Shown one piece after another: positions 1 through 64,000 of a stretch of 64,000 nt of DNA. The DNA comes from an uncultured Flavobacteriaceae bacterium. GTDB taxonomy: Bacteria; Bacteroidota; Bacteroidia; Flavobacteriales; Flavobacteriaceae. Position 1 is the stretch's first letter; the number at the start of each line of letters is the position of its first letter. The stretch covers positions 124,001-188,000 of the forward strand of contig CANLXN010000007.1 of the NCBI GenBank assembly GCA_947495135.1, written 5' to 3'. Under the pieces are notes generated by a model. That model did no database searches, was not told where the DNA came from, and worked only from the letters and a program-made list of their open reading frames with translations. The translations under genes were made by a program, and so were the position numbers.

Positions 1-2
1 AG

Positions 3-188
3 GCAGTATTTAAAGCCATTAACTTAGGAGAAGACACGGATACCACAGCGGCCGTTGTAGGAGGAGTCGCAGGTTTGTTTTATGGCTTAGATGAAATCCC
101 TGAACATTGGATAGCGGCACTCGCTAGATTAGACGATATTTTAGTCTTAGGTGAGGCATACCAAAACAAATACACGAATTTAAACTAG
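3..188 (+). CDS. ADP-ribosylglycohydrolase family protein, C-terminal fragment
   Basis: Only the last 61 residues lie in the window; the gene starts upstream. They contain GEDTDTTAAVVGGVAG, the C-terminal metal-binding signature of the ADP-ribosyl-glycohydrolase (DraG) family, in which the aspartates and threonines hold two Mg ions. The family removes ADP-ribose from proteins or hydrolyses related compounds in the cytoplasm. It ends 12 nt before the nicotinamide phosphoribosyltransferase gene on the same strand, which fits an NAD-turnover operon. The exact substrate cannot be told from the fragment. Confidence 0.8.
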   Translation, partial: AVFKAINLGEDTDTTAAVVGGVAGLFYGLDEIPEHWIAALARLDDILVLGEAYQNKYTNLN

Positions 189-200
189 AAATTAGTACTT

Positions 201-1646
201 ATGAACCCCTTACTATATACAGACGGCTACAAAGTAGACCACAGAAGACAATATCCAAACAAAACCACTTTGGTGTATTCCAATTGGACACCTCGGAAAA
301 GTAGAATTGATGGCATAGAGGAAGTAGTGTTTTTCGGGCTCCAATATTTCATAAAGAAATACATCATGGAGGATTTTGAGAAAAATTTCTTTGCACAACC
401 AAAAGCTGAAATTGCCAAAAAGTATTCCCGAAGAATCAATAATTATTTAGGTGAAAATTCGGTAGGGATCCATCATATTGAAGACTTGCACGACCTTGGA
501 TACCTTCCTATGGCCATTAAAGCGCTTCCAGAAGGTGTTTCGGTTCCTATTAGAGTACCGATGATGACCATGTACAATACGCTACCAGAGTTTTTCTGGC
601 TAACTAATTATTTTGAAACGTTACTGTCTACCACTTTATGGATGCCTTGTAATTCGGCCACCATTGCAAAAGAGTACCGCAAAATCTTAGATAACTATGC
701 ACAAGAAACTTCTTCCATGCCCGAATTTGTGGATTGGCAGGGACACGATTTCTCTATGCGAGGAATGGCTGGTTTGGAAGCTGCAATTATGAGTTCGGCA
801 GGCCATTTATTGAGTTTTACAGGAACAGATACTATTCCAACAGTAGATTTCCTAGAGACCTATTATAACGCAAATAGCGATACAGAGCTCGTGGGTGGAT
901 CTGTAGCGGCTACCGAGCACTCGGTGATGTGCATGGGTACAAATACAGGGGAGCAAGAAACATTTAAGCGTTTGATCACGGAGGTTTACCCAAACGGAAT
1001 TGTTTCCATCGTTTCGGATACATGGGATTTGTGGAAAGTGTTGACCACTTATTTGCCCAACCTTAAAGAAGAAGTATTGGCTCGTGATGGAAAGGTAGTA
1101 ATTAGACCAGATAGCGGGGATCCTGTGGATATTATTTGTGGAAATCCGAGTGGGACTTCAGAAGAAGAACGCAAAGGTGTGATTCAATTGCTGTGGGAGA
1201 CCTTTGGAGGAACAACCAATGAAAAAGGCTACAAAGAGTTGGATGGACATATTGGAGCTATTTATGGCGATAGTATCACCTTGGATAGGGCAACTCAAAT
1301 TTGTGAACGTTTAAAACAAAGTGGTTTTGCATCGACCAATGTCGTTTTAGGAATCGGATCGTTTACGTATCAGTACAACACAAGAGATACGTTCGGATTT
1401 GCAATGAAGGCGACCTACGGTGAAGTGGATGGTGAAGGACGCGAAATCTACAAAGACCCAATTACCGATGATGGAACCAAAAAATCTGCAAAAGGGCTTT
1501 TGAAAATCATCAAACAAAATGGCTCTTACGAACTTATCGACCAGGTAGGTTGGAAGGATGAGCAACAAGGGGAATTGCGTGAAGTGTACAGAGATGGCAA
1601 ATTATTGGTAGACGATAACTTGACCGCTATTCGAGAACGGATATAG
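201..1646 (+). CDS. nadV: Nicotinamide phosphoribosyltransferase (NAMPT/NadV type)
   Basis: A 481-residue enzyme of the NAMPT family, which makes nicotinamide mononucleotide from nicotinamide and PRPP in the cytoplasm. The N-terminus NPLLYTDGYKVDHRRQYP, the block GHDFSMRGMAG near residue 180, DTWDLWKV near 270 and the phosphate-binding RPDSGDP near 300 all match NAMPT rather than the shorter nicotinate enzyme PncB. The length is typical for bacterial NadV. It follows an ADP-ribosylglycohydrolase gene by 12 nt, so the pair may recycle nicotinamide released from NAD or ADP-ribose. A strong hairpin terminator begins 5 nt after the stop. Confidence 0.93.
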   Translation: MNPLLYTDGYKVDHRRQYPNKTTLVYSNWTPRKSRIDGIEEVVFFGLQYFIKKYIMEDFEKNFFAQPKAEIAKKYSRRINNYLGENSVGIHHIEDLHDLGYLPMAIKALPEGVSVPIRVPMMTMYNTLPEFFWLTNYFETLLSTTLWMPCNSATIAKEYRKILDNYAQETSSMPEFVDWQGHDFSMRGMAGLEAAIMSSAGHLLSFTGTDTIPTVDFLETYYNANSDTELVGGSVAATEHSVMCMGTNTGEQETFKRLITEVYPNGIVSIVSDTWDLWKVLTTYLPNLKEEVLARDGKVVIRPDSGDPVDIICGNPSGTSEEERKGVIQLLWETFGGTTNEKGYKELDGHIGAIYGDSITLDRATQICERLKQSGFASTNVVLGIGSFTYQYNTRDTFGFAMKATYGEVDGEGREIYKDPITDDGTKKSAKGLLKIIKQNGSYELIDQVGWKDEQQGELREVYRDGKLLVDDNLTAIRERI

Positions 1647-1651
1647 AAATG

Positions 1652-1680
1652 AAAGGGCTCGCATCTATAGCGAGCCCTTT
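1652..1680. terminator. Bidirectional hairpin terminator
   Basis: An 11-bp perfect inverted repeat (AAAGGGCTCGC, 7-nt loop, GCGAGCCCTTT) sits between the stop codons of the convergent nadV and YceI genes. A-rich and T-rich flanks allow it to end transcripts from both sides. Confidence 0.85.
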
Positions 1681-1684
1681 TGTA

Positions 1685-2254
1685 TTAGTTGTTTTTGAAG
1701 GTAATTGAGCCTTTTAACACGAAATCATCTGCAATTGCATTTTCTTTTAGCTTTTTAAACAGACTAGGAGAGTTGTGGTTTACTCCATATTTAGTGCGAT
1801 CCATTTTATGATCAAAAGCGAACGTAAGTGTCCCTTCATCTTTATCTACCTTAATTTGTCCGTAAATGTTTTCGGTTTGAGCCTGGCCTCTAATGGTCAT
1901 TTTACCGCTAATTATTACCTCACTGTTTTCGATAGAGACCCTTTCAGATAAAATAAAAGAAGCTACGGGAAACTTTTTGACATGAAAAAAGTCTTTCTCC
2001 TTCAAGTGATCTTGTAGTTGAGTGTTTTCCTGTGCTAAAGTGCGCATATCTACTACTAAACTTAGCTTCTCTATCGAATTTGAAGTGTATTCTATTTCGG
2101 CATTTAGGATTTCTATTGTTCCTTCGGGAGCGTAATTGCCAACGGCGGCTTTTCCTATCCATGTGAGGGTCTGTTCGCCCTCTTCTATGGATGCTGTTGT
2201 TTGTGCTAAGAGTTGTGAACCCGCTAATAATAAAGTAATTAAGATCGCTTTCAT
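1685..2254 (-). CDS. YceI family secreted protein
   Basis: A 189-residue protein with a signal peptide (MKAILITLLLAGSQLLAQ) followed by a YceI-like lipocalin-fold domain. The family binds isoprenoid or other lipids in the periplasm. Visible family features are the early WIGKAAVG strand, the block DHLKEKDFFHVKKFPVASF in mid-protein and a late basic segment, RTKYGV. Its stop lies just beyond the shared terminator. The small secreted protein encoded upstream ends 2 nt before this start, so the two are probably co-transcribed. The ligand is unknown. Confidence 0.85.
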   Translation of the reverse strand: MKAILITLLLAGSQLLAQTTASIEEGEQTLTWIGKAAVGNYAPEGTIEILNAEIEYTSNSIEKLSLVVDMRTLAQENTQLQDHLKEKDFFHVKKFPVASFILSERVSIENSEVIISGKMTIRGQAQTENIYGQIKVDKDEGTLTFAFDHKMDRTKYGVNHNSPSLFKKLKENAIADDFVLKGSITFKNN

Positions 2255-2256
2255 AT

Positions 2257-2757
2257 TTAATTTTTTAAGGTTAATAAATTACTGGTGGTGTGAATGGTTT
2301 CGTAACCACACACTTTTTGTCCGTTGCTCATTTCACCAATGAAATACCACATGGCCCAACCACCAAAAAGGCGTTCGTCTTTGCGCCAATTATTTGCCCA
2401 AGTATATGGCTGCCCCTGGAGCATTTGCTGCTTACTAGTGCCGAAATTTTTGTCCAGCTCTTTTAATGGATACGACTTTCGAAGATTCCATTGTCCGTTG
2501 TAGAATAGGAAAGCACCGTATTCAATGATTTTAATAGGGCCTTCTTTGCATAAAATAGAGGTAAGATGTTTCCAATAATAGGTGTCTTTAATTTTAATAG
2601 GGTCGTTTTCCTTCGGAAAGTTGATGACCTCAATCATTCGTTCGAGGCCTTGTATTTTTGCTGGTAAAGGCTCGTTGGTTGGAGTCCCATAGTTTACTTG
2701 CGCTGTTGAAGTCATGATAGATCCAACTACTAATAGAAGTATGGTCTTTAGTTTCAT
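2257..2757 (-). CDS. Small secreted protein of unknown function
   Basis: About 166 residues counted from MKLKTILLLVVGSIMTSTAQ, which is a clean signal peptide; I prefer this to the upstream in-frame ATG at 2799, which would add a 14-residue non-hydrophobic leader. The mature part is rich in Trp and Lys (YYWKHL, NGQWNLRKSY, WANNWRKDERLFGGWAMWYF) and has a few Cys. I do not recognise a family. It precedes the YceI gene by 2 nt on the same strand and may share its transcript. Confidence 0.65.
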   Translation of the reverse strand: MKLKTILLLVVGSIMTSTAQVNYGTPTNEPLPAKIQGLERMIEVINFPKENDPIKIKDTYYWKHLTSILCKEGPIKIIEYGAFLFYNGQWNLRKSYPLKELDKNFGTSKQQMLQGQPYTWANNWRKDERLFGGWAMWYFIGEMSNGQKVCGYETIHTTSNLLTLKN

Positions 2758-2879
2758 TTGTTTCAGATTTATAATTTCTGAAGCAAAGATGAGGTACACA
2801 ACCTATGCTAGTCGTTGCGATTTGGAAATTGAAACGTTTTTAAGGGGGCTAGAAGGTTTCATTTTTAAAATTGAAACTT

Positions 2880-3992
2880 TTAATTAGTTGACTTTAAATG
2901 TTTTGGGGACTTGCCTGTTAGTTTTGAGACCGTTCTGTTAAAAGACGCTTTCGAATTGAATCCTGCCTCAAAAGCCAAGCTGAGCAGTGTAAATTTTTCA
3001 TTTTCGGGCAGAGCAATGAGCCTTTTTAATTCTTCAAATCTCAGCTCATTAATATAATCACTAAACTTTTTATTGAAAACTGTAGTAAGCGATTTAGTGA
3101 CCAAATATGGTTTTGTTTCAATAGCTTCGGAAAGCAATGCAACTGTTATTTCTGGGTTTTTGTAAAGTTGATCTTCTTCCATTTTCGAACGTAATTTTTT
3201 TGCAATTAAATTTAACTGCGCCATTTCTTTTTCGGATGGTATATCAACTTCTTTAAAAGCCACTGTATTTCTTCTTGAAAACCCTTCAAGTCCTAACCAG
3301 TATGTAATAATTGCCATGATAATAAAAATAGGATAGCCAAAGAAATTAAAAGCATAGTCGAAAAATAGGGAATCGATGAGCGTTATGAGCGTGAAGAGCA
3401 AAGAGAAAATAGCAAGACTTATGAGCACACGTTCGATCCATTGTAAATGTTTTTGAATTAATTGGTATCCGTGCGCTTCAGGCGGATTCTTTAAAAGCTT
3501 CCAGGCTTTGTACGAATAAAACAGAATGAGCCCCCCGCTCACTAGATACATAGTAGGGTAATGCATCCATATTATGTAACCCCAATAGCCCAACCAGCTT
3601 AGGCTTTCTCTAGTTCCATCCCAGTAAAAATTTTGCGATTTAATAAAGAAACTCCAGATAACTTCAATGATGACTGGAAGAAAATGAATCCAATGTTTGG
3701 TGCTTAATTTAAATTTTGGACTTACATAGCTCAGGACAAAAAAGTAAATAAGCGCCCCGTATATCCAATTAAATTCGAGTAAAATGTGATACCAGGTGTC
3801 GTAGATTCCAAGACCAAAAAGGTGTAAGATTTCGACGATGAGTCGGTATGAAAAAAAGAATAAAATCGTCGCAAGAAATCTATTTGCTGTTCTGTGAATA
3901 GTTCTTGTTCTCCATAAGATACCTCCATAGATCAACCCTTGAATTGCTCCAATTGCAAGAAGAATGACGAGAATTGTAATTTTAGTTTCCAA
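2880..3992 (-). CDS. AraC-type regulator with membrane N-terminal domain
   Basis: A 370-residue protein. Residues 1-235 carry about seven hydrophobic helices. The last 110 residues form an AraC-type double helix-turn-helix, with LLSLAFEAGFNSKASFNRTVSKLTG as the second HTH and the end of the domain (read as two consecutive short segments, LLSLAFEAGF and NSKASFNRTV). This 7TM-AraC layout is common in Bacteroidota and implies a membrane-embedded regulator sensing an unknown signal. It lies at the 3' edge of the arsenosugar cluster on the same strand; control of that cluster is possible but not shown. Confidence 0.85.
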   Translation of the reverse strand: METKITILVILLAIGAIQGLIYGGILWRTRTIHRTANRFLATILFFFSYRLIVEILHLFGLGIYDTWYHILLEFNWIYGALIYFFVLSYVSPKFKLSTKHWIHFLPVIIEVIWSFFIKSQNFYWDGTRESLSWLGYWGYIIWMHYPTMYLVSGGLILFYSYKAWKLLKNPPEAHGYQLIQKHLQWIERVLISLAIFSLLFTLITLIDSLFFDYAFNFFGYPIFIIMAIITYWLGLEGFSRRNTVAFKEVDIPSEKEMAQLNLIAKKLRSKMEEDQLYKNPEITVALLSEAIETKPYLVTKSLTTVFNKKFSDYINELRFEELKRLIALPENEKFTLLSLAFEAGFNSKASFNRTVSKLTGKSPKHLKSTN

Positions 3993-4016
3993 TTCTTTAA
4001 AGATAAAGAAGATGTT

Positions 4017-4736
4017 TTAAGATGCAATGTTCTTTTCATAATAACGAAAGAGTTCATGAGCGTCTGCTCCAAAGAATTTCTTCACATAAATAGCCCAAAA
4101 ATGATATTGTAATCGCCATATTCCTTTAGTTTCATATCTTCTGGCAGAAGTGGTAAGCCAATGTGGAATTACAACAAATTCACCTCTTTTGTAGAGTTCA
4201 GTGATGAGAATGTAGTCTTCGTAAATAGTAAATTGTTCATTAAACCCACCAATTTCATAGAACAGCTGCTTGGTGATAAACTGACTCTGATCTCCGCCAC
4301 GACAGGTCTTCGATTTGAACCTTGTAAGCCATCCAGCAAGACGTAGCCACCAATGCGAGTGATCAAATTTCATTCGAAAACAACCGGCTTCATTATCTTT
4401 TTTTACTTCCTCAATAATTAGAGAGTCAAAATTGTTTGGAGGAAAAGAATCTGCGTGCAGAAAGTAAAGGATTTTGGCGGTTGCTCTTTTTGCTCCAACA
4501 TTCATTTGTTTGGCTCTGCCTTTGTCAGATTCTAACAGGCAGATTTTAGGAAAGCTTGTGCTCTTGCTAAAGTTTGCTCGATATTTTCTAACCAAATTCT
4601 GAGTTTCATCCGTGCTTCCACCATCCACTATTATTATTTCCGAAATATGCTCAGAAGAACTGGTGGCTGCTAAATGATCTATGAGCGATTCGATATTTTC
4701 GGCCTCGTTTAATACAGGAATGATGATGGAGATCAT
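4017..4736 (-). CDS. Glycosyltransferase family 2, arsenosugar-cluster type (TIGR04283-like)
   Basis: A 239-residue GT-A fold enzyme. It opens with MISIIIPVLNEAENIESLI, has IIIVDGGSTDET near residues 35-45 and a DXD-type site at FLHADSFPPN near 93. The overall shape matches the small GT2 proteins that NCBI names arsenosugar biosynthesis glycosyltransferases. It presumably transfers a sugar to an intermediate in the cytoplasm. It is the last gene of a tight minus-strand cluster with ArsM, ArsS and a second such glycosyltransferase, and this context is the main support for the pathway assignment. Confidence 0.82.
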   Translation of the reverse strand: MISIIIPVLNEAENIESLIDHLAATSSSEHISEIIIVDGGSTDETQNLVRKYRANFSKSTSFPKICLLESDKGRAKQMNVGAKRATAKILYFLHADSFPPNNFDSLIIEEVKKDNEAGCFRMKFDHSHWWLRLAGWLTRFKSKTCRGGDQSQFITKQLFYEIGGFNEQFTIYEDYILITELYKRGEFVVIPHWLTTSARRYETKGIWRLQYHFWAIYVKKFFGADAHELFRYYEKNIAS

Positions 4737-4751
4737 AGGTAGGAATTCAAA

Positions 4752-5555
4752 TTACTTTTGTTCATTTAAATTCCAGTTGTATTCCTTGTATTCCAAGACT
4801 GCTTGGCTATCAATTTTTACATCACTATAATTATTGATAAATGCAATTACATTTTGTTCACCACTTACCTTGTAATCTTTTTGGTACCAGTCAAAAATAG
4901 AAGAGAGTTTGGGCTGTGTGGATGAGATGTCATTCTTATCGCTATTGATGAATTCTCGGGTAACTAGGTCCAATTGTTCATTAATTTTATAAGGCGAATA
5001 TGCTTCGTTTAAAAGCTTGGGGCAGGAGATAGATGCACAGTTAATTGCAAAATGAATTCTGGGTTCGTTCATTTTACGAAGGATGCCATTTTCAATGCCC
5101 CCTAAGGATAAATATCGATCCCAAATACGAACATGGCCTTTGGTCCAAACTCCTGAGATATCCTTAATGCTTTCTACGGGATAGTTTTCTAAGATTTGAT
5201 TTACGGTTGCCGCGTTGTATAAATTGATGTAATAAGCTAGTAATTCCTGTACTTCCCAAGAAGCATAAGGCCGATGCGAACCTAAGTAAGATAAATATTC
5301 TTTTAAGTCCTTTTTGTCTTCGTTAAACCCTTTGTAATCTACCCAACCGTCTTTGGACACATGCTTTTTGAGTAACTGATCCCATAATGAGTGGTCTACG
5401 GCTGGATTTGAAGTGTTTGTCATTGATTTTAAAGGAGGACTAACTTCTTTTATAGGTTGTCCTTGACTACTAATTCCGGCTGCAGATAAGAGGTTACATC
5501 CTTGTAAGGTGACCGCGATAAGAATTAAAACTGAAATTTTCAAAAATACCTTCAT
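4752..5555 (-). CDS. DUF547 lipoprotein (first of a tandem pair)
   Basis: A 267-residue protein with a lipoprotein signal ending in LQGC near residue 20. The rest is a DUF547 domain: LAYYINLYNAATVNQIL, then a block with DRYLSLGGIENGILRKMNEPRIHFAINCASISCP, given here as family-diagnostic short pieces GIENGILR, RIHFAINC and ASISCP. DUF547 has a papain-like fold of unknown role, often next to thioredoxin-like or glycosyltransferase genes. It is encoded 2 nt after a paralogue with the same domain, so the pair arose by tandem duplication. Confidence 0.8.
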   Translation of the reverse strand: MKVFLKISVLILIAVTLQGCNLLSAAGISSQGQPIKEVSPPLKSMTNTSNPAVDHSLWDQLLKKHVSKDGWVDYKGFNEDKKDLKEYLSYLGSHRPYASWEVQELLAYYINLYNAATVNQILENYPVESIKDISGVWTKGHVRIWDRYLSLGGIENGILRKMNEPRIHFAINCASISCPKLLNEAYSPYKINEQLDLVTREFINSDKNDISSTQPKLSSIFDWYQKDYKVSGEQNVIAFINNYSDVKIDSQAVLEYKEYNWNLNEQK

Positions 5556-5557
5556 AG

Positions 5558-6454
5558 CTAGTTGTTTAGATTCCAGTTATACTCTTTGTAACTCTTCTTC
5601 GCCTTATTACTGATAGCTACGTCTGCATATTTGTTGAGATAATCGATGAGACTTCCGTTTTTCTTGAAGTCTTTACCAAACCAACTAAATACTTTGGAGA
5701 GTTGTATTTTATTTGCAGAAATAGAATTCCGTTGCGGATCGTTTATAAAGCGTTTTGCAAGCGACTCCAATTGAGTATCTACCGTGGCACTAGTAAAAGC
5801 TTCATTTAACAGTGGGGGACACGAGAAAGATGCACAGTTTATACCGAAGTGAATCCTTGGGTCGTTCATTTTCCGTAAGATTTGGTGTTCAATTTCATCC
5901 AAATTGTACCACTTTGCTCCGAGTTTCCAAAGACGTTGATTCCATGGTTTATCGATGTCTTTTATACTTTTTAAAGGCAAATTTCTTAAAATAAGATCTA
6001 CGGTCATGGCGTTGTAGGCATTCATCCAATAGGCAAGTTTATCTTCTTGGGTCCAATTTTCGGCAGGCATATTGGTGCCTAAAGAAGCAATATAGTCTCT
6101 CAACTGTCCTTTGTTCTGCCTAAAGCCTTCGTAGTTTACGTTTCCATTGAGACTTACATTGTCAATAAGAAGTGAATTCCAGACGCTGTGATTAAATACT
6201 TCTGTTGTATTTATGGTTTCGGTGATCACCTCTATCTCTTCATCTATCGATTCTTCCACCAATATTTCGGTTTCTTCTTCAACAGTATCTACCTCAGTTT
6301 CTTCTTTGACAATAATGGTATTGCCCGTAGAGTCAACCGCGATATTTACCGTTTCGGAAATTTCCGAAGAATTGGTAGTGCTCACTACTTTCTGAGTTCC
6401 ACCGCATGCGATTAGTACAAAAGTGAATGTTAATAACAGGAAGGCTTTTTTCAT
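5558..6454 (-). CDS. DUF547 lipoprotein (second of a tandem pair)
   Basis: A 298-residue protein with a lipoprotein signal (LTFTFVLIACGG). An acidic, low-complexity Glu/Val/Thr-rich linker runs from about residue 25 to 85. The DUF547 domain follows, with KLAYWMNAYNAMTVDLIL, EIEHQILRKMNDPRIHFGIN and ASFSCPPLLNEAF. It matches its 3' neighbour closely in the domain but has the extra acidic spacer. The Cys in NCASFSC and the nearby His could be catalytic, as expected for a papain-like fold, but no activity is established. Confidence 0.8.
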   Translation of the reverse strand: MKKAFLLLTFTFVLIACGGTQKVVSTTNSSEISETVNIAVDSTGNTIIVKEETEVDTVEEETEILVEESIDEEIEVITETINTTEVFNHSVWNSLLIDNVSLNGNVNYEGFRQNKGQLRDYIASLGTNMPAENWTQEDKLAYWMNAYNAMTVDLILRNLPLKSIKDIDKPWNQRLWKLGAKWYNLDEIEHQILRKMNDPRIHFGINCASFSCPPLLNEAFTSATVDTQLESLAKRFINDPQRNSISANKIQLSKVFSWFGKDFKKNGSLIDYLNKYADVAISNKAKKSYKEYNWNLNN

Positions 6455-6492
6455 AGTTTATTTATTGTTTACAACATAAGATACGAACCCAT

Positions 6493-7377
6493 CTACTTTT
6501 TGGATTTCATAGGATACATTTCTTGCTCTATAAAACCTTTCGGAAAGTGTTCGTCTCCTTCAAAACCTAATTCTATATCACGTCCGTCATGCGGTATGTG
6601 CGAGGTTTTAAAGAGATAGTCCCAAATGCTAAGGGTTAGTCCAAAGTTCACACCATACTTTACACTCGATGGAAGTTTTTTTGCATGATGCCAAATATGC
6701 ATCTTAGGATTGTTAAAAATATATTTCAGAAAACCGTAGTCCCAACCTAAATTGGCATGATTAAGGTGGCCAACGGTAAGCGCAAAAAAGTGAACGATTG
6801 CCACAGATTCCACATCAAAACCACCAATAAGAGCCATTGGAATATAAAGAAGCGATTTATATAAAACCGGTTCCATCCAATGATATCGAAGGTGTGCGGC
6901 AAATCCCATTTCCTTCACACTGTGATGTACTTTATGAAAATTCCATAGAAAAGGAGTTGCGTGAAGCAAACGATGGGTGTTCCATTGTACGAAGTCTGAT
7001 ACTAGGAAGAAAATGAGGAGGCCTATACCTAGTGGTAAAGCATCGACATCAAATAGTTGTAAGTCTGTTATTTTAAAATTAAGACTGCCTAGGAGGTCAT
7101 TAAGAAGGGCTTCGGTGGTATTGGAGAGGGCAATGAAAACGATCAAATTCAGTAAAAAGAAATTAAAGAACATATAAAAAGTGTCCAGCCAAAAGTCTTT
7201 TCTAAAAGTAGCTTGATCTTTTCTCCATGGAAATACCAATTCCAGCAGCCAAACCAGAAGAGAAACAATTAGGAGGCCGTAGAAGTAGTTTTCCCAATGA
7301 AAACGGGTTATTTCATCTAGCAAGTAGTTGAAATAACCCGAATAGGAATTTTTAAATATGTCTAAGTACTTGTTCAT
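6493..7377 (-). CDS. Sterol desaturase / fatty acid hydroxylase family membrane protein
   Basis: A 294-residue protein with several membrane helices and the histidine clusters of the di-iron fatty acid hydroxylase superfamily: HRLLH near residue 135, HKVHH near 148 and a late HIWHHAKK near 226. Such enzymes hydroxylate or desaturate lipids at the membrane face. The location inside an arsenosugar cluster suggests modification of a lipid partner, possibly for arsenosugar phospholipids; that is inference from context only. It sits 38 nt upstream of the DUF547 pair and 82 nt downstream of arsM. Confidence 0.85.
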   Translation of the reverse strand: MNKYLDIFKNSYSGYFNYLLDEITRFHWENYFYGLLIVSLLVWLLELVFPWRKDQATFRKDFWLDTFYMFFNFFLLNLIVFIALSNTTEALLNDLLGSLNFKITDLQLFDVDALPLGIGLLIFFLVSDFVQWNTHRLLHATPFLWNFHKVHHSVKEMGFAAHLRYHWMEPVLYKSLLYIPMALIGGFDVESVAIVHFFALTVGHLNHANLGWDYGFLKYIFNNPKMHIWHHAKKLPSSVKYGVNFGLTLSIWDYLFKTSHIPHDGRDIELGFEGDEHFPKGFIEQEMYPMKSKK

Positions 7378-7459
7378 AAACTTTTGGCACTTGATCCTTA
7401 TGGTGCCTAACCCGCGTCAAATGTATCGACACCTTGTTAGATTGGAGTGAAGCGTAAGC

Positions 7460-8428
7460 TTAGCAGCATCCACCGCCATCGTAATGGAACGTAGATTCGC
7501 TAAAATAAATATCATCTCTTCCTAAAGCTTGTAAATGTCCAGCAGTTTTATCACAGATCGCCAACGGTTGGTTTTTCAAGAGAATATGCCCCTTTTTGTC
7601 GTCAAAATAGTCTTGATCTCCGTAATAAATAGCTGCTTTTCCTGTAAAAATACATGGGCCGTCTTCTGGCATAGGATCTTTGATTGCCGCTACTTCAATC
7701 GATTCAATATAAATCAATTCATTGGTAGGGTAATTTTTAGGGTCTAAAATTCTGTACGGTTTACGCGCACGAATTTCGATGGTTCCAAAACCTACATCGG
7801 TCAATGCTTTTACATAATCGGCGATAGGAAGACTTCCACTTAAACACAATGCGCGAAGACGGTCGTCGTTACGTAGTGTTTCGTTCATAGGCTGCTCACA
7901 GGTGGGGTCACTCATCACTAAACGTCCGTGAGGTTTAAGTACGCGGTACATTTCTTCGATAGCTCGTTTAAGGTCTTCTGCTTTGAAGATATTAAAAAGG
8001 CAATTTTGAGCTGCAACATCAATAGAATTATCTTCAACTGGAAGGTTAAGAGCGTCTCCTTTTTTAAGGTCAACAAATTCACTTTTAAACCAAGGATTCA
8101 TCTCTTCAGCTTCTACAAAGTTCTTACGCGAAGCTTCTAGCATTTCATCTACCACATCCACTCCTACAACACCACCTTTTTCGCGATTGAAATATGCAAA
8201 CTGTAATAATTCCATTCCGCCTCCTACTCCAACGTAAAGCATTTTAGGGTTGTTCGATAGATCGCGTGCATGAACAGTGCTTCCACACCCATAGTTCATT
8301 TCCTGCATGATTTTAGGAATTTTTAAACCAGGAAGTTCCCAAATAGGATTTGTGGTACAACAAAGTCCAACATCTGGTGTTAGTGCTGCTTCTTTATAAA
8401 CGTCGTGTGTAGTGTCTAAATAACTCAT
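7460..8428 (-). CDS. arsM: Arsenite S-adenosylmethionine methyltransferase ArsM, arsenosugar type
   Basis: About 322 residues from MSYLDTTHDVYKEAALTP. An in-frame ATG 33 nt further upstream exists, but this start matches the family better. It has a class I SAM fold with glycine motif YVGVGGGMELLQFA, GVDVVDEMLE after it, and conserved cysteines at GLCCTT, NYGCGST and NCLF, plus a C-terminal GGGCC. These cysteines bind As(III) in ArsM enzymes, which add methyl groups to arsenite in the cytoplasm. The arsS gene and two glycosyltransferases nearby indicate an arsenosugar rather than a simple volatilisation pathway. Confidence 0.9.
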   Translation of the reverse strand: MSYLDTTHDVYKEAALTPDVGLCCTTNPIWELPGLKIPKIMQEMNYGCGSTVHARDLSNNPKMLYVGVGGGMELLQFAYFNREKGGVVGVDVVDEMLEASRKNFVEAEEMNPWFKSEFVDLKKGDALNLPVEDNSIDVAAQNCLFNIFKAEDLKRAIEEMYRVLKPHGRLVMSDPTCEQPMNETLRNDDRLRALCLSGSLPIADYVKALTDVGFGTIEIRARKPYRILDPKNYPTNELIYIESIEVAAIKDPMPEDGPCIFTGKAAIYYGDQDYFDDKKGHILLKNQPLAICDKTAGHLQALGRDDIYFSESTFHYDGGGCC

Positions 8429-8481
8429 ATGTTGTTGACGTGCCTTGTTTAGACAAGGCAAACGATTTAAGTATTAATATT

Positions 8482-9294
8482 TTAAAGTTGTGCGATCAAT
8501 TCGGTAAACAAAGTGATCATTTCTGGCTCTGCTTTTTCGGCCATTGCAATTATTTCTGGAATATCTACTGGTTTAAGATTATCTGGATCACACTCGTCTG
8601 TCAAAACAGATAAAGCTGAAACTTTCAGTCCAAGGTGATTCGCTACGATAACTTCGGGAACTGTGCTCATTCCTACAGCATCTGCCCCAATAATTTTGAG
8701 ATATCTGTATTCGGCTCTTGTCTCCAATTGGGGTCCCACGACACTGGCATAAACTCCTTTGTGAAGGTTAATCCCTTTTTCGGTGGCAATTGATTCAAAC
8801 TTTGCGTTCATTTCGGTATCGTAGGGGGCGCTCATGTCTACAAATCGCTCACCAAGTTGTTCCACACCTTTAAAGGCTAGGGGAGATCCCCCTTGGAGAT
8901 TTATATGATCGTCAATGAGCATAATTTCTCCTTTTTTGAAACTTAGATTGATTGCGCCCGAGGCGTTACTCACTAGGAGTTTGTCGATTCCGAGCGCATG
9001 CATTACACGTACTGGAAAAGTGACGTCATTCAAGGAATAGCCTTCATATAAATGAAAACGGCCTTGCATCAAGATTACTTTCTTTCCAGAAAGCATTCCG
9101 TAAATCAATTTGCCCTTGTGGAATTCAACCGTTGCAGTAGGAAAATTAGGTATGTGATTGTAACTCACTTCCGCAAGCACTTCAACTGTTTCAATTATTT
9201 GCCCTAATCCTGTCCCTAGAATTATACCTATTTCTGGAGTTTCAAAACCCCGTTGTTGTAAAAACTTAACCGATTCCTGAATGAGTTTAATCAT
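8482..9294 (-). CDS. Purine-nucleoside phosphorylase (trimeric class)
   Basis: A 270-residue enzyme that phosphorolyses purine nucleosides to free base and ribose-1-phosphate. Diagnostic parts are GIILGTGLGQI at the phosphate site near residue 25, the block FHLYEGYSLNDVTFPVRVM near 80, LVSNASGAINLSFKKGEIM near 108 and GADAVGMSTVPEVIVA near 200. It is encoded between arsM and the T9SS protein. In the published arsenosugar route the sugar comes from an adenosyl group, so a phosphorylase that strips adenine from a 5'-arseno-adenosine is a reasonable role here (inference from context and from known clusters). Confidence 0.92.
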   Translation of the reverse strand: MIKLIQESVKFLQQRGFETPEIGIILGTGLGQIIETVEVLAEVSYNHIPNFPTATVEFHKGKLIYGMLSGKKVILMQGRFHLYEGYSLNDVTFPVRVMHALGIDKLLVSNASGAINLSFKKGEIMLIDDHINLQGGSPLAFKGVEQLGERFVDMSAPYDTEMNAKFESIATEKGINLHKGVYASVVGPQLETRAEYRYLKIIGADAVGMSTVPEVIVANHLGLKVSALSVLTDECDPDNLKPVDIPEIIAMAEKAEPEMITLFTELIAQL

Positions 9295-9297
9295 ATA

Positions 9298-10005
9298 TTA
9301 TTGTACTATTATTTTCTTAGTAGTTATCGCATTTTCCGCACTCAACGAGACCAAATATATTCCTGTGCTTAAAGTCGAAATATCCATTGTATTGTTAATA
9401 TTGCTGTTTTTGTTGAGTACTTGCTTTCCAGTGGTGTCAAAAATACGAATTCCCGTAATTTCTTCATTCATTCCTTGGATTGAAAGTTGACCAGTAAATG
9501 CATTGGGTAGTATAACAAGGTTATCAAATACAGCGTCGTTTACAGATAGAATATCGCAATCTGCACCAGCTGGAGTGCCAAGTGAGGCTCTTCCCCATAG
9601 AACATCGGCCGAAACACATTGAATAATTACGTAATTGAAATCATTCAGTTCAACGTCTGCAGGCAACTCAAACACTTTCATACCAGTAATTGGATCTCCC
9701 ATGTCTGTCCCTCCATTGTCATCTTGCAGTGGTTCTGTGGTTATTTCCAGTTCCTCTCCGCCTTGTCCAAGTCGTTCTGTAGTAGTTAGAAAAACTCGAA
9801 GTTCAATCCCCTGCACGGTGGCAAAATCTTCTCCAAAGATTACTTCTTTTACTCCATCCACTTCAAAGCTTTGAATTGCAGTTCCTGCGACCGGATAGTT
9901 AGCAGGATCGTCGACTGCAGTTAAGCTTCCTTCTCGAAGGCATTGGGCATTTGTAATTCCTGTGAAGGCTAGCAAAACGATTAATAGTAGGTTCATTTTT
10001 TTCAT
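9298..10005 (-). CDS. Secreted protein with type IX secretion C-terminal sorting domain
   Basis: A 235-residue protein with signal peptide MKKMNLLLIVLLAFTGITNAQ. A beta-rich body runs from about residue 22 to 160. The C-terminal domain (about 165-235) reads LPNAFTGQLSIQGM, then IRIFDTTGKQVL, then LSTGIYLVSL and ends KKIIVQ, a textbook T9SS type A sorting signal. It should be exported and either released or anchored at the cell surface. It lies 3 nt from the phosphorylase gene and 10 nt from the next glycosyltransferase gene. A surface protein inside a cytoplasmic arsenic pathway is unexpected, and its function is unknown. Confidence 0.83.
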   Translation of the reverse strand: MKKMNLLLIVLLAFTGITNAQCLREGSLTAVDDPANYPVAGTAIQSFEVDGVKEVIFGEDFATVQGIELRVFLTTTERLGQGGEELEITTEPLQDDNGGTDMGDPITGMKVFELPADVELNDFNYVIIQCVSADVLWGRASLGTPAGADCDILSVNDAVFDNLVILPNAFTGQLSIQGMNEEITGIRIFDTTGKQVLNKNSNINNTMDISTLSTGIYLVSLSAENAITTKKIIVQ

Positions 10006-10015
10006 GTGTATGGTT

Positions 10016-10618
10016 TTAGTTTAAAAATTGATCAAAAACAGGAAAGTCATTTAAGTCTTCCTCATAATCGATGTCGTTTTTTTCTGCTAAAACTTTCACA
10101 GAACTACCATTTAAATTTTCTAAAGTTTTTTTCAAGACCGTATCTGTTCCCCATTCCTTATCCGAAAATAGAGAGGGTAGAAGTCGATTCATACCTAATA
10201 AATAATAGCCACCATCTATTGCTGGCCCAATAACGAAGTCGTGCGATTGTAACGATTGGAAGGCCTCTTCAATGTTTTTGGCATCCATATCGTACATGTC
10301 ACTTCCTATAATTATAATGTGTTTGTATCCACTAGCAAAACCCTCCTCAAAGGCATGTTGCATTCGAATTCCAAGATCATCTCCTTTTTGTTGTCTTTTA
10401 CTGAAATATGCTTTATCCCAATAATCGTCCTCTCGAATTTTAACCGAATAATGTACTTGTTTATCTACCTCTAGATCCTTGGTAATAGCAACGGTGTGTT
10501 GAAGAAGAAATTTATAAATATTAAGAGCAGCTTCGTCGCCAATAGTTGAAGCTAGACGTGTTTTGCATTTTCCCAATTCTGGATTTCGGGTAAATATTAA
10601 GAGTAGGTTTTTATTCAT
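10016..10618 (-). CDS. Glycosyltransferase-like DUF2064 protein, arsenosugar-cluster type (TIGR04282-like)
   Basis: A 200-residue protein that opens LLLIFTRNPELGKCKTRLA, the nucleotide-sugar binding loop of the DUF2064/CofC-like group. It then has IIIGSDMYDMDAKNIEEAF near residue 105 and FVIGPAIDGGYYLLGM near 130. NCBI calls this type an arsenosugar biosynthesis glycosyltransferase. It is likely cytoplasmic and pairs functionally with the GT2 enzyme at the other end of the cluster. The substrate is not established. Confidence 0.85.
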   Translation of the reverse strand: MNKNLLLIFTRNPELGKCKTRLASTIGDEAALNIYKFLLQHTVAITKDLEVDKQVHYSVKIREDDYWDKAYFSKRQQKGDDLGIRMQHAFEEGFASGYKHIIIIGSDMYDMDAKNIEEAFQSLQSHDFVIGPAIDGGYYLLGMNRLLPSLFSDKEWGTDTVLKKTLENLNGSSVKVLAEKNDIDYEEDLNDFPVFDQFLN

Positions 10619-10784
10619 TGACTCAATTTTATTTGAAGTTGGATGCAGGCTGTAGTACTTTTAGATACAATTTTTATCCCTACACCTACAAATAACTCGA
10701 AGTTAAGGTTGTAGAGCGAGGGCAGCTAATGTGTTCTCATGCGTAATTATGGCTGAGAATTTTATTTTTTTCATCAACCATGAA

Positions 10785-11285
10785 CTAATAAACCTTTAAC
10801 CCTTTTTCTAACCACTTGCTCCATTCTTTAGAAAAGGTATGAACACTATCGGTTGCTTGTTTTGAGGCATTGGTCAAGGGGTATTCTTTGTTTTTCCATT
10901 CAAAAATTCCTCCATAAAGGTTTTGTACATTGTTGTATCCAGCTTTTTTTAGTTTTTCACCAACCACTTCGCTTCTTATCCCCAGTGAGCAATACACAAT
11001 TATTGGAGTGTTTTTATCTTTTATTTTTTCTGAAATTTCCGAAGAAGAGAATTCGTTATATCCAACATAAATTGCAGATGGTATATGACTTACTTCGTAT
11101 TCATTTTTTTCGCGACTATCCAAAATAACGGGATTTCCATTGGCTTGCTGCATCCGTAATTGTTCCACTGAAACATAAGGAACCGATCGGGTATTGTACA
11201 GATTTAATAAGTCATCAAGCGTTTTCTGCCCGAAGCAGGTTATGCTGGTGGTTCCAATCAATAGAAAAAGAAGAATTGTTTTCAT
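10785..11285 (-). CDS. Secreted single-domain rhodanese
   Basis: A 166-residue protein with signal peptide MKTILLFLLIGTTSITCFGQ. One rhodanese domain follows, with PVILDSREKNEYEVSHIPSA near residue 52 and the active-site loop IVYCSLGIRSE, whose Cys would carry a persulfide. The cleaved N-terminus puts it in the periplasm. It lies between the two halves of the arsenosugar cluster, and a separate gap of about 165 nt follows on its 3' side. The sulfur acceptor is unknown; thio-arsenosugar chemistry is conceivable but unsupported. Confidence 0.85.
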   Translation of the reverse strand: MKTILLFLLIGTTSITCFGQKTLDDLLNLYNTRSVPYVSVEQLRMQQANGNPVILDSREKNEYEVSHIPSAIYVGYNEFSSSEISEKIKDKNTPIIVYCSLGIRSEVVGEKLKKAGYNNVQNLYGGIFEWKNKEYPLTNASKQATDSVHTFSKEWSKWLEKGLKVY

Positions 11286-11311
11286 CCCGATGCGATTCGT
11301 ACTAGTTCAAG

Positions 11312-12376
11312 TTAGGTTACTGCTCCTTGACAACTACTTCCAGCACCAGCAGTACAACCATAACAATGCTGAGAAATAATAATATTTCGGTCTGTTAACA
11401 GGTCTTCGTTATAATCTTTAATATGTTGAACCTTGCTAGCTACCTTTAATCCGAGCATTTGATTAAAGTCGCAGTCGTACAACCAGCCATCCCAGCTAAC
11501 TGAAATAGTGTTGGTACACATCACATTTGCAACGGCTGCCGGATTGTAAGCTTCCACTAGCGAATACATATAATCTTCGTAATTATCTGATGCAATTAGA
11601 TAATCTAAAAATCTTGACACTGGTAAATTGGTAATAGCAAATAAGTTGTGGAATTGAATACCGAAATCTTCCATTAGGGCTTTTTTGAAATCCTTTTCCA
11701 TGCTTTCCTGATCACCTGGTAAAAACGCACCGCTTGGGTTGTAAACCAAGTCGAGGCGTAAATCACTATCTGGCGTGCCATAGCCAACCGCATTTAATTC
11801 CTGAAGGGCTTTAATAGAGGCGTCAAAAACTCCGTCTCCTCTCTGTTTATCTGTCTTTCCCTTCGTCCAGTGCGGCATCGAGCTAATTACGTGAACGTTG
11901 TGTTTCTTAAAAAACTCTGGAAGATCATAATATTTTTTATTGGCTCTAATAATGGTGAGATTACTACGTACAATAAAATCTTTGATTCCTGCCTTACTTG
12001 CTTCTTCAACGAACCATCTAAAATTAGGATTCATTTCTGGTGCACCTCCCGTGAGATCTAAGGTGTGGGCACCAGTGTTTTTAATCACTTCCAAACACTG
12101 TTTCATGGTCTCAACGGTCATAATCTCTTTCCTGTCTGGACCAGCGTCTACATGGCAATGCTCGCAAACTTGATTGCACATATAGCCTACATTAATTTGT
12201 AGGATCTCTAATTTTCTAGGGCGCAACGGGAACTGATTGGTTTCCTTGATTTTCTTGGCAAAAGTGGGTAATTCTCCATTTTGGAAAATACCGTTCGAAA
12301 GAAGTTCTAATTGCTTATTTCCTTGTGCAAGTTCGCTATCGCGTTTTTGAAGTGACTGTGTTTTAATTTTCGTCAT
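11312..12376 (-). CDS. arsS: Radical SAM protein ArsS of arsenosugar biosynthesis
   Basis: A 354-residue radical SAM enzyme. The cluster motif CNQVCEHCH (C-x3-C-x2-C) lies near residues 71-79, preceded by EILQINVGYM, and LDLTGGAPEMNPNF, the SAM-binding GGxPE-type motif, near 110. The Cys-rich C-terminus HCYGCTAGAGSSCQG is the SPASM-like part of the ArsS family. ArsS forms the bond between a methylarsenic species and the 5'-deoxyadenosyl group, giving the sugar precursor. It pairs with the arsM gene 3 kb downstream on the same strand. Confidence 0.92.
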   Translation of the reverse strand: MTKIKTQSLQKRDSELAQGNKQLELLSNGIFQNGELPTFAKKIKETNQFPLRPRKLEILQINVGYMCNQVCEHCHVDAGPDRKEIMTVETMKQCLEVIKNTGAHTLDLTGGAPEMNPNFRWFVEEASKAGIKDFIVRSNLTIIRANKKYYDLPEFFKKHNVHVISSMPHWTKGKTDKQRGDGVFDASIKALQELNAVGYGTPDSDLRLDLVYNPSGAFLPGDQESMEKDFKKALMEDFGIQFHNLFAITNLPVSRFLDYLIASDNYEDYMYSLVEAYNPAAVANVMCTNTISVSWDGWLYDCDFNQMLGLKVASKVQHIKDYNEDLLTDRNIIISQHCYGCTAGAGSSCQGAVT

Positions 12377-12446
12377 TTGTTCGGAATCATTCGTAGGTTT
12401 CTAACATTCTGCGTTGAATGTCTTGTGTAGAAGATCGCAGAGCCAT

Positions 12447-12776
12447 CTAGCCATCCAGTTTATTTACTTTATTCATCATCATTACGCCATGTACCAGAGT
12501 GGCTCCACTCTTAATGGCGGCTCCAACATGTACCGCTTCCATCATCTCCTCCTTGGTTACTCCTCTCTGTAAACCATCTTTGGTATAAGCGTCAATACAG
12601 TATGGGCATTGTTCGGTATGAGCAACTGCAAGAGCAATTAATGATTTTTCACGAGCGGTAAGTGCTCCTTCTTCGAATACTTTACCATAGTAGTCAAAAA
12701 ATTTGGTTCCCAGCTCTTCACTCCAGTCGGTGATATTTCCAAATTTTCTTAGGTCTTTAGGATCGTAATACGACAT
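12447..12776 (-). CDS. Carboxymuconolactone decarboxylase-like protein of the arsenosugar cluster
   Basis: About 109 residues from MSYYDPKDLRKFGNITDW. The in-frame ATG 126 nt upstream would add an unrelated 42-residue hydrophobic leader, so I reject it. The all-helical AhpD-like fold shows the redox motif EQCPYCIDAYTKDGLQRG (C-x2-C) and then EEMMEAVHVGAAIKSGATLVHG. NCBI names this arrangement an arsenosugar biosynthesis-associated peroxidase-like protein. It probably handles a redox step or protects pathway intermediates. It is encoded 70 nt upstream of arsS. Confidence 0.85.
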   Translation of the reverse strand: MSYYDPKDLRKFGNITDWSEELGTKFFDYYGKVFEEGALTAREKSLIALAVAHTEQCPYCIDAYTKDGLQRGVTKEEMMEAVHVGAAIKSGATLVHGVMMMNKVNKLDG

Positions 12777-12967
12777 ATGTTTTCTATTATATACGAGGCC
12801 GAAGTGATTTTGGTTTTCTTCGGAAAAGTAAATATAACGAAGTAGTCTTGCAAAGAATAAAAAGCTTACGAAAGTTTTTAAAAGAATTTTCAACGAATCC
12901 AATAACGTATGCTTGAATAACTTGGATTATTCTTCTTTTACATCTAAAAATTGACTCAATGTTTATG

Positions 12968-13228
12968 CTAAGATGTCTTTTTATAGCGTCTATATCCTAT
13001 CGTCAGTAGAGCAACTAATACGGTAAGTCCAAAAAAGAATTGAATTGAAATTCCACTAGGATACTCATTGATCAAAATCATTCCTTTTTCAAAGCCCAAC
13101 GAAGAGATGGATTCTTTACCATAGACCAGTATACTCAATGCGGCAATTACAATGTTGATCAGTATGAATGCTAGTATCCAGGTACAAAAATACACGAATA
13201 GTTTAAGGGGTAGGCTGCTGTTTTTCAT
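12968..13228 (-). CDS. Small two-helix membrane protein
   Basis: An 86-residue protein with two long hydrophobic helices: about residues 8-33 and 58-78 (FFFGLTVLVALLTIGYRR). A basic tail, YRRYKKTS, probably stays in the cytoplasm. No family is recognised. It sits between the arsenosugar genes and the outer-membrane DUF481 gene, all on the minus strand. Confidence 0.6.
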   Translation of the reverse strand: MKNSSLPLKLFVYFCTWILAFILINIVIAALSILVYGKESISSLGFEKGMILINEYPSGISIQFFFGLTVLVALLTIGYRRYKKTS

Positions 13229-13256
13229 AGGATTAAGTTACGAATAAAAATGAAAA

Positions 13257-14009
13257 TCAGTCAAAAGTATACGCGACTCCAGTAGTGAAATCGTATTGAG
13301 AGGTGCGTATTCCAATTGCAGGAAAAGCATCGTAAACGAAGGTGTAGGTTGTTTTAATGCTGAAATTTGCAAATAACCCTACTATTAAAGAGCTCTGGCT
13401 TGAGATGCGGTAGTCATTAAAGTTTTCTATCAATGGTTGATAGTAGGTCGTGCTAACAAACGTTACATTGTCATTGGGATAAAGACTGAATGACAGATAG
13501 GTGCTTCCCCTAAAGTCATTTTGATTTGGGGTGATGCCATCTGCTGTTTGTTCTTGCTCATACATGAGAAGGGTGCCCAAATAGAATTTATATTTTTCTG
13601 AATTGTCTAGTTTAAAGCGGGGTCCCGTTCCTACAAGCCCTCTGAAGTCGATTAAGTTTACCTTGTTGTACTGTCCTTGAACAAATGTTTCCCACGCAAT
13701 TCGAGGTTTTAGTTTGTAATTGTGACGTACATGTGTGATCCCACTGTTAGAAAACCGATCTCCATCTATTTTCAAAAAACTAATGTCGTTTTTAAATATA
13801 ACCAGGTGGTCATTCATTTTATATTGGATGTGGGCATCGGTTCCGAGAACTAAAATATCGTTTACATTCCTTTTTATTGCGAAATTTGCGCTTACTGTTC
13901 CAGACCATCCTGAGGTGTCTGTTACTTTTCTTAAAGATTCGGCATTTAAGATTTGTGCCGAGGCATAAGAGCTCCATAAAAAACAAATGAGCCCAATCAA
14001 GTATTTCAT
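13257..14009 (-). CDS. DUF481 outer-membrane beta-barrel protein
   Basis: About 250 residues from MKYLIGLICFLWSSYASAQ, a good signal peptide; the ATG 18 nt upstream is in frame but adds nothing to the signal. The mature part is a run of alternating amphipathic strands (WSGTVSANFAIKRN, HLVIFKNDISFLKI, HNYKLKPRIAWETFVQGQ) and ends in GVAYTFD with a C-terminal aromatic, as barrel proteins do. The pattern fits DUF481, outer-membrane proteins of unknown role. Expression may continue into the small membrane protein gene 28 nt downstream. Confidence 0.75.
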   Translation of the reverse strand: MKYLIGLICFLWSSYASAQILNAESLRKVTDTSGWSGTVSANFAIKRNVNDILVLGTDAHIQYKMNDHLVIFKNDISFLKIDGDRFSNSGITHVRHNYKLKPRIAWETFVQGQYNKVNLIDFRGLVGTGPRFKLDNSEKYKFYLGTLLMYEQEQTADGITPNQNDFRGSTYLSFSLYPNDNVTFVSTTYYQPLIENFNDYRISSQSSLIVGLFANFSIKTTYTFVYDAFPAIGIRTSQYDFTTGVAYTFD

Positions 14010-14105
14010 ATAAAATAAATTTGCCATAAAGGTAAGTTTTCTGTCAAATGCAAGAAAACTATGTTAAATTTCTGTTTAAAGACAGCCTTAAATCAGATAA
14101 GATTC

Positions 14106-14113
14106 TATCTTTG
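14106..14113 (+). promoter_or_regulatory. Candidate promoter -7 element
   Basis: TATCTTTG fits the Bacteroidota -7 consensus TAnnTTTG and lies about 185 nt upstream of the small basic gene. I do not see a clear TTTG at the -33 position, so support is partial. Confidence 0.4.
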
Positions 14114-14298
14114 TAATTCTTCAAAAAAGGATGATTTACTTGGATCATATAAGATGTGTGATCGAGTTAAAACGCTGCAAAGAAACTAAAATTCCTTGGA
14201 AGCAGAATTGTATTTTTTCTCAGGAAATGAAAGCCGAGAGTTGAAATAGAGTATTGTAGGAGAATAAACATACAAATAAACTTAACTTGAAACTAGAT

Positions 14299-14523
14299 AT
14301 GGATATCCTAAACGAAGCTCTTGAGTTTGAACAACGTAAATTCACCTTTAAGACAACAAGTGAGCGCATTGTGGCGTCACGTGAGGTGAAGCGTTTGATT
14401 CTTGGAGTGAATGAAATTTATAAGGAGAATCAGGATCCAACTTTAATGGATCTTATGAAACGCCTAACAGAAATTAAACGTAAAATAGAAAAACGTCTAA
14501 AGGGCCGTCAGCAAGCGGCATAA
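14299..14523 (+). CDS. Small basic helical protein of unknown function
   Basis: A 74-residue protein from ATG 14299 (MDILNEALEFEQRKFTFK); a TTG 12 nt upstream is also in frame. It is predicted to be mostly helical with a strongly basic C-terminus (RLTEIKRKIEKRLKGRQQAA), which may bind nucleic acid. Short proteins of this kind occur widely in flavobacteria without a known role. It stands alone on the plus strand and is followed at once by a strong terminator. Confidence 0.65.
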   Translation: MDILNEALEFEQRKFTFKTTSERIVASREVKRLILGVNEIYKENQDPTLMDLMKRLTEIKRKIEKRLKGRQQAA

Positions 14524-14530
14524 ATAACAT

Positions 14531-14557
14531 AAATCCTCAAACTTCGGTTTGGGGATT
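14531..14557. terminator. Bidirectional hairpin terminator
   Basis: A stem AAATCC(T)CAAAC with a TTCG loop and GTTTGGGGATTT, flanked by T and A tracts, lies between the convergent small gene and the PfkB kinase. Its right edge meets the kinase stop codon, so it can serve both. Confidence 0.8.
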
Positions 14558-15501
14558 TATTTTTTTAAGAACTTTGAGATGATCGGTATGTAGTCCGGTA
14601 TCCGCCCAACATTTTGCAATTTTATTGCGGCCATTTGCATTCCTACTTCCATACATTCAAGGGATGTTTTCTTATTGAGATAAGCAAAGAGGAAACCAGA
14701 CCAAAATGCGTCCCCAGCACCAGTGGCATCGACAATTCTATCCAGTTTTAATGCTGCTATTTTTATAACTGGAGCTCCTTGTTCGCTCAATTTTGATCCT
14801 TCCTTACCCAATGTAAGACAAACCAACTTGGCTCCAAATTGATGTAATGTTTTAAAAATATCGTCATGGCTCATTCCAGGTCCAAAAAGACGGTCCATAT
14901 CATCCTGGCTTACTTTAACAAGTGATCCAAGACTACAGTACATCTTTATGGTTTCTAATGCTTTCTGTGTATCTGGCCAGATTTTTTCCGAATAGTTAAT
15001 ATCAATGCTTAATTCACACCCTTTTTCAATAGCCAATTTTGCCGTCTCCAGTATCGTAGATCTAGCTGGTTCTAGACTGAGTGCAAAACAGGTGGTGTGA
15101 TAAATTTTTGTTCGTTCCAGCAAGTTGGATGGAAGTTGTGCTGGGAAGATTTGAGAATCTGCTCCTCGCATAGGAATAAACTCAGGGGTTTCTGTACTCC
15201 TATTAACAAAAATCACTGTACTTGCATGGGTGTCAATCTTTGCTAGATGTTCGACGCCAATGTTTGTTTCTTTAAGTCGGTTTTCAATATAGCTTCCAAA
15301 ACCGTCATTTCCGATAGTTGCTACCAGATCAACACTGGCTCCTAAGCGAGACATATTCATGGCCACATTGGTTGGAGAACCTCCCAGGTATCGATGATAA
15401 TCCTTTGTTTCAGCAATGGGAACTTCAAGTTGAGTTCCTATGAAATCGATGAGTGCCTCGCCAACACAGAGGATGTCTATAGTTTTATTTGTTGGGTTCA
15501 T
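14557..15501 (-). CDS. PfkB family carbohydrate kinase
   Basis: A 314-residue ribokinase-fold enzyme. It has the N-terminal substrate motif GGSPTNVAMNMSRLG near residue 40 and the ATP/anion-hole signature DATGAGDAFWSGFLFA near 255, whose Asp is the catalytic base. The gene overlaps the trehalase gene by 4 nt, so it is translated from the same message. In that context it likely phosphorylates a sugar or sugar derivative released inside the cell (glucose, fructose or a deoxy-gluconate). The exact substrate is not determined. Confidence 0.88.
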   Translation of the reverse strand: MNPTNKTIDILCVGEALIDFIGTQLEVPIAETKDYHRYLGGSPTNVAMNMSRLGASVDLVATIGNDGFGSYIENRLKETNIGVEHLAKIDTHASTVIFVNRSTETPEFIPMRGADSQIFPAQLPSNLLERTKIYHTTCFALSLEPARSTILETAKLAIEKGCELSIDINYSEKIWPDTQKALETIKMYCSLGSLVKVSQDDMDRLFGPGMSHDDIFKTLHQFGAKLVCLTLGKEGSKLSEQGAPVIKIAALKLDRIVDATGAGDAFWSGFLFAYLNKKTSLECMEVGMQMAAIKLQNVGRIPDYIPIISKFLKK

Positions 15502-17366
15502 TTAAAAAGTTCGTTTGGGGGTGTTAGTTTGTTTAAATGTGTAATAAGCTCTTTTTTTAGAAGTGAGACACCGTATTGAAAAGATGCGTTCATCCATCCA
15601 AAACCTTCTTTGGTAATGTATTGAAATTCGGTTCCAACGTTTCCGTATTCTGCAAATACTTTATGTGTAGCACTTACTACATCATACTTTTCTGGAATAG
15701 TGCCGTTGTAATCTACTGCATTTTTGGTGATCATATATAGCCATCTATAGGCTAGTTCTTGCATTTCTTGCACATAACCGTAATTCAAGAGTCCTTTCCA
15801 TATCATCATTTGATGTGGAGCCCAACCGTTGGGATAGTCCCATTGCTTTTGTGGTCTTTTTTCAGAAATAGTTCCACGACTCTCTTGGTCACAGGAAGCA
15901 ATTCCACCTAATTCTTTTAAACGCGGTATGGCATTTTCCACTATTTTTTTGGCTTGTTGTTTGGAACAGGCCTTCGCCCAAAGAGGAGTAAAGGTGGTGG
16001 CCGAAATGAATATTACTTGTTTTTTTGTAACACAATTATAATCGAAATACAACCCGTATTCTTCGTTCCATAAATGCGCATCCATTTGCTGTTTGCGTTC
16101 TTCCATTTTCAAATTCCAGTAGGCAGAAGAGTACTCCTTTCCATTTACGATAAACGAATTATTAAAATACGAATTGATTAGTTCTGAAAAATCGGATTCG
16201 TATTTGTACAAAAAGGCATTTAGTTCTACTGCATTTAGATGGGCACAGGTGCCTTCCAAGCGATACGAAGTATCATGACCAGATTCTCTTACGCTTCTGT
16301 CATGCACAAAGTATTGATCCAGTTCCTCATTTTTAATTTTACCTTCGGCATACAAGTTTTCATAGTCCTCAACAGCTGTTGATGCCGCCGCTGCAAACGG
16401 ACTAAACGCCGGTGTAAAGTGTCCAGCTTCTGCTTCAGGTGGTCTTCCAATTCCTTCTGCTAAATATCGATTTAGACCATTTTTAGTGAGTCTTTTACCC
16501 TCGACCATCCAAACCGTTTCGTATTCCGAAATTGCTGCTTCCAAATGAGATTGTAGCCACGATAGGTTTTTAGTTTGATCAAAGATTTCGGAAATAAGAC
16601 TGGTGTAAAAAGGAGGTTGAGTGCGCGTTAAATAGTAAGATCTATTGGCGTTGAGAATTTTTCCGTAGTGCTCAATTTCATATTTAAAATTGTTAGCCAT
16701 CCCAATTGCCAAATCTTCTCGATGATCAATGAGCAAGCCAATGGCTTCAAAATAACTATCCCAACCGTACATTTCATTAAATCTGCCGCCAGGTACCACA
16801 AAAGGTTCTCCTGCTATTTCTCCGTTTTTTTCTGAAAGTTTCAGTGATAATATTCCGCTCTTATCGTTAAGAGATCGTACATATTCTGGAGTTACATTTT
16901 CAGGTAATTGGATGACTTCCAACGGGAGTTTTTCTTTTAGGCGGGTGTAATAACTGAAGGCCAATTGATCTGTAAACGGAACATAAACCTTTAAAATAGC
17001 GCCTTCAATAGTATCATTTTTAGAATCGGATAAAAGAGCTTCTATTCCCTTTGAATCCATGGTGCGTGTAAGTCCGTCCCAAAAATAATCCTTGATCATT
17101 CTGGAAATTCTGCTTACTGGAAGTTCATTGAGCTTTGATAATGGGATCATCGCTTTCTCCCTATTGGTCTCTTTTGCAAGGATCAACTCCTGCAATAAAT
17201 TGGATAAGTGATAAGTGCCTAAAAGGCTATATTTTTCGCCATTGGTCGCGATAAGATCGAATTTTTTAGGACCAGAATCTTCAATTGTAATTCTTTTATC
17301 GCCATCTGTGTCCTCTTGTTGAAGAAGTTTTTGCAGCGTTTGTTCTATGTGTAATTCGAAGGTCAT
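15498..17366 (-). CDS. Cytoplasmic trehalase (glycoside hydrolase family 37)
   Basis: A 622-residue GH37 protein. The first family signature, PGGRFNEMYGWDSYFEAIG, is near residue 217 and the second, QWDYPNGWAPHQ, is near 515; both hold catalytic-site residues. GH37 enzymes split trehalose into two glucose molecules with inversion. There is no signal peptide, so it acts inside the cell on disaccharide imported by the adjacent MFS carriers. It has an N-terminal extension of about 150 residues before the core, longer than minimal TreF. It overlaps the kinase gene by 4 nt and starts 11 nt after the MFS gene. Confidence 0.9.
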   Translation of the reverse strand: MTFELHIEQTLQKLLQQEDTDGDKRITIEDSGPKKFDLIATNGEKYSLLGTYHLSNLLQELILAKETNREKAMIPLSKLNELPVSRISRMIKDYFWDGLTRTMDSKGIEALLSDSKNDTIEGAILKVYVPFTDQLAFSYYTRLKEKLPLEVIQLPENVTPEYVRSLNDKSGILSLKLSEKNGEIAGEPFVVPGGRFNEMYGWDSYFEAIGLLIDHREDLAIGMANNFKYEIEHYGKILNANRSYYLTRTQPPFYTSLISEIFDQTKNLSWLQSHLEAAISEYETVWMVEGKRLTKNGLNRYLAEGIGRPPEAEAGHFTPAFSPFAAAASTAVEDYENLYAEGKIKNEELDQYFVHDRSVRESGHDTSYRLEGTCAHLNAVELNAFLYKYESDFSELINSYFNNSFIVNGKEYSSAYWNLKMEERKQQMDAHLWNEEYGLYFDYNCVTKKQVIFISATTFTPLWAKACSKQQAKKIVENAIPRLKELGGIASCDQESRGTISEKRPQKQWDYPNGWAPHQMMIWKGLLNYGYVQEMQELAYRWLYMITKNAVDYNGTIPEKYDVVSATHKVFAEYGNVGTEFQYITKEGFGWMNASFQYGVSLLKKELITHLNKLTPPNELFK

Positions 17367-17377
17367 TTCAGAAAAAA

Positions 17378-18613
17378 TTATTCGGCTGCTATTTTTTTCG
17401 ACACTATGTTATGTAAAATCCAGATGGTGACTAAAATTACCGTAAGGGGGATAAGGGTAAAATAGAAAACTTTATCACCACCAATAACATCAAATAGATT
17501 TCCAGTGATGATCGATCCAAAAGTTCCTCCCAATGCTGAGAACACTACAATTAGTCCAGACATGGAACTTTGCATATGTTTAGGTAAAGCAGAGAGAATA
17601 GTTGAATTTATCGTAGGGTAAATAGGAGCTAAAAATAATCCAAGAATTGGTAATAAATAAGCTGCTAATGGAGCATTTGACCAACTCGTATTGCCATCTA
17701 ACACTACATTTTTTGCTAATGGGAGAACGAGTATTACAATCGTGGCAGCTGCAACAACGCAGAAAGTGAGTAAGTGAATCCATTTTACGCGAGTAAGTAG
17801 TATACCACCTAAAAAACGACCTACCATAATAACTCCAGCAAGGCTAGCACCAGCTTGTATTGCCATACTTGTAGGGGTGTTTAGGATATCTTTGTAAAAC
17901 GTAGGAAGCCAAGTTTGAAAACTTTGTTCAATTAAAACGTACATAAATACGCTTATGATAAAGACTATGGAAATGGGTTTTACCGCAAGCAATATCATTT
18001 CTTTAAAATCTTCAGAGAATTTACGCTGTTCAATTTTTGCAGCGCTTTCATCTAATTTTGAAAGGTATAAAACAATAAAAGCAACTACAGAAATAGCTCC
18101 CATAAACCAATACATATTTAGCCAAAAAGTGGATCTAGGGTTGGCATCGTCAATAAACAAACTGAATGCAATATTTCCTACTAAGATTCCTGCCATAAAA
18201 ATGGCTTCTAGAATCCCCATGTAGCTTCCATGCTCTTTTTGATTGTTGGTAATAAGACCTATAGTTGCAAATACTGAAACTTTTATGAGAGCAAAGGAAA
18301 TACCGATGGCAGCAAACAGAATTTTGAAAAACCAGAATTCACTAGAAAAAGGGGTTGCAAAGCACATGATGGAAACAATTGCAAATCCTGTTAACATCGA
18401 TTTCTTGAGTCCGATCTTAGGAAGAAAAGAGGCTAGAATAAAAGATGCTATTGCGATTGGAATATCCTTGAAGCCTTCCAAAAGACTCGCGTCCGCCTTA
18501 GAAACATCAAAACTTCGTTGAACTTGTAAAATTACAGTGCCCACACTATTCAACAGGAAGGCAAAAACGAAATAATTTAGAAACAGCGATATTTTTATTC
18601 CTAGATGTTTCAT
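17378..18613 (-). CDS. MFS transporter in the trehalase operon
   Basis: A 411-residue protein with about 12 membrane helices typical of the major facilitator superfamily. It lacks a strong subgroup signature that I recognise; the first loop region SFLPKIGLKKSMLTGF corresponds to the family's loop 2-3. Its start overlaps the stop of the second MFS gene by 4 nt, and the trehalase gene follows at 11 nt, so all four genes form one operon. It presumably moves a sugar or a product of the pathway. Confidence 0.85.
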   Translation of the reverse strand: MKHLGIKISLFLNYFVFAFLLNSVGTVILQVQRSFDVSKADASLLEGFKDIPIAIASFILASFLPKIGLKKSMLTGFAIVSIMCFATPFSSEFWFFKILFAAIGISFALIKVSVFATIGLITNNQKEHGSYMGILEAIFMAGILVGNIAFSLFIDDANPRSTFWLNMYWFMGAISVVAFIVLYLSKLDESAAKIEQRKFSEDFKEMILLAVKPISIVFIISVFMYVLIEQSFQTWLPTFYKDILNTPTSMAIQAGASLAGVIMVGRFLGGILLTRVKWIHLLTFCVVAAATIVILVLPLAKNVVLDGNTSWSNAPLAAYLLPILGLFLAPIYPTINSTILSALPKHMQSSMSGLIVVFSALGGTFGSIITGNLFDVIGGDKVFYFTLIPLTVILVTIWILHNIVSKKIAAE

Positions 18614-20070
18614 ACTTCGATATTCTTGGGGACATGTTTGTTAAGTCGCAAAGCCAAAACAGCTGCGATTATAAAGAATGCACCTCCAAATAAAATGGCG
18701 TTTACAGGATTATTACCCAGCACATTTTTAATAATAGGGCCAAATGTTACCGTTTGAATAAGCATAGGAATTACAATCATCATATTAACAATTCCCATAT
18801 AAACTCCACGCCTGTCCTCTGGGATTACTTTTGAAACCATAGCATAGGGTATTCCCATCATGGCGGCCCAACCAATTCCAAAAAGAACCATAGGAAGTAG
18901 TAATAGGTATTTATCTGTAATACCCGGCATAGTTAGCATGGCAATTCCAGATAACATCAAGCAAACCACATAAACCGCTTTTGAACTGTATTTTTTGGCA
19001 ATGGGAACTAGCGCCAGCGCAACCAACATGGTTACTAGGTTATACGTTCCGTTCATGAGTCCTGTTTGAGCCAAAGCTTGTTCTGATAATAGCTGATAGT
19101 TTTGAGCAAAAGAGACATCGACTGCGCCAATTGTTTCGCCAGCCTTACAGGATTCCATTATTCCTTCAAATTTATCTCCATCTTCATTGCTCAAACCGTA
19201 TAAACTGGTTCGGAGCATAGGAGTTATAAATTGCCAATACACAAAAAGGGCATACCATTGGAAAAAGTAGACACCAGCAAGTTTCCACATAAACTTTGGC
19301 ATGTCTTTTATGGCTCTTCCAATTTCAATAAAAGGTTCTCCAACTCGTTGTATAAAAGAATGCTCTTCTTTTTCTCTTTTAAGCGTTGCTAATTCCTCTT
19401 CAGAAGGTGGTATTTCTGGAGTTTTCCAGACAGACCATGCAATAGTAGCAACTGAAGCAAATGCACCTAAAAAGAAAGAGTAGTACACCCATTTAGGAAT
19501 AGAGCTCACAGTTTCTGTAGCTGTACTACACAGACTGGCAGTTTCAGCAGGGGGTACACTGAACCAATCTTGAAAAAGGAACAAAGAGAAGTTGGCTATA
19601 GTAATACCGGCACCAACAAAAAGACTCTGCATTTGATATCCAAAGGTGAGCTGATCGTCATTTAATTTATCACCAACAAAGGCCCGATACGGCTCCATTG
19701 CTGTATTATTTGCAGCATCTAATATCCAAAGTAGTCCAACGGCAAACCATAGGTTAGAGCTAAACGGAAATGCTAATAGACACAAACTTCCAAAAATAGC
19801 ACCAATCAAGAAGAAGGGCTTTCGCCTTCCTCCCCATTTTGGGAGCCATGTTTTATCACTAATAGCTCCAATAATTGGTTGAATAAGTAACCCTGTTACT
19901 GGTCCAGCCAAATTAAGTAAAGGCAAGTCGCCGTGGTCCGCACCAAGAAAAGAAAAGATAGGGTTAATTGCCGTTTGTTGTAGTCCAAAGCTGAACTGAA
20001 TACCAAAGAACCCAACATTCATATTCCAAATCTGCCAGAAGGAGAGATTCGGCTTTTTGATTTTAATCAT
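18610..20070 (-). CDS. Disaccharide MFS transporter (SLC45/GPH-like)
   Basis: A 486-residue membrane protein. The N-terminus NVGFFGIQFSFGLQQ, the helix-2 region GPVTGLLIQPIIGAISDKTW and the loop WGGRRKPFFLIGA match the SLC45-like carriers of sucrose, maltose or trehalose. It is the first gene of the operon MFS, MFS, trehalase, PfkB kinase. A palindrome resembling a LacI-family operator lies about 120 nt upstream, so sugar-responsive control is likely. Confidence 0.87.
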   Translation of the reverse strand: MIKIKKPNLSFWQIWNMNVGFFGIQFSFGLQQTAINPIFSFLGADHGDLPLLNLAGPVTGLLIQPIIGAISDKTWLPKWGGRRKPFFLIGAIFGSLCLLAFPFSSNLWFAVGLLWILDAANNTAMEPYRAFVGDKLNDDQLTFGYQMQSLFVGAGITIANFSLFLFQDWFSVPPAETASLCSTATETVSSIPKWVYYSFFLGAFASVATIAWSVWKTPEIPPSEEELATLKREKEEHSFIQRVGEPFIEIGRAIKDMPKFMWKLAGVYFFQWYALFVYWQFITPMLRTSLYGLSNEDGDKFEGIMESCKAGETIGAVDVSFAQNYQLLSEQALAQTGLMNGTYNLVTMLVALALVPIAKKYSSKAVYVVCLMLSGIAMLTMPGITDKYLLLLPMVLFGIGWAAMMGIPYAMVSKVIPEDRRGVYMGIVNMMIVIPMLIQTVTFGPIIKNVLGNNPVNAILFGGAFFIIAAVLALRLNKHVPKNIEV

Positions 20071-20188
20071 AACGACGTGTATTAATGAGTTAGCCTAACA
20101 GAATGTGAAAAAGTCACACTATTCTAACGTAATATCCGTAATTTTTGAGAGAAATTTATTTTTTCAATACTTAAAATGAGAATTTCGA

Positions 20189-20206
20189 ACCGAAAACGTT
20201 ATCGGT
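20189..20206. promoter_or_regulatory. LacI-family operator candidate upstream of the trehalase operon
   Basis: ACCGAAAACGTTATCGGT is an 18-nt near-perfect palindrome with one mismatched pair. Its core differs by one base from the perfect palindrome ahead of the LacI gene at 40 kb, which suggests one regulator for both loci. Confidence 0.65.
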
Positions 20207-20300
20207 GATTTAAAACTTTGGTAAAGTTGTTATTGCTGAATATCAATTTAATGAAGGATTCAATATATCTCACCTGCCCAAACATAAGTCAAAGTATACT

Positions 20301-22364
20301 TTATGGTGCTAACAAGCTAATGGCAAAACCGCCACCGCTAGCAACTTTAATAGCTACTGAAGTGTTAGAATCTACCGTGATCTTTTCAATGGTGTAGGCC
20401 TCTGGATTATCGTCCCAGTGGGCGTCTTCCGCATCTTTGTAAATAATAGCTGTATATACTTTTTGCTCTGTTAGAAATCCAAAATCGATTGTTAATTCCC
20501 GCGAATTCTCATCGGTAATACAACCTACAAACCAGTTTTTAGTGTCTCTTTCTTGTCTTGCTATCACTACAAAATTTCCGATCTCACCGTCTAAAACCTT
20601 GGAAGCTTCCCAATCTACTCCCACATCTTTTATAAACTGAAATGCTGGATGAATTTCTCCGTCTTTCATATAGTGTTCTGGTAGGTCACATACCATTTGT
20701 ATGGGACTGTAAATAACTACATAAAGGGCCAATTGATGGGCGAGAGTTGTATTTACCTGATTACTGGTTTTGTATTCGTTAAACTTGATGTTGAAAACTC
20801 CGGGTGTAAAATCGATAGGACCACCTAACATTCGAGTAAAGGCAATTTTTGGTAAATGGTCTGGTGGATTCCCGCCGTCGTGTGCCCAAGCGTTAAATTC
20901 TTGTCCGCGTAGTCCTTCTCTAGAAATGGCATTTGGGTAGGTGCGTCTCTTCCCACTATCTTTAATAGGTTCGTGAGCGTTTACTGCGATTTTCTTTTTG
21001 GCAGCCTCATTTAATACATGCTGATAGTGTTTAACCATCCATTGTCCATGATGGTATTCTCCTTCCGGAATCATGGCGCCAACGTAGCCTGTTTTAACCT
21101 GATTCATTCCATGTTTTTTCATGAAGTCGTAGGCTACATCCATCTGTTTTTCGTAGGTGCGAGGAGCCGCCGAGGTCTCGTGGTGCATCATCATTTCAAC
21201 TCCTTTTTCCTTGGCATAGTCCATTACTTTGTCGAAATCATAATCTGGATAGGGAGTCATAAAATCGAAGACTCCTTCACGATCGTTGGTGTTAATCCAT
21301 TGATCCCACCCAGTATTCCAGCCTTCTACTAAGAGGCCTTTAATACCGTGTTGAGCTGCAAAGTCGATATATCGAAGAGCGTTCTCTGTGGTCGCGCCAT
21401 GTTCACTGGCCTTTTTCTCACCATCAATAAAGGTACTCATATCCTGGCTTCCTTCTATATCCCAGGTAGATTTACCGATATGCATTTCCCACCAAATCCC
21501 GATGTATTTCATGGGCTTGAAGTAGGAGGTATCGCCTAGTTTGTTGGGTTCGTTTAAGTTGAGTATAAGATTGGATTCGATAAGATCGCCTGCCCTTTCT
21601 GCAATTTGTATAGTTCTCCATGGAGTGTCGAAGGGGAGTGATACTTTTGCCTTCCAGTTGTTGAGGTGCGATGCTACCAAGGCACTCGACATTTTCAAGT
21701 CTTCTGGATGAATGCGAAGTGTCATTCCGGGGTAGTCGTAAATGGCTGCTTCGTGAAAACTGAGATAAAGACCTTGAGCCGTCTTCATTGTAATGGGTGT
21801 GTTGACGGCATTTTCTGGAATTACAGAAGAGAGCAGATTGGGGTGGTCTCGTCTTGCAATAGCATCAATTTCCGAAAACTTAGTTTGGTCGTAGAGATGT
21901 TCGTAACTATCCCAGTCTCCCGGTTGCCAACAACAATTGTGGTCGTCCGCTATTTTGAATTCTGTTAGTTCATCTACTATTATTAATTGGGCAGTGTTGT
22001 TTTCCTTCGGAAATGTGAAGCGGAATCCTAACCCGTCGTCAAATACCCGAAAAGTGATATTTAGTTTTCTTTTTAATTCTGAAGTTTCCTGAAGGTGCAG
22101 CTGCAATTCGTTATAATGACTATGTACCATTCGCTGTTCTCCCCATGGCATTTCCCAATTTTCTTGATGTGTGAAAATTTCCGAAGAAATAAGCGAAAAC
22201 TCCTTTTTCATTTCAGGTTGGTTCTTAAACTGAAAACCGAAGGAGGAAGGTGTTATCACTGCAATCCCTTTATGCGAGATAAAATAATAGGGAATTCCAT
22301 TGTCTTTGAACCCAAAACTCACCGCAATAGAACCATTGGGTGAGGTTATATTTTTTACGATCAT
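20301..22364 (-). CDS. Glycoside hydrolase family 97, inverting alpha-glucosidase type, apparently cytoplasmic
   Basis: A 687-residue GH97 protein related to SusB. The N-terminal beta-domain is followed by a TIM barrel with WWEMHIGKSTW near residue 305 and EGWNTGWDQW near 352. MHHETS near 427 and NAHEPIKDSGKRRTYPN, then SREGLRGQEFNAW, carry the acidic residues used by the inverting (alpha-glucosidase) subgroup. SusB enzymes are normally exported. Here no signal peptide is seen, and a stop codon lies 9 nt before the ATG, so no longer form exists. It may act on imported oligosaccharides. Its start is 10 nt from the upstream SRPBCC gene. Confidence 0.9.
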   Translation of the reverse strand: MIVKNITSPNGSIAVSFGFKDNGIPYYFISHKGIAVITPSSFGFQFKNQPEMKKEFSLISSEIFTHQENWEMPWGEQRMVHSHYNELQLHLQETSELKRKLNITFRVFDDGLGFRFTFPKENNTAQLIIVDELTEFKIADDHNCCWQPGDWDSYEHLYDQTKFSEIDAIARRDHPNLLSSVIPENAVNTPITMKTAQGLYLSFHEAAIYDYPGMTLRIHPEDLKMSSALVASHLNNWKAKVSLPFDTPWRTIQIAERAGDLIESNLILNLNEPNKLGDTSYFKPMKYIGIWWEMHIGKSTWDIEGSQDMSTFIDGEKKASEHGATTENALRYIDFAAQHGIKGLLVEGWNTGWDQWINTNDREGVFDFMTPYPDYDFDKVMDYAKEKGVEMMMHHETSAAPRTYEKQMDVAYDFMKKHGMNQVKTGYVGAMIPEGEYHHGQWMVKHYQHVLNEAAKKKIAVNAHEPIKDSGKRRTYPNAISREGLRGQEFNAWAHDGGNPPDHLPKIAFTRMLGGPIDFTPGVFNIKFNEYKTSNQVNTTLAHQLALYVVIYSPIQMVCDLPEHYMKDGEIHPAFQFIKDVGVDWEASKVLDGEIGNFVVIARQERDTKNWFVGCITDENSRELTIDFGFLTEQKVYTAIIYKDAEDAHWDDNPEAYTIEKITVDSNTSVAIKVASGGGFAISLLAP

Positions 22365-22373
22365 AGAAACTTT

Positions 22374-23279
22374 TTAGTCATTTAAAGGTAAGAAAATAAG
22401 TGCTTTCCAATTAAGTGCATCACCACCAGAATGTGGGTCGTTTAGGAAAATTTCTGTCGGTAATTTTTTTACCTTGATGTTATTAGTGTTGGCGTATTCC
22501 AAAAGGTAATACCATGCATTATACGAGTCCTTATAGTTTCCGTTAAACTCTGCTTTTAGTCCTTTCACTGGTGGAGTTTCTTTGAATAAAACTTTGGTAG
22601 TTTTGGGAAGAGAGTCCGATTTTTCAATAGGAAAGCAAAAATTGTAATTAAAAGTGCCAGCTTCCTCATTCCATTGGGTGACTTCAAGGTATGGGTCACC
22701 TTTAAGGTCCAGCTCATTATCGTTGATATAGCCCATAAGGTCGGTTATATTGTAAAGCATGGTAGCTGCTTTTCGTTTGATAGGTGATTCGATAGGGAGA
22801 TAAATGCAAAACCCTCCATCAAAAACGGAATCCTTAATTCCGTGAACTTTAAATGTTTTGCCTTTCGTGGCGAGACCATCTCCAACAGTTTTTACTTGAC
22901 GAATATTTCGTTGGACAAAGTCATTCTTGATAAATGGGGTTTGAAGCTTTTGAATAAAACCATTCTGTAAGTCTTTGATGGAAGCTGTGACCTTTGTTTT
23001 TCCATCACTGTTTTTGACAATGTCCCATTTGTACAGAAATGAAGAGTCGCTTACTTTAATATTCTGTTCAATTTTGGAATAGGGTTTTTCGAGAGAATTT
23101 GAAATTTTAAGTGTCTTGGTGTCTACGTAGGATTCCCAGTTTAAAATATGTTGATAAACTACTCCGGCTGGTTGTTTGGTGGTAAATGAAATTTGATAAT
23201 GGTCGTCCTTGATGGCGAAATACCAAATTCCCAAACAAATAATTCCGAGTGCAATAACTCCTTTTAACAATTGGCGCAT
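22374..23279 (-). CDS. Membrane-anchored SRPBCC/GyrI-like effector-binding protein
   Basis: A 301-residue protein. Residues 1-23 form one membrane anchor. A region that resembles an SRPBCC fold (VVYQHILNWESYVDTKTLK) follows, then a C-terminal half with VTQWNEEAGTFNYNFCFPIE and a late NWKALIFLPL-type ending, like the AraC-effector-binding (GyrI-like) fold. Such proteins may bind small hydrophobic ligands at the membrane. It is encoded between the haloperoxidase-like gene and GH97 with spacings of 4 and 9 nt. No enzymatic role is suggested by the sequence. Confidence 0.65.
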   Translation of the reverse strand: MRQLLKGVIALGIICLGIWYFAIKDDHYQISFTTKQPAGVVYQHILNWESYVDTKTLKISNSLEKPYSKIEQNIKVSDSSFLYKWDIVKNSDGKTKVTASIKDLQNGFIQKLQTPFIKNDFVQRNIRQVKTVGDGLATKGKTFKVHGIKDSVFDGGFCIYLPIESPIKRKAATMLYNITDLMGYINDNELDLKGDPYLEVTQWNEEAGTFNYNFCFPIEKSDSLPKTTKVLFKETPPVKGLKAEFNGNYKDSYNAWYYLLEYANTNNIKVKKLPTEIFLNDPHSGGDALNWKALIFLPLND

Positions 23280-23283
23280 ACGT

Positions 23284-24639
23284 TTATTGCATCTGTAATT
23301 TATTGATCACTTGTGTTCCAATATTAATTCCCTGGTCCAAGCCATTGTCTATGGCAGCACGGTAGTGGATACCACCGTAAAGTCTGCTAACGGCTGCTTC
23401 TTCTGCAGCTTTGTTGAAGGACTCAAAAGATCGCATTGGAAGGCCATAAGGCAGTTCGGTGTCGTCCATAAAACTGAAATTATCTCCGAAAATATGAGTG
23501 AGAACCGTCGCTGCCGCCCCAGAAACTACAGAATGCCCGCTCACATATTCTGGAAAGGGAGGCGTCTGTAAAATAGGCTTCCAGTTTTCATCGATGTTTT
23601 GATTGATTAAAGTTTCTGGACGAATTAAATTACTTCTGTATTTCTCATCCCAACAGCTAATAAAAGCATCGAAAATAGCAATAGAAGTTTTGGTATAGGC
23701 AAAGACTGTTTTATTGAAGTCGGCTTTAGATTCTTTACAAGCAATCTTTGTAATCCCAATCCAATGAGCTCCTGGTGTAATTTTTTTGGTAGCAAACATG
23801 AGATGACCTCTAGTTACAGAAACATACGGATTACAATCCCAAAACTGAGCAATGGCTACTTCTTCGCTTTCGTCACCTTCTTTGGTGATCCTTTCGGTAA
23901 CCTCATACACTTCTTGCAGTTCTTTGTAGAAAGCACTTCCCTTTTTCATCGAGTATGCTGGAGGAGGGGTAGGCTTAAATTGTGAAGCCGAATCTAAGGT
24001 AAACGAACGAATCTTCTTCCAGTGTGGTTCAATTCCATCCATGTAAGAAGGAGGGGTTGGCTGCCAGCGTGAGGGATCGTCTGTGTCGACAGTGAATTTA
24101 GGCATCGTACGTGTTTGCTTGTAAAAATCGCCATCGTACCACTTTTTTATATGATCGCTCACTGAAAGACCATATGCTTTCGACGCTTCAAATTCTGCTT
24201 GATTTTCTGTAGACCAAATGGCGTAAAGACTGTCTTGATAGCTCTCCATTTTTTCTTCTGAAAAGATCAATGATTTACTAATTTCCATATGGGCAATAAG
24301 AGCTGCAAGCGAATAATTAACGCTGTCGCTGCTTGCTTTTGGAATGGGTTGGAGGCTTTCTATTTGTCCGTTAAGCGATTTGTAATTTTCATCGGTTTGA
24401 GCAATTATTTCGTAAGCGGCGATATTGGGGTAGGCATAAATTCTACTCGCAACGGGAGGTGAGAAAATATCATGCACCATAATCTCCGTTATCTTGTCTA
24501 CTGCAGATGTAAAGTGGGTTTCGGTAATTTCGATAGGCTTTAAGTCTTTTGGAGTCGTTGTTTTGTCTCCACAAGAGGTGGCGACTATCAAAATAGTGAA
24601 AAATGGGATTACTACTTTTTTCGACTTAATCAATTTCAT
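23284..24639 (-). CDS. Vanadium-dependent haloperoxidase / PAP2-superfamily lipoprotein
   Basis: About 451 residues from MKLIKSKKVVIPFF with lipobox VATSC; an upstream in-frame ATG adds 6 residues. The all-helical PAP2/VHPO core shows KYRSNLIRP, which fits the KX6RP vanadate motif, then YVSGHS in place of PSGH, then SRLYGGIHYRAAID with the catalytic His. True haloperoxidases and phosphatases share this site, so halide oxidation is not proven. The lipid anchor places it in the periplasm or at the outer membrane. It overlaps the end of the first FG-GAP gene, and such pairs recur in marine Bacteroidota. Confidence 0.83.
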   Translation of the reverse strand: MKLIKSKKVVIPFFTILIVATSCGDKTTTPKDLKPIEITETHFTSAVDKITEIMVHDIFSPPVASRIYAYPNIAAYEIIAQTDENYKSLNGQIESLQPIPKASSDSVNYSLAALIAHMEISKSLIFSEEKMESYQDSLYAIWSTENQAEFEASKAYGLSVSDHIKKWYDGDFYKQTRTMPKFTVDTDDPSRWQPTPPSYMDGIEPHWKKIRSFTLDSASQFKPTPPPAYSMKKGSAFYKELQEVYEVTERITKEGDESEEVAIAQFWDCNPYVSVTRGHLMFATKKITPGAHWIGITKIACKESKADFNKTVFAYTKTSIAIFDAFISCWDEKYRSNLIRPETLINQNIDENWKPILQTPPFPEYVSGHSVVSGAAATVLTHIFGDNFSFMDDTELPYGLPMRSFESFNKAAEEAAVSRLYGGIHYRAAIDNGLDQGINIGTQVINKLQMQ

Positions 24640-27600
24640 AAATCTGTGCTGCATCATTGTTGTATACTATTAATAAGTGTGGTTGGTTGTTATGGTTGAT
24701 TATTTTGAAATGACGCACCGATTTGTGCTCCATCTCTAGTCCTAGTTGGTTGCCAAGTACAATGTCTTTTTCAGAGTTTATTAGTGCTCCAGAGAAGCTG
24801 TCAAATCTTCCATGAAACGGAATGACTCCAAAGTAATTTCCTCCGGCCAATACACTTTCGTTGCCGTCACCGTTGAAATCGTATTTAACGAATGCTTTGA
24901 TAGGTGCAGTTTGAAGTGCGTTTGGCAGTGTTTCAAAAGTAAAGGTATTCTCATTATTTCGCAAGAAGCCAGATGTTAATGTATTCACCTCAAAAAGAGT
25001 TGCTTTGGAAAGCAATTCCGGGCCCATTACTTCTTCTATGGTCTTACCAGCAAAGTCCTTGTAGTTGTTAAACCTTTTTCGAAGAAAAACAAGTTGTTCT
25101 GCGAGTTCATTTAAACCGAGTAACGGATAATACTTGCCGTTCTTTTCAATGGCTAAAACGGTTTCTGTAGTGCCGTTTTCATCGAAATCCGCGTAATACA
25201 TCCGCATCGGAGCCTTTTCCGAAGCTTGAAACTTACTGTTGCTTCCCCAATTTCCCAATAAATAATCTTTATCCCCGTCCATATCGATGTCGAACGGAAT
25301 AATAGTTTGCCATAAACCAGTAAGTGTTTTATCCATGACGGGCATTTCTTCAAATCGACCGTCAATTTCTTTGTAGAATTTAGGAGTCATCCATTCTCCA
25401 ACTACTATCAGTTCCTTAACGCCATCATTATCGTAGTCATCCCAGATGGCATCTGTAACCATACCCATCTCGGGATCTTGTTCAGACTTTCCGTTAGATC
25501 TATAAATGACAGAGGTTGGTAGTTTGCCGAAGTCAAGAGGAGCGCTATACGTTCCAGTGAAACCTGCATCTTGAAGATTGGCTTCTAATGAGTTGATGAT
25601 GACAGAAGTGTTCTCATAGACATCTGTGACTTCTCTTTGGATGTCTTCGCTATTAGGATCCATCAAGTTGTAAAACCGGTCTGCAAGAATCTTTTTTGAT
25701 GGAGATACTGTGTTTCCGCCAGAGCCTACGGCCAAATAGTTTTGAACGCTATAGTGTGGTTGGTAAATAGCAGCAGTAACGTCTTCATAGATAGAATCTT
25801 TAGCTATATGAGGATACACCATCAATTTAAATCCATCTTCTTCGTGCAAATAGACCTCTGCTTTTTGATATTTCGCACCCCCAAGAAATAGGTCTTCGTT
25901 GCCATCACCATTTAAATCTCCAACAGCAACTGCGGGTCCTCTGTCTGAAACTTCGTAGGGGATTAGTTTTTGATAATTGAAGTCGGTGTGATTATCCTCT
26001 TTATGAACATAGGTAATTCCCAGATTGTTTTTAGTTTTTCTGAAAAGTTTTGGTTGAACAGCTTTTTTATATGAATAGGAAACTATGTTTTCTGGAGAGA
26101 TCGATAACCGCTGGTTAACCGAAACATTCTTTAGAAGTTGAGTGGTTCTATCTGGCCACACAATGCGGAGACTATCCACTTGGTCGCTTTTTCCGAAGCC
26201 AAAATGCAAACCTGATTCACTTGATGCCTGCCACCCCCGAGTTGGGAAAAGTTCTTTGTATTGAAGCACTCCCTGGCAGTATGCATAGACTTTTGTTCCT
26301 ATTCCGAAGCGATTATTTTTCTTATACTGAAATTTTAATTGAAGATAATTTGCTTGTTCATTGGTAGAGTTAATGTACAATCCAACGGGAGCATTGATGT
26401 TATTGGTTACAATGTCCAAATCGCCGTCTCCGTCTAAATCTCCAATAGCCGTTGCTCCTGAAACAGAGTTCTTTTTTTCTATCCAGACTCCGGTCTCATC
26501 ATTAAACTGGCCTTGCCCATCTCCTTTAAAAACATAATTGCTTACTGCGCCAGAAGGCATCATCTCTAGGGCTTTTTGATCTACAAGTTTACTTTCATTG
26601 ATTTGTTTCTGTATCTCTCCATTACTTACAAAACGAATAAAATCGAGGTCGTTGGGGCGTTTCGGAATGCCGTTAGAGATAAATAAATCCTGATTTCCAT
26701 CTTGGTCGTAGTCGCCAAATAGTGCACTCCAACTCCAATCGGTTGCAGAAATACCGCTCATGATTGCCGTTTCGGTGTAGGGAGCATTTTCTTGATTTAT
26801 GAAGAGCATGTTTCGCGTAAACTGATAGTGATATCCATATTGCTCGGTCCGCATTTTTAAGGTTTGGTAGGTGTCATCGCCTTCGCTAGACTTCAAGACA
26901 ATTTCATCTTCCGGTGCCATGTCTAAGGAGATAAGATCCGGTAGGCCGTCGTGATTGATATCTGCAACGTCATTTCCCATTGAGAAGCGTGAGATGTGTC
27001 CAAAATAAGTTTTCAAACTCTCGGTAAAAGTACCATCGCCATTGTTCAAATAATAGTAGTCATCTTCGTGAAAGTCGTTTCCGATGTAGATATCTGGATA
27101 ACCATCTAAGTTGAAATCACTTACAGAAATCCCTAATCCGTATCCGTTAATTCCGCCGTAAATACCTGCTATTTCGCTTACATCTGTAAAAATGTTTCCG
27201 TCATTACGCAGGAGGCGATCCCCGGTTTTGTCATTGCGCTTTTCTCGAAGATTCACCTTTCCGAAGGACTCCTCCGTATGTACGGCATGGTTCAGAATAT
27301 AAATATCAAGATCTCCGTCCAGATCATAATCGAAAAGAGCAGAAGTAGTGCCGTAAGCTTGAATATCGAGTCTGTAGCTTTCCGCTTTTTCAGAAAAAGT
27401 ACCGTCTCCATTATTTATAAATAGCTCATTATGTCCTTGGAACCCATTAATCCCGACCACCGCCGTTACATAAATATCCAACCAACCGTCTCCATTTAGA
27501 TCTCCCATCACAGCGCCAGTATTCCAGGAGCTATTACCTCCAACGTTGGCTTTAATAGTACTATCTTCAAATTGAAGGTTGCCTTTATTTAGATAGAGCT

Positions 27601-27874
27601 TATTGCTTTGTTGGTTTCCAGAAAAGAACAAGTCTTGTAAGCCATCATTATTTACGTCTCCCATTGCAACGCCTCCGCCATTGTAAAAGTAGAGATAGTC
27701 TAGAATGTTCAGCGCGTCATTTTCTTGCAAGGTGTTTTCGAACGATATGCCCGATTTTGAAGCGGGGAGTAGTTCAAAGAGATGCTCCTCCTTCTTACAG
27801 CTACTTGTAGCAAGGAGTAAAATTATAAAATAGCGACACTTATTGAGCGAGCGCAAAAACTTTTGGTTTTTCAT
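24626..27874 (-). CDS. FG-GAP/UnbV-ASPIC repeat lipoprotein (third in transcription order)
   Basis: A 1082-residue lipoprotein (lipobox LLATSSC). Many calcium-binding FG-GAP/VCBS repeats of the DxNxDGxxD type follow, e.g. GDVNNDGLQDLFF near residue 72 and GDLNGDGWLDIYV near 120. An ASPIC/UnbV domain, IGTKVYAYCQGVLQYKELFP to LRIVWPDRTTQ, lies near 510-590, with more repeats behind it. It should be a beta-propeller protein on the outer face of the outer membrane. It overlaps the neighbouring genes at both ends, so translation is coupled. It probably binds or presents glycan next to the SusCD pore. Confidence 0.87.
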   Translation of the reverse strand: MKNQKFLRSLNKCRYFIILLLATSSCKKEEHLFELLPASKSGISFENTLQENDALNILDYLYFYNGGGVAMGDVNNDGLQDLFFSGNQQSNKLYLNKGNLQFEDSTIKANVGGNSSWNTGAVMGDLNGDGWLDIYVTAVVGINGFQGHNELFINNGDGTFSEKAESYRLDIQAYGTTSALFDYDLDGDLDIYILNHAVHTEESFGKVNLREKRNDKTGDRLLRNDGNIFTDVSEIAGIYGGINGYGLGISVSDFNLDGYPDIYIGNDFHEDDYYYLNNGDGTFTESLKTYFGHISRFSMGNDVADINHDGLPDLISLDMAPEDEIVLKSSEGDDTYQTLKMRTEQYGYHYQFTRNMLFINQENAPYTETAIMSGISATDWSWSALFGDYDQDGNQDLFISNGIPKRPNDLDFIRFVSNGEIQKQINESKLVDQKALEMMPSGAVSNYVFKGDGQGQFNDETGVWIEKKNSVSGATAIGDLDGDGDLDIVTNNINAPVGLYINSTNEQANYLQLKFQYKKNNRFGIGTKVYAYCQGVLQYKELFPTRGWQASSESGLHFGFGKSDQVDSLRIVWPDRTTQLLKNVSVNQRLSISPENIVSYSYKKAVQPKLFRKTKNNLGITYVHKEDNHTDFNYQKLIPYEVSDRGPAVAVGDLNGDGNEDLFLGGAKYQKAEVYLHEEDGFKLMVYPHIAKDSIYEDVTAAIYQPHYSVQNYLAVGSGGNTVSPSKKILADRFYNLMDPNSEDIQREVTDVYENTSVIINSLEANLQDAGFTGTYSAPLDFGKLPTSVIYRSNGKSEQDPEMGMVTDAIWDDYDNDGVKELIVVGEWMTPKFYKEIDGRFEEMPVMDKTLTGLWQTIIPFDIDMDGDKDYLLGNWGSNSKFQASEKAPMRMYYADFDENGTTETVLAIEKNGKYYPLLGLNELAEQLVFLRKRFNNYKDFAGKTIEEVMGPELLSKATLFEVNTLTSGFLRNNENTFTFETLPNALQTAPIKAFVKYDFNGDGNESVLAGGNYFGVIPFHGRFDSFSGALINSEKDIVLGNQLGLEMEHKSVRHFKIINHNNQPHLLIVYNNDAAQIYEID

Positions 27875-30800
27875 CGTTTATAGCCACTATAAGGAATGTG
27901 TTTCCCTTCGCATCGTTAAATTTTGAAATGTGTTTAATTTCTTCGCGAATATTGAATCCAGTGCTCGTGTTGTCTTCCCATTTAAAATTGTTGTTGCCAT
28001 CATTCAATAAAACGCTTCCGTAGTTGGCGTCTAAACGGGAATATTGAGGTCTAAACTCGAAATCGTTTCCACCTAAAATGATATCCAAATTACCATCGCC
28101 GTTTATATCGGTACATTCGATACCACAAATGCAGGACAGTTGAACACGCGCAGGTAGTCGCTGAATTGTAAATTGACCATTACCGTCGTTCATTGCAATA
28201 ACCGAGCTAGAAGTATGTACGCTCTTCATACGAACATTTTTCATCTTATCGGCCGAAAAAAGTTCTTGGATGGACTTGCTCGCGTACTCCGAAGCCTTTA
28301 AATTTTGTTTCTTTAAAGAAACCATTTGAGAAACTATTTCCTGCTTTTGGTGCAGAGGCATGTCTTTTCCATTTAAATTCTGGGTTACAATTTGTTCGAT
28401 CGTTCCGTTATTATCAAAATCGCTTACCCACATTTTCATGTCCTGTTCCTTGGTAGGTCGATAGTGAACATTCTCTCCGTGATTTCCGAAGATAAAATCC
28501 ATGTCTCCATCGGCGTCGATATCTACAGGTTTAATAACGTTCCACCAACCTAGCAACGAATCTAAAGAAGAGGATTGCTTCTTGAGTTGTCCATTTTCAG
28601 AAGTGTAAATAGAAGGAGCGCCCCAGTCTGATACGGTAACCAGTTCTTTTTTACTGTCTTTGTTAATGTCTACCCAGGCGGCATCGGTTATCATTCCGCT
28701 TTTTTTGGTTTCCAAAGCTACTTCTCTGAATTTATTCTTGAAGGTTCCATCTCCTTGATTCTCTAGGTAGATATGGTCTGGGTCGACTCCGTAAATTCCG
28801 ATAATACTTCTGGATCCTACAAAGACATCGATGTCGCCATCTCCGTCCATATCGTGTGGGGCTATCACCGCAATGTTTTTACTGCTTGGGGGAAAATTGA
28901 TTGGGGATTTAGAATAGTTTCCTTTGCCGTCGTTTAGATACAAACGAACACTTTGATTGTTCGTGGCATTTACCTGGTTCCCCCCAGAACCTACCATGAG
29001 ATCCATATCTCCATCCATATCTGCATCAAAGAAAGCGGATGCGGTGTCCTCCAGATCCTTGTCGGTTTCGAATATGGCAGCCGATTTGTTTTGTAGCGTT
29101 CCGTTTCCGGTATGCACATAGAGGGTTGCTGCCTGCTTGGCGGCTCCACCTATAAATACGTCTTCGTTTTTATCTCCATTTACATCGGCTATAGACATGG
29201 TAGGACCTTCTTGAGACAACTGGTTGTAGATGAGTCCTTCGTAATCAAAGTCGTTGTAATTGTTTTCTTTATGAGCGAGTAACTTTGTGTTATCGATTTC
29301 TTTTAACAGCGTCTTTTCTTCTTTGGTGGGAAGTTTATAGGTTTCTATAGCATCGCTTAATTTTAATTGAAGAGTTTGATTCGCCGCAATATTTTCAAGT
29401 TTTGCAGTTTTATCATTGGGCCAAATTACGCGGATGGAGTCTATGGTACTTGTTTTTCCTAAACCAATGGTCATTCCGTATTCAACGCTAGACTGAAAGC
29501 CACGGGATGGCATTACCTCTTGGAAGAATACTTGATTGTCGTAATAGAGCTTAACCGATGTTCCAATTGCAAATTTATTCTTTGGATCTCCTTCGAAATT
29601 AATTTTGATATAGTTGTTATCTGTTAGTTCATTGGCGTTGTTTCTGTAAACAAAGGAGGTCATGTTTACGTTATTAACCACCAAATCCATATCTCCATCA
29701 TTGTCTAAATCTCCGTAAGCAGCGCCATTAGACAGGCTAGGAACGCCCAATCCCCAATCTTCTGCCTTATTTGTGAAGGTTAAATCTTTATTGTTGTGAT
29801 AAGCGTAGTTAGGAATAGGGGTAATAGGCATCTTATCTATGATAGAATCGATGGCTTCTTTTCTTCCTGTTAGGGCCATTTTTTGAATAATGTCATTTGC
29901 AAGAAAATCTACAAAGTCTAGATCTGTTAAGTCGTGGTTAATTCCGTTGGTTATGTAGATATCTCTGTACCCATCGTTATCCATGTCGAAGAGAAGGCCA
30001 GACCAGCTCCAATCTGTTGCGGAAACGCCACTGTAGTATGCGATATCACTAAAACTACCATTTCCGTTATTTAACTGCAAGGTGTTTTGAATGTACTGCT
30101 GGTAGAAATCCTTGCTTTGTTTTAATTTGAATACGTTGTACCCTTCAAATTCCATGACAGATTTAACGCGTTGATCGTCTTCAGGAAGCATATCTGTTAT
30201 AAAAATATCGGAATAGCCGTCATTGTTGATATCTGCCATATCGATTCCCATAGCCGATAAGGAAAGGTGCTGTGTGTAGTCTTTAATCTCTTCAGAAAAA
30301 GTACCATCTTGTTGGTTGATATATAAATAATCTCTTTCGTAAAAATCATTGGACACATAAATGTCTGGGAACAGATCACCATTTACATCGCTTACCATTA
30401 CGCCTAGCCCAAAACCAATCAAACTTCCGTAAATACCTGCCTCTTCACTTACGTCTACAAATTTGCCACCGTCATTGCGCAAAAGCATATCTCCAACTCC
30501 TCTAAAAATTTTAGGTACGTCCCAATTTTGAGCACGAACGTCTCGCTGGTGGGCGAAACCGAGAGAACTGACCGGAATATTACTGTTATTAAGAATGTAG
30601 GCATCTAGATCCCCGTCCTTATCGTAGTCAAAAAATGTTGCATGGGTACTAAAACCAGTTTCGGCCAAGTTGTATTCTTTAGCTTTTTCTGTGAATGTAA
30701 GATCTCCGTTGTTTATGTAGAGGTCGTTATCGTGATTGTTACCTTCCATGTTCCCCGCATTACTAACATAAATATCGAGAAGACCATCTTGATTAATATC

Positions 30801-31178
30801 TACCATTAACACTCCGGTGGACCAAGGCTTGTTCCCTGCAATTCCAGCGGTTTCTGAAATATCCTCAAATTTCAAATCGCCTTTGTTGAGGAAGAGTTTA
30901 TTGGGTCCCATATTAGCGGTTAAGTAAATGTCTTGTAGACCATCGTTATTAATGTCGCCAATGGCTACGCCCCCTCCGTTATAGAAATTCCGATATTTGA
31001 AAATATTGAAATCCTTCTGGTTCTCTACAAAATTCAGGAAATGAACGCCGGTCTCTGTGGCGGAGAGCTCTGTAAAGAGGGTTTTAGAACTATCCGTTTC
31101 TTCTTGTTTCTTTTCAGAATTACAACTAAATAGAAATACAGAGAATACAATGGCGTATAAGTATTTGGTAAGATGCAT
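27840..31178 (-). CDS. FG-GAP/UnbV-ASPIC repeat lipoprotein (second in transcription order)
   Basis: A 1112-residue paralogue of its neighbours. It has lipobox FLFSC, an opening repeat GDINNDGLQDIYLTANMGPN, about ten further DxDxDG repeats, and an ASPIC/UnbV block IGTSVKLYYDNQVFFQEVMP to IRVIWPNDKTA in mid-protein. It overlaps the next gene by 35 nt and begins 11 nt after the first paralogue's stop. The three copies diverge throughout, so the duplication is old. Likely a surface glycan-binding lipoprotein, judged by context only. Confidence 0.87.
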   Translation of the reverse strand: MHLTKYLYAIVFSVFLFSCNSEKKQEETDSSKTLFTELSATETGVHFLNFVENQKDFNIFKYRNFYNGGGVAIGDINNDGLQDIYLTANMGPNKLFLNKGDLKFEDISETAGIAGNKPWSTGVLMVDINQDGLLDIYVSNAGNMEGNNHDNDLYINNGDLTFTEKAKEYNLAETGFSTHATFFDYDKDGDLDAYILNNSNIPVSSLGFAHQRDVRAQNWDVPKIFRGVGDMLLRNDGGKFVDVSEEAGIYGSLIGFGLGVMVSDVNGDLFPDIYVSNDFYERDYLYINQQDGTFSEEIKDYTQHLSLSAMGIDMADINNDGYSDIFITDMLPEDDQRVKSVMEFEGYNVFKLKQSKDFYQQYIQNTLQLNNGNGSFSDIAYYSGVSATDWSWSGLLFDMDNDGYRDIYITNGINHDLTDLDFVDFLANDIIQKMALTGRKEAIDSIIDKMPITPIPNYAYHNNKDLTFTNKAEDWGLGVPSLSNGAAYGDLDNDGDMDLVVNNVNMTSFVYRNNANELTDNNYIKINFEGDPKNKFAIGTSVKLYYDNQVFFQEVMPSRGFQSSVEYGMTIGLGKTSTIDSIRVIWPNDKTAKLENIAANQTLQLKLSDAIETYKLPTKEEKTLLKEIDNTKLLAHKENNYNDFDYEGLIYNQLSQEGPTMSIADVNGDKNEDVFIGGAAKQAATLYVHTGNGTLQNKSAAIFETDKDLEDTASAFFDADMDGDMDLMVGSGGNQVNATNNQSVRLYLNDGKGNYSKSPINFPPSSKNIAVIAPHDMDGDGDIDVFVGSRSIIGIYGVDPDHIYLENQGDGTFKNKFREVALETKKSGMITDAAWVDINKDSKKELVTVSDWGAPSIYTSENGQLKKQSSSLDSLLGWWNVIKPVDIDADGDMDFIFGNHGENVHYRPTKEQDMKMWVSDFDNNGTIEQIVTQNLNGKDMPLHQKQEIVSQMVSLKKQNLKASEYASKSIQELFSADKMKNVRMKSVHTSSSVIAMNDGNGQFTIQRLPARVQLSCICGIECTDINGDGNLDIILGGNDFEFRPQYSRLDANYGSVLLNDGNNNFKWEDNTSTGFNIREEIKHISKFNDAKGNTFLIVAINDEKPKVFALAQ

Positions 31179-31189
31179 TAAGTATCTTT

Positions 31190-34100
31190 TTATTTATTGG
31201 TTTTAAAAAATTGTGGTTGGTCGTTGTTTCGGGTAATGATCAAGTAATTTTCTCCTTGATAACGCAACTTTCCAATTTTTCTTGCAGCTCCTGAAACGTC
31301 AAATTTTTGATCTTTAGCTTCTTTGAAACCGCCTTTAGAATCGTTTACTAATAGTACCCCATGCGAAGCGTCTAAACTACTTAATTGGGTGCTTATTTCA
31401 AAATTATTTCCAACCAAAAGTAGGTCTAAATAACCGTCATTATTGAAGTCTTCTACATGTATGTCATTGACAGTGGAAATTTGAGCTGCAAAAGGAAGAA
31501 GATGTTTCTTAAACGAACCATTTCCTAAATTTTCGAAATAACAACTAGCGAGTTCGTATACTTTATATTTGTTAGCGGCTTTGATATTTTCCTTACCAAA
31601 AAGGTCTTTAATAGATGCTGACGCAAAATCGTTGTAACTCAGATATTCCTTATTTATTCCGGGGAGTTGTTTTACCAATTCATCTTTGGAATTAAAAGTT
31701 GTTTCCTTTCCTTGATAGAAATAGGTGACAATGGTTTCCTCTTGTCCGTTTCCATCGAAATCTCTTTGGTATAGTGTTATTTCTTCTTTGGACGAAGCTT
31801 TCAATCTGGAATTTAATCCCCAGTTTCCGGCTACTAAATCGATGTCCCCGTCGTTGTCTAAATCTGCTGCTTCCAACGTGTTCCACCAACCGTTGGTGCC
31901 TTCCAGACCATTTCCGTCTTGATATATAAGTTGATCTCCCACCTTCGAATAAATGGAAATAGGCGACCAATCTCCTACAGAAACAATTTCTTGTGTACCA
32001 TCTCCATCTAAATCAATTACCACCATATCGTTTATAGGGTGGTGTTCGTTAAAGTTATTTACTTGTTTTATTGGAAAGTGTAAATAGTTTCCTGTGCCAG
32101 TGTTCTTCAGAAATTGATGTTTTGGTCTATTTCCGTCCAATGGTGACAATGTGCCTGAGGTGAGGCATAGATCCAAAGCACCATCTTGATTATAGTCAAA
32201 GGCCTTTATATTGGACGCAGAGAGTTCCCAGCCAGCAAGCGCTTCCGGGTCTTGATAGAATTTCCCTTTTTTGTTCCTGTACAAACGCGGTAAGATGGGG
32301 TCTCCTGAGTGAAATTCGTTCCCACCACTAACAACAACAAGGTCTTTATAGCCATCCTTATCCACATCGACAAAAATGTGCGCAGTATCTTCATTGAGCG
32401 CTTTTTCTTCAAAGAGTTCGGGTTGTTGAGACTTAAAAGTTCCGTCTTTTTGTTGAATAAAAAGCTGAGAAGCCTGTCGTTTGGCACCGCTTATAAATAC
32501 GTCGTCCGTTCCATCGTTATTGATGTCTGCAATTGAAATAGCTGGGCCTTCGTTGCTTTGCGCAAATGGAATTAAGGGATTGCGATTGAAATCGATGGTG
32601 GTATTTTCTTTATGTATAAAGTCGAAAAGGGGAGGGACTTCGGTAAGGTATTGCGGAGGATTTTTTCTGAAATTTTCGTAATAATTACCAGCGCCGTTCT
32701 TGTAATCTACCGTAATCGCTTTATTGTTTTCCAGGTTTCGAATTACTTCAAACGATTGGTCGGGCCAGATAATATGAAGTGAATCAATAATTGCTCTGTT
32801 TCCTAGTCCGAAGTGGAGTTTTGTTTCAACAGAAGATAGATAGCCTCTGGATGTATAGTTTTCTTTTGTGATTTGTAAGGTGTCTGAATAAAGAATGGCT
32901 TTAGCCCCAATCCCTAGTTTGTTCGATGTGTTTCCGTTAAAGGAAACGGATAGCCAGTGGTTATTGGTAAAAAGTTCCGAAGTGTTCTCTAGCACGAAAG
33001 CGGGTTCATTTACATTGTTGGTAACCATATCGAGGTCTCCGTCATTATCCAAGTCTACATAAACAGCGCCATTGCTATAAGATTCTTTAGTAGCAGCCCA
33101 TTTCGAGGATACATTTTCAAACTTGTTATTTCCTTTATTTTTATAAAAGTAGTTAGTCGTCTTCTTCTTTGGAATTTGCTCGATGAAAGACATGTCTTTT
33201 TCCTTCATTCCCATACCTAACGACTTCTGGATTTCCTCATTAGAGATGAAATTAATGAAATCCATATCGTTGGTAGCGCCTAGAATTCCGTTGGTGATAT
33301 AAATATCATTAAGACCATCATTATCGAAATCGGCCATCAGTGGACTCCAGGACCATTCAGTAGCAGCAACTCCGCTTAAGTAAGCCGTCTCACTAAATGT
33401 ACCGTTACCATTATTTAGCTGAAGGGTATTCTGCATGAACTGTTTAGTGTAGCCATTGTTGAGGTAATTTTGATAAATCTGATAGTTGAATTCTGCTCCA
33501 GAGGTTTTGTAAGTATGTAAATTTTCTGGGAGCATGTCTACGGAAAGAATATCTGTGTAGCCGTCGTTGTTAATGTCTGCAATATCATTTCCCATAGAGA
33601 AATGCGTGGTGTGGCCAACAGTACCAGTTTTGGTGGTGATGGTTTCGGTAAAGGTTTTATTTCTGTTGTTGATGTAGAGGTAATCGTTTTCAAAGAAGTC
33701 GTTTCCAACATAGATATCTGGATAGCCATCGTTGTTGAGATCACTAATTGAAACACCTAGTCCGTAGCCAATTTTACTTTGCAAGATGCCTGTTTTTTCA
33801 GAAACATTTACAAACATCCCTTCTTGATTTTCAAAAAGTTTATCCCCAGATGCTTGGTTTACTATATTTCTAATAGATCCTCTTCCATAGTTTTGATTAG
33901 GGTTGGTAGAATGGTTGAGAAGAAAGAGATCTAGGTCTCCGTCGAGGTCGTAATCGAAGAAAGATGCTTGTGTTGATAGTCCTTTGAAGTTAAGTCCATA
34001 GGCTGCCGCATCTTCTTTAAATACAGGAATACCTTGAGCGTTGGTTCCTTGATTTACATATAGTAGGTTATTTCCTGAAATATGCTGGTAATCTCCAATT

Positions 34101-34513
34101 TTGCAGACATAGATGTCTAGTAGACCGTCATTATTTATGTCAACCGTAGTTACTCCCGTAGTCCAATTTTTGGCATTATCGATGCCTGATTTTTGCGTGC
34201 TGTTTTCGAATTGGAAGCTGCCATTATTTAGGTATAATTGATCTGGAGATTGGTTAGCTGTAAAGTAGAGGTCTGTTAAACCGTCGTTATTAAAATCCCC
34301 AGCGGCGACACCGGCCCCGTTGTAATAATAAATATAGTTGAGAATATTTAATTGTGGGGTAGAAGTAATGGTGTTCTGAAAGGTGATTCCGGTTTCGGTA
34401 GGGGTTCTAGTTTTAAATAGAGTGGCAGTTGTGTCTTCTTCAGAACAAGAAAGAAGTATGGAGAGTAAAAAAATGACCGTCCAATGGCTTGATTTGAAAA
34501 AGGAATATTTAAT
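31190..34513 (-). CDS. FG-GAP/UnbV-ASPIC repeat lipoprotein (first in transcription order), no ATG start
   Basis: The reading frame is open from 34537 to the stop at 31190, but its first ATG is at 33817, deep inside the repeats. Starting there would remove the signal peptide and over 200 residues that match both paralogues. The best start is ATT at 34511-34513: it gives MKYSFFKSSHWTVIF-, then lipobox SILLSC, an ideal lipoprotein signal, and a 1107-residue protein the same length as its paralogues. An out-of-frame ATG at 34550 opens a 13-codon ORF, so a small indel or a mutated start is the alternative. Repeats and the ASPIC/UnbV block (IGAKAILYSDTLQI) are intact. Function is as for the paralogues. 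Confidence 0.75.
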   Translation of the reverse strand: MKYSFFKSSHWTVIFLLSILLSCSEEDTTATLFKTRTPTETGITFQNTITSTPQLNILNYIYYYNGAGVAAGDFNNDGLTDLYFTANQSPDQLYLNNGSFQFENSTQKSGIDNAKNWTTGVTTVDINNDGLLDIYVCKIGDYQHISGNNLLYVNQGTNAQGIPVFKEDAAAYGLNFKGLSTQASFFDYDLDGDLDLFLLNHSTNPNQNYGRGSIRNIVNQASGDKLFENQEGMFVNVSEKTGILQSKIGYGLGVSISDLNNDGYPDIYVGNDFFENDYLYINNRNKTFTETITTKTGTVGHTTHFSMGNDIADINNDGYTDILSVDMLPENLHTYKTSGAEFNYQIYQNYLNNGYTKQFMQNTLQLNNGNGTFSETAYLSGVAATEWSWSPLMADFDNDGLNDIYITNGILGATNDMDFINFISNEEIQKSLGMGMKEKDMSFIEQIPKKKTTNYFYKNKGNNKFENVSSKWAATKESYSNGAVYVDLDNDGDLDMVTNNVNEPAFVLENTSELFTNNHWLSVSFNGNTSNKLGIGAKAILYSDTLQITKENYTSRGYLSSVETKLHFGLGNRAIIDSLHIIWPDQSFEVIRNLENNKAITVDYKNGAGNYYENFRKNPPQYLTEVPPLFDFIHKENTTIDFNRNPLIPFAQSNEGPAISIADINNDGTDDVFISGAKRQASQLFIQQKDGTFKSQQPELFEEKALNEDTAHIFVDVDKDGYKDLVVVSGGNEFHSGDPILPRLYRNKKGKFYQDPEALAGWELSASNIKAFDYNQDGALDLCLTSGTLSPLDGNRPKHQFLKNTGTGNYLHFPIKQVNNFNEHHPINDMVVIDLDGDGTQEIVSVGDWSPISIYSKVGDQLIYQDGNGLEGTNGWWNTLEAADLDNDGDIDLVAGNWGLNSRLKASSKEEITLYQRDFDGNGQEETIVTYFYQGKETTFNSKDELVKQLPGINKEYLSYNDFASASIKDLFGKENIKAANKYKVYELASCYFENLGNGSFKKHLLPFAAQISTVNDIHVEDFNNDGYLDLLLVGNNFEISTQLSSLDASHGVLLVNDSKGGFKEAKDQKFDVSGAARKIGKLRYQGENYLIITRNNDQPQFFKTNK

Positions 34514-34603
34514 TAAACTTTTCAGAATAGATAAAAATTAAGAGGTTCATGCAATTATTACAAATATTGAAAATGTAATTAGTATCAGCAATAAATTGGG
34601 TAT

Positions 34604-34635
34604 AAAAAAACAGGTCGTCCATGAAGACGACCTGT
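34604..34635 (-). terminator. Terminator of the susCD operon
   Basis: On the minus strand CAGGTCGTC, a 6-nt loop and GACGACCTG are followed by a T tract. The perfect 9-bp stem lies 28 nt after the susD stop and separates susCD from the FG-GAP genes. Confidence 0.85.
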
Positions 34636-34662
34636 GTGATTATAATGCAAGGTTAATAATAA

Positions 34663-36210
34663 TTAGTAACCAGGATTCTGAACCAAGTTAGGGTTAGAAA
34701 GTAACGCGTTAATTGGAATAGGATATAAATTTCTGAAATCAGCTCCAACAGATTCTGGGTTTTTGAATTCCCAATCGCTAGTGTACTGTCCAAAACGAAT
34801 CATATCGTTTCTTCTCCAGAATTCTACATACAACTCACGTCCACGCTCAGCAAGTAAGTCTGCTTCTGAAACATTTCCTAGAGGAGTAGCTTCACGTAAG
34901 GTACGAAGTTGGTTTACCATAGTCGTTGCATCACCACCTGAACGCATCATAGCTTCTGCCTTCATTAAGTGAGCATCCGCATAACGGAACATGATCTCAT
35001 GGTTTCTAAATGAACCACCTTCGTCACCTGGGTGATATTTGATGATACGAATACCATTCGCTTCTCCATTTCCTACTAGACCTGGAAGTTCTTTAGTAAA
35101 TACCAATGGGTTTCCTGGTCTGTCTTTAAGGATAGTACCGTCTTCTTCATATTGTTGTCCAATTAAGAATCCGTAACCAATACCTAAGTTTTCAGAGTTT
35201 GCGTTGGTTGCATCTGGCACCCATCCTCTTCTTTCTTCTTGACCATCTCCAATATTGTTTGAATTTGGATCTCCTTCGAAGCTATCATAAAATTCGGCAA
35301 GGGTAGCAAAACCATTCCATCCTCCACCTTCGTTATCAGGTGAGTTTTGGTTGTAGTGCATTCCGTTCCAGATTCTATTTCCAACACCTGTGTTTAGGTA
35401 CCAGATAGTTTCTGTGTCAACAGACTGTTCGAAGATTCCGAAGTAGTCATCCTCCAATGCAAAGCCATCTGCAGAGATAGCATCTACTGCATCAATTACT
35501 GTTTGCATGTTTCCTAGAGATCCTGTGTAACGCTCAGAGTTTAAAACTACCTTCGCAAGTAAGAAATTTCCAGCAGCTTTGTTCGCTCTGTTGTTCTCGT
35601 CGCTAGGTCCTCTTACTGGAAGATCTGGAATTGCTTCTGTCAAGTCATTGATAATGAAATCATATGTTTCTTGAGCAGTAAGAATAGTAGGATTTACAGA
35701 TGCACCTTCCGTTGGTTGACGGAAAGGTTGTTGACCGTATAAATCCAATACCCAGAACATAGAGAATGCTCTAAGAAATTTAGCTTCTGCTTTTTCTTGA
35801 GCCGTTCCTTCACTTAAAGGGTCAATAATTGTTGTAGCACGGAACACGTTTTGGTTCAAATTGTTCCAAGTGTTCAATACAAACTGGTGAGTTGGGCTCC
35901 ACGTGTGCGCGTGTAGCGTACGCCAGATTCCATTATCACCCCAGTCAGTACCTCTTGTAGGTACTAAAGTTTCGTCTGTAGAAACTTCGTTCAAAGCGAA
36001 AAAGTTCGCTTGGTCTCCCATCTGTCCGTAAACAGCTCCGTATAAATTCGCAAGTTCAGTTGATACATCCACTCCAGCGAAATCTTCTTGAGCATCTTCG
36101 AATACAGAATCTGATTCGTCAATTTCTAAATCTGTACAAGAAATAGAAACAGCAGTCAAAAGCGCCAATCCTAGGATGGGCTTTAGTGTGTTTAAAAGGT
36201 TTCTTTTCAT
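34663..36210 (-). CDS. susD: SusD/RagB family outer-membrane glycan-binding lipoprotein
   Basis: About 515 residues from MKRNLLNTLKPILGLALL, with lipobox AVSISC. In-frame ATGs further upstream run back into the end of susC and add no signal. The SusD domain shows AEAKFLRAFSMFWVLDLYGQ near residue 125, ANKAAGNFLLAKVVLN near 190 and the C-terminal LMKAEAMMRSGGD and LLAERGRELYVEFWRRNDMIRFG. SusD caps the SusC barrel and hands oligosaccharides to it. The partner gene ends 10 nt upstream. The substrate is not encoded in any motif I can read; the neighbouring enzymes point to alpha-glucosides, trehalose or fructosides. Confidence 0.93.
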   Translation of the reverse strand: MKRNLLNTLKPILGLALLTAVSISCTDLEIDESDSVFEDAQEDFAGVDVSTELANLYGAVYGQMGDQANFFALNEVSTDETLVPTRGTDWGDNGIWRTLHAHTWSPTHQFVLNTWNNLNQNVFRATTIIDPLSEGTAQEKAEAKFLRAFSMFWVLDLYGQQPFRQPTEGASVNPTILTAQETYDFIINDLTEAIPDLPVRGPSDENNRANKAAGNFLLAKVVLNSERYTGSLGNMQTVIDAVDAISADGFALEDDYFGIFEQSVDTETIWYLNTGVGNRIWNGMHYNQNSPDNEGGGWNGFATLAEFYDSFEGDPNSNNIGDGQEERRGWVPDATNANSENLGIGYGFLIGQQYEEDGTILKDRPGNPLVFTKELPGLVGNGEANGIRIIKYHPGDEGGSFRNHEIMFRYADAHLMKAEAMMRSGGDATTMVNQLRTLREATPLGNVSEADLLAERGRELYVEFWRRNDMIRFGQYTSDWEFKNPESVGADFRNLYPIPINALLSNPNLVQNPGY

Positions 36211-36220
36211 TTTCATTTTT

Positions 36221-39200
36221 TTAAAATTTTGCATTAAATCCAATAGTATATGTTCTTGGTTGTGGAAAGGCTGCATAGTCAATACCTAAAACAGGTAATC
36301 CGTTAAGTAATCCTGATGCTTGTCCAACTGGCGCACCTGCTGGAGAAGAACTAGCTTCAGGGTCAAGTCCACTATAATCAGTAATTACAAAAAGGTTCTG
36401 TCCGTTTGCTGAAAGCACTAGAGATGAAAAGAATGCATCATCCTCAAGTGGCCAATCATAGCTTAAAGATAAGTTTTGTAGACGAATAAAGTCTCCTTTT
36501 TCTAGGAATCTTGTCGATACATCTGCTGCAGCGTCAAAAGATTCACCAGTAGTAAGAACGTCTGCTGGCACATTACGACCTCCTCTAAAAGCACCTGCTG
36601 TAAAGAATGCGTTCGCAGTGTTGTTGTAGATATAGTGTCCAAATTGTCCAGCGAAATAAGCGTTCATCGCCCAATTTTTGTAGTTTACGCTAGTTGAAAG
36701 TCCTCCAGTTAAATCTGGCAAAGCACTTTTTCCTACGAATTTCTGAACATCCTCTTGAATTGGTTGACCTGTTACAGGATCAAATCCTTCAAATTCACGT
36801 AAGAAGTAAGAGAATAGAGGTTGTCCTGCTTTCACTTTTTGTGCAAAAGCTCCAGTTAAACCTTGTCCTCTAATAGTACCTGCGTTAAATTCTCCATCAA
36901 GTTCAGTAACCTCATTCTTGTTATATGCTAAGTTAATTCCAGCATTCCAAGAGAAGTCTTCACCATCGATGATGTCGTAGTTCAATGTAAGTTCAACCCC
37001 TTCGTTCACTACTTTCGAATTTGGTAAGTTTAAGAAAACAAAAGGTTGTACTGCTGGTTGAGCAGAAAGTACGTTGAAAAGTAAATCGGTAGTTTCTTTG
37101 TGATACACATCGAAAGTACCATTAAAACGGTCGTTGTTAAAACCGAAGTCAATACCTACACCATACTGTAATGTTTCTTCCCATTTCAAATCAGCATTCG
37201 CAAAAGAAACTTGTCCTGCAGGAAATGCTCCAGAAGGATCGAAGTTAATTGCACCACCAGCATCAGGTCCAATGAAGTTGAAACGACGTCTTCCTCTAAA
37301 GTTACCGTATCCTAATCCATCTTGGTTACCAGTAATACCTCCACCAACACGCAGTTTTAAAGTAGACACGTTGTCTCCAATAAAGTCTTCTTCGCTAATT
37401 TTCCATGCAATTGCACCAGAAGGGAAGTAACCGTATTGATTATTTCCACCAAAACGAGAAGAACCATCCGCTCTCATTGTTGCCGTAAGTAAGTATTTAT
37501 CTGCTAAAGTGTAGTTGATTCTTCCGAAAAACGACTGTAGTTCGTCTGTGTTATCAAAAGTCTCTGCCATCATAGAGCGTACACTTAAGTTATTTACGTT
37601 AGGAATAAAATCTGTTGAAAGATCTGCTAACCTGTTTACAAATACACCTTCGCTGATGTTTCCAGCAAAACCGTAAGATTGGTAGTCGCCTTCTATTTGT
37701 GCTTCAACTCGGTCTGCACTGTCAAGAATATCTTCTCCCATTTGATCAAGGTTGTCTGTAAAGAATCCCCATGTTTGAATATTTCTTCCTTCATTTCTGA
37801 AATCTTGGAAAGAATAACCGGCTAAAACATCAATACTAGAGTTTCCGAAGTCTTTCTTGTAGTTTAAAGTAGTCTCTAAAAGTTGACTAGTGTAGTCTAA
37901 GTCACTAGCAAATCCAACTCCATTACCAAATACTCCATTTCCTAAATTTAATCCTTTACGAGATGAAACAGCAATACGTTGTGCTTCAGAAGCATCGTAA
38001 CCAACAGTAACTTTTGCAGAAAATTCTGGAGTAATATTGTACTCTGCAGAAAGATTAGCTAAAAATCTATTGGTATTGGTTTCGTTTTGAGTGAACGCTA
38101 ATAAAGTAGCAGGACTTAATAATCCTCCAGTACCAGAAAAGTCTGTTCTTGTTGGCCATGTCGGATTCGCAGAATAGGCAGCTCCTAAAAGGTCACCCTG
38201 GAATCCAGCAGCAGCACCAATTGGTGGAGTTTGATCGTTTACACGTGAAATAGATGTTTGTAAACCTAATTTTAACTTATCGTCAAAAAGTCTTTGGTTC
38301 ATATTTAAACGACCTGTAATACGCTCTAGTGATGATTTTTCAACCACACCAAAGTTTTTGCTATATCCAAATGTAGCTCTAACATTTCCACTTCCATAGT
38401 TGTTAGTGTATGCTAGGTTATTGTTCGTAGACGTTGAAGTTCTAAAGATAAAATCTTGCCAGTCTGTATTAAACCCAAAATTAACTTCGTCAACGTTAAA
38501 TCCGTTAGCTTCGCTAGCTGCAACAAATTCGTTCGCAGATAACAAGTCAAATTGTTTAGCAGTAGATGCAATACTTAGGTTTGATGTAAATTCCCAAGCA
38601 CCACCTTTAACACCTCTACCAGTTTTAGTAGTGATGATTACAACTCCATTGGCTCCACGTGATCCGTAAATAGCGGTAGCAGAAGCATCCTTAAGAATAC
38701 TGATACTTTCAATATCATTTGGATTTAAGAAACTCAATGGGTTTTTAGCTCCGTTTGAACCGAAACCTACATCTTGACCTTCAATAGCTCCAGCAGATAA
38801 TGGTACACCATCTACAACGAATAATGGATTATTATTAGATCGAACAGAGTTAGCACCACGGATATTAATTGAAATACCGGCTCCAGGCTCACCACTTGAT
38901 TGTGAAATCTGAACCCCGGCAGTTTTACCCTGGATCAATTGTTCAGGAGAAGAAATAACCCCTTGATTGAAGTCTTCCGAAGTTACAGCACTTACCGCAC
39001 CAGTTGCATCTTTTACGGTAGTAGTACCATATCCAATTACAACTACTTCGTTTAACGACTCAACGTCTTCTGATAAAGTTACGTCAACAGTACTTTGTCC
39101 GTTCACAGCAACCTCGCGAGTGGCATAACCAATATAGCTAAATACAAGGGTAGCGTCATTTGCTACATCTTCCAGGCTATAATTACCATCGAAGTCTGTT

Positions 39201-39361
39201 TGTGCGCCATTTGAAGTTCCTTTTACCACGACATTTACTCCGGGGATAGGACCGTTTACTTCCGATACGTTACCGCTAACGGAAATTTGCGCATATGCTG
39301 AACTTCCCATGACCAGTAGTATAGGGAGCAACAAAAGTTTAGTTAGTAATTTGTTTTTCAT
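36221..39361 (-). CDS. susC: SusC/RagA family TonB-dependent outer-membrane transporter
   Basis: A 1046-residue protein. Signal peptide (to AYA, about residue 24), then a carboxypeptidase-regulatory-like beta-sandwich (ISVSGNVSEVNGPIPGVNV, YIGYATREVAV), a TonB box region near VVIGYGTTTVKDATGAVS, and a plug with SGEPGAGISINIRGANSV and ILKDASATAIYGSRGANGV. A 22-strand barrel ends in TIGFNAKF with the terminal Phe. It imports oligosaccharide with SusD, driven by TonB. It heads the minus-strand transcript; a -7 promoter element lies about 80 nt upstream. Confidence 0.95.
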   Translation of the reverse strand: MKNKLLTKLLLLPILLVMGSSAYAQISVSGNVSEVNGPIPGVNVVVKGTSNGAQTDFDGNYSLEDVANDATLVFSYIGYATREVAVNGQSTVDVTLSEDVESLNEVVVIGYGTTTVKDATGAVSAVTSEDFNQGVISSPEQLIQGKTAGVQISQSSGEPGAGISINIRGANSVRSNNNPLFVVDGVPLSAGAIEGQDVGFGSNGAKNPLSFLNPNDIESISILKDASATAIYGSRGANGVVIITTKTGRGVKGGAWEFTSNLSIASTAKQFDLLSANEFVAASEANGFNVDEVNFGFNTDWQDFIFRTSTSTNNNLAYTNNYGSGNVRATFGYSKNFGVVEKSSLERITGRLNMNQRLFDDKLKLGLQTSISRVNDQTPPIGAAAGFQGDLLGAAYSANPTWPTRTDFSGTGGLLSPATLLAFTQNETNTNRFLANLSAEYNITPEFSAKVTVGYDASEAQRIAVSSRKGLNLGNGVFGNGVGFASDLDYTSQLLETTLNYKKDFGNSSIDVLAGYSFQDFRNEGRNIQTWGFFTDNLDQMGEDILDSADRVEAQIEGDYQSYGFAGNISEGVFVNRLADLSTDFIPNVNNLSVRSMMAETFDNTDELQSFFGRINYTLADKYLLTATMRADGSSRFGGNNQYGYFPSGAIAWKISEEDFIGDNVSTLKLRVGGGITGNQDGLGYGNFRGRRRFNFIGPDAGGAINFDPSGAFPAGQVSFANADLKWEETLQYGVGIDFGFNNDRFNGTFDVYHKETTDLLFNVLSAQPAVQPFVFLNLPNSKVVNEGVELTLNYDIIDGEDFSWNAGINLAYNKNEVTELDGEFNAGTIRGQGLTGAFAQKVKAGQPLFSYFLREFEGFDPVTGQPIQEDVQKFVGKSALPDLTGGLSTSVNYKNWAMNAYFAGQFGHYIYNNTANAFFTAGAFRGGRNVPADVLTTGESFDAAADVSTRFLEKGDFIRLQNLSLSYDWPLEDDAFFSSLVLSANGQNLFVITDYSGLDPEASSSPAGAPVGQASGLLNGLPVLGIDYAAFPQPRTYTIGFNAKF

Positions 39362-39438
39362 ATAGTTTTCGGTTTAAAGTTAAATTTCAATTATTATTGT
39401 TTGTGTTAATATTCAATTTTTACTCATTCTATATTACG

Positions 39439-39446
39439 CAAATTTA
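39439..39446 (-). promoter_or_regulatory. Candidate -7 element of the susCD promoter
   Basis: On the minus strand TAAATTTG matches TAnnTTTG, about 80 nt upstream of the susC start. A clear -33 TTTG at the expected spacing is missing, so an activator may be needed. Confidence 0.45.
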
Positions 39447-40026
39447 ACCCACTCTTAATATTAAGGATGAGTTAATGCAAATTCTAAAACTTTGTAGATT
39501 TAGCCGTAAGATACAATTTTTTAACATATTTTCTGTTTTGTTGGCTTCCTCCACGGCGTCCGTATTTTTTAAAATAACAATAGTTACTTCTATTATTAAG
39601 GTCTTTAAATAAGAAAATCAACCTCTACATAATTCGGCTAATTCTTTAATCCTTCTCCAAACAGCAGTCTGTAATAACTACCCTAAAATGGTCTAGTTCA
39701 ATTCACTATTCCAGAGATTGATTTTCTTTTCTCATTGTAAGTCTCTTTAAACTAACTCTTATTATTCACTTAAACAGTGAAGTTATACCGCAAAAAATCC
39801 TAATTATAAACTTTGGCTTTAGGTTTGCAAGCGGTAAATCTTCGAGTTAAGGACTGGAAAAGCTGCAAATATCCCAGTCAAATACACTTAAAATAAAGAT
39901 TTTCAAACACTTAAATAACTATGAAACGCAATGTGTTAATATTTTAACAAATTTTGTTAGGCCCTAATTTCAGTTAATTTTTTTAATTTTATAAAAAAAC
40001 GGGCTTAAAAAAGTGTTTTTAGCAAC

Positions 40027-40040
40027 CGAAAACGTTTTCG
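40027..40040. promoter_or_regulatory. LacI-family operator, perfect palindrome
   Basis: CGAAAACGTTTTCG is a perfect 14-nt palindrome with the central CG typical of LacI/PurR operators. It lies 101 nt upstream of the LacI-type gene, which probably regulates itself here. A near-identical site precedes the trehalase operon at 20.2 kb. Confidence 0.75.
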
Positions 40041-40141
40041 ATTTTTAATTCGTAAATTGAAGTTCTTTTTAACATTTCCATGGTCATTTGTAATTCTTTT
40101 TTACTAATTATGTGGAATTATTACAATTAACGCAAGAGTTT

Positions 40142-41161
40142 ATGAGAGAAGTAACTTTGAAACAGATTGCCGAAAACCTTGGGATTTCTATAACTACGGT
40201 ATCTAAAGCACTTAAAGATTATCCAGACGTTAGCAAGAAAACCAAGGCACTTGTTAAAGAGGAGGCCAAGAGATTAAATTACAAACCAAATGTTTTTGCT
40301 GTTAACCTCAGAACCAAAGAATCTAAAACTGTAGGGTTAATTGTTCCCGAAGTGGTACATCATTTCTTCTCGAGTGTCATTAATGGAATTATAGAACAAG
40401 CCGAGAAAAAAGGCTATTTGGTAATTATACTTCAGTCCAACGAATCTTCCGAATTAGAAAAAAAACAAATTGATCTTCTTATCAGCAAACGAGTAGACGG
40501 TATTATGATATCGCTTGCAAGTACAACTACAGATATTTCCCATCTTAACTATGTGCTCGAGCAGGAAACCCCTATGGTAATGTTCGATAAGATTTCTAAA
40601 TTGGTGGATTGTTCCAAAATAATCATTAATGATAGAGAGGCTGCCTACGTCGCAACCAAACATTTAATTGATACCGGCTGTAAACGAATTGCTCATTTTA
40701 GAGGCGCCTTATTACCACAAAATTCGATTGACCGATTTTTGGGATATAAAAAAGCGCTAGAAGACCATGGAATCCCATACGATAGTTCACTCGTTTATAT
40801 TTGCGAACGGGTCGATTATCAGAATGGAGTAGACGCCGCCACACAGCTATTACAGGATCATGACGATGTGGATGGTGTTTTTGCCATTACAGACCTTGTT
40901 GCTATTGGGGCTATTAAAGTTTTCAATGAAAAAGGAATTAAAGTGCCAGATGATATTTCAATTATGGGTTTCAGCAATTGGTTCGTTTCCTCCGCAATTA
41001 CTCCTTCATTAAGTACCATAGATCAACCAGGGTATGAGATGGGTGTAAAAACTTTTAAATTACTGTATCGTGAAATGAAGGCCAAAAAGAAGGGTGAGAA
41101 AATTGTTCTAAAAACCAAGGTTCTAGAAACGGCACTTATAAAAAGGAACTCTACGAAGTAG
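40142..41161 (+). CDS. LacI family transcriptional regulator
   Basis: About 339 residues from ATG 40142 (MREVTLKQIAENLGIS); a GTG 30 nt upstream is in frame but the HTH normally starts at this position. The HTH reads TLKQIAENLGISITTVSKAL, with the hinge helix LNYKPNVFAVNLRT near residue 45-58. A periplasmic-binding-protein-like sensor domain begins at KTVGLIVPEVVHHFFSS. It most likely senses a sugar in the cytoplasm and represses or activates the carbohydrate locus. It heads the plus-strand arm. Operator candidates occur in front of it and of the trehalase operon. Confidence 0.92.
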   Translation: MREVTLKQIAENLGISITTVSKALKDYPDVSKKTKALVKEEAKRLNYKPNVFAVNLRTKESKTVGLIVPEVVHHFFSSVINGIIEQAEKKGYLVIILQSNESSELEKKQIDLLISKRVDGIMISLASTTTDISHLNYVLEQETPMVMFDKISKLVDCSKIIINDREAAYVATKHLIDTGCKRIAHFRGALLPQNSIDRFLGYKKALEDHGIPYDSSLVYICERVDYQNGVDAATQLLQDHDDVDGVFAITDLVAIGAIKVFNEKGIKVPDDISIMGFSNWFVSSAITPSLSTIDQPGYEMGVKTFKLLYREMKAKKKGEKIVLKTKVLETALIKRNSTK

Positions 41162-41252
41162 TTTAACGACTCCTAGAAAATGTGCTCTTCGACATAATCC
41201 TAATATTACTTTAATTATTTTGCTCTATATTTAGTCATGAAAAACATAATTC

Positions 41253-42803
41253 ATGGTTAGATATTTCCTCCTATTCCTTCTTATTTCCACTTTTTCTTGT
41301 AAAGAAAAGCCAACAGTCGTAGAGGTTGTTCCAGAAAAGGTAACTTTTAATTATTCTGAAAAATTTAGACCTCAATATCATTTCTCACCACCTGAAAAGT
41401 GGATGAACGATCCAAATGGCTTAGTTTATCATAATGGTATTTACCACTTATTCTATCAATTCTATCCCGAAGATATAGTTTGGGGCCCTATGCACTGGGG
41501 GCACGCAACAAGTAAAGATCTTATTCATTGGGAACATAAGCCCATTGCACTTTACCCAGATGAAATAGGTGATATTTTTTCAGGAAGTGCTGTAGTAGAC
41601 GTTGATAATACCTCTGGTTTTGGATCCAAGGAAAACCCCGCATTGGTCGCTATATTTACGTATCATCTTATGGCTGGCGAAAAAGCAGGACGAAAGGATT
41701 TTCAAACACAAGGTATTGCCTATAGTTTGGATAACGGAGACACATGGGTGAAGTACGAAAATAATCCAGTGATAGGGAATGATGGTATTAAGGATTTTCG
41801 GGACCCTAAAGTAATGTGGCATGCAGAATCTTCTCAATGGATTCTTACTCTAGTAGCGGGAGATCATGCAAAGTTTTATGGCTCCCCTAATTTGAAAGAT
41901 TGGAAGCTGTTAAGTGAATTCGGAAAAGAGCAAGGAGCACATGGCGGCGTATGGGAATGTCCAGACCTCTTTAAATTGAAAGTAGAAGGGACAGATGAAG
42001 AAAAATGGGTCTTGTTGGTAAGTATCAATCCAGGAGCTCCAAATGGAGGGTCGGGAACTCAGTATTTTGTAGGAGATTTTGATGGAGAAACTTTCAGAAG
42101 TGATCAAAAAGAACATAAGTGGATCGATACCGGAAGAGATAATTATGCTGGAGTAACTTATAATAACACTCCAACTAATGAACGTATTTTTATCGGTTGG
42201 ATGAGTAATTGGGATTATGCCATGAAAACCCCTACCGAAGTATGGAGGAGTTCTATGACACTTCCTAGAACGATGAGCTTGCATAAAAATAAGGAAGATT
42301 TTTTTCTAAAAAATTACCCTGTGGCGGCTATTGATCAAATCGCTTCAGAAAAGGTGCCGTCTACAATGATCTCTCTTGAAGAGCCATATGTTTTTAAAAC
42401 TGAAAATCTAAATAAGACAGAATTGGTATTCCAAACCAATCTGTCTGCTCCATTAAATATTTCTTTTAGTAATAAAGGAGGGGAACATTTTAGTTTTGAA
42501 ATGAATCCAGCAACCAAAGAGTTGTTGTTTGATAGAACCCAAGCCGGGTTGAGCAATTTTGAAGAACGGTTCGCTGGCACTGTTCAAAAAGCGGCCTATG
42601 AAACCGGAGATCGAGAAGTAGAAGTCCGACTCTTTCTAGACGCCTCGTCTGTTGAAGTATTTGTAGATAAGGGAACTTATGTTTTTACCAATCAGTTATT
42701 TCCTCAAAATCCATATACCGAACTCCAGATAAGTGGAGAAAAAGATGCAAGGCTTAACAACTTCAGAATAAATCAACTAAAATCTATCTGGCATAATGAA
42801 TAA
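41253..42803 (+). CDS. Glycoside hydrolase family 32 beta-fructosidase, lipoprotein
   Basis: A 516-residue GH32 enzyme with lipobox LISTFSC. HFSPPEKWMNDPNGLVYHNG near residue 47 carries the nucleophile Asp, FRDPKVMWH near 188 the transition-state-stabilising Asp, and VWECPDLFKL near 233 the acid/base Glu. A C-terminal beta-sandwich begins near 365. It cleaves beta-fructosyl bonds in sucrose, inulin or levan at the outer membrane or in the periplasm. The sugar symporter gene overlaps its end by 8 nt and a fructokinase follows, which together make a fructoside-use operon. Confidence 0.93.
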   Translation: MVRYFLLFLLISTFSCKEKPTVVEVVPEKVTFNYSEKFRPQYHFSPPEKWMNDPNGLVYHNGIYHLFYQFYPEDIVWGPMHWGHATSKDLIHWEHKPIALYPDEIGDIFSGSAVVDVDNTSGFGSKENPALVAIFTYHLMAGEKAGRKDFQTQGIAYSLDNGDTWVKYENNPVIGNDGIKDFRDPKVMWHAESSQWILTLVAGDHAKFYGSPNLKDWKLLSEFGKEQGAHGGVWECPDLFKLKVEGTDEEKWVLLVSINPGAPNGGSGTQYFVGDFDGETFRSDQKEHKWIDTGRDNYAGVTYNNTPTNERIFIGWMSNWDYAMKTPTEVWRSSMTLPRTMSLHKNKEDFFLKNYPVAAIDQIASEKVPSTMISLEEPYVFKTENLNKTELVFQTNLSAPLNISFSNKGGEHFSFEMNPATKELLFDRTQAGLSNFEERFAGTVQKAAYETGDREVEVRLFLDASSVEVFVDKGTYVFTNQLFPQNPYTELQISGEKDARLNNFRINQLKSIWHNE

Positions 42804-44145
42804 AATTTTTACTTGGTCCATCACCGTAGCACTCGCAGGTTTTCTCTTTGGATTCGATACAGTCGTTATTAGTGGTGCAAATAAACCTATTCAGGAGTTA
42901 TGGAATCTATCTCCTATTATGCACGGTACTTTTATAATGAGTATGGCGTTATGGGGAACGGTATTGGGCTCTCTTTTGGGCGGTATACCCACTAAAAAAT
43001 TAGGACGAAAAAAGACCTTGTTCTGGATAGGAATCCTGTTTTTCATATCGGCGCTTGGTAGTGCATTGGCACCAGATCCATATTCTTTTTCGTTCTTTCG
43101 TTTCATTGGAGGAATAGGAGTTGGAGTATCTTCAGTGGCTGCTCCTATTTATATTTCGGAAATTACTTCCCCAGACCGTCGCGGGAGAATGGGAGGTTTG
43201 TATCAATTTTGCCTAGTGTTTGGTATTATGATCGCATTTATCTCTAATTGGGCGCTCAAAGGCTTCGATGGAGCAAACGATTGGCGTTGGATGCTAGGAA
43301 TAGAAGCACTTCCAGCATTGGCTTATACGTTAATGGTACTTAAAGTTCCGAATAGTCCAAGATGGCTTGTATTGCAAAAAGGGGACGATGAAGGTGCGCT
43401 TTCAGTGTTGAACATTATTTATGAAAAGATAGAAATTGCGAAACAGAAACTTTCAGAAATAAAACTGGATGCAAATCTTCCAAAAAGCAACGACAACCTT
43501 TTTCAAAAGAAATACAATCGGGTATTGTGGCTCGGATTTTTGATAGCGTTTTTCAATCAGTTATCGGGAATTAACTTTGTCCTGTACTATGCACCTCAGA
43601 TTTTGGAGCAAGCAGGTTTGGGTGGAGCAGATTCGCTTTTCAATTCAATTGCAATTGGGATAGTTAATCTAATTTTCACACTCATTGGTGTACGTTTGCT
43701 TGATAAACTGGGTCGTCGTCAACTTATTATCATAGGTTCTATTGGTTACATTTTTAGCCTCATTATGGTGGGAATCTGTTTTCAGATGAATCTTAGTCCA
43801 GACTTACTTATCATCTTTATCTGCTTATTTGTAGCATCTCATGCTATTGGACAGGGTGCAGTTATTTGGGTGTTTATTTCTGAAATTTTCCCAAACAGAG
43901 TCCGTGCGTATGGACAAAGCTGGGGAACAAGTACGCATTGGGTTTTTGCCGCAGTAATTACTTTAATAACTCCGTTTTTCATTGATGATAAGGAAGGTGT
44001 TTTTAGAGACAGCTTGGAGGTTATTTATTATTTCTTTGCCGGAATGATGATACTGCAATTGCTTTGGGCACTATTTAAAATGCCGGAAACAAAAGGAGTC
44101 TCTTTGGAAGATCTAGAAAAACAACTAACAGAAGATAATGATTAA
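42796..44145 (+). CDS. MFS sugar:proton symporter (sugar porter family)
   Basis: A 449-residue protein with 12 membrane helices. It has the sugar porter signatures GGIPTKKLGRKKTLF (loop 2-3), SPDRRGRMGGLYQF (loop 4-5), PNSPRWLVLQKGDDEGA (PESPR-like motif) and LDKLGRRQLI (loop 8-9). It should import a hexose, here probably fructose or glucose freed by the GH32 enzyme. It overlaps the GH32 gene by 8 nt and the fructokinase gene by 8 nt, so the three are translated together. Confidence 0.92.
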   Translation: MNKIFTWSITVALAGFLFGFDTVVISGANKPIQELWNLSPIMHGTFIMSMALWGTVLGSLLGGIPTKKLGRKKTLFWIGILFFISALGSALAPDPYSFSFFRFIGGIGVGVSSVAAPIYISEITSPDRRGRMGGLYQFCLVFGIMIAFISNWALKGFDGANDWRWMLGIEALPALAYTLMVLKVPNSPRWLVLQKGDDEGALSVLNIIYEKIEIAKQKLSEIKLDANLPKSNDNLFQKKYNRVLWLGFLIAFFNQLSGINFVLYYAPQILEQAGLGGADSLFNSIAIGIVNLIFTLIGVRLLDKLGRRQLIIIGSIGYIFSLIMVGICFQMNLSPDLLIIFICLFVASHAIGQGAVIWVFISEIFPNRVRAYGQSWGTSTHWVFAAVITLITPFFIDDKEGVFRDSLEVIYYFFAGMMILQLLWALFKMPETKGVSLEDLEKQLTEDND

Positions 44146-45031
44146 AACGACCGTTATTTGTTTTGGAGAAATCCTATGGGATGTTTTTCCTGATAAAAAA
44201 GTGATTGGTGGAGCACCACTCAATGTCGCTTTGAGATTACATTCTTTTGGAGTGCCCGTAAAAATTGTAAGTAGTATTGGGCAAGACAATTTGGGTAAAG
44301 AAATTAGTGCTTATGTACAGAAATGTGGTTTGCCATTAGATTTTATTCAAACCGATGAGGAGTTGGCCACTGGTGCCGTTACAGTTACATTGAATGAGGC
44401 GGGAAGTGCTTCCTATGTAATCAATAAGCCGGTTGCTTGGGATGCAATTGAATTATCACCAGAGCTAATTTTGGCTGTTGGAGAAGCTCCTTTTTTTCTC
44501 TTCGGAAGTCTAGCTGCCCGTGGTGCAATGAATAGGCATACGCTACAAGCGTTGTTAGAGGTTGCGAACACAAGAATCTTTGATGTTAATCTAAGAAAAC
44601 CAGATTACGACATTTCCATGGTTTACGAACTCATGCAAAAAGCCGATGTTGTAAAGTTAAACGATGAGGAGCTGGAAGAAGTTTGTGTTGAGTTAGGATG
44701 CCAAGATACCAATTTGAACGATCAAATAGGCTGGCTGTCTAAAATTAGCCATACCAAAACAGTTTGCGTGACAAAAGGCGGAGAAGGAGCCGTATTATTT
44801 TTCAATAACAAATTTTATGAGAATGAGGGCTTTAATGTAGAAGTGGCAGATACCGTGGGAGCAGGCGATTCTTTTTTGGCAACACTTATAAAGGGATTGC
44901 TCATTGACCAAAAACACCCATCTGAAGCTTTAGAGAGGGCATGCGCAGTAGGTGCATTGGTAGCCTCTAAAGAAGGAGCCAATTGCAATATTTCAGGAGA
45001 GGAAATAAAACAATTTGTTCAAGGAGTATAG
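44138..45031 (+). CDS. Fructokinase (PfkB family)
   Basis: A 297-residue ribokinase-fold kinase. Early motifs are CFGEILWDVFPDKKVIGGAP and GGAPLNVALRLHSFG near residue 25. The ATP-site signature DTVGAGDSFLATLIKG is near 243. It overlaps the symporter gene and probably phosphorylates the imported fructose. It is distinct in sequence from the PfkB enzyme of the trehalase operon 29 kb away. Confidence 0.9.
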   Translation: MIKTTVICFGEILWDVFPDKKVIGGAPLNVALRLHSFGVPVKIVSSIGQDNLGKEISAYVQKCGLPLDFIQTDEELATGAVTVTLNEAGSASYVINKPVAWDAIELSPELILAVGEAPFFLFGSLAARGAMNRHTLQALLEVANTRIFDVNLRKPDYDISMVYELMQKADVVKLNDEELEEVCVELGCQDTNLNDQIGWLSKISHTKTVCVTKGGEGAVLFFNNKFYENEGFNVEVADTVGAGDSFLATLIKGLLIDQKHPSEALERACAVGALVASKEGANCNISGEEIKQFVQGV

Positions 45032-45274
45032 CAGTGCATTAGAAGCCGAAGTCATTTAATTTTTCGAAAAATTTTGGAGAAAAAATTAAAAATATAGATA
45101 TCTTTAAACCGAAGACATGTTTGTTTCAAGTTAGAAAATCACTCTATATTTCGGTTCCTATCTATCCTAATTGGAGCTTTTAACATGAAGATAATCGAGA
45201 TAAAATTTGAAATAGATGCAGTCTTAATTGTGCCTTTCATAAAACAATTCAACTAAATAAAAAACGATCAACCT

Positions 45275-46933
45275 ATGGGGACATTATCCATCATTTCATT
45301 TATTGGATTTACATTATTAGTAGCTGGTGTTGCCTGGTTTGCGACAAGAAAAACGGATGAAAGTACAGCCGATGGCTATTTTCTAGGCGGAAGAAGCCTA
45401 GGCGCAATAACTATTGCGGGTTCCTTGCTGCTGACCAATTTGTCTGCTGAGCAAATTGTGGGTTTAAACGGGCAGGCATTTACCGAAGGAATATTAGTAA
45501 TGGCTTGGGAAACTCTGGCCGCCATTGCCATCATTATTACCGCAATATTTTTTCTACCCAAATACATGCGATCTGGTATTACAACCATACCAGAGTTTAT
45601 TGAAGGTAGGTTTGATAGTACCACTAAATCAATCTTATCCATTTTATTTCTGGTAGCCTTTGGGGTGGTTTTATTGCCTACGATACTTTATTCTGGTTCG
45701 CTGGCCTTTAGTACGATGTTCGATCTTCCCGAAGTTTTAGGGATTTCCGAAACAGCGGTAATTTGGATTTGTGTTTGGACCATTGGACTCATTGGAATTG
45801 TTTATGCAATTTTTGGAGGGTTAAAGGCGGTTGCTGTCTCAGATCTAATTAATGCTATTGGGCTATTAATAGGGGGCTTGTTAATTCCGATATTTGGGTT
45901 AATGGCTATTGGAGATGGTAGTGTTGGCGAAGGATTAAACATCTTATGGAACAGTAACCCAGAAAAGTTTGATGCTGTTGGTAAAGTCGATTCTTCTATT
46001 CCATTTGGAACCATTTTCACGGGTATGATGATTGCTCAGATCTATTATTGGGGTACAAACCAATCAATTCTGCAACGTGTTTTTGGAGCAAAGAGCTTAA
46101 AAGAAGGACAGAAAGGAATGTTACTGGCCGCCTTGGTGAAGTTTCTCATTCCTGTAATTGTAGTGTTGCCTGGTATCATTGCCTGGCATTTGTTTGAAGG
46201 GAATCTTGAAAATGCCGATCAGGCGTATCCGGCACTCGTAAGAAGAGTTTTGCCTGGAGCCTTAGCTGGATTCTTTGCTGCTGTTTTGTTTGGAGCTGTA
46301 TTAAGCTCCTTTAATAGTTTGCTTAACAGTAGCGCCACCTTGTTTGGATTCGACCTGTATAAACAATATTTTAAAAAGGATGCAACCGAAAAGGAAACGG
46401 TGAAGGCAGGAAAGATTTTCGGTCTTTTTATTGCAGTTCTTTCCATGATTATAGCACCATTTATTGCCAACGCCCCAGACGGATTGTTTTCTTACATACA
46501 ACAGTCCTTAGGAAGTTTGAGCGTGCCCATCTTAGCGGTGGTCGTGATGGGAATGTATTCTAAAAAAGTGCCAGCATTAGGAGCCAAGGTAGTCTTAACT
46601 TTAGGAGTAGTTATGTACTTAGTGAGTTTGCTCGTACTCGGCCCATATTTTATAGAATCTGCGATGGCGGAAGCTGCAGCAAATGGTATAACAGATCCCA
46701 GCAAGCTTAGTGTAATTAAGGCAGAGGCTTATCCTCATTTTCTTCATATTATGGGAATATTATTTGTTGTTAACATGGTAATTATGATAGTGATAGGTAA
46801 GTTGTTTCCGAAAAAAGAAATCTATGTGCCTACGGTAACTGAGGAAATTGATGTTACTCCGTGGAAGCACGCTATGATTGTTGGAGTTATCATTACACTT
46901 CTCGTCCTGAGTACCTACCTAATTTTTAGATAA
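45275..46933 (+). CDS. Sodium/solute symporter (SSS family, sugar type)
   Basis: A 552-residue membrane protein with about 14 helices. Typical SSS features are ADGYFLGGRSLGAITIAGSL near residue 33, TNLSAEQIVGLNGQAF near 55, a GGLKAV turn near 185 and the late block GALAGFFAAVLFGAVLSSFNSLLNSSATL. The solute could be a sugar or glycerol derivative. The gene follows a 243-nt AT-rich gap after the fructokinase and is 55 nt before the glycerol kinase fusion, so it may belong to that transcript rather than to the fructoside operon. Confidence 0.88.
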   Translation: MGTLSIISFIGFTLLVAGVAWFATRKTDESTADGYFLGGRSLGAITIAGSLLLTNLSAEQIVGLNGQAFTEGILVMAWETLAAIAIIITAIFFLPKYMRSGITTIPEFIEGRFDSTTKSILSILFLVAFGVVLLPTILYSGSLAFSTMFDLPEVLGISETAVIWICVWTIGLIGIVYAIFGGLKAVAVSDLINAIGLLIGGLLIPIFGLMAIGDGSVGEGLNILWNSNPEKFDAVGKVDSSIPFGTIFTGMMIAQIYYWGTNQSILQRVFGAKSLKEGQKGMLLAALVKFLIPVIVVLPGIIAWHLFEGNLENADQAYPALVRRVLPGALAGFFAAVLFGAVLSSFNSLLNSSATLFGFDLYKQYFKKDATEKETVKAGKIFGLFIAVLSMIIAPFIANAPDGLFSYIQQSLGSLSVPILAVVVMGMYSKKVPALGAKVVLTLGVVMYLVSLLVLGPYFIESAMAEAAANGITDPSKLSVIKAEAYPHFLHIMGILFVVNMVIMIVIGKLFPKKEIYVPTVTEEIDVTPWKHAMIVGVIITLLVLSTYLIFR

Positions 46934-46988
46934 ACTTTAATCAAAACATTGAAGAGATAGCTTTTGGCTATTGAATTAATTACTGTAT

Positions 46989-49900
46989 ATGAAGAAGAAA
47001 TATGTCATTGCTTTTGATCAGGGAACGACTAGCACAAGAGCCATCGTTTTTGATCTTAACGGAAAAATTATTGCCATTTCTCAAAAGGAATTAAAACAAC
47101 ATTATCCTCAATCTGGCTGGGTTGAACACGATGCAAATGATATTTTTCGTGATCAGAAAGACGCTTTTGAAAAAGTGATGGTAGACAGTAATATCTCTGG
47201 TGAAGAAGTAGCGGCCATTGGAATTACCAATCAGCGCGAAACCACGGTTGTTTGGGATAAAGAAACGGGGGAGCCAATTCATAATGCAATTGTTTGGTTA
47301 GACAAACGAACCCTTGAGATCTGTGAAGAACTTAGAGAACAGGGTTTAGAAGATTATGTGAGGGATCATACTGGGCTAATTATAGATTCCTATTTTTCTG
47401 GGACAAAGTTGAAATGGATACTAGATAATGTGCCAGGGGCTCAGGAAAAGGCAGATGCTGGAAAGCTTCTTTTCGGGACCATCGATAGTTGGCTAATTTA
47501 TAAATTCACTAACGGAGAAAAACACCTTACCGATCATACAAATGCTTCTAGAACCATGATCTATAACATTAAGGACATGGAATGGGATGCCACTCTTTTA
47601 AAGGCGATGAATATACCTAGTTCTATGTTGCCTGAAGTGCAGTGCTCTTCCTCTAATTTCGGAATGGTCGAGTACAATGGTTGCCACATTCCAATATATG
47701 GAGTGGCCGGAGATCAGCAGGCCTCACTATTTGGGCAAGGCGGATTTAAAACTGGAATTGCTAAAAACACCTACGGAACAGGTTGTTTTATGCTTCTGAA
47801 TACTGGAAATAACCACTTGGTTTCTAAAAACGGACTTTTAACCACTCTTACTTGCAGCCTCGAGAACAGGCCTGTTAACTATGCTCTCGAAGGAAGTATC
47901 TTTATTGGTGGAGCATCGATTCAATGGCTGCGTGATCAAATGGAATTGATCGATAATGCGGCAGAAACCGAGTTAATTTGTAATAGTATCCCGCCGCTAA
48001 AAGATTTGTACGTGGTACCGGCCTTCGCAGGATTGGGAGCCCCTTATTGGGATGGCGATGCCAAAGGTGCCATCTACGGCCTCACCTTGGACATGGGTAG
48101 AAAGGAGATTATTAAGGCTACCGTGGAAGCACTTGCGTATCAAACCAAAGATGTAATCAATGCCATGATTGAGGATAGTGAAAAGGAATTATTGACCTTA
48201 AAAGTAGATGGTGGGGCTTGCGCAAATAATTATTTAATGCAATTTCAGAGCGATCTCTTAAATGTATCGGTCGATCGTCCCGAAATGCTTGAGGTAACGG
48301 CCTTGGGAGCAGCCTTGTTGGCGGGGATTAAAGCGGAGGTGTGGTCTTTGGAGGACATCGATAGAGTGCGAAATGTGGAACGTCTTTTTCAGCCAGAAAT
48401 GGATCAGAAGACCCGAAAACAAAAATATAAGAAATGGTTGAAGGCGGTGGACCGAACCATGACTAAAAAAGCAAAGAAGAAGGAACGAGAAACACAATTC
48501 TCGGTGCTCGATAGGGATAAGCAATTAAAGAAACTCTCTTCAGAAAAATTTGATCTTATCATTATTGGTGGGGGAGTAACAGGTGCCGGAATTGCCCTAG
48601 ATGCTGCCTCAAGGGGCATGAAATTGTGCCTTATTGAGAAAAACGATTTTGCATCAGGAACAAGTAATAAATCTACGAAGCTCATTCATGGTGGATTGCG
48701 TTACCTCAAGCAAATGGAAATTGGTTTGGTAAAGGAGTCTGGTACAGAGCGAGCGGTGGTCCATAAACTGGCTCCGCATCTAGTGGTGCCTGAAAAAATG
48801 CTGCTACCACTTGTAGAGGGAGGGACCTATGGCAAAATGCTTACGTCTATCGGATTAAAAGTGTACGATATTCTTGCGAACGTTGAAGGTGATGATCGAA
48901 GAAAAATGCTCTCAAAAGACGAGACTATAAAAAGAGAACCCTTGTTGAATGAAGATACCCTCTTAGGGGGAGGATACTATGCAGAATATCGAACGGACGA
49001 TGCAAGACTCACTGTAGAATTGCTCAAAAAGGCCACCGAATATGGAGCGACCATTATTAACTATTGTGAAATGGATCATTTTGTGTACAATAGTGAGGGT
49101 AAGATTAACAGCGTGAATTGTGTAGATAATAATACAGGTAAAAGCTTAAACATTACTGCGCGAAACTATGTTTCTGCTGCAGGACCATGGGTAGATTTAC
49201 TTCGGAAGAAAGATCAGTCTATGAACAACAAGCACCTGCATCTAACCAAAGGTGTTCATTTGGTTTTTCCTGCTGAAAAGTTGCCTATTAAACAGTCGGT
49301 TTATTTTGATGTGGATGATGGTAGAATGATTTTTGCAATTCCGCGCGGGCGGGTTACCTATGTGGGAACAACAGATACCAATTACTCTGGGAATTTGGAA
49401 CGAGTTGTTGCAACTGAAGCGGACGCTAACTATCTGCTAAATGCAGTAAATAATATGTTTCCAACAATTCATTTAACCATGAACGATATTGAATCGAATT
49501 GGGCAGGATTGAGACCTTTAATTCATGAAGAGGATAAAGACCCATCTGAGTTATCTAGAAAAGATGAAATTTTTATTTCTGAAAGCGGGTTGATCTCCAT
49601 AGCTGGTGGAAAATTAACAGGATACCGAAAAATGGCCCAACGAGTCATCGAATCGGTATTGAAATCCATGTCTTCTAAAAAAAGAGATAAGTTTTCCAAG
49701 ACCAATACGCAGCATATATCTTTATCTAAGCCAGCAATGAGTTCAATGGCGGAAGTGAAGGCTTACGAGCTAGAATTGGGAGAAGCTCTAAGGGAAATTG
49801 GAGTTGATGATCCTTATTACGCATGGTATTTAGTTTCTACTTATGGAAAGCAGGCCGATGTGATCTTGAGAAAGCGTTCTTATTTCGCTAATAACGATCC

Positions 49901-50156
49901 GTTAGAACAATTAATAAGAGCCGAGTTATGGTATGGAGTGCACCATGAGATGGCCAATGGTTTGGCCGATTTCTTTGTGCGAAGAACAGGAAGTTTGTAT
50001 TTCAATATTAATTCGGTCAAGAAATATGCAGATATAGTCCTCGAGGATTTTATAGCTTATTTAGACTGGGACGAAGCCAGAGTAAAAAGAGAGCGGGAAA
50101 CCCTTTCTGCCTTGGTGAAAGATGCAACCACTTATTACGAAACCGAATTTGAATAA
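46989..50156 (+). CDS. Fusion of glycerol kinase (GlpK) and glycerol-3-phosphate dehydrogenase (GlpD)
   Basis: One 1055-residue open frame. Residues 1-490 are a complete FGGY glycerol kinase: AFDQGTTSTRAIVFD, VEHDANDIF, TNQRETTVVWD and the C-terminal KVDGGACANNYLMQFQSD. Residues 512-1055 are a complete FAD-dependent GlpD: DLIIIGGGVTGAGIALDAAS, KSTKLIHGGLRYLK and AEYRTDDARLTVELLKKA. The linker is rich in Lys and Glu. An ATG at residue 491 (48459) just before GlpD might also start a free GlpD. The fusion would channel glycerol to dihydroxyacetone phosphate and put electrons into the quinone pool. Elsewhere these are usually separate genes. Confidence 0.92.
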   Translation: MKKKYVIAFDQGTTSTRAIVFDLNGKIIAISQKELKQHYPQSGWVEHDANDIFRDQKDAFEKVMVDSNISGEEVAAIGITNQRETTVVWDKETGEPIHNAIVWLDKRTLEICEELREQGLEDYVRDHTGLIIDSYFSGTKLKWILDNVPGAQEKADAGKLLFGTIDSWLIYKFTNGEKHLTDHTNASRTMIYNIKDMEWDATLLKAMNIPSSMLPEVQCSSSNFGMVEYNGCHIPIYGVAGDQQASLFGQGGFKTGIAKNTYGTGCFMLLNTGNNHLVSKNGLLTTLTCSLENRPVNYALEGSIFIGGASIQWLRDQMELIDNAAETELICNSIPPLKDLYVVPAFAGLGAPYWDGDAKGAIYGLTLDMGRKEIIKATVEALAYQTKDVINAMIEDSEKELLTLKVDGGACANNYLMQFQSDLLNVSVDRPEMLEVTALGAALLAGIKAEVWSLEDIDRVRNVERLFQPEMDQKTRKQKYKKWLKAVDRTMTKKAKKKERETQFSVLDRDKQLKKLSSEKFDLIIIGGGVTGAGIALDAASRGMKLCLIEKNDFASGTSNKSTKLIHGGLRYLKQMEIGLVKESGTERAVVHKLAPHLVVPEKMLLPLVEGGTYGKMLTSIGLKVYDILANVEGDDRRKMLSKDETIKREPLLNEDTLLGGGYYAEYRTDDARLTVELLKKATEYGATIINYCEMDHFVYNSEGKINSVNCVDNNTGKSLNITARNYVSAAGPWVDLLRKKDQSMNNKHLHLTKGVHLVFPAEKLPIKQSVYFDVDDGRMIFAIPRGRVTYVGTTDTNYSGNLERVVATEADANYLLNAVNNMFPTIHLTMNDIESNWAGLRPLIHEEDKDPSELSRKDEIFISESGLISIAGGKLTGYRKMAQRVIESVLKSMSSKKRDKFSKTNTQHISLSKPAMSSMAEVKAYELELGEALREIGVDDPYYAWYLVSTYGKQADVILRKRSYFANNDPLEQLIRAELWYGVHHEMANGLADFFVRRTGSLYFNINSVKKYADIVLEDFIAYLDWDEARVKRERETLSALVKDATTYYETEFE

Positions 50157-50199
50157 GCTAGATCAGATTTTTAATACAAATGATGGCAGCTAATTAACT

Positions 50200-50322
50200 G
50201 CGTTAGGGATAGGAGCGGCATCCTTTTTATAGATCCCTGAGCGGAGGGAAGGGTGAGATAAAAAGATACAGTGGATAGCCTGTTCAAGATCCTGCGACGG
50301 GAGGAGTTGGATCTTGAAACGC
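50200..50322 (+). ncRNA. Structured RNA element, recurrent flavobacterial type
   Basis: Four nested helices are visible: an outer GCGTT/AACGC; GGC-ATCC paired with GGATAGCC; CTTTTTAT/ATAAAAAG enclosing a TCCCT/AGGGA hairpin; and a perfect 10-bp hairpin TTCAAGATCC/GGATCTTGAA. The segment AAAAAGATACAGTGGATAGCC looks like a structured element that I recall from many flavobacterial intergenic regions, but I cannot name its Rfam family with certainty. It stands between the convergent glpKD and RING genes; strand is assumed from the helices. Confidence 0.6.
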
Positions 50323-50357
50323 CCAAATAGATAATCCTATTGATAAATCTTTAAACG

Positions 50358-50400
50358 AAAAAAGCCGGGAGTAATTTTTAGTTCCACCCGACCTCTTTTT
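50358..50400 (-). terminator. Terminator at the end of the RING-domain gene
   Basis: On the minus strand GTCGGG and CCCGGC form a 6-bp stem with one G-U pair around a 15-nt loop, followed by TTTTTT. The hairpin overlaps the stop codon of the 750-residue protein gene. Confidence 0.6.
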
Positions 50401-52651
50401 AGTCTAAAAACAATTGTGTGACAGCTGCGCTATTCATAGCCCATTCCAGATCGTATACCTCGTCTGCCATTGTCTGGTCTCCAACCAATTCCAGACCTTG
50501 AGCCTGGGCTTTGGTTGTAAGTAAATTACCTACCGTTAACTTACTGTTCAATTTGGCGATGAGCGCTTCAATGGCAACGGTGTTCATGTTTTGAACCACT
50601 TGTCCGTTAAAACTCATTTCCAACCAAATAATCTCTCTTGCTTTAACATCTAGAACTCCAAAGACCAGGCCTTTAGACATAGTGTTAGTTATGCGTACCT
50701 GATGTTGAACACAAGCAGGGTCGTATGCAACTCCTGTAGTTCGAGAAATACGCATTGGGTGCTTGCTATCCATCCAACCTACTACTAGGTTAGGAGATAG
50801 GCCGCCGTTGGAGTAAGCGTTGCAAGTGAAACTTACGTATTTCGCGTCTCTTGCCGACAGTTTATCTATGTCCATATCAATGTACTCTGCAGTACCTACT
50901 TTTTCTGGAATGCGTTGTATGTCACCGCTGTGTTTACATCCATAGATAGATAATTGTGAATAAGAACAGAATTCAGTCACATGGTTATATGCTACATTAC
51001 AGCTCAAATCCATATCGAGATGCTGTGCTTTGAGACCCTCTCCCCACTGCAAGAACAAACGAATATTGTCGCCCTCTACAGGAAATCGCGTTCCCATTAA
51101 AGCAGACGGCAGATCGTGCACTGTTTCACTTCGATCGCCTATTGCCAGCGGAATGTTAAATAAGCCTTCATCAATGAAAATACTTTTGTTCGTATTCTTT
51201 TCTGCTGAAAATCGTTGCTTCATTGCATCTAAACAAAGGTCTTCGATCTTCATTTTCATGCTTGCGAGCGTTTTATCATCATACAGCTGCACCAATTTGT
51301 TAGCCGTGATCATACGGTTAGTACCTCCTAATGGTTTTACACTTCGCAAAGCGTGTTTATCGAAGTACAGGTCTGCATACATGTTAAGTGTAAATAACAA
51401 TCGTGCAGGAATTTTGTGTACAATTTCGGTAAAGTGCTCAATGGTAACTTCACTTCCAAACCAAAGCATGTTTGAAAACAGCGATCGAGCAAATAGGCCT
51501 GGACGTTCTTTCAATAATGCGAATGTATTTTCTGGGTCGCTTTTCAACTTATAGTGGTTTACTTTTCCTTGCCAAACTTCATAGGTTTGGTTGTAGAAAA
51601 CATCCATAATGTTCGCCAGTTTTTCAAAACCAGGTCGTTTAGCGTATTCAGCCAACCGAAGTGCTCGAATAAATCGGACCCACATGCCTCGTTTTGGGTG
51701 CATGGCCTCACAAGCCTGCTGCGGAGTAAGTTGAAGACCATTTAACCAGATAGCTACTTGTTTACAATCTTTACGAGCGTATTTCAGTTTTAAATCGGCT
51801 TTGGTCTTTAATTTTACACTCCCACTTTGATCTGCTGGGCGAAAAATATTTTGGGCATTCTTTCCCATACGCTTAATGGTTGTTTTGGGTAAAACGATTT
51901 GCAAATACCCTGTGTGTTTGTACCAAAGAAAGCGGAGGATATCGTTGGGATTTACAAAGAGTGACTGAGCTTCATTTCCGCGATTGTTTTCGACCAACGA
52001 ATCTATTACTAGCATGGTGGTTTCCTTCATACCTACTTTTAGTTCTGAAGGCAACTTGTGAATCTTTAAAAGTGTTTTTAAGTTCTCTACCTGAGTTGCA
52101 TCTAAAGCGGTTTTGGAAGTTAATAAATCTGTAAAGCACTTTTCAAGCTCTTTTTCAGTCCAAAGAGACAGGGTCTTAAGTTTGCTAGCCTGATTTTCAT
52201 ACTCAATCTCTCCAAACTCGAAAGGTGTACCACAAAAAGGGCATCCGTTGTATCGTTCCAATGGAAATGTATTATGAGGTATGATATGACCACAAGTTAA
52301 TTGCGTGCCTTTTTTTGTTTGAAAGATATTTCCGAAGAAAGTAATCACATGATCAAAGAGAGTCTCTCCAGTTGGAATATTCCATTCTTTTACTAGCGGG
52401 GTCCAATTCTTATTTACTCCAGTGATTTCTTTTAGTACTTCAAGTATGTCAAGTTTAGAACTTGGGTTTATTTGATTCATCGCCTTTAAAAGTTCTTCTG
52501 AAAATGTGAAGCCTAATTTTGTCGCATTGGCTACTAGCACCAAGGTAGTTTCACTTAACTCGGTTTGTTGATTTGTGATGTGTTCATTTGAAATGAACAC
52601 TGCCTTGTGACGGATGCCCACTTTTAGTAATTCTTTGTTCATTGTATTCAT
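50399..52651 (-). CDS. RING-like zinc ribbon plus TerD-like domain protein of the RNA-repair island
   Basis: A 750-residue protein. A zinc site lies at C120, H122, H126, C137 and C140 (TCGHIIPH...NGCPFCG). A long helical region from about 210 to 520 has HPKRGMWVRFIRALRLAEYA and could be HEAT- or TROVE-like, but I cannot prove this. A TerD-like domain covers about 540-690 (YVSFTCNAYSNGG, IIWLEMSFNGQ). The layout recalls the proteins NCBI names MXAN_6230/SCO0854 family RING proteins. Its transcript seems to begin near 53160 and to carry a 500-nt leader with tRNA-like RNA. It may bind those RNAs or damaged tRNA; this is inference. Confidence 0.7.
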   Translation of the reverse strand: MNTMNKELLKVGIRHKAVFISNEHITNQQTELSETTLVLVANATKLGFTFSEELLKAMNQINPSSKLDILEVLKEITGVNKNWTPLVKEWNIPTGETLFDHVITFFGNIFQTKKGTQLTCGHIIPHNTFPLERYNGCPFCGTPFEFGEIEYENQASKLKTLSLWTEKELEKCFTDLLTSKTALDATQVENLKTLLKIHKLPSELKVGMKETTMLVIDSLVENNRGNEAQSLFVNPNDILRFLWYKHTGYLQIVLPKTTIKRMGKNAQNIFRPADQSGSVKLKTKADLKLKYARKDCKQVAIWLNGLQLTPQQACEAMHPKRGMWVRFIRALRLAEYAKRPGFEKLANIMDVFYNQTYEVWQGKVNHYKLKSDPENTFALLKERPGLFARSLFSNMLWFGSEVTIEHFTEIVHKIPARLLFTLNMYADLYFDKHALRSVKPLGGTNRMITANKLVQLYDDKTLASMKMKIEDLCLDAMKQRFSAEKNTNKSIFIDEGLFNIPLAIGDRSETVHDLPSALMGTRFPVEGDNIRLFLQWGEGLKAQHLDMDLSCNVAYNHVTEFCSYSQLSIYGCKHSGDIQRIPEKVGTAEYIDMDIDKLSARDAKYVSFTCNAYSNGGLSPNLVVGWMDSKHPMRISRTTGVAYDPACVQHQVRITNTMSKGLVFGVLDVKAREIIWLEMSFNGQVVQNMNTVAIEALIAKLNSKLTVGNLLTTKAQAQGLELVGDQTMADEVYDLEWAMNSAAVTQLFLD

Positions 52652-52707
52652 ATTTTAAAATTAATAAATTAGGTAATCTTGCTTCTGGTCTACCTAAAAG
52701 AGTGTTT

Positions 52708-52977
52708 GAAGTAAGAAGCAATTGACCTTAATTAAAAAGGTAATTTAAAGACTAATATTACCAGCACCTCCCATGCGGGAAGCTAGGAATCGAACCTAGG
52801 GAAGTAAGTCTTTATTGACCAATTTTGTGAGGCAGGCAGGACTCGAACCTGCGACCTGGGCGTTATGAGCGCTGTAGTAAGCGTATATTGACCATGGTGA
52901 TTTTTAAACAGTATCTTGGACTCGAACCAAAAGCCTCCGCTGGAGACCCTGCCTGTTGTAGTATGTTTAAGTTGACC
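52708..52977 (-). repeat. Four 20-nt direct repeats interspersed with tRNA fragments
   Basis: On the plus strand the unit reads G-W-AGTAWG-N6-DTTGACC and occurs at 52708, 52801, 52874 and 52958 with periods of 93, 73 and 84 nt. The spacing is about one tRNA. In each unit the minus strand gives GGTCAA, 8 nt, TACT. The sequences between repeats carry T-arms or half tRNAs. The pattern is not a CRISPR (four units, variable repeats, tRNA-like spacers). Confidence 0.7.
52739..52820 (-). ncRNA. Circularly permuted tRNA-like RNA domain
   Basis: Minus strand. An outer helix pairs 52807-52814 with 52746-52753 (8 bp) and extends through a bulged C to GGT/ACC. Inside it are a perfect T-arm (CTAGG, TTCGATT, CCTAG), an acceptor-like stem CTTCCC/GGGAGG closed by a GCAT tetraloop, and a D-loop-like GCTGGTAATATT. 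The anticodon stem is thus the open end and the acceptor end is the closed one, the reverse of a normal tRNA gene. Bacterial Y RNAs of the YrlA type mimic tRNA in a similar way. It lies in the leader of the RING gene. Confidence 0.65.
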
Positions 52978-53057
52978 TTACTTAGCATATTCACCATATG
53001 CAAGCTTTTTGGGTAATTTATATGCTGACCTGCTCTAACCATCTGAGCTACTGCCTC
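52828..53057 (-). tRNA. tRNA-Met(CAT) split by a 156-nt insertion in the anticodon stem
   Basis: Exon 1 is 53057-53029 (GAGGCAG acceptor, D-arm GCTC/GAGC, then A and GG). Exon 2 is 52872-52828 (GCG, loop CTCATAA, CGCCC, variable AGGTC, T-arm GCAGG/CCTGC, acceptor CTGCCTC, A73). Joined, all four stems pair completely (7, 4, 5 and 5 bp) and the anticodon is CAT. The split between nt 28 and 29 is unique because the GG of exon 1 is needed to pair with CC of CGCCC. Nothing in the insertion resembles a group I or II core. Two RtcB ligases are encoded in the same island. Confidence 0.78.
52873..53028 (-). other. Insertion inside tRNA-Met, with Y-RNA-like helix and extra T-arm domain
   Basis: The 156 nt begin TCAGCATATAAATTACC and end TTACTACA. 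Segment 53012-53025 pairs with 52881-52893 through ACC/GGT, a bulged C, TT/AA, a two-nt bulge and TATA. An alternative partner is GGTCAACTTA at 52968-52977. Between them are a hairpin GCATAT/ATATGC and a second domain at 52907-52957 closed by AACAG/CTGTT, with a GTCTCC/GGAGGC hairpin and a T-arm TTGG, TTCGAGT, CCAA. The domain has no matching 5' half, so it is a 3' tRNA-like half. Confidence 0.6.
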
Positions 53058-53066
53058 GTTTATTTT

Positions 53067-53126
53067 GCGGGTAATGGTAAAAGTAAGTTCGTTAGGATGA
53101 ATTGAAGTAACTCTTACTTGACCCGC
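53067..53126 (-). ncRNA. Hairpin RNA with bulged-C helix at the start of the RING leader
   Basis: Minus strand. GCGGGT at the 5' end pairs with ACCCGC at the 3' end (6 bp), then a bulged C, AA/TT, and GTAAG/CTTAC beyond an 8-nt internal loop. This is the same GGTCAA/TTACC motif as in the tRNA-Met insertion and the permuted tRNA-like domain, but in a stand-alone hairpin, 30-90 nt after the presumed transcription start. Confidence 0.6.
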
Positions 53127-53166
53127 ATTTTTGTATGTATAAGAACGTTGTTTTGTATTGATAGTA

Positions 53167-53205
53167 CAAAGATGTTTAATTACTACGCAGTGTTTTTGCG
53201 TAGTA
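53167..53205 (-). promoter_or_regulatory. Promoter P5 with palindromic operator for the tRNA-Met/RING transcript
   Basis: On the minus strand TACTACGCA, 7 nt, TGCGTAGTA (53205-53181) is followed after exactly 6 nt by CATCTTTG (53174-53167), a -7-like element. No TTTG stands at -33; the palindrome covers that place. The promoter of rtcB1 has the same palindrome, the same 7-nt gap and the same 6-nt distance. Confidence 0.75.
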
Positions 53206-53214
53206 AATTTTTAG

Positions 53215-53286
53215 AAGGAATAGCGAGACTCGAACTCGCATCTGCCGGATCGTACCCGGGAGTTTTTCCAATTAAACTATATTCCT
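53215..53286 (-). tRNA. tRNA-Arg(ACG)-like, last gene of the array
   Basis: 72 nt. Acceptor AGGAATA/TATTCCT (7 bp), D-arm AGTT/AACT with GG in the loop, anticodon loop GTACGAT reading ACG on a stem of 4 bp, T-arm GCGAG, TTCGAGT, CTCGC. Discriminator T. No CCA is encoded. The first base is A rather than G, and the anticodon loop begins with G32, both unusual. Confidence 0.75.
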
Positions 53287-53291
53287 ATTTT

Positions 53292-53364
53292 GGGTGACTT
53301 CGGGATTCGAACCCTGTACTCCTCATTCACAGCGAGGTATTTTACCACATAAACTAAAGTCACC
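53292..53364 (-). tRNA. tRNA-His(GTG)-like
   Basis: 73 nt. Acceptor GGTGACT/AGTCACC (7 bp) with C73, as in His tRNAs, D-arm GTTT/AAAT-type, anticodon stem CCTCG/TGAGG with loop CTGTGAA (GTG). The T-stem has only 3 good pairs (CAGGG against CCCGA). No encoded G-1 is clear. It is a divergent copy. Confidence 0.72.
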
Positions 53365-53373
53365 ATTTTATTA

Positions 53374-53390
53374 GAAAACCCGATAGGACT
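53374..53390 (-). repeat. 17-nt duplicate of the tRNA-Gln 3' end
   Basis: GAAAACCCGATAGGACT occurs here and at 53465-53481, where it is the 3' end of tRNA-Gln. The 74 nt between the copies (53391-53464) show no tRNA fold. It is either a tRNA remnant or a target duplication at a tRNA 3' end. Confidence 0.6.
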
Positions 53391-53465
53391 TCCTGATTCG
53401 TTCCTCCTCTTGTCGGCACTACTCAGGACAGGCTTCTCATCCAATCCTATTGCGTCTTATTCTGG

Positions 53466-53538
53466 AAAACCCGATAGGACTCGAACCTATACCTCAGGAG
53501 TCAAATTCCTGTATGCTTACCGATTACATCACGGGCTT
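53466..53538 (-). tRNA. tRNA-Gln(TTG)-like
   Basis: 73 nt. Acceptor AAGCCCG/CGGGTTT (7 bp, one G-U), D-arm ATG/CAT with GG in the loop, anticodon arm CAGGA, ATTTGAC, TCCTG (anticodon TTG), T-arm ATAGG, TTCGAGT, CCTAT. Its 3' end is duplicated 91 nt downstream. Confidence 0.78.
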
Positions 53539-53543
53539 ATTAG

Positions 53544-53617
53544 TACTCCACCCAAGATTCGAACTTGGACTACACGGGGCTTAAACCCGATGCCTCTGCC
53601 AATTGGGCTAGTGGAGC
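53544..53617 (-). tRNA. tRNA with Leu anticodon TAA on a short-variable-loop body
   Basis: 74 nt. Acceptor GCTCCAC/GTGGAGT (7 bp), D-stem GCC/GGC, anticodon loop TTTAAGC (TAA, reads TTA), T-arm CCAAG, TTCGAAT, CTTGG. The variable loop is 5 nt (GTAGT). Normal Leu tRNAs have a long variable arm, so charging by LeuRS is doubtful. Confidence 0.72.
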
Positions 53618-53621
53618 GTAG

Positions 53622-53695
53622 TACGAGAAGAGGGAGTCGAACCCTCAGGGATCCTGTTTCTAAAACAGGCGCGTTTACCGTTTCGCCATTCTCGC
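53622..53695 (-). tRNA. tRNA with Leu anticodon TAG on a short-variable-loop body
   Basis: 74 nt. Acceptor GCGAGAA/TTCTCGT, D-stem GCG/CGC with GG in the loop, anticodon arm CCTGT, TTTAGAA, ACAGG (TAG, reads CTA), T-arm GAGGG, TTCGACT, CCCTC. The variable loop is 6 nt, so this too lacks the long arm expected of a Leu tRNA. It is 4 nt from the next array gene. Confidence 0.74.
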
Positions 53696-53705
53696 AATTA
53701 TTTAG

Positions 53706-53777
53706 TACTCCGTAAGGGAATCGAACCCTTAATTCCTGATAGAAAGTCAGGCGTCTTAGCCGTTTGACCAACGGAGC
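53706..53777 (-). tRNA. tRNA-Glu(TTC)-like
   Basis: 72 nt. Acceptor GCTCCGT/ACGGAGT (7 bp with one G-U), D-stem GTC/GAC with CGG in the loop, anticodon arm CCTGA, CTTTCTA, TCAGG (TTC), T-arm AAGGG, TTCGATT, CCCTT, discriminator A. One of the best-formed members of the array. Confidence 0.8.
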
Positions 53778-53783
53778 ATTTTG

Positions 53784-53869
53784 TCTGGGAGCTGGTCCCG
53801 ATAGCTATCGGGACGAACCTGCAACCTCCGGCATCCAAAGCCGGTAAACAACCATAGTTATCTTCCCAG
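53784..53869 (-). pseudogene. tRNA-Pro(TGG)-like gene with a palindrome inserted in the T-arm
   Basis: 86 nt. Acceptor CTGGGA/TCCCAG, a perfect anticodon arm CCGGC, TTTGGAT, GCCGG (TGG), then GCAGGTTCG followed by the 18-nt palindrome TCCCGATAGCTATCGGGA and CCAGC. The palindrome is of a type that is abundant between genes in flavobacteria. It breaks the T-loop, and the D-loop is only 4 nt, so the RNA is unlikely to work as a normal tRNA, although the anticodon arm is intact. Confidence 0.65.
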
Positions 53870-53874
53870 TAAAA

Positions 53875-53952
53875 TAGTACCGATCCCTCATGAAGAGGAA
53901 TGCCACCGAGAGACAGTCGGTTTGCTGGTCATATTGAAATGACCACGGTACT
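53875..53952 (-). tRNA. Cloverleaf-shaped RNA with Asp anticodon GTC, lacking T-loop and D-loop consensus
   Basis: 78 nt. Acceptor AGTACCG/CGGTACT (7 bp). The D-side arm is a 7-bp hairpin TGGTCAT/ATGACCA, longer than a D-stem and without GG in a D-loop. Anticodon arm ACCGA, CTGTCTC, TCGGT gives GTC but T37 replaces a purine. The T-side arm is a 7-bp hairpin with a TTCAT loop in place of TTCRANY. All four arms form, but the tertiary contacts of a tRNA do not. Better read as a tRNA mimic. Confidence 0.6.
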
Positions 53953-53956
53953 TTTG

Positions 53957-54091
53957 TGGAAGTAGTAGGACTCGAACCTACAAGCTATTAATAGACCAGA
54001 TTTTAACTCACCCTTGCTATTTGTAAATAGGATTCGTTGAATGATGAAAATCATTTCAGTCTGGCGAGCCAACCGATTGCTCAACACTTCC
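53957..54091 (-). tRNA. tRNA-Phe(GAA)-like gene with an insertion of about 52 nt at position 37/38
   Basis: 135 nt. Acceptor GGAAGTG/TACTTCC, D-arm GAGC/GCTC, 5' anticodon strand CCAGA with CTGAAA, then 54053-54002, then A and TCTGG, T-arm GTAGG, TTCGAGT, CCTAC. Removing the insertion gives loop CTGAAAA and a perfect 5-bp stem, identical to the ordinary tRNA-Phe loop at 62.3 kb. The insertion holds hairpins ATGAT/ATCAT and CTATTT/AAATAG and is far too short for a group I intron. The variable region is 14 nt with a small palindrome CTATTAATAG. Confidence 0.72.
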
Positions 54092-54098
54092 AAATTAG

Positions 54099-54170
54099 AG
54101 ACAAGGATGAGAATCGAACTCATAAATAACAGATTTGCAGTCTGCCGCCTTCCCATTCAGCCACCTTGTC
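54099..54170 (-). tRNA. tRNA-Cys(GCA)-like
   Basis: 72 nt. Acceptor GACAAGG/CCTTGTC (7 bp), T8, D-arm GCT/GGC, anticodon arm GCAGA, CTGCAAA, TCTGT (GCA), T-arm ATGAG, TTCGATT, CTCAT, discriminator T as in Cys tRNAs. It looks complete and near-normal. Confidence 0.82.
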
Positions 54171-54175
54171 TTTTG

Positions 54176-54262
54176 CGGAGAGCAAAGGAATCGAACCTTC
54201 ACCACGGTTAAATGGACTTGATTAGCAGTCAAGCGTAACGAACCAGTATTTACCTACTCTCC
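54176..54262 (-). tRNA. tRNA-Ser(GCT)-like, first gene of the array
   Basis: 87 nt. Acceptor GGAGAGT/GCTCTCC (7 bp), D-arm GTAA/TTAC with GG in the loop, anticodon arm CTTGA, CTGCTAA, TCAAG (GCT), a variable arm of about 16 nt as expected for Ser, T-arm GAAGG, TTCGATT, CCTTT, discriminator G. It lies 12 nt after the terminator of leader module P1. Confidence 0.8.
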
Positions 54263-54274
54263 AAAATTTCTTCA

Positions 54275-54305
54275 TAAAAAAAGCACCTCTTTTTGGGAGG
54301 TGCTT
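54275..54305 (-). terminator. Terminator/attenuator of leader P1, before the tRNA array
   Basis: Minus strand AAGCACCTC, 7-nt loop, GAGGTGCTT (9 bp) and then TTTTTT. It stands between the 42-codon ORF and tRNA-Ser, so array transcription from P1 needs readthrough. Confidence 0.8.
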
Positions 54306-54329
54306 CGGTATTGTAATGCCAGAATTATT

Positions 54330-54458
54330 TCATTCCATGGCGTACCTTTTCTCCCCATTTAAATAATTGGACTCTTCATAACTATGCAGCTGATCCAACC
54401 CTTGCGGCGACCGGAGGCATTGTTCTACTATTAATTGAGATTTGTTATGAGTTGTCAT
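54330..54458 (-). CDS. Short leader ORF of module P1 (42 codons)
   Basis: MTTHNKSQLIVEQCLRSPQG then LDQLHSYEESNYLNGEKRYAME. It begins about 40 nt after promoter P1 and ends 25 nt before the terminator that precedes the tRNA array. It may be a leader peptide. A longer in-frame start at 54533 lies upstream of the promoter and is unlikely. Translation is not proven, and the antiterminator pairing is weaker here (GGGAG with CTCCC). Confidence 0.45.
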   Translation of the reverse strand: MTTHNKSQLIVEQCLRSPQGLDQLHSYEESNYLNGEKRYAME

Positions 54459-54502
54459 CTGTTTTGTTTTTAATCGTTTTGTTTTAATTGTTTTCAACGG
54501 TG

Positions 54503-54534
54503 CAAATATGAATCCTATTTTTGAATTATACAAA
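54503..54534 (-). promoter_or_regulatory. Promoter P1, upstream of the tRNA array
   Basis: Minus strand TTTG (54534-54531), 20 nt, CATATTTG (54510-54503). P2 in front of rtcB2 has the same boxes, the same spacing and largely the same flanks (ACGGTGCAAATATG on the plus strand). Confidence 0.7.
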
Positions 54535-54724
54535 TAAAATAGAATATTAATTAATTGATTATCAAATAGTTGCGTTCATTTTAGGCATAAGAATCCCTGT
54601 CCGTGTTTTTACGGATATTCAAGTTTTTCGCAACCGACTGTCTCCCAATTGTTTTCTCTTTCAACTATCTTATTTTATGGGCTCTAACTATTCAGCATTT
54701 ATTTTAAAAATTTTGCATAAAAAA

Positions 54725-54746
54725 AGCGTCCATTCTATTGGACGCT
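54725..54746 (-). terminator. Terminator/attenuator of leader P3
   Basis: Minus strand AGCGTCC, an 8-nt loop and GGACGCT, then TTTTTTT. The 5' arm AGCGTCC can also pair with GGACGCT at 54807-54813 inside the short ORF, which would prevent the terminator. Confidence 0.8.
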
Positions 54747-54781
54747 CGCTATTCTATGTTGATTCTAGTTTAAAATCATTA

Positions 54782-54901
54782 CTAAAACTGATTCAAATAG
54801 GCATAAAGCGTCCTCTCTCGTCCAAATAATTGTTCTATCTGGCGATATTTGCACTGGCTCGGCAGTGAATGGGATACCATATGTTTATTCCTGTGTTTCA
54901 T
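54782..54901 (-). CDS. Short leader ORF of module P3 (39 codons)
   Basis: MKHRNKHMVSHSLPSQCKYR then QIEQLFGRERTLYAYLNQF, rich in His, Arg and Lys. The ATG is about 10 nt from the -7 box, so the message would be almost leaderless. Codons AGG-ACG-CTT contain GGACGCT, complementary to the terminator 5' arm 61 nt further on. This is the arrangement of a translation-coupled attenuator. No family is recognised. Confidence 0.5.
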   Translation of the reverse strand: MKHRNKHMVSHSLPSQCKYRQIEQLFGRERTLYAYLNQF

Positions 54902-54910
54902 TTTGTGTTG

Positions 54911-54943
54911 CAAATATGAGGGAATTGATCCCTTTATTCCAAA
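54911..54943 (-). promoter_or_regulatory. Promoter P3, after the rtcB2-prfH-TPR operon
   Basis: Minus strand TTTG (54943-54940), 21 nt, CATATTTG (54918-54911). P4 at 58.3 kb has the same boxes and spacing, and both share the upstream run CAAATTTATTTTTTTG on the plus strand next to the preceding stop codon. Confidence 0.7.
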
Positions 54944-54944
54944 T

Positions 54945-55529
54945 TTATTTTTTTGACGATTTTTTCTTCTTCTTGGATTTCTTAGAAGATTTGTTTTTTT
55001 TCTTTTTTTTGGACTTCTTGGTCTTCTTTGGTTTTTCTAATTTGATTTTCTTTTTGATTCTACGTTCTTCTTCCTCCATAAATTCAAAATAGTGGTCATT
55101 GTATACCTTCAGCTTGGCTTTTTTTAAAATCTTAAGGCACTTCTTATAGTTGCCCTTGATTTCTTCCGCATAAGAAGAAAGCCAAAGTAGTTGTCCCCCG
55201 TCAATTGTTTTTATGGATAAAGCAAAGTCAATTAATTTTTCTGCTCGTTCAATTTCGTTCGCCCAAATAAGGTATTTTATATAGATTGGATATACGTCTT
55301 CGTAATTAGTGTCTACTGCGATTACCCTGTCAAAACATTCATAAGCCTGTTCGTGCATGGATAAATTTTTGGCGTAGATTTCCCCAAGAAGACATAAGGA
55401 TGCACAGTGATTCTCATCGTAGGACAATGCGTAGTTTAATCCTTCACATACCTCCTCCCAGTCGCTCACAAAACCCCCAGTTGCGGCTTTCGCTTTTAGA
55501 TAGTAACTATCTGCTGTTGTTAATCCCAT
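54945..55529 (-). CDS. TPR-like protein with a lysine-rich tail
   Basis: A 194-residue protein. Residues 1-145 form TPR-like helical pairs (CLLGEIYAKNLSMHEQAYEC, YIKYLIWANEIERAEKLIDF, EEIKGNYKKCLKILKKA). The last 45 residues are almost only Lys and Ser, a likely RNA- or ribosome-binding tail. Its start overlaps the prfH stop by 10 nt, so it is the third member of the rtcB2 operon. A role as a docking factor for the repair of tRNA or ribosomes fits but is inference. Confidence 0.75.
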   Translation of the reverse strand: MGLTTADSYYLKAKAATGGFVSDWEEVCEGLNYALSYDENHCASLCLLGEIYAKNLSMHEQAYECFDRVIAVDTNYEDVYPIYIKYLIWANEIERAEKLIDFALSIKTIDGGQLLWLSSYAEEIKGNYKKCLKILKKAKLKVYNDHYFEFMEEEERRIKKKIKLEKPKKTKKSKKKKKNKSSKKSKKKKKSSKK

Positions 55530-56230
55530 TGTTTCTTCTTTAAATCGTTTTTAACTTTTTGTCGCTTTGTTTTATGCGTCTCCGCTTTCTTTTTTTGTTT
55601 GAAATCGGTTCCTCTAAATATTCTAGTTGGGTTTCCTCTGCTTAGTTGCAAGTGATTTTCCCACTGGTCTTCGATGTGTTTTTTTACATTCTCCCAGTGC
55701 GCTTCCTTCAATTTTATCGTCAAACGTTCTATGGCGAGCTTCTTGTTTTGGTGCTGAGACCTGCTATCCATTACCACTACACAAACACCACTTGGAAGAT
55801 GGGTTGCTCGAACGGCTGAATTCACTTTGTTCACATTCTGTCCGCCTGGTCCAGTACTTCTCATGGCTTGAAATTTGAATTCGTTTGGATTTATTTTTTC
55901 TTCTGAAAGTGTATCCAACGAATAAACTCCTATAAACCAGTTTTTACGTCTGTGATGTTTTCTGAATTTAGATGTTCCAATCCACTGAATAGTTCCAATC
56001 CAAGTTTTCAAAAAGTCTGAATTTTGATCACCAATTATCTTGATGGTAGTGGACTGAACCGTTCCATTCTCAGGTCCCGGAGTATGACTTACAATTTCAT
56101 GATGGAATCCCTTTTCTTTTAATTCTGAAATAAATGCCTTCACTACTTTGGCCACAACCCAACAACACTCTGCAGGTCCTCGACCTGCGGTGAATTGTAA
56201 GAGTGCTGTATTTTTATTTGTCTGTTTCAT
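55520..56230 (-). CDS. prfH: Peptide chain release factor homologue PrfH
   Basis: A 236-residue class I release-factor-like protein without the usual stop-codon recognition domain. The peptidyl-hydrolysis loop STGPGGQNVNKVNSAVRATH with GGQ is near residue 130. The N-terminal TAGRGPAECCWVVAKV and FRKHHRRKNWFIGVY match PrfH. The C-terminus is basic. PrfH works with RtcB2 on ribosomes cut in the decoding centre: it frees the nascent chain so that the ligase can reseal 16S rRNA. It is encoded 3 nt after rtcB2, the usual order. Confidence 0.92.
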   Translation of the reverse strand: MKQTNKNTALLQFTAGRGPAECCWVVAKVVKAFISELKEKGFHHEIVSHTPGPENGTVQSTTIKIIGDQNSDFLKTWIGTIQWIGTSKFRKHHRRKNWFIGVYSLDTLSEEKINPNEFKFQAMRSTGPGGQNVNKVNSAVRATHLPSGVCVVVMDSRSQHQNKKLAIERLTIKLKEAHWENVKKHIEDQWENHLQLSRGNPTRIFRGTDFKQKKKAETHKTKRQKVKNDLKKKQWD

Positions 56231-56233
56231 TTG

Positions 56234-57625
56234 TTAACGGTCCATTCGGACGATTTTTGGTGTGAATGTTCCAATCACCTCAACAAGTTCTCGTTGGTTA
56301 TTCATCACTTTTTTAATATTCTTATAGGCCATTGGTGCCTCATCTATGCCTCCTCCAATGAGAGTAACTCCATAATCTGCGAGCTCTTTTTTGATCTCGC
56401 TACGCGTAAAGTTCTCCTTGCATTTCCGTCTAGAAAATAAGCGCCCTGCTCCGTGTGATGCCGACTGTAAACTGTCTGCATTTCCTTTGCCTCGAACTAT
56501 ATATCCTGGAGCCGTCATAGAACCTGGAATAATCCCTAATTCTCCTTCGGCAGCCGGCGTAGCTCCTTTTCGGTGGACGATACATTCTTGTCCGTTCACC
56601 TGCTGTTTCCATGCAAAATTGTGATGATTCTCAATTTTCGCAATGGGTTTGGAGCCTAGCAACTTTCCGAGGCGTGCATGAATATCGTCATGACATGCCT
56701 GGGCATAATCTCCAGCTAAATTCATAGCTAGCCAGTATTCCTGTCCGTCGTGTGTATTCAAATCCAGCCACGCCAATTGTTGTACGTGCTTCGGTAAGGG
56801 AGTTTGTTTGGTTGCCAGATACGTATAATGTTTGGCTATGTTTGCTCCCAGACCTCGCGATCCACTATGCGTAAGCAACCCAATGTATTCTCCAACGTCT
56901 AAATCCCATTCGTTGTTGATATCGGTAATGGTTACTGTTCCAAATTCTACGAAGTGATTTCCACCTCCCGAAGTACCCAACTGTTTATAAGCTTTGTCTT
57001 TCAGTCTTTTTACCAGAGGAATGGTTTTAAACTCGTCTCTGGAAAAAACTTCATGGTCATGCTTAACTTTATGAGTTTCGTACATTCCAAATTTGGTGTG
57101 CTCAGATAAAAAGTTGCTTAATTGGTGACTCTTTCCCTTCAAATAGGAGGTTTTGATAGGGTAGATGGTTAGGCACATTCTGCATCCAATATCTACACCA
57201 ACGCCGTATGGAATAACTGCATTTTTGGTAGCTAATACACCTCCTATGGGCAATCCATATCCTACATGTGCGTCTGGCATCAATGCGCCCGCAACTGCAA
57301 CAGGTAATTTCAATGCGTCATAAAGCTGGTATTTTGCTTGCTCGTCAATTTCATTTTCTCCGTAGATTTGGAAAGGTGCACGTGTATTGTTTAATGCATG
57401 TTTTTTCACTTCTACTGGATCCAATAAACTCTCAGCGATCTTACCCCAAACTCCGTCTCCTTTATAATCTTGAGGATGTAATAAAACTTGTTTGGCTTCT
57501 ATTAATATTTGTTCTTTTTTCTTGCGTTTTTGATAGCGATTGATCTGGCCTAATGCCACATTAATGCTATTGTTTTTTGGAAAGCCTAATTTGATCAGGT
57601 CTTTTCCAGATAATTTCTTTCCCAT
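56234..57625 (-). CDS. rtcB: RNA-splicing ligase RtcB, RtcB2 type partnered with PrfH
   Basis: A 463-residue RtcB. Metal and GMP-site motifs are LMPDAHVGYGLPIGGVLATK near residue 115, GVDIGCRM with the metal Cys near 143, TSGGGNHFVEFG near 218, HSGSRGLGANIAKHY near 252 and the guanylated-His motif SHGAGRLFSRRK near 395. It joins 3'-phosphate (or cyclic phosphate) and 5'-OH RNA ends with GTP and Mn. It is the first gene of the rtcB2-prfH-TPR operon, behind leader P2. It clearly differs from the second RtcB encoded here. Confidence 0.93.
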   Translation of the reverse strand: MGKKLSGKDLIKLGFPKNNSINVALGQINRYQKRKKKEQILIEAKQVLLHPQDYKGDGVWGKIAESLLDPVEVKKHALNNTRAPFQIYGENEIDEQAKYQLYDALKLPVAVAGALMPDAHVGYGLPIGGVLATKNAVIPYGVGVDIGCRMCLTIYPIKTSYLKGKSHQLSNFLSEHTKFGMYETHKVKHDHEVFSRDEFKTIPLVKRLKDKAYKQLGTSGGGNHFVEFGTVTITDINNEWDLDVGEYIGLLTHSGSRGLGANIAKHYTYLATKQTPLPKHVQQLAWLDLNTHDGQEYWLAMNLAGDYAQACHDDIHARLGKLLGSKPIAKIENHHNFAWKQQVNGQECIVHRKGATPAAEGELGIIPGSMTAPGYIVRGKGNADSLQSASHGAGRLFSRRKCKENFTRSEIKKELADYGVTLIGGGIDEAPMAYKNIKKVMNNQRELVEVIGTFTPKIVRMDR

Positions 57626-57724
57626 GATGTTATGGTGTTAAATTTTAGATGTGTTTGTCTTGTGCCGGCACTCCAATTGGAGCAGGCACCATCGGTCGAT
57701 TTTTAGACAAATAGGCGAATAAAA

Positions 57725-57758
57725 AAAGTCCGAAACTTTTAATAAGACTTCGGACTTT
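57725..57758 (-). terminator. Terminator/attenuator of leader P2, before rtcB2
   Basis: Minus strand AAAGTCCGAA, 14-nt loop, TTCGGACTTT and a T tract. The 5' arm contains TCCGAAG, which is complementary to CTTCGGA at 57796-57802 inside the short ORF. It lies 100 nt ahead of the rtcB2 start. Confidence 0.82.
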
Positions 57759-57761
57759 CAT

Positions 57762-57863
57762 TCAACATAACAGAATTGTTACATGGGAGAAAATTTCCGA
57801 AGCAACCACACATAAGAACCTAGTTCTTTTAATGTGATTAGAGATGAATTGTAAAAGGTCATG
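57762..57863 (-). CDS. Short leader ORF of module P2 (33 codons)
   Basis: MTFYNSSLNHIKRTRFLCVV then ASEIFSHVTILLC. It begins about 55 nt after promoter P2 and stops 3 nt before the terminator stem. Codons GCT-TCG-GA carry CTTCGGA, the complement of the terminator 5' arm. A ribosome stalled early would leave this segment free to pair and would open the way to rtcB2. Translation is not proven. Confidence 0.5.
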   Translation of the reverse strand, partial: HDLLQFISNHIKRTRFLCVVASEIFSHVTILLC

Positions 57864-57924
57864 CTACTTCGTTTTATAGATTAATATTTTCTGTGGTGTC
57901 TAGTACTTTAAGTCTAAGACGGTG

Positions 57925-57956
57925 CAAATATGTGGAAGACTTTTGAATTACACAAA
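57925..57956 (-). promoter_or_regulatory. Promoter P2 of the rtcB2-prfH operon
   Basis: Minus strand TTTG (57956-57953), 20 nt, CATATTTG (57932-57925). The region matches P1 base by base over much of its length. Confidence 0.7.
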
Positions 57957-58134
57957 TAAAATTCAAATTTAATTTACTGACAATCAATTAGTTATGCTGA
58001 TTTTAGAATGCAGGATTCCTGTCCGTATTTTACAGAAAGTCCTAGTGATTTGTAATCACTTGTATGGCCGTGGATTAGCTGTCAAACTACTAATTGAAAT
58101 AGTTTTAGGCATATGGCTAAAAAAAGCATAAAAA

Positions 58135-58160
58135 AAAGCGTCCAATTTCTTGAACGCTTT
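58135..58160 (-). terminator. Terminator/attenuator of leader P4
   Basis: Minus strand AAAGCGTTC, 8-nt loop, GGACGCTTT (one U-G pair) and a T tract. The 5' arm AGCGTTC pairs without any mismatch to GAACGCT at 58219-58225 in the short ORF, so the antiterminator pairing is better than the terminator stem itself. Confidence 0.8.
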
Positions 58161-58185
58161 TACTATTTCTGATCTTTTTAGACAA

Positions 58186-58251
58186 TTACCCATGCACACG
58201 ATGGAAAAATAGCTTTGCAGCGTTCCTTTTATGTGAGTGAAATAGCGTCAT
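58186..58251 (-). CDS. Short leader ORF of module P4 (21 codons)
   Basis: MTLFHSHKRNAAKLFFHRVHG, with four His and several Lys/Arg. It begins about 30 nt after promoter P4. Codons AGG-AAC-GCT contain GAACGCT, complementary to the terminator 5' arm. It is the shortest of the four leader ORFs. Confidence 0.45.
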   Translation of the reverse strand: MTLFHSHKRNAAKLFFHRVHG

Positions 58252-58282
58252 ATAGATATTGTTTTTTTGTTTTTGTTCTATG

Positions 58283-58315
58283 CAAATATGGCAATATTAG
58301 TTAATTGCCTCCAAA
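58283..58315 (-). promoter_or_regulatory. Promoter P4, after the rtcB1 operon
   Basis: Minus strand TTTG (58315-58312), 21 nt, CATATTTG (58290-58283). Same boxes and spacing as P3. Confidence 0.7.
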
Positions 58316-58328
58316 TTTATTTTTTTGC

Positions 58329-58889
58329 TTACCAAAACTGGTACCACGGTTTGGGTGTCTTTGCCTTTATTTGAAAGACTTTTTTCTTTGATAATCCGCT
58401 GATAAGGAAATCAACTTTTTCTTTTACCGACTTCTCTTTTGATAACTCTAATATGGTTTCAGCTTTCAATTTAGCCTTTGCCATGCAGTCGGAGTTTTGG
58501 TTCATTCTTGCTCTAAAGGTTGAGAAGCACTCTTCTAAAAAATAAAATTCAGTGGTAAGTTCAAAAACATCATCCCAATCATGCAGATAACTCAATTCTA
58601 TCACTATTCTCTCTGCTTGATCAAAATTGTCGGTCAATTTCAATTCACGACATCCTTTTTCGATCTTTGCCATAAGTACTTCAGCAGGACCTAGAGTTTT
58701 AGTGGCATAATTTGCTAGGGACTCTAAAATATCTGAGCTTTTGAAATTTAGTGTGTACAAATCATATATCGAAGAATCTTTGTCTATTAATTCGATAAGT
58801 TCGGTATTGGCATAGAGCCATTCCTCAAATGCCGAAACTTCCATTGCTCCAGCAAGTACTTGATATAATTTTTCTTTTAATGTTTCCAT
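58329..58889 (-). CDS. Protein of unknown function downstream of rtcB1
   Basis: About 186 residues from METLKEKLYQVLAGAMEVSA; the in-frame ATG at 58955 would overlap rtcB1 and I reject it. The protein is mostly helical and acidic (FEEWLYANTELIELID, SDILESLANYATKTLGPAEV), with a short basic end KTPKPWYQFW. The early EEWLYAN-type helices recall some immunity-like small proteins, but I make no assignment. It is 28 nt after the rtcB1 stop and is probably co-transcribed. Promoter P4 begins 14 nt after its stop. Confidence 0.7.
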   Translation of the reverse strand: METLKEKLYQVLAGAMEVSAFEEWLYANTELIELIDKDSSIYDLYTLNFKSSDILESLANYATKTLGPAEVLMAKIEKGCRELKLTDNFDQAERIVIELSYLHDWDDVFELTTEFYFLEECFSTFRARMNQNSDCMAKAKLKAETILELSKEKSVKEKVDFLISGLSKKKVFQIKAKTPKPWYQFW

Positions 58890-58917
58890 TTGGTTAGTAT
58901 TTGAGGGTAGGCAATTC

Positions 58918-60355
<1,438 letters not shown>

Positions 60356-60399
60356 GCTCCTTGAAATCTTTTTAATAGATTTCTTTCTGATACCTGGGA

Positions 60400-60441
60400 C
60401 AAATATTGGAAGCTACTACGCAATCTTTTTGCGTAGTAGCT
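60400..60441 (-). promoter_or_regulatory. Promoter P6 of rtcB1 with a palindromic operator
   Basis: Minus strand TACTACGCA, 7 nt, TGCGTAGTA (60438-60414), then 6 nt and AATATTTG (60407-60400). The palindrome extends to a perfect 13-bp repeat (60411-60441). Core, gap and distance to the -7 box equal those of promoter P5. It lies between rtcB1 and the divergent HD-WYL genes, so the WYL protein is the obvious candidate binder. Confidence 0.75.
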
Positions 60442-60472
60442 TTAATTGTGTATTTTTCTAAAAAATTATTGC

Positions 60473-61126
60473 ATGACTCTAAGAAGCCGTTTTGAAAGCC
60501 TGCTGAAACTTTATACAAGTGATACCAATCTCATCAACGAATTTTGGGCGGTACTGATAAAGAACTATTCTCAGAAGTTTAGGGCATATCACAATACCGG
60601 TCATTTGAAGGAACTCTTCAATTATTTTGATGTTTACAAAGAACGGTTGGAGCATCCTTCGGAAGTGACTTTGGCTATTTTCTATCATGACATTATATAT
60701 AGTATTTGGAAGAAAGACAATGAAGAACAAAGTGCCGTCTTGGCAGGAGAGCATTTACACAGATTGCAAGTTTCCGCCCTATCAGCAGAAGGGTTGGCAT
60801 TGGATGAAGCTTCGATAGAACGAATTAAGACTCATATTTTGGCGACTAAAACGCACAAAGCGGTTCATGAAGATACCAAGTGGATGGTGGATTTTGATCT
60901 GGCTGTTTTGGGTCAGACACCAGACGAATACCTTGCATATGCGAAAAACATTCGGAAAGAGTACAGGAAGATTCCTTTGGTATTGTACCGTCCAGGACGC
61001 AAGAAGGTGCTAGCACATTTTCTAGCCAAACAGCACATTTACGCCACGAGAGAATTTCAGAATACCTACGAAGAACAGGCCAGAGAAAACCTGTCCAGAG
61101 AATTGGCATCCATTCAAATTAATTAA
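60473..61126 (+). CDS. HD-domain phosphohydrolase-like protein
   Basis: About 217 residues from MTLRSRFESLLKLYTSD; a TTG 27 nt upstream is in frame but less likely. The HD-type metal site shows AYHNTGHLKELF near residue 40 and LAIFYHDIIYSIWKKDNEEQS near 70, followed by IKTHILATKTHK and VDFDLAVLGQTPDEY. Proteins of this kind are predicted metal-dependent hydrolases of unknown substrate. It is encoded 1 nt before the WYL regulator gene, forming a two-gene transcript divergent from rtcB1. It could process a nucleotide or RNA end, but nothing here shows it. Confidence 0.82.
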   Translation: MTLRSRFESLLKLYTSDTNLINEFWAVLIKNYSQKFRAYHNTGHLKELFNYFDVYKERLEHPSEVTLAIFYHDIIYSIWKKDNEEQSAVLAGEHLHRLQVSALSAEGLALDEASIERIKTHILATKTHKAVHEDTKWMVDFDLAVLGQTPDEYLAYAKNIRKEYRKIPLVLYRPGRKKVLAHFLAKQHIYATREFQNTYEEQARENLSRELASIQIN

Positions 61127-61127
61127 T

Positions 61128-62153
61128 ATGGCACTCAATAAAAATGCACTCATTCGGTATAAAACCATCGACAAATGTCTTCAGAACAAGTATCGAGATT
61201 GGACATTACAAGACTTGATTGATGCATGCTCTGATGCACTGTACGAATACGAGGGAAGAGAAGTGAACGTGAGTAAGCGAACCATTCAGTTGGATATACA
61301 GATGATGCGTAGTGACAAGTTGGGTTATAATGCGCCCATTGTAGTTGTAAACAAGAAATTTTACTGTTACGAAGCCCCCGATTATTCGATTACCGATATT
61401 CCCATTACCGAGAACGACATGAGTGTTTTGTCTGAAACGGTTGAAATGTTGAAGCAATTCAAGGATTTTTCACTGTTTTCAGAATTAGGTGGGATCATCC
61501 AGCGTTTGGAAGACAAAGTTTATACCGAGAAAACACATCGATCTGCGGTTATTCATCTCGATAATAATGAGAATTTAAAGGGTCTGCAGCATTTGGATGT
61601 ATTATATCAAGCAATTATTAAGAAGTTAGTTTTGAAAATTAACTATCAGTCTTTTACTGCGCGAAAGCCTGGGGTCATCACTTTTCATCCTTTTATATTA
61701 AAGGAGTTCAATAATAGGTGGTTTTTGGTGGGGAGATCGAGTAGAACCATGAACATTCAGACGTTGGCCTTGGACCGAATGGTTGGGATCGATTATGATT
61801 TAAACATACCTTACAATGACGAGGATTTTAACGGAGATGAATATTATAAAAATACCATAGGTGTGACCGTGCTTAATGACGACCAGTTACAAGAAGTAGT
61901 TTTAAAAATTGAGCGAGGTAATGCGCCTTATGTATTGACCAAACCTTTTCATCACTCTCAGGAATTGCTGGAGCAGTTTGAGGATAGAAGCATCATGATT
62001 AAACTCCATGTACACCTTAATTTAGAATTGGAGCGATTGATTTTAGGCTTCGGTGATGCTATTGAGGTAGTGAAGCCAAGATTACTTCGGAAAAGGATAC
62101 GGCAAAAGTTAAAGCGGGCTGTTGAGGTTTATGGGGAGGGTGAGAATGTTTAA
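61128..62153 (+). CDS. WYL-domain transcriptional regulator
   Basis: A 341-residue protein. A winged HTH covers about residues 1-75 (TLQDLIDACSDALYEYEGRE, VSKRTIQLDIQMMRSD). The WYL domain covers about 160-240 (LKINYQSFTARKPGVITFHP, EFNNRWFLVGRS, IQTLALDRM), and a WCX-like C-terminal extension follows. WYL regulators often bind nucleic-acid-like ligands and control stress or defence genes. It is divergent from rtcB1 and adjacent to the palindrome at 60.4 kb, so I infer that it binds the shared TACTACGCA-N7-TGCGTAGTA site. Confidence 0.87.
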   Translation: MALNKNALIRYKTIDKCLQNKYRDWTLQDLIDACSDALYEYEGREVNVSKRTIQLDIQMMRSDKLGYNAPIVVVNKKFYCYEAPDYSITDIPITENDMSVLSETVEMLKQFKDFSLFSELGGIIQRLEDKVYTEKTHRSAVIHLDNNENLKGLQHLDVLYQAIIKKLVLKINYQSFTARKPGVITFHPFILKEFNNRWFLVGRSSRTMNIQTLALDRMVGIDYDLNIPYNDEDFNGDEYYKNTIGVTVLNDDQLQEVVLKIERGNAPYVLTKPFHHSQELLEQFEDRSIMIKLHVHLNLELERLILGFGDAIEVVKPRLLRKRIRQKLKRAVEVYGEGENV

Positions 62154-62275
62154 TATGGAATGGGCCAATCTGTGGTAAGTTCTTGTTATTCAGTTTTTGA
62201 TCTGTGGCACTTCGATCAAATTTTTGGAACCTGGCTTTTAAACTTTATAATTTCTTCAATTATTTTTGATTTATG

Positions 62276-62306
62276 TTTTGCGGAAAACAAAATAGAACTA
62301 TATTTG
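62276..62306 (+). promoter_or_regulatory. Promoter of the ordinary tRNA-Phe gene
   Basis: TTTTG at 62276-62280, an 18-nt spacer and TATATTTG (62299-62306), a perfect TAnnTTTG. The tRNA begins 18 nt later. It serves as an internal reference for the promoter calls in the island. Confidence 0.8.
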
Positions 62307-62323
62307 CACTCGCTTTTAAGCAT

Positions 62324-62396
62324 GGTGCCTTAGCTCAGTTGGTAGAGCAATGGACTGAAAATCCATGTGTCCCTGGTTCGATTCCTGGAGGCACCA
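62324..62396 (+). tRNA. tRNA-Phe(GAA), canonical
   Basis: 73 nt. Acceptor GGTGCCT/AGGCACC, D-arm GCTC/GAGC with GG, anticodon arm TGGA, CTGAAAA, TCCA (GAA), T-arm CCTGG, TTCGATT, CCTGG, A73. It is undivided and has its own promoter and terminator, so the interrupted tRNA-Phe of the array is not the only source of this tRNA. Confidence 0.95.
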
Positions 62397-62400
62397 CATT

Positions 62401-62430
62401 AAAACCCGAAGTTTATGCTTCGGGTTTTTT
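62401..62430 (+). terminator. Terminator of tRNA-Phe
   Basis: AAAACCCGAAG, a short loop, CTTCGGGTTTT and further T residues directly behind the tRNA. Confidence 0.85.
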
Positions 62431-62549
62431 GTTTTCTATAACGGTCTCATGTCTCACATCTATTAAAGAAGCGGCCTAACTTTCTTTTAATAGACTCTTA
62501 ACAACCCCACATTACTACAAATTGTATTTTTAGCCCTTCACAACTTAGA

Positions 62550-63278
62550 ATGAATTTAATAATAGACGTTGGTAATACGTATCTAAAGTTAGCGGTCTTT
62601 GTTAATAATGAGCTTATGGAAAAGTTCGTTTGTGACAAAGAAGGTTTCATAGAGTCGCTTTCAGAGGTGTCAGATCGTTTTCCAAAAGTGGAGCATTGCA
62701 TTGTTTCATCTGTTGGCGGATTTACGGATGCGCAACTTTCGGCATTGAAAAAAAAGCATTCGGTGTTCGTTCTTACTCATCAAGCAAAATTTCCTTTTAA
62801 AAATGAGTATGCTACTCCTTCTACCTTAGGCGTGGATCGCATTGCGCTGGTAAGTGCTGCTGCGGTGCAATTTCCAGATAAAAATGTCTTGGTTATTGAT
62901 GCGGGTAGTTGTATTACGTATGATTTTCTTACGGAAGCTAACTCGTATCTGGGGGGAGCAATAGCCCCAGGTATACAAATGCGCTATAAAGCCATGCATA
63001 CCTTTACTGCAAATCTACCGTTATTAGAAACGAAAAAGCCTTTAAACTTAATCGGAGACTCTACAAATAACTCTATGCATGTGGGTGTTGTTCAGGGAGT
63101 TATCAATGAAGTTGATGGGTTTATTGAGAAATACATCGAAAACTTTGGAAATTTAACGGTTATTTTAACAGGAGGAGATGCTCATTTTTTGCGAGATAGC
63201 ATAAAAAATGACATCTTTGCCACCTCCAATTTTTTATTGGAAGGATTGAATCACATTTTAGAAATTAACAAGGATTAA
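62550..63278 (+). CDS. coaX: Type III pantothenate kinase
   Basis: A 242-residue ASKHA-fold kinase for the first step of coenzyme A synthesis. It shows the phosphate-1 motif MNLIIDVGNTYLKLAVF, then TPSTLGVDRIALVSAA with the TxGxDR motif near residue 90, and VIDAGSCITYDFL near 115, with GGAIAPG near 138. Type III enzymes are feedback-resistant and use K or ammonium ions. The stop codon overlaps the start of the next gene by 1 nt, so the two are translated in series. Confidence 0.93.
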   Translation: MNLIIDVGNTYLKLAVFVNNELMEKFVCDKEGFIESLSEVSDRFPKVEHCIVSSVGGFTDAQLSALKKKHSVFVLTHQAKFPFKNEYATPSTLGVDRIALVSAAAVQFPDKNVLVIDAGSCITYDFLTEANSYLGGAIAPGIQMRYKAMHTFTANLPLLETKKPLNLIGDSTNNSMHVGVVQGVINEVDGFIEKYIENFGNLTVILTGGDAHFLRDSIKNDIFATSNFLLEGLNHILEINKD

Positions 63279-64000
63279 TGTTGAAACGAATTTTTATAGC
63301 GCTTATGCTATTGACCACTGGTTTTGCCGTGGCGCAACAAGGAACTACATCTCCTTATTCTTTTTTTGGTATTGGAACCTTGAAATTTAAAGGGACGGTC
63401 GAAAATAGATCGATGGGAGGAATAGGAGTCTATAGTGATAGCATCCACCTAAATTTACAAAATCCAGCCAGTGTTGCTGGATTGCAGTTAGTGAACTATT
63501 CTTTAGCTGGTAGTCATAAGTATACAGGGCTAGCTACAGATGCAGAATCTCAGCAAATTACAACCACTTCATTCGATTATTTGGCTATTGGTATTCCAAT
63601 GGGTAAGTTCGGGGCGAGTTTTGGATTGCTTCCTTACACCTCTTCAGGATATAAACTTGAAAATGTGGATGGGGATAATACAACTCAATTTGAAGGGTTT
63701 GGAGGTCTCAACAGAGCTTTCTTGACCCTAGGATATCAAGTAACACCAGAGCTAAGTGTTGGAGTGGAAGCTAACTATAACTTCGGAAACATCGAAAACC
63801 GCGCAACTACTTTTCAAGAAGACGTTCAGTTAGGTATTCGAGAGATCAACCGATCTAATATTAGAGGTTTCGATTTCAACTTTGGAGCGATGTATAAACG
63901 AATGGTGACGAAGGAATTGGAAATACAAACTTCTGTTGCATACGCGGTCGAAAACGAGTTTACTTCTGAAAACCAACGAATTTTGGCGACCATACTTGAG
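63278..64000 (+). CDS. Outer-membrane protein, N-terminal part (runs off the window)
   Basis: 241 codons are in the window without a stop. MLKRIFIALMLLTTGFAVAQ is a signal peptide. YSFFGIGTLKFKGTVENRSM, then LQNPASVAGLQ, IPMGKFGASFGLLPYTSSGY and LGYQVTPELSVGVEANYNFG give the repeating amphipathic strands of a FadL- or PorV-like barrel. It starts within the coaX stop, a pairing I recall from other flavobacteria. The transported substance is unknown. Confidence 0.75.
   Translation, partial: MLKRIFIALMLLTTGFAVAQQGTTSPYSFFGIGTLKFKGTVENRSMGGIGVYSDSIHLNLQNPASVAGLQLVNYSLAGSHKYTGLATDAESQQITTTSFDYLAIGIPMGKFGASFGLLPYTSSGYKLENVDGDNTTQFEGFGGLNRAFLTLGYQVTPELSVGVEANYNFGNIENRATTFQEDVQLGIREINRSNIRGFDFNFGAMYKRMVTKELEIQTSVAYAVENEFTSENQRILATILE

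Follow-up and report, generated by a model that had tools for sequence, protein, structure and literature searches.

Relation to Described RtcB Systems

To our knowledge, the detection of cut tRNAs by bacteria is known in few cases, such as RtcR-CARF in Salmonella. Band-7/SPFH proteins were reportedly found with a novel tRNA-like RNA in RtcB systems by Burroughs and Aravind in 2016. An array of 26 tRNAs in Anabaena is silent until translational stress and is induced by translation-targeting antibiotics; the repressor that governs it also controls rtcB and a slipin gene (PMC10272220). The RtcB2-PrfH operon of E. coli ATCC 25922 protects from a colicin (PMC9223846), and in the Salmonella rsr-yrlBA-rtcBA locus an RtcB repair operon that responds to damaged tRNAs also includes a tRNA-like noncoding RNA (PMC7790460).

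The window analyzed here, a stretch of 64,000 nucleotides from a genome of the flavobacteria family, contains an island in which spare tRNA genes adjoin RNA-repair and ribosome-rescue genes. Its likeness to the Anabaena trn operon lies in the silent extra tRNA array of the latter and in rtcB and slipin (SPFH) belonging to one regulon; however, Anabaena employs the ribbon-helix-helix repressor TrcR at scattered loci, whereas the window shows clustered genes with attenuation-like leader control, adds prfH, and has a RING/TerD gene in the position of SPFH in sister loci (PMC10272220). As in the window, rtcB2 and prfH are adjacent in E. coli ATCC 25922; the main text of that paper contains none of the terms "tRNA array", "attenuat", "leader" or "Bacteroid" (PMC9223846). 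RtcB genes with a tRNA-like noncoding RNA are likewise common to the window and Salmonella, but control there is exerted by the CARF activator RtcR, while in the window no Ro/TROVE protein was recognized and the RNA and protein partners are others (PMC7790460). Within the open-licence literature, no report was found in which rtcB or tRNA arrays are controlled by leader attenuation. The Band-7 systems reported by Burroughs and Aravind resemble the sister loci, where Band-7-like genes lie downstream of the array and tRNA-like RNAs, whereas in the window RING/TerD is accompanied by another tRNA-like RNA and another motif. Sensing by an attenuator and the RING/TerD-associated RNA appear to be new, though related systems exist.

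Gene Content and Conservation of the Island

The minus-strand order is rtcB1, a 208-aa gene and rtcB2-prfH-TPR, then eleven tRNA-like genes, of which eight are intact, followed by a tRNA-like RNA and the gene of a 750-aa RING/TerD protein; HD-like and WYL genes are divergent from these. All the parts named in the initial annotation were found, at about the positions it gave. The repair and rescue genes are:

58918..60306, minus strand: rtcB1, divergent RtcB-type RNA ligase (PF01139, 128 bits, cut-off 27)
58329..58955, minus strand: 208-aa gene after rtcB1 (open reading frame)
56234..57625, minus strand: rtcB2 (PF01139, 279 bits, cut-off 27)
55520..56230, minus strand: prfH (TIGR03072, 235.8 bits, cut-off 166.65; GGQ motif visible in the translation)
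54945..55529, minus strand: TPR-like protein (weak TPR_8 match)

Both RtcB proteins possess the Pfam RtcB domain, and ligase activity is predicted for them; the start codon of rtcB1 is uncertain, its reading frame being open to 60336, and rtcB2 shows 85% identity to its syntenic counterpart in locus L163. The TIGR03072 score, at equivalog level, identifies the prfH product as PrfH. For the 208-aa gene, nothing above the Pfam cut-off and no NCBIfam match was obtained; a 156-aa open reading frame occupies its position in L163. Relatives of the TPR-like gene in other genomes come after rtcB2, prfH or the leader cassette described below. A PADLOC scan of eight proteins matched only two WYL models and one Cas3c model, all on the WYL protein, and so placed the island in no known anti-phage defence system. 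In the Rfam search of the window, only tRNAs scored above cut-off within the island, and the tRNA-like RNA, its motif and the leaders matched no family at that level. The "structured RNAs" reported earlier correspond to leader cassettes with terminators and to a tract of motifs.

Comparisons with other genomes showed the same order in L163 and L166, rtcB2-prfH-TPR and then the tRNA array, each behind its own cassette copy, and the same arrangement in L167, where the TPR gene was not detected. The proposed linkage of repair genes and array is thereby conserved, which does not extend to the full set with RING/TerD: among 80 other RING/TerD loci, read with flanks of up to 10 kb on contigs of which some are short, there was no prfH or related TPR gene, an RtcB gene occurred in 40, and two or more upstream tRNAs were present in only 10. 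Because prfH and TPR were not seen at these 80 loci, the RING/TerD gene is only probably a member of the module, its place being argued from the window by itself. In six other cassette loci, a Band-7/SPFH-like protein (a call for which Pfam was applied to two) replaces RING/TerD downstream of the array or of the rtcB2 set; in the window RING/TerD, not Band-7, follows the array, which sets it apart from a Band-7/SPFH RtcB system. Three of the eight prfH genomes carry prfH without the cassette, and in two of these three the sequence read around it holds no tRNA. Among the neighbourhoods lacking the cassette, L187 has prfH-TPR, two tRNAs and rtcB1, and L188 (5.8-kb contig) and L189 have rtcB2, prfH and TPR, with no tRNAs found.

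The tRNA Array

53214..54262, minus strand: array, with intact Ser(GCT), Cys, Glu, Leu(TAG), Leu(TAA), Gln, His and Arg(ACG) (ARAGORN)
53956..54091, minus strand: tRNA-Tyr, anticodon loop interrupted by ~52-53 nt (labelled Leu by ARAGORN with introns)
53876..53952, minus strand: tRNA-Asp-like gene with altered D and T arms (by eye)
53784..53869, minus strand: tRNA-Pro, T loop interrupted by a palindrome (by eye)

The count of eleven tRNA-like genes given initially holds, with eight detected by ARAGORN and three interrupted or altered (Tyr, Asp-like and Pro) recognized by eye against intact copies from other arrays. The Tyr gene was identified against the intact Tyr of L048, L050, L163, L166 and L167, and the acceptor and anticodon arms of the Asp-like gene resemble Asp of L163 and L166. 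For Tyr, an insertion is likelier than a spliceable intron, since the insert is missing from the compared Tyr genes. The window also holds one truncated Gln remnant. Elsewhere, array members labelled "???(at)" in L061, L098 and L116 are missing a usable anticodon or T loop, and one member in L048, read by eye, carries an Ile(UAU) anticodon on a body like that of tRNA-Leu.

A tRNA search of the genome gave at least 42 matches (150 of 328 candidates scored), eight of them within the array; as host tRNAs are present for the anticodons of all eight intact array tRNAs, the array is considered extra. When each array tRNA is set against the closest tRNA with its anticodon in other arrays, identity is 79-95%; against the closest host tRNA for the same amino acid it is 53-73% (seven of eight compared). 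Among the ARAGORN-reported tRNAs of 14 arrays, a sample from a detector that favours intact features, the T-loop consensus is kept by 118 of 129 (host, 23 of 28) and the D-loop GG by 126 of 129 (host, 27 of 28). Judged by cloverleaf, T loop, D-loop GG and anticodon, eight of the eleven genes in the window are intact and predicted to be functional.

Decoys or replacements had both been suggested for the array, and replacement fits better, because most array tRNAs keep the anticodon, T loop and G18G19 and match across genomes, and because the leaders favour codons for the array's amino acids. As decoys or baits, the array tRNAs would soak up an anticodon nuclease while the ligases repaired host tRNAs, the leaders being an incidental stress attenuator. 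The analysis tied the island to no specific anticodon nuclease. The members without a usable anticodon or T loop (including Asp-like and Tyr here), the Leu-like body with an Ile anticodon, the tRNA-like RNA without an anticodon arm, and the competitive-inhibitor role of YrlA, one possibility discussed in PMC7790460, are consistent with this idea. It is nevertheless unlikely, as most of the reported array tRNAs resemble working tRNAs and decoys would not need leader codons that follow the amino acids served.

Decay of the array, also raised in the initial annotation, is partial, affecting three of eleven genes. These three tRNAs, the Gln remnant, the palindromic insertion and a patchy occurrence across genomes could suggest a decaying mobile remnant, with array and leaders as relics carried with rtcB; the identity between arrays, the covarying RNAs and a cassette found in 14 of 120 genomes make this highly improbable.

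Leader Cassettes and Element M

A two-step leader cassette is located upstream of both rtcB2-prfH-TPR and the tRNA array, in the order short open reading frame, terminator, conserved element M, short open reading frame, terminator. Its parts are listed below, with E values from model R1, built from 13 rows that include both window copies of M, and p values for complementarity to the terminator 5' arm:

58186..58251, minus strand: leader ORF A of the rtcB2 cassette, 21 codons (terminator ~58135-58160; complementary segment, p = 0.004)
57952..58087, minus strand: element M of the rtcB2 cassette (E 6e-21)
57779..57862, minus strand: leader ORF B of the rtcB2 cassette, 27 codons (terminator ~57725-57758; p = 0.018)
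54782..54901, minus strand: leader ORF A of the array cassette, 39 codons (terminator ~54723-54747; antiterminator segment, p = 0.006)
54529..54663, minus strand: element M of the array cassette (E 3.5e-23)
54330..54458, minus strand: leader ORF B of the array cassette, 42 codons (terminator ~54280-54306; direct test fails, p = 0.874, and the stall model yields patchy antiterminators)

R1 is a sequence-only model because RNAalifold found no structure in element M. It gave 19 matches with E <1e-7 in 14 of 120 genomes, two of them in the window, and 18 of the 19 stand before rtcB2, a tRNA array or the TPR gene (16 of 17 without the window's own model rows), the downstream genes being identified by comparison with those of the window. 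The strong match in G365 stands before a 570-aa gene without similarity to window genes, and weak matches (E 5e-5 to 7e-4) in G298, G309 and G410 had no window genes in the stretch read. A scan of the island and the 80 loci for a leader ORF with terminator and promoter-like site listed at least 36 rows; of the 36 listed, 31 rows, representing 28 distinct ORFs, belong to cassettes or L111, and five lie elsewhere.

Evidence for the Proposed Attenuation

A leader ORF ends just before an intrinsic terminator, with a gap of 10-38 nt, on 64 of 68 cassette sides, where ORFs and terminators were picked by script, a procedure that favours detection; a promoter-like site was present at only 36 of the 64 leaders. 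The short ORF immediately upstream of an intrinsic terminator, as in attenuators, is therefore observed. A segment pairing with the terminator 5' arm beat shuffles (p<0.05) in 10 of 20 leaders, with a combined p of ~3e-11 that is overstated because the leaders are related to each other; the other ten, including array leader B of the window, failed this simple test. In a stall model of 50 leaders, an antiterminator formed at 85% of first-half codons and 12% of those in the last quarter, compared with 52% and 22% on shuffles (Wilcoxon p ~1e-7), so that in the model ribosome position would set the antiterminator alternative.

Leader codons match the product that the leaders would control. Compared with the expectation from base composition, the eleven amino acids that the first arrays serve are more frequent in the leaders (1040 observed, 903 expected), and A, G, T, V, W and K, which the first nine arrays lack, are less frequent (339 observed, 439 expected), although G alone was not depleted and later arrays do include K and W. 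Leader enrichment followed the number of arrays per amino acid (rank correlation rho 0.72, p 0.0003). Arrays fitted their own leaders better than swapped arrays did (permutation p 0.0008, 13 loci), a modest effect seen in only 9 of the 13. The raw amino-acid bias relative to the proteome was discarded because base composition confounds it, AT-rich random ORFs giving much of it; the corrected bias is about 15%. The data for the corrected bias, the stall model and the count of synonymous changes exclude 14 leaders from seven near-duplicate Flavobacterium cassettes, and the L111 array (23 tRNAs), in which no M element was detected, was excluded from the leader tests. In the leader peptides, 65 of 198 single-base codon changes are synonymous, which indicates weak protein-level selection.

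Attenuators classically sense uncharged tRNA, and the leaders of an ordinary stress regulon could thus answer amino-acid starvation or ribosome-targeting antibiotics, the tRNAs merely boosting translation capacity. The antibiotic induction of the Anabaena array points the same way (PMC10272220). However, RNA ligase, TPR or tRNA genes follow 18 of the 19 strong cassette matches and many amino acids, not one, are sampled by the leaders, and we regard such a regulon as improbable.

The RING/TerD Protein and Its tRNA-like RNA

50399..52651, minus strand: RING/TerD protein, 750 aa (ORF, Pfam, Foldseek, NCBIfam)
52828..53057, minus strand: tRNA-like RNA with a repeated motif in place of the anticodon arm (ARAGORN with introns, comparison across loci)
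52672..53123, minus strand: tract of five GGUCAA-helix-UACUUC...AUUACC motifs, two inside the tRNA-like RNA

Of the RING, TerD, HD and WYL labels proposed initially, WYL is clear. RING is weak (Prok-RING_4, 21.2 bits, cut-off 27), with C120, H122, C137 and C140 invariant in 30 sequences; TerD is assigned by fold, at a Foldseek probability of 1.00 and TMt 0.62-0.63 but an E of only 6e-3 to 8e-3; and HD was recognized by eye. NF041916, the MXAN_6230/SCO0854 family RING protein, matches residues 14-688 with E 2.7e-38, but its 131.7 bits lie far below the cut-off of 600, making it a distant relative only.

A covarying repeated motif replaces the anticodon arm of the tRNA-like RNA before the RING/TerD gene in 74 of 79 loci, and in four relatives this RNA is scored as a tRNA by Rfam (44.8-50.7 bits). 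What had been called a split tRNA-Met is better read as this RNA, conserved upstream of the RING/TerD gene. Membership in a Ro/Y RNA particle was rejected, with no Pfam TROVE match at E up to 1, none by sequence profile, and no Ro60 fold among the Foldseek matches listed (50 of 643).

Proposed Mechanism

From anatomy, conservation, complementarity, codon bias and covariation, we consider it fairly probable that the island is an inducible translation-rescue module under ribosome-mediated transcription attenuation. Two operons would be transcribed, rtcB2-prfH-TPR and the tRNA array, the latter probably with RING/TerD, and each would open with two serial short ORFs ending just before an intrinsic terminator. 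With all tRNAs available, the ribosome would reach the end of the ORF and cover the antiterminator segment, and transcription would stop; with a tRNA missing, having been cut or left uncharged, an early stall would allow the segment to pair with the terminator 5' arm, resulting in readthrough. The induced products would include backup tRNAs, presumably charged and nuclease-resistant, for much the same amino acids sampled by the leaders, while RtcB2 and PrfH would release and repair damaged ribosomes or RNA and the RING/TerD protein may act with the tRNA-like RNA as scaffold.

More tentatively, with somewhat less than even confidence, a self-sensing circuit may be envisaged, in which the tandem leader peptides serve as a codon panel and any destroyed tRNA induces the spares, the ligase, the rescue factor and a RING/TerD RNP on the motif-armed tRNA-like RNA, the motif being protein-binding. 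If true, bacteria would have a means of sensing and surviving RNA damage that is new: a multi-codon attenuator over replacement tRNAs would detect damage directly, whichever nuclease caused it, and would offer a general defence against toxins and defence nucleases that cut tRNAs. The attenuation reading gives a testable prediction per codon and suggests a function for orphan tRNA arrays, and the analysis defines an RNA family tied to RING/TerD proteins.

The Divergent HD-WYL Pair

60473..61126, plus strand: HD-like protein, start codon uncertain, divergent from rtcB1 (ORF; label by eye)
61128..62153, plus strand: WYL-domain regulator (WYL and WCX above cut-off)

The HD-like protein had no match in Pfam or NCBIfam. 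A homologue of it lies near RING/TerD in 49 of the 80 loci, and a WYL gene in 57.

Organization of the Island and Its tRNA Array

The island lies in a genome of 4.29 Mb (45 contigs). Its features are the following:

Features of the island, in minus-strand order unless stated (coordinates refer to the window)
Minus strand: rtcB1
Minus strand: gene of 208 aa
Minus strand: leader cassette
Minus strand: rtcB2-prfH-TPR
Minus strand: second leader cassette
Minus strand: tRNA array
Minus strand: tRNA-like RNA
Minus strand: RING/TerD gene (750 aa)
Plus strand: HD-like and WYL genes, divergent from the rest of the island
In the array: eight intact tRNAs (Ser GCT, Cys, Glu, Leu TAG, Leu TAA, Gln, His, Arg ACG)
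In the array, 53956-54091: tRNA-Tyr whose anticodon loop carries a 52-53 nt insert
In the array: Asp-like gene with altered D and T arms
In the array: tRNA-Pro, its T loop interrupted by the palindrome TCCCGATAGCTATCGGGA at 53796-53813

The eleven tRNA-like genes of the initial annotation were recovered, eight intact and three (Tyr, Asp-like, and Pro) interrupted or altered. The Tyr insert may be an insertion or an intron. A near-identical palindrome is located at the 5' end of the tRNA-Pro in the array of L166, a locus in another genome; the two represent a recurrent insertion at the same tRNA. At 53375-53450, a duplicated tRNA-Gln 3' end is fused to a repeat-like stretch, by eye apparently a remnant.

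Genome-wide, at least 42 tRNA matches were found (150 of 328 candidates scored), eight of them in the array, and all eight intact array anticodons are also present among host tRNAs, those of the same genome outside the array. Array tRNAs share 79-95% identity with the best same-anticodon tRNA of another array versus 53-73% with the best host tRNA for the same amino acid, with host tRNAs drawn from 30 of the 42 matches and host Cys left out. The T-loop consensus is kept in 118/129 array tRNAs (14 arrays) versus 23/28 host tRNAs, and the D-loop GG in 126/129 versus 27/28, counts that ARAGORN detection biases toward such tRNAs. The commonest array members are Gln (11 arrays), Glu and Leu TAG (10 each), followed by Arg ACG, Pro, and Phe (9 each), and Ser GCT, His, Tyr, and Asp (8 each). 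Ala, Gly, Thr, and Val tRNAs are confined to the array of L111, on a Bacteroidia MAG contig, where a near-complete set (3969-9577; 23 tRNA calls) lies upstream of a RING/TerD gene and no element M, the central part of the leader cassette, was detected. Unusual members include a tRNA with a UCA anticodon, which would read UGA (L051), a Leu-like body with a UAU anticodon (L048), and tRNA-like genes with an anticodon call of two bases (L061, L098, and L116).

Leader Cassettes and Their Distribution

One layout precedes both rtcB2 and the array: a short ORF A, terminator, element M, a short ORF B, and terminator, element M having as conserved parts GGACAGG and AACTAATTGATNATCA. An ORF with a terminator is present on 64 of 68 sides in 34 cassettes, including that of L105, placed by hand without an M match; for 36 of the 64 leader ORFs, a Bacteroidota-type promoter site is present no more than 120 bases upstream. 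A sequence-only model of element M, derived from 13 cassettes (the two in the window among them), matched 17/120 Flavobacteriaceae genomes, with 19 matches at E below 1e-7 in 14 genomes; the window's genome has two copies, both inside the island. Eighteen of these 19 strong matches are followed by rtcB2 (with or without prfH and TPR), a TPR gene, or a tRNA array, and the remaining one by a 570-aa gene; at three weak matches, none of rtcB2, TPR gene, or tRNA array was found in the stretch read. Two loci, L163 and L166, share the window's order (cassette-rtcB2-prfH-TPR-cassette-array). In L167 the order is cassette, rtcB2, two other genes, prfH, cassette, and array, and a TPR gene was not detected. 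PrfH scored above the cut-off in 8 of the same 120 genomes, and the cassette adjoins prfH in five of the eight.

Six M loci (L163, L164, L165, L166, L168, and L173) encode downstream a protein of 365-367 aa in the position that RING/TerD holds in the window; both of the two tested were Band-7/SPFH proteins. Eight RING/TerD loci from Flavobacterium have a leader pair ~7-10 kb further downstream, and M was found in 7/8. In the one of these that was read (L082, 19753-22229), the double leader cassette lies ahead of two genes, one of 171 aa and one for an RNase_T exonuclease, and the cassettes may therefore control a wider RNA regulon.

Evidence for Proposed Attenuation in the Leaders

The cassettes look like attenuators. 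An ORF segment complementary to the 5' arm of the terminator is common, such as AGGACGCTTT at codons 29-32 of leader A of the window. Tested singly, complementarity reached p<0.05 in 10 of 20 leaders, among them leader A of L065 with a poor terminator pick; leader B of the window's array failed (p 0.874). When a ribosome stalled at each codon in turn was modelled in 50 leaders, the 5' arm was paired upstream at 85% of first-half codons and 12% of last-quarter codons, versus 52% and 22% in shuffled leaders (p ~1e-7 for the difference).

His occupies codon 7 in 20/25 A leaders and 11/25 B leaders. Leaders contain more Q, H, F, and E, and less V, T, and I, than base composition predicts. The eleven amino acids for which the first arrays carry tRNAs occur 1040 times against 903 expected, D being array-served yet not enriched, and A, G, T, V, W, and K jointly occur 339 times against 439 expected, with K and W counted as unserved though present in later arrays; G alone is not depleted. 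The more arrays carry an amino acid, the more it is enriched in leaders (rho 0.72, p 0.0003). Leaders match their own array better than swapped arrays (p 0.0008, 13 loci), own-array fit exceeding the mean of other arrays in 9/13; these and the other leader p values are optimistic because all leaders are related by descent. Counting against attenuation, beside the failure of leader B and the common descent of the leaders, selection at the peptide level is weak, 65/198 single changes being synonymous.

A tRNA-like RNA Upstream of RING/TerD

Directly 5' of the RING/TerD gene lies a tRNA-like RNA with a 7-bp acceptor stem, a D arm, and a T arm. In place of its anticodon arm stands a GGUCAA-helix-UACUUC...AUUACC motif, the parts of which are commonly permuted. 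Among the 79 loci where upstream sequence is available, a strict search recovered this RNA in 74, counting the window and a seemingly mis-registered pick at L049; it missed L079, L101, L111, L114, and L119. A pattern and pairing scan detected extra motif copies on the same strand toward the RING/TerD start codon, commonly 3-5 in total; for some copies no partner strand was detected, and three stray cores lay on the minus strand. The genome contains four exact copies of the core, three of them inside the island, and one of a backward control pattern. For the last motif copy (27 of 28 loci tried), 98.9% of cells pair and 7/13 pairs have two-sided changes; for the tRNA-like RNA (18 chosen of 74), the values are 97.3% and 15/29, with 0/500 in each shuffle control. 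Of 17 M-match loci read, only L169 carries the motif, and it shares the contig of L048, which has RING/TerD. Neither motif nor leaders matched Rfam above cut-off; the Rfam tRNA model catches the tRNA-like RNA in four relatives.

By eye, the Band-7-like loci L163-L165 carry other long RNAs with tRNA-like ends; those at L163 7345-8250 and L164 3050-4900 have large inserts and are distinct from the RING/TerD-linked RNA. Burroughs and Aravind reportedly linked Band-7 with a novel tRNA-like molecule in 2016, so that work may already cover part of the RNA side.

Proteins and Distribution of RING/TerD

Both RtcB proteins and PrfH score above curated cut-offs. The RING match in the 750-aa protein is sub-threshold; C120, H122, C137, and C140 are invariant among 30 sequences compared, and NCBIfam places the protein as a distant relative of the MXAN_6230/SCO0854 RING family. 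Its AlphaFold2 model (mean pLDDT 79) had TerD-like proteins as its top two Foldseek matches (probability 1.00, TMt 0.62-0.63, E ~6e-3 to 8e-3), and none of the matches reached E 0.001 or better.

Homologues of RING/TerD occur in 8/296 phylum genomes including the window's own, all from one family, in 21/72,556 plasmid records, and in 7/50,697 phage records. The named genome collection yielded 125 relatives, whose hosts include Flavobacterium, Aquimarina, Tenacibaculum, Saprospiraceae, Cytophagales, and Hymenobacter. Around the best 80 of these 125, WYL was found at 57 loci, HD at 49, and RtcB at 40 (8 rtcB1-like and 32 rtcB2-like), with all three absent in 20/80, several of which are short contigs. 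The initial annotation had suggested that the repair genes, RING/TerD, and the tRNA array may form one defence module; prfH and the TPR gene occur near RING/TerD at 0/80 loci, so the window's full set, with both prfH and RING/TerD, was not encountered again. At least two same-strand tRNAs lie upstream of RING/TerD at 10/80 (L048, L050, L051, L056, L061, L065, L098, L105, L111, and L116).

Proposed Mechanism and Precedents

Scarcity of any sampled tRNA, whether cut or uncharged, would stall the leading ribosome in a leader; the stalled ribosome would open one or both attenuators, and replacement tRNAs, RtcB2-PrfH, and RING/TerD with the tRNA-like RNA would then be made. This sequence of events is likely, and its observed parts are anatomy, conservation, complementarity, bias, and covariation. 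For expression and function throughout, we infer the steps; the weakest of them concerns what RING/TerD does, whether as a scaffold or as a sensor of stress.

The nearest functional precedent is the Anabaena trn array, which TrcR represses together with rtcB and a slipin gene and which translation-targeting antibiotics induce (PMC10272220). Elsewhere, RtcB2-PrfH protects against colicin E3 (PMC9223846), Salmonella rtcBA responds to damaged tRNAs (PMC7790460), and Mycobacterium avium tRNA arrays are termed putative antidefence units (PMC12803027).

Beside the island, a single 1055-aa ORF at window 46989-50156 resembles, by eye, a glycerol kinase fused to an FAD glycerol-3-phosphate dehydrogenase, and a Flavo-1 RNA match (43.2 versus a gathering score of 42) lies at 50192-50289.
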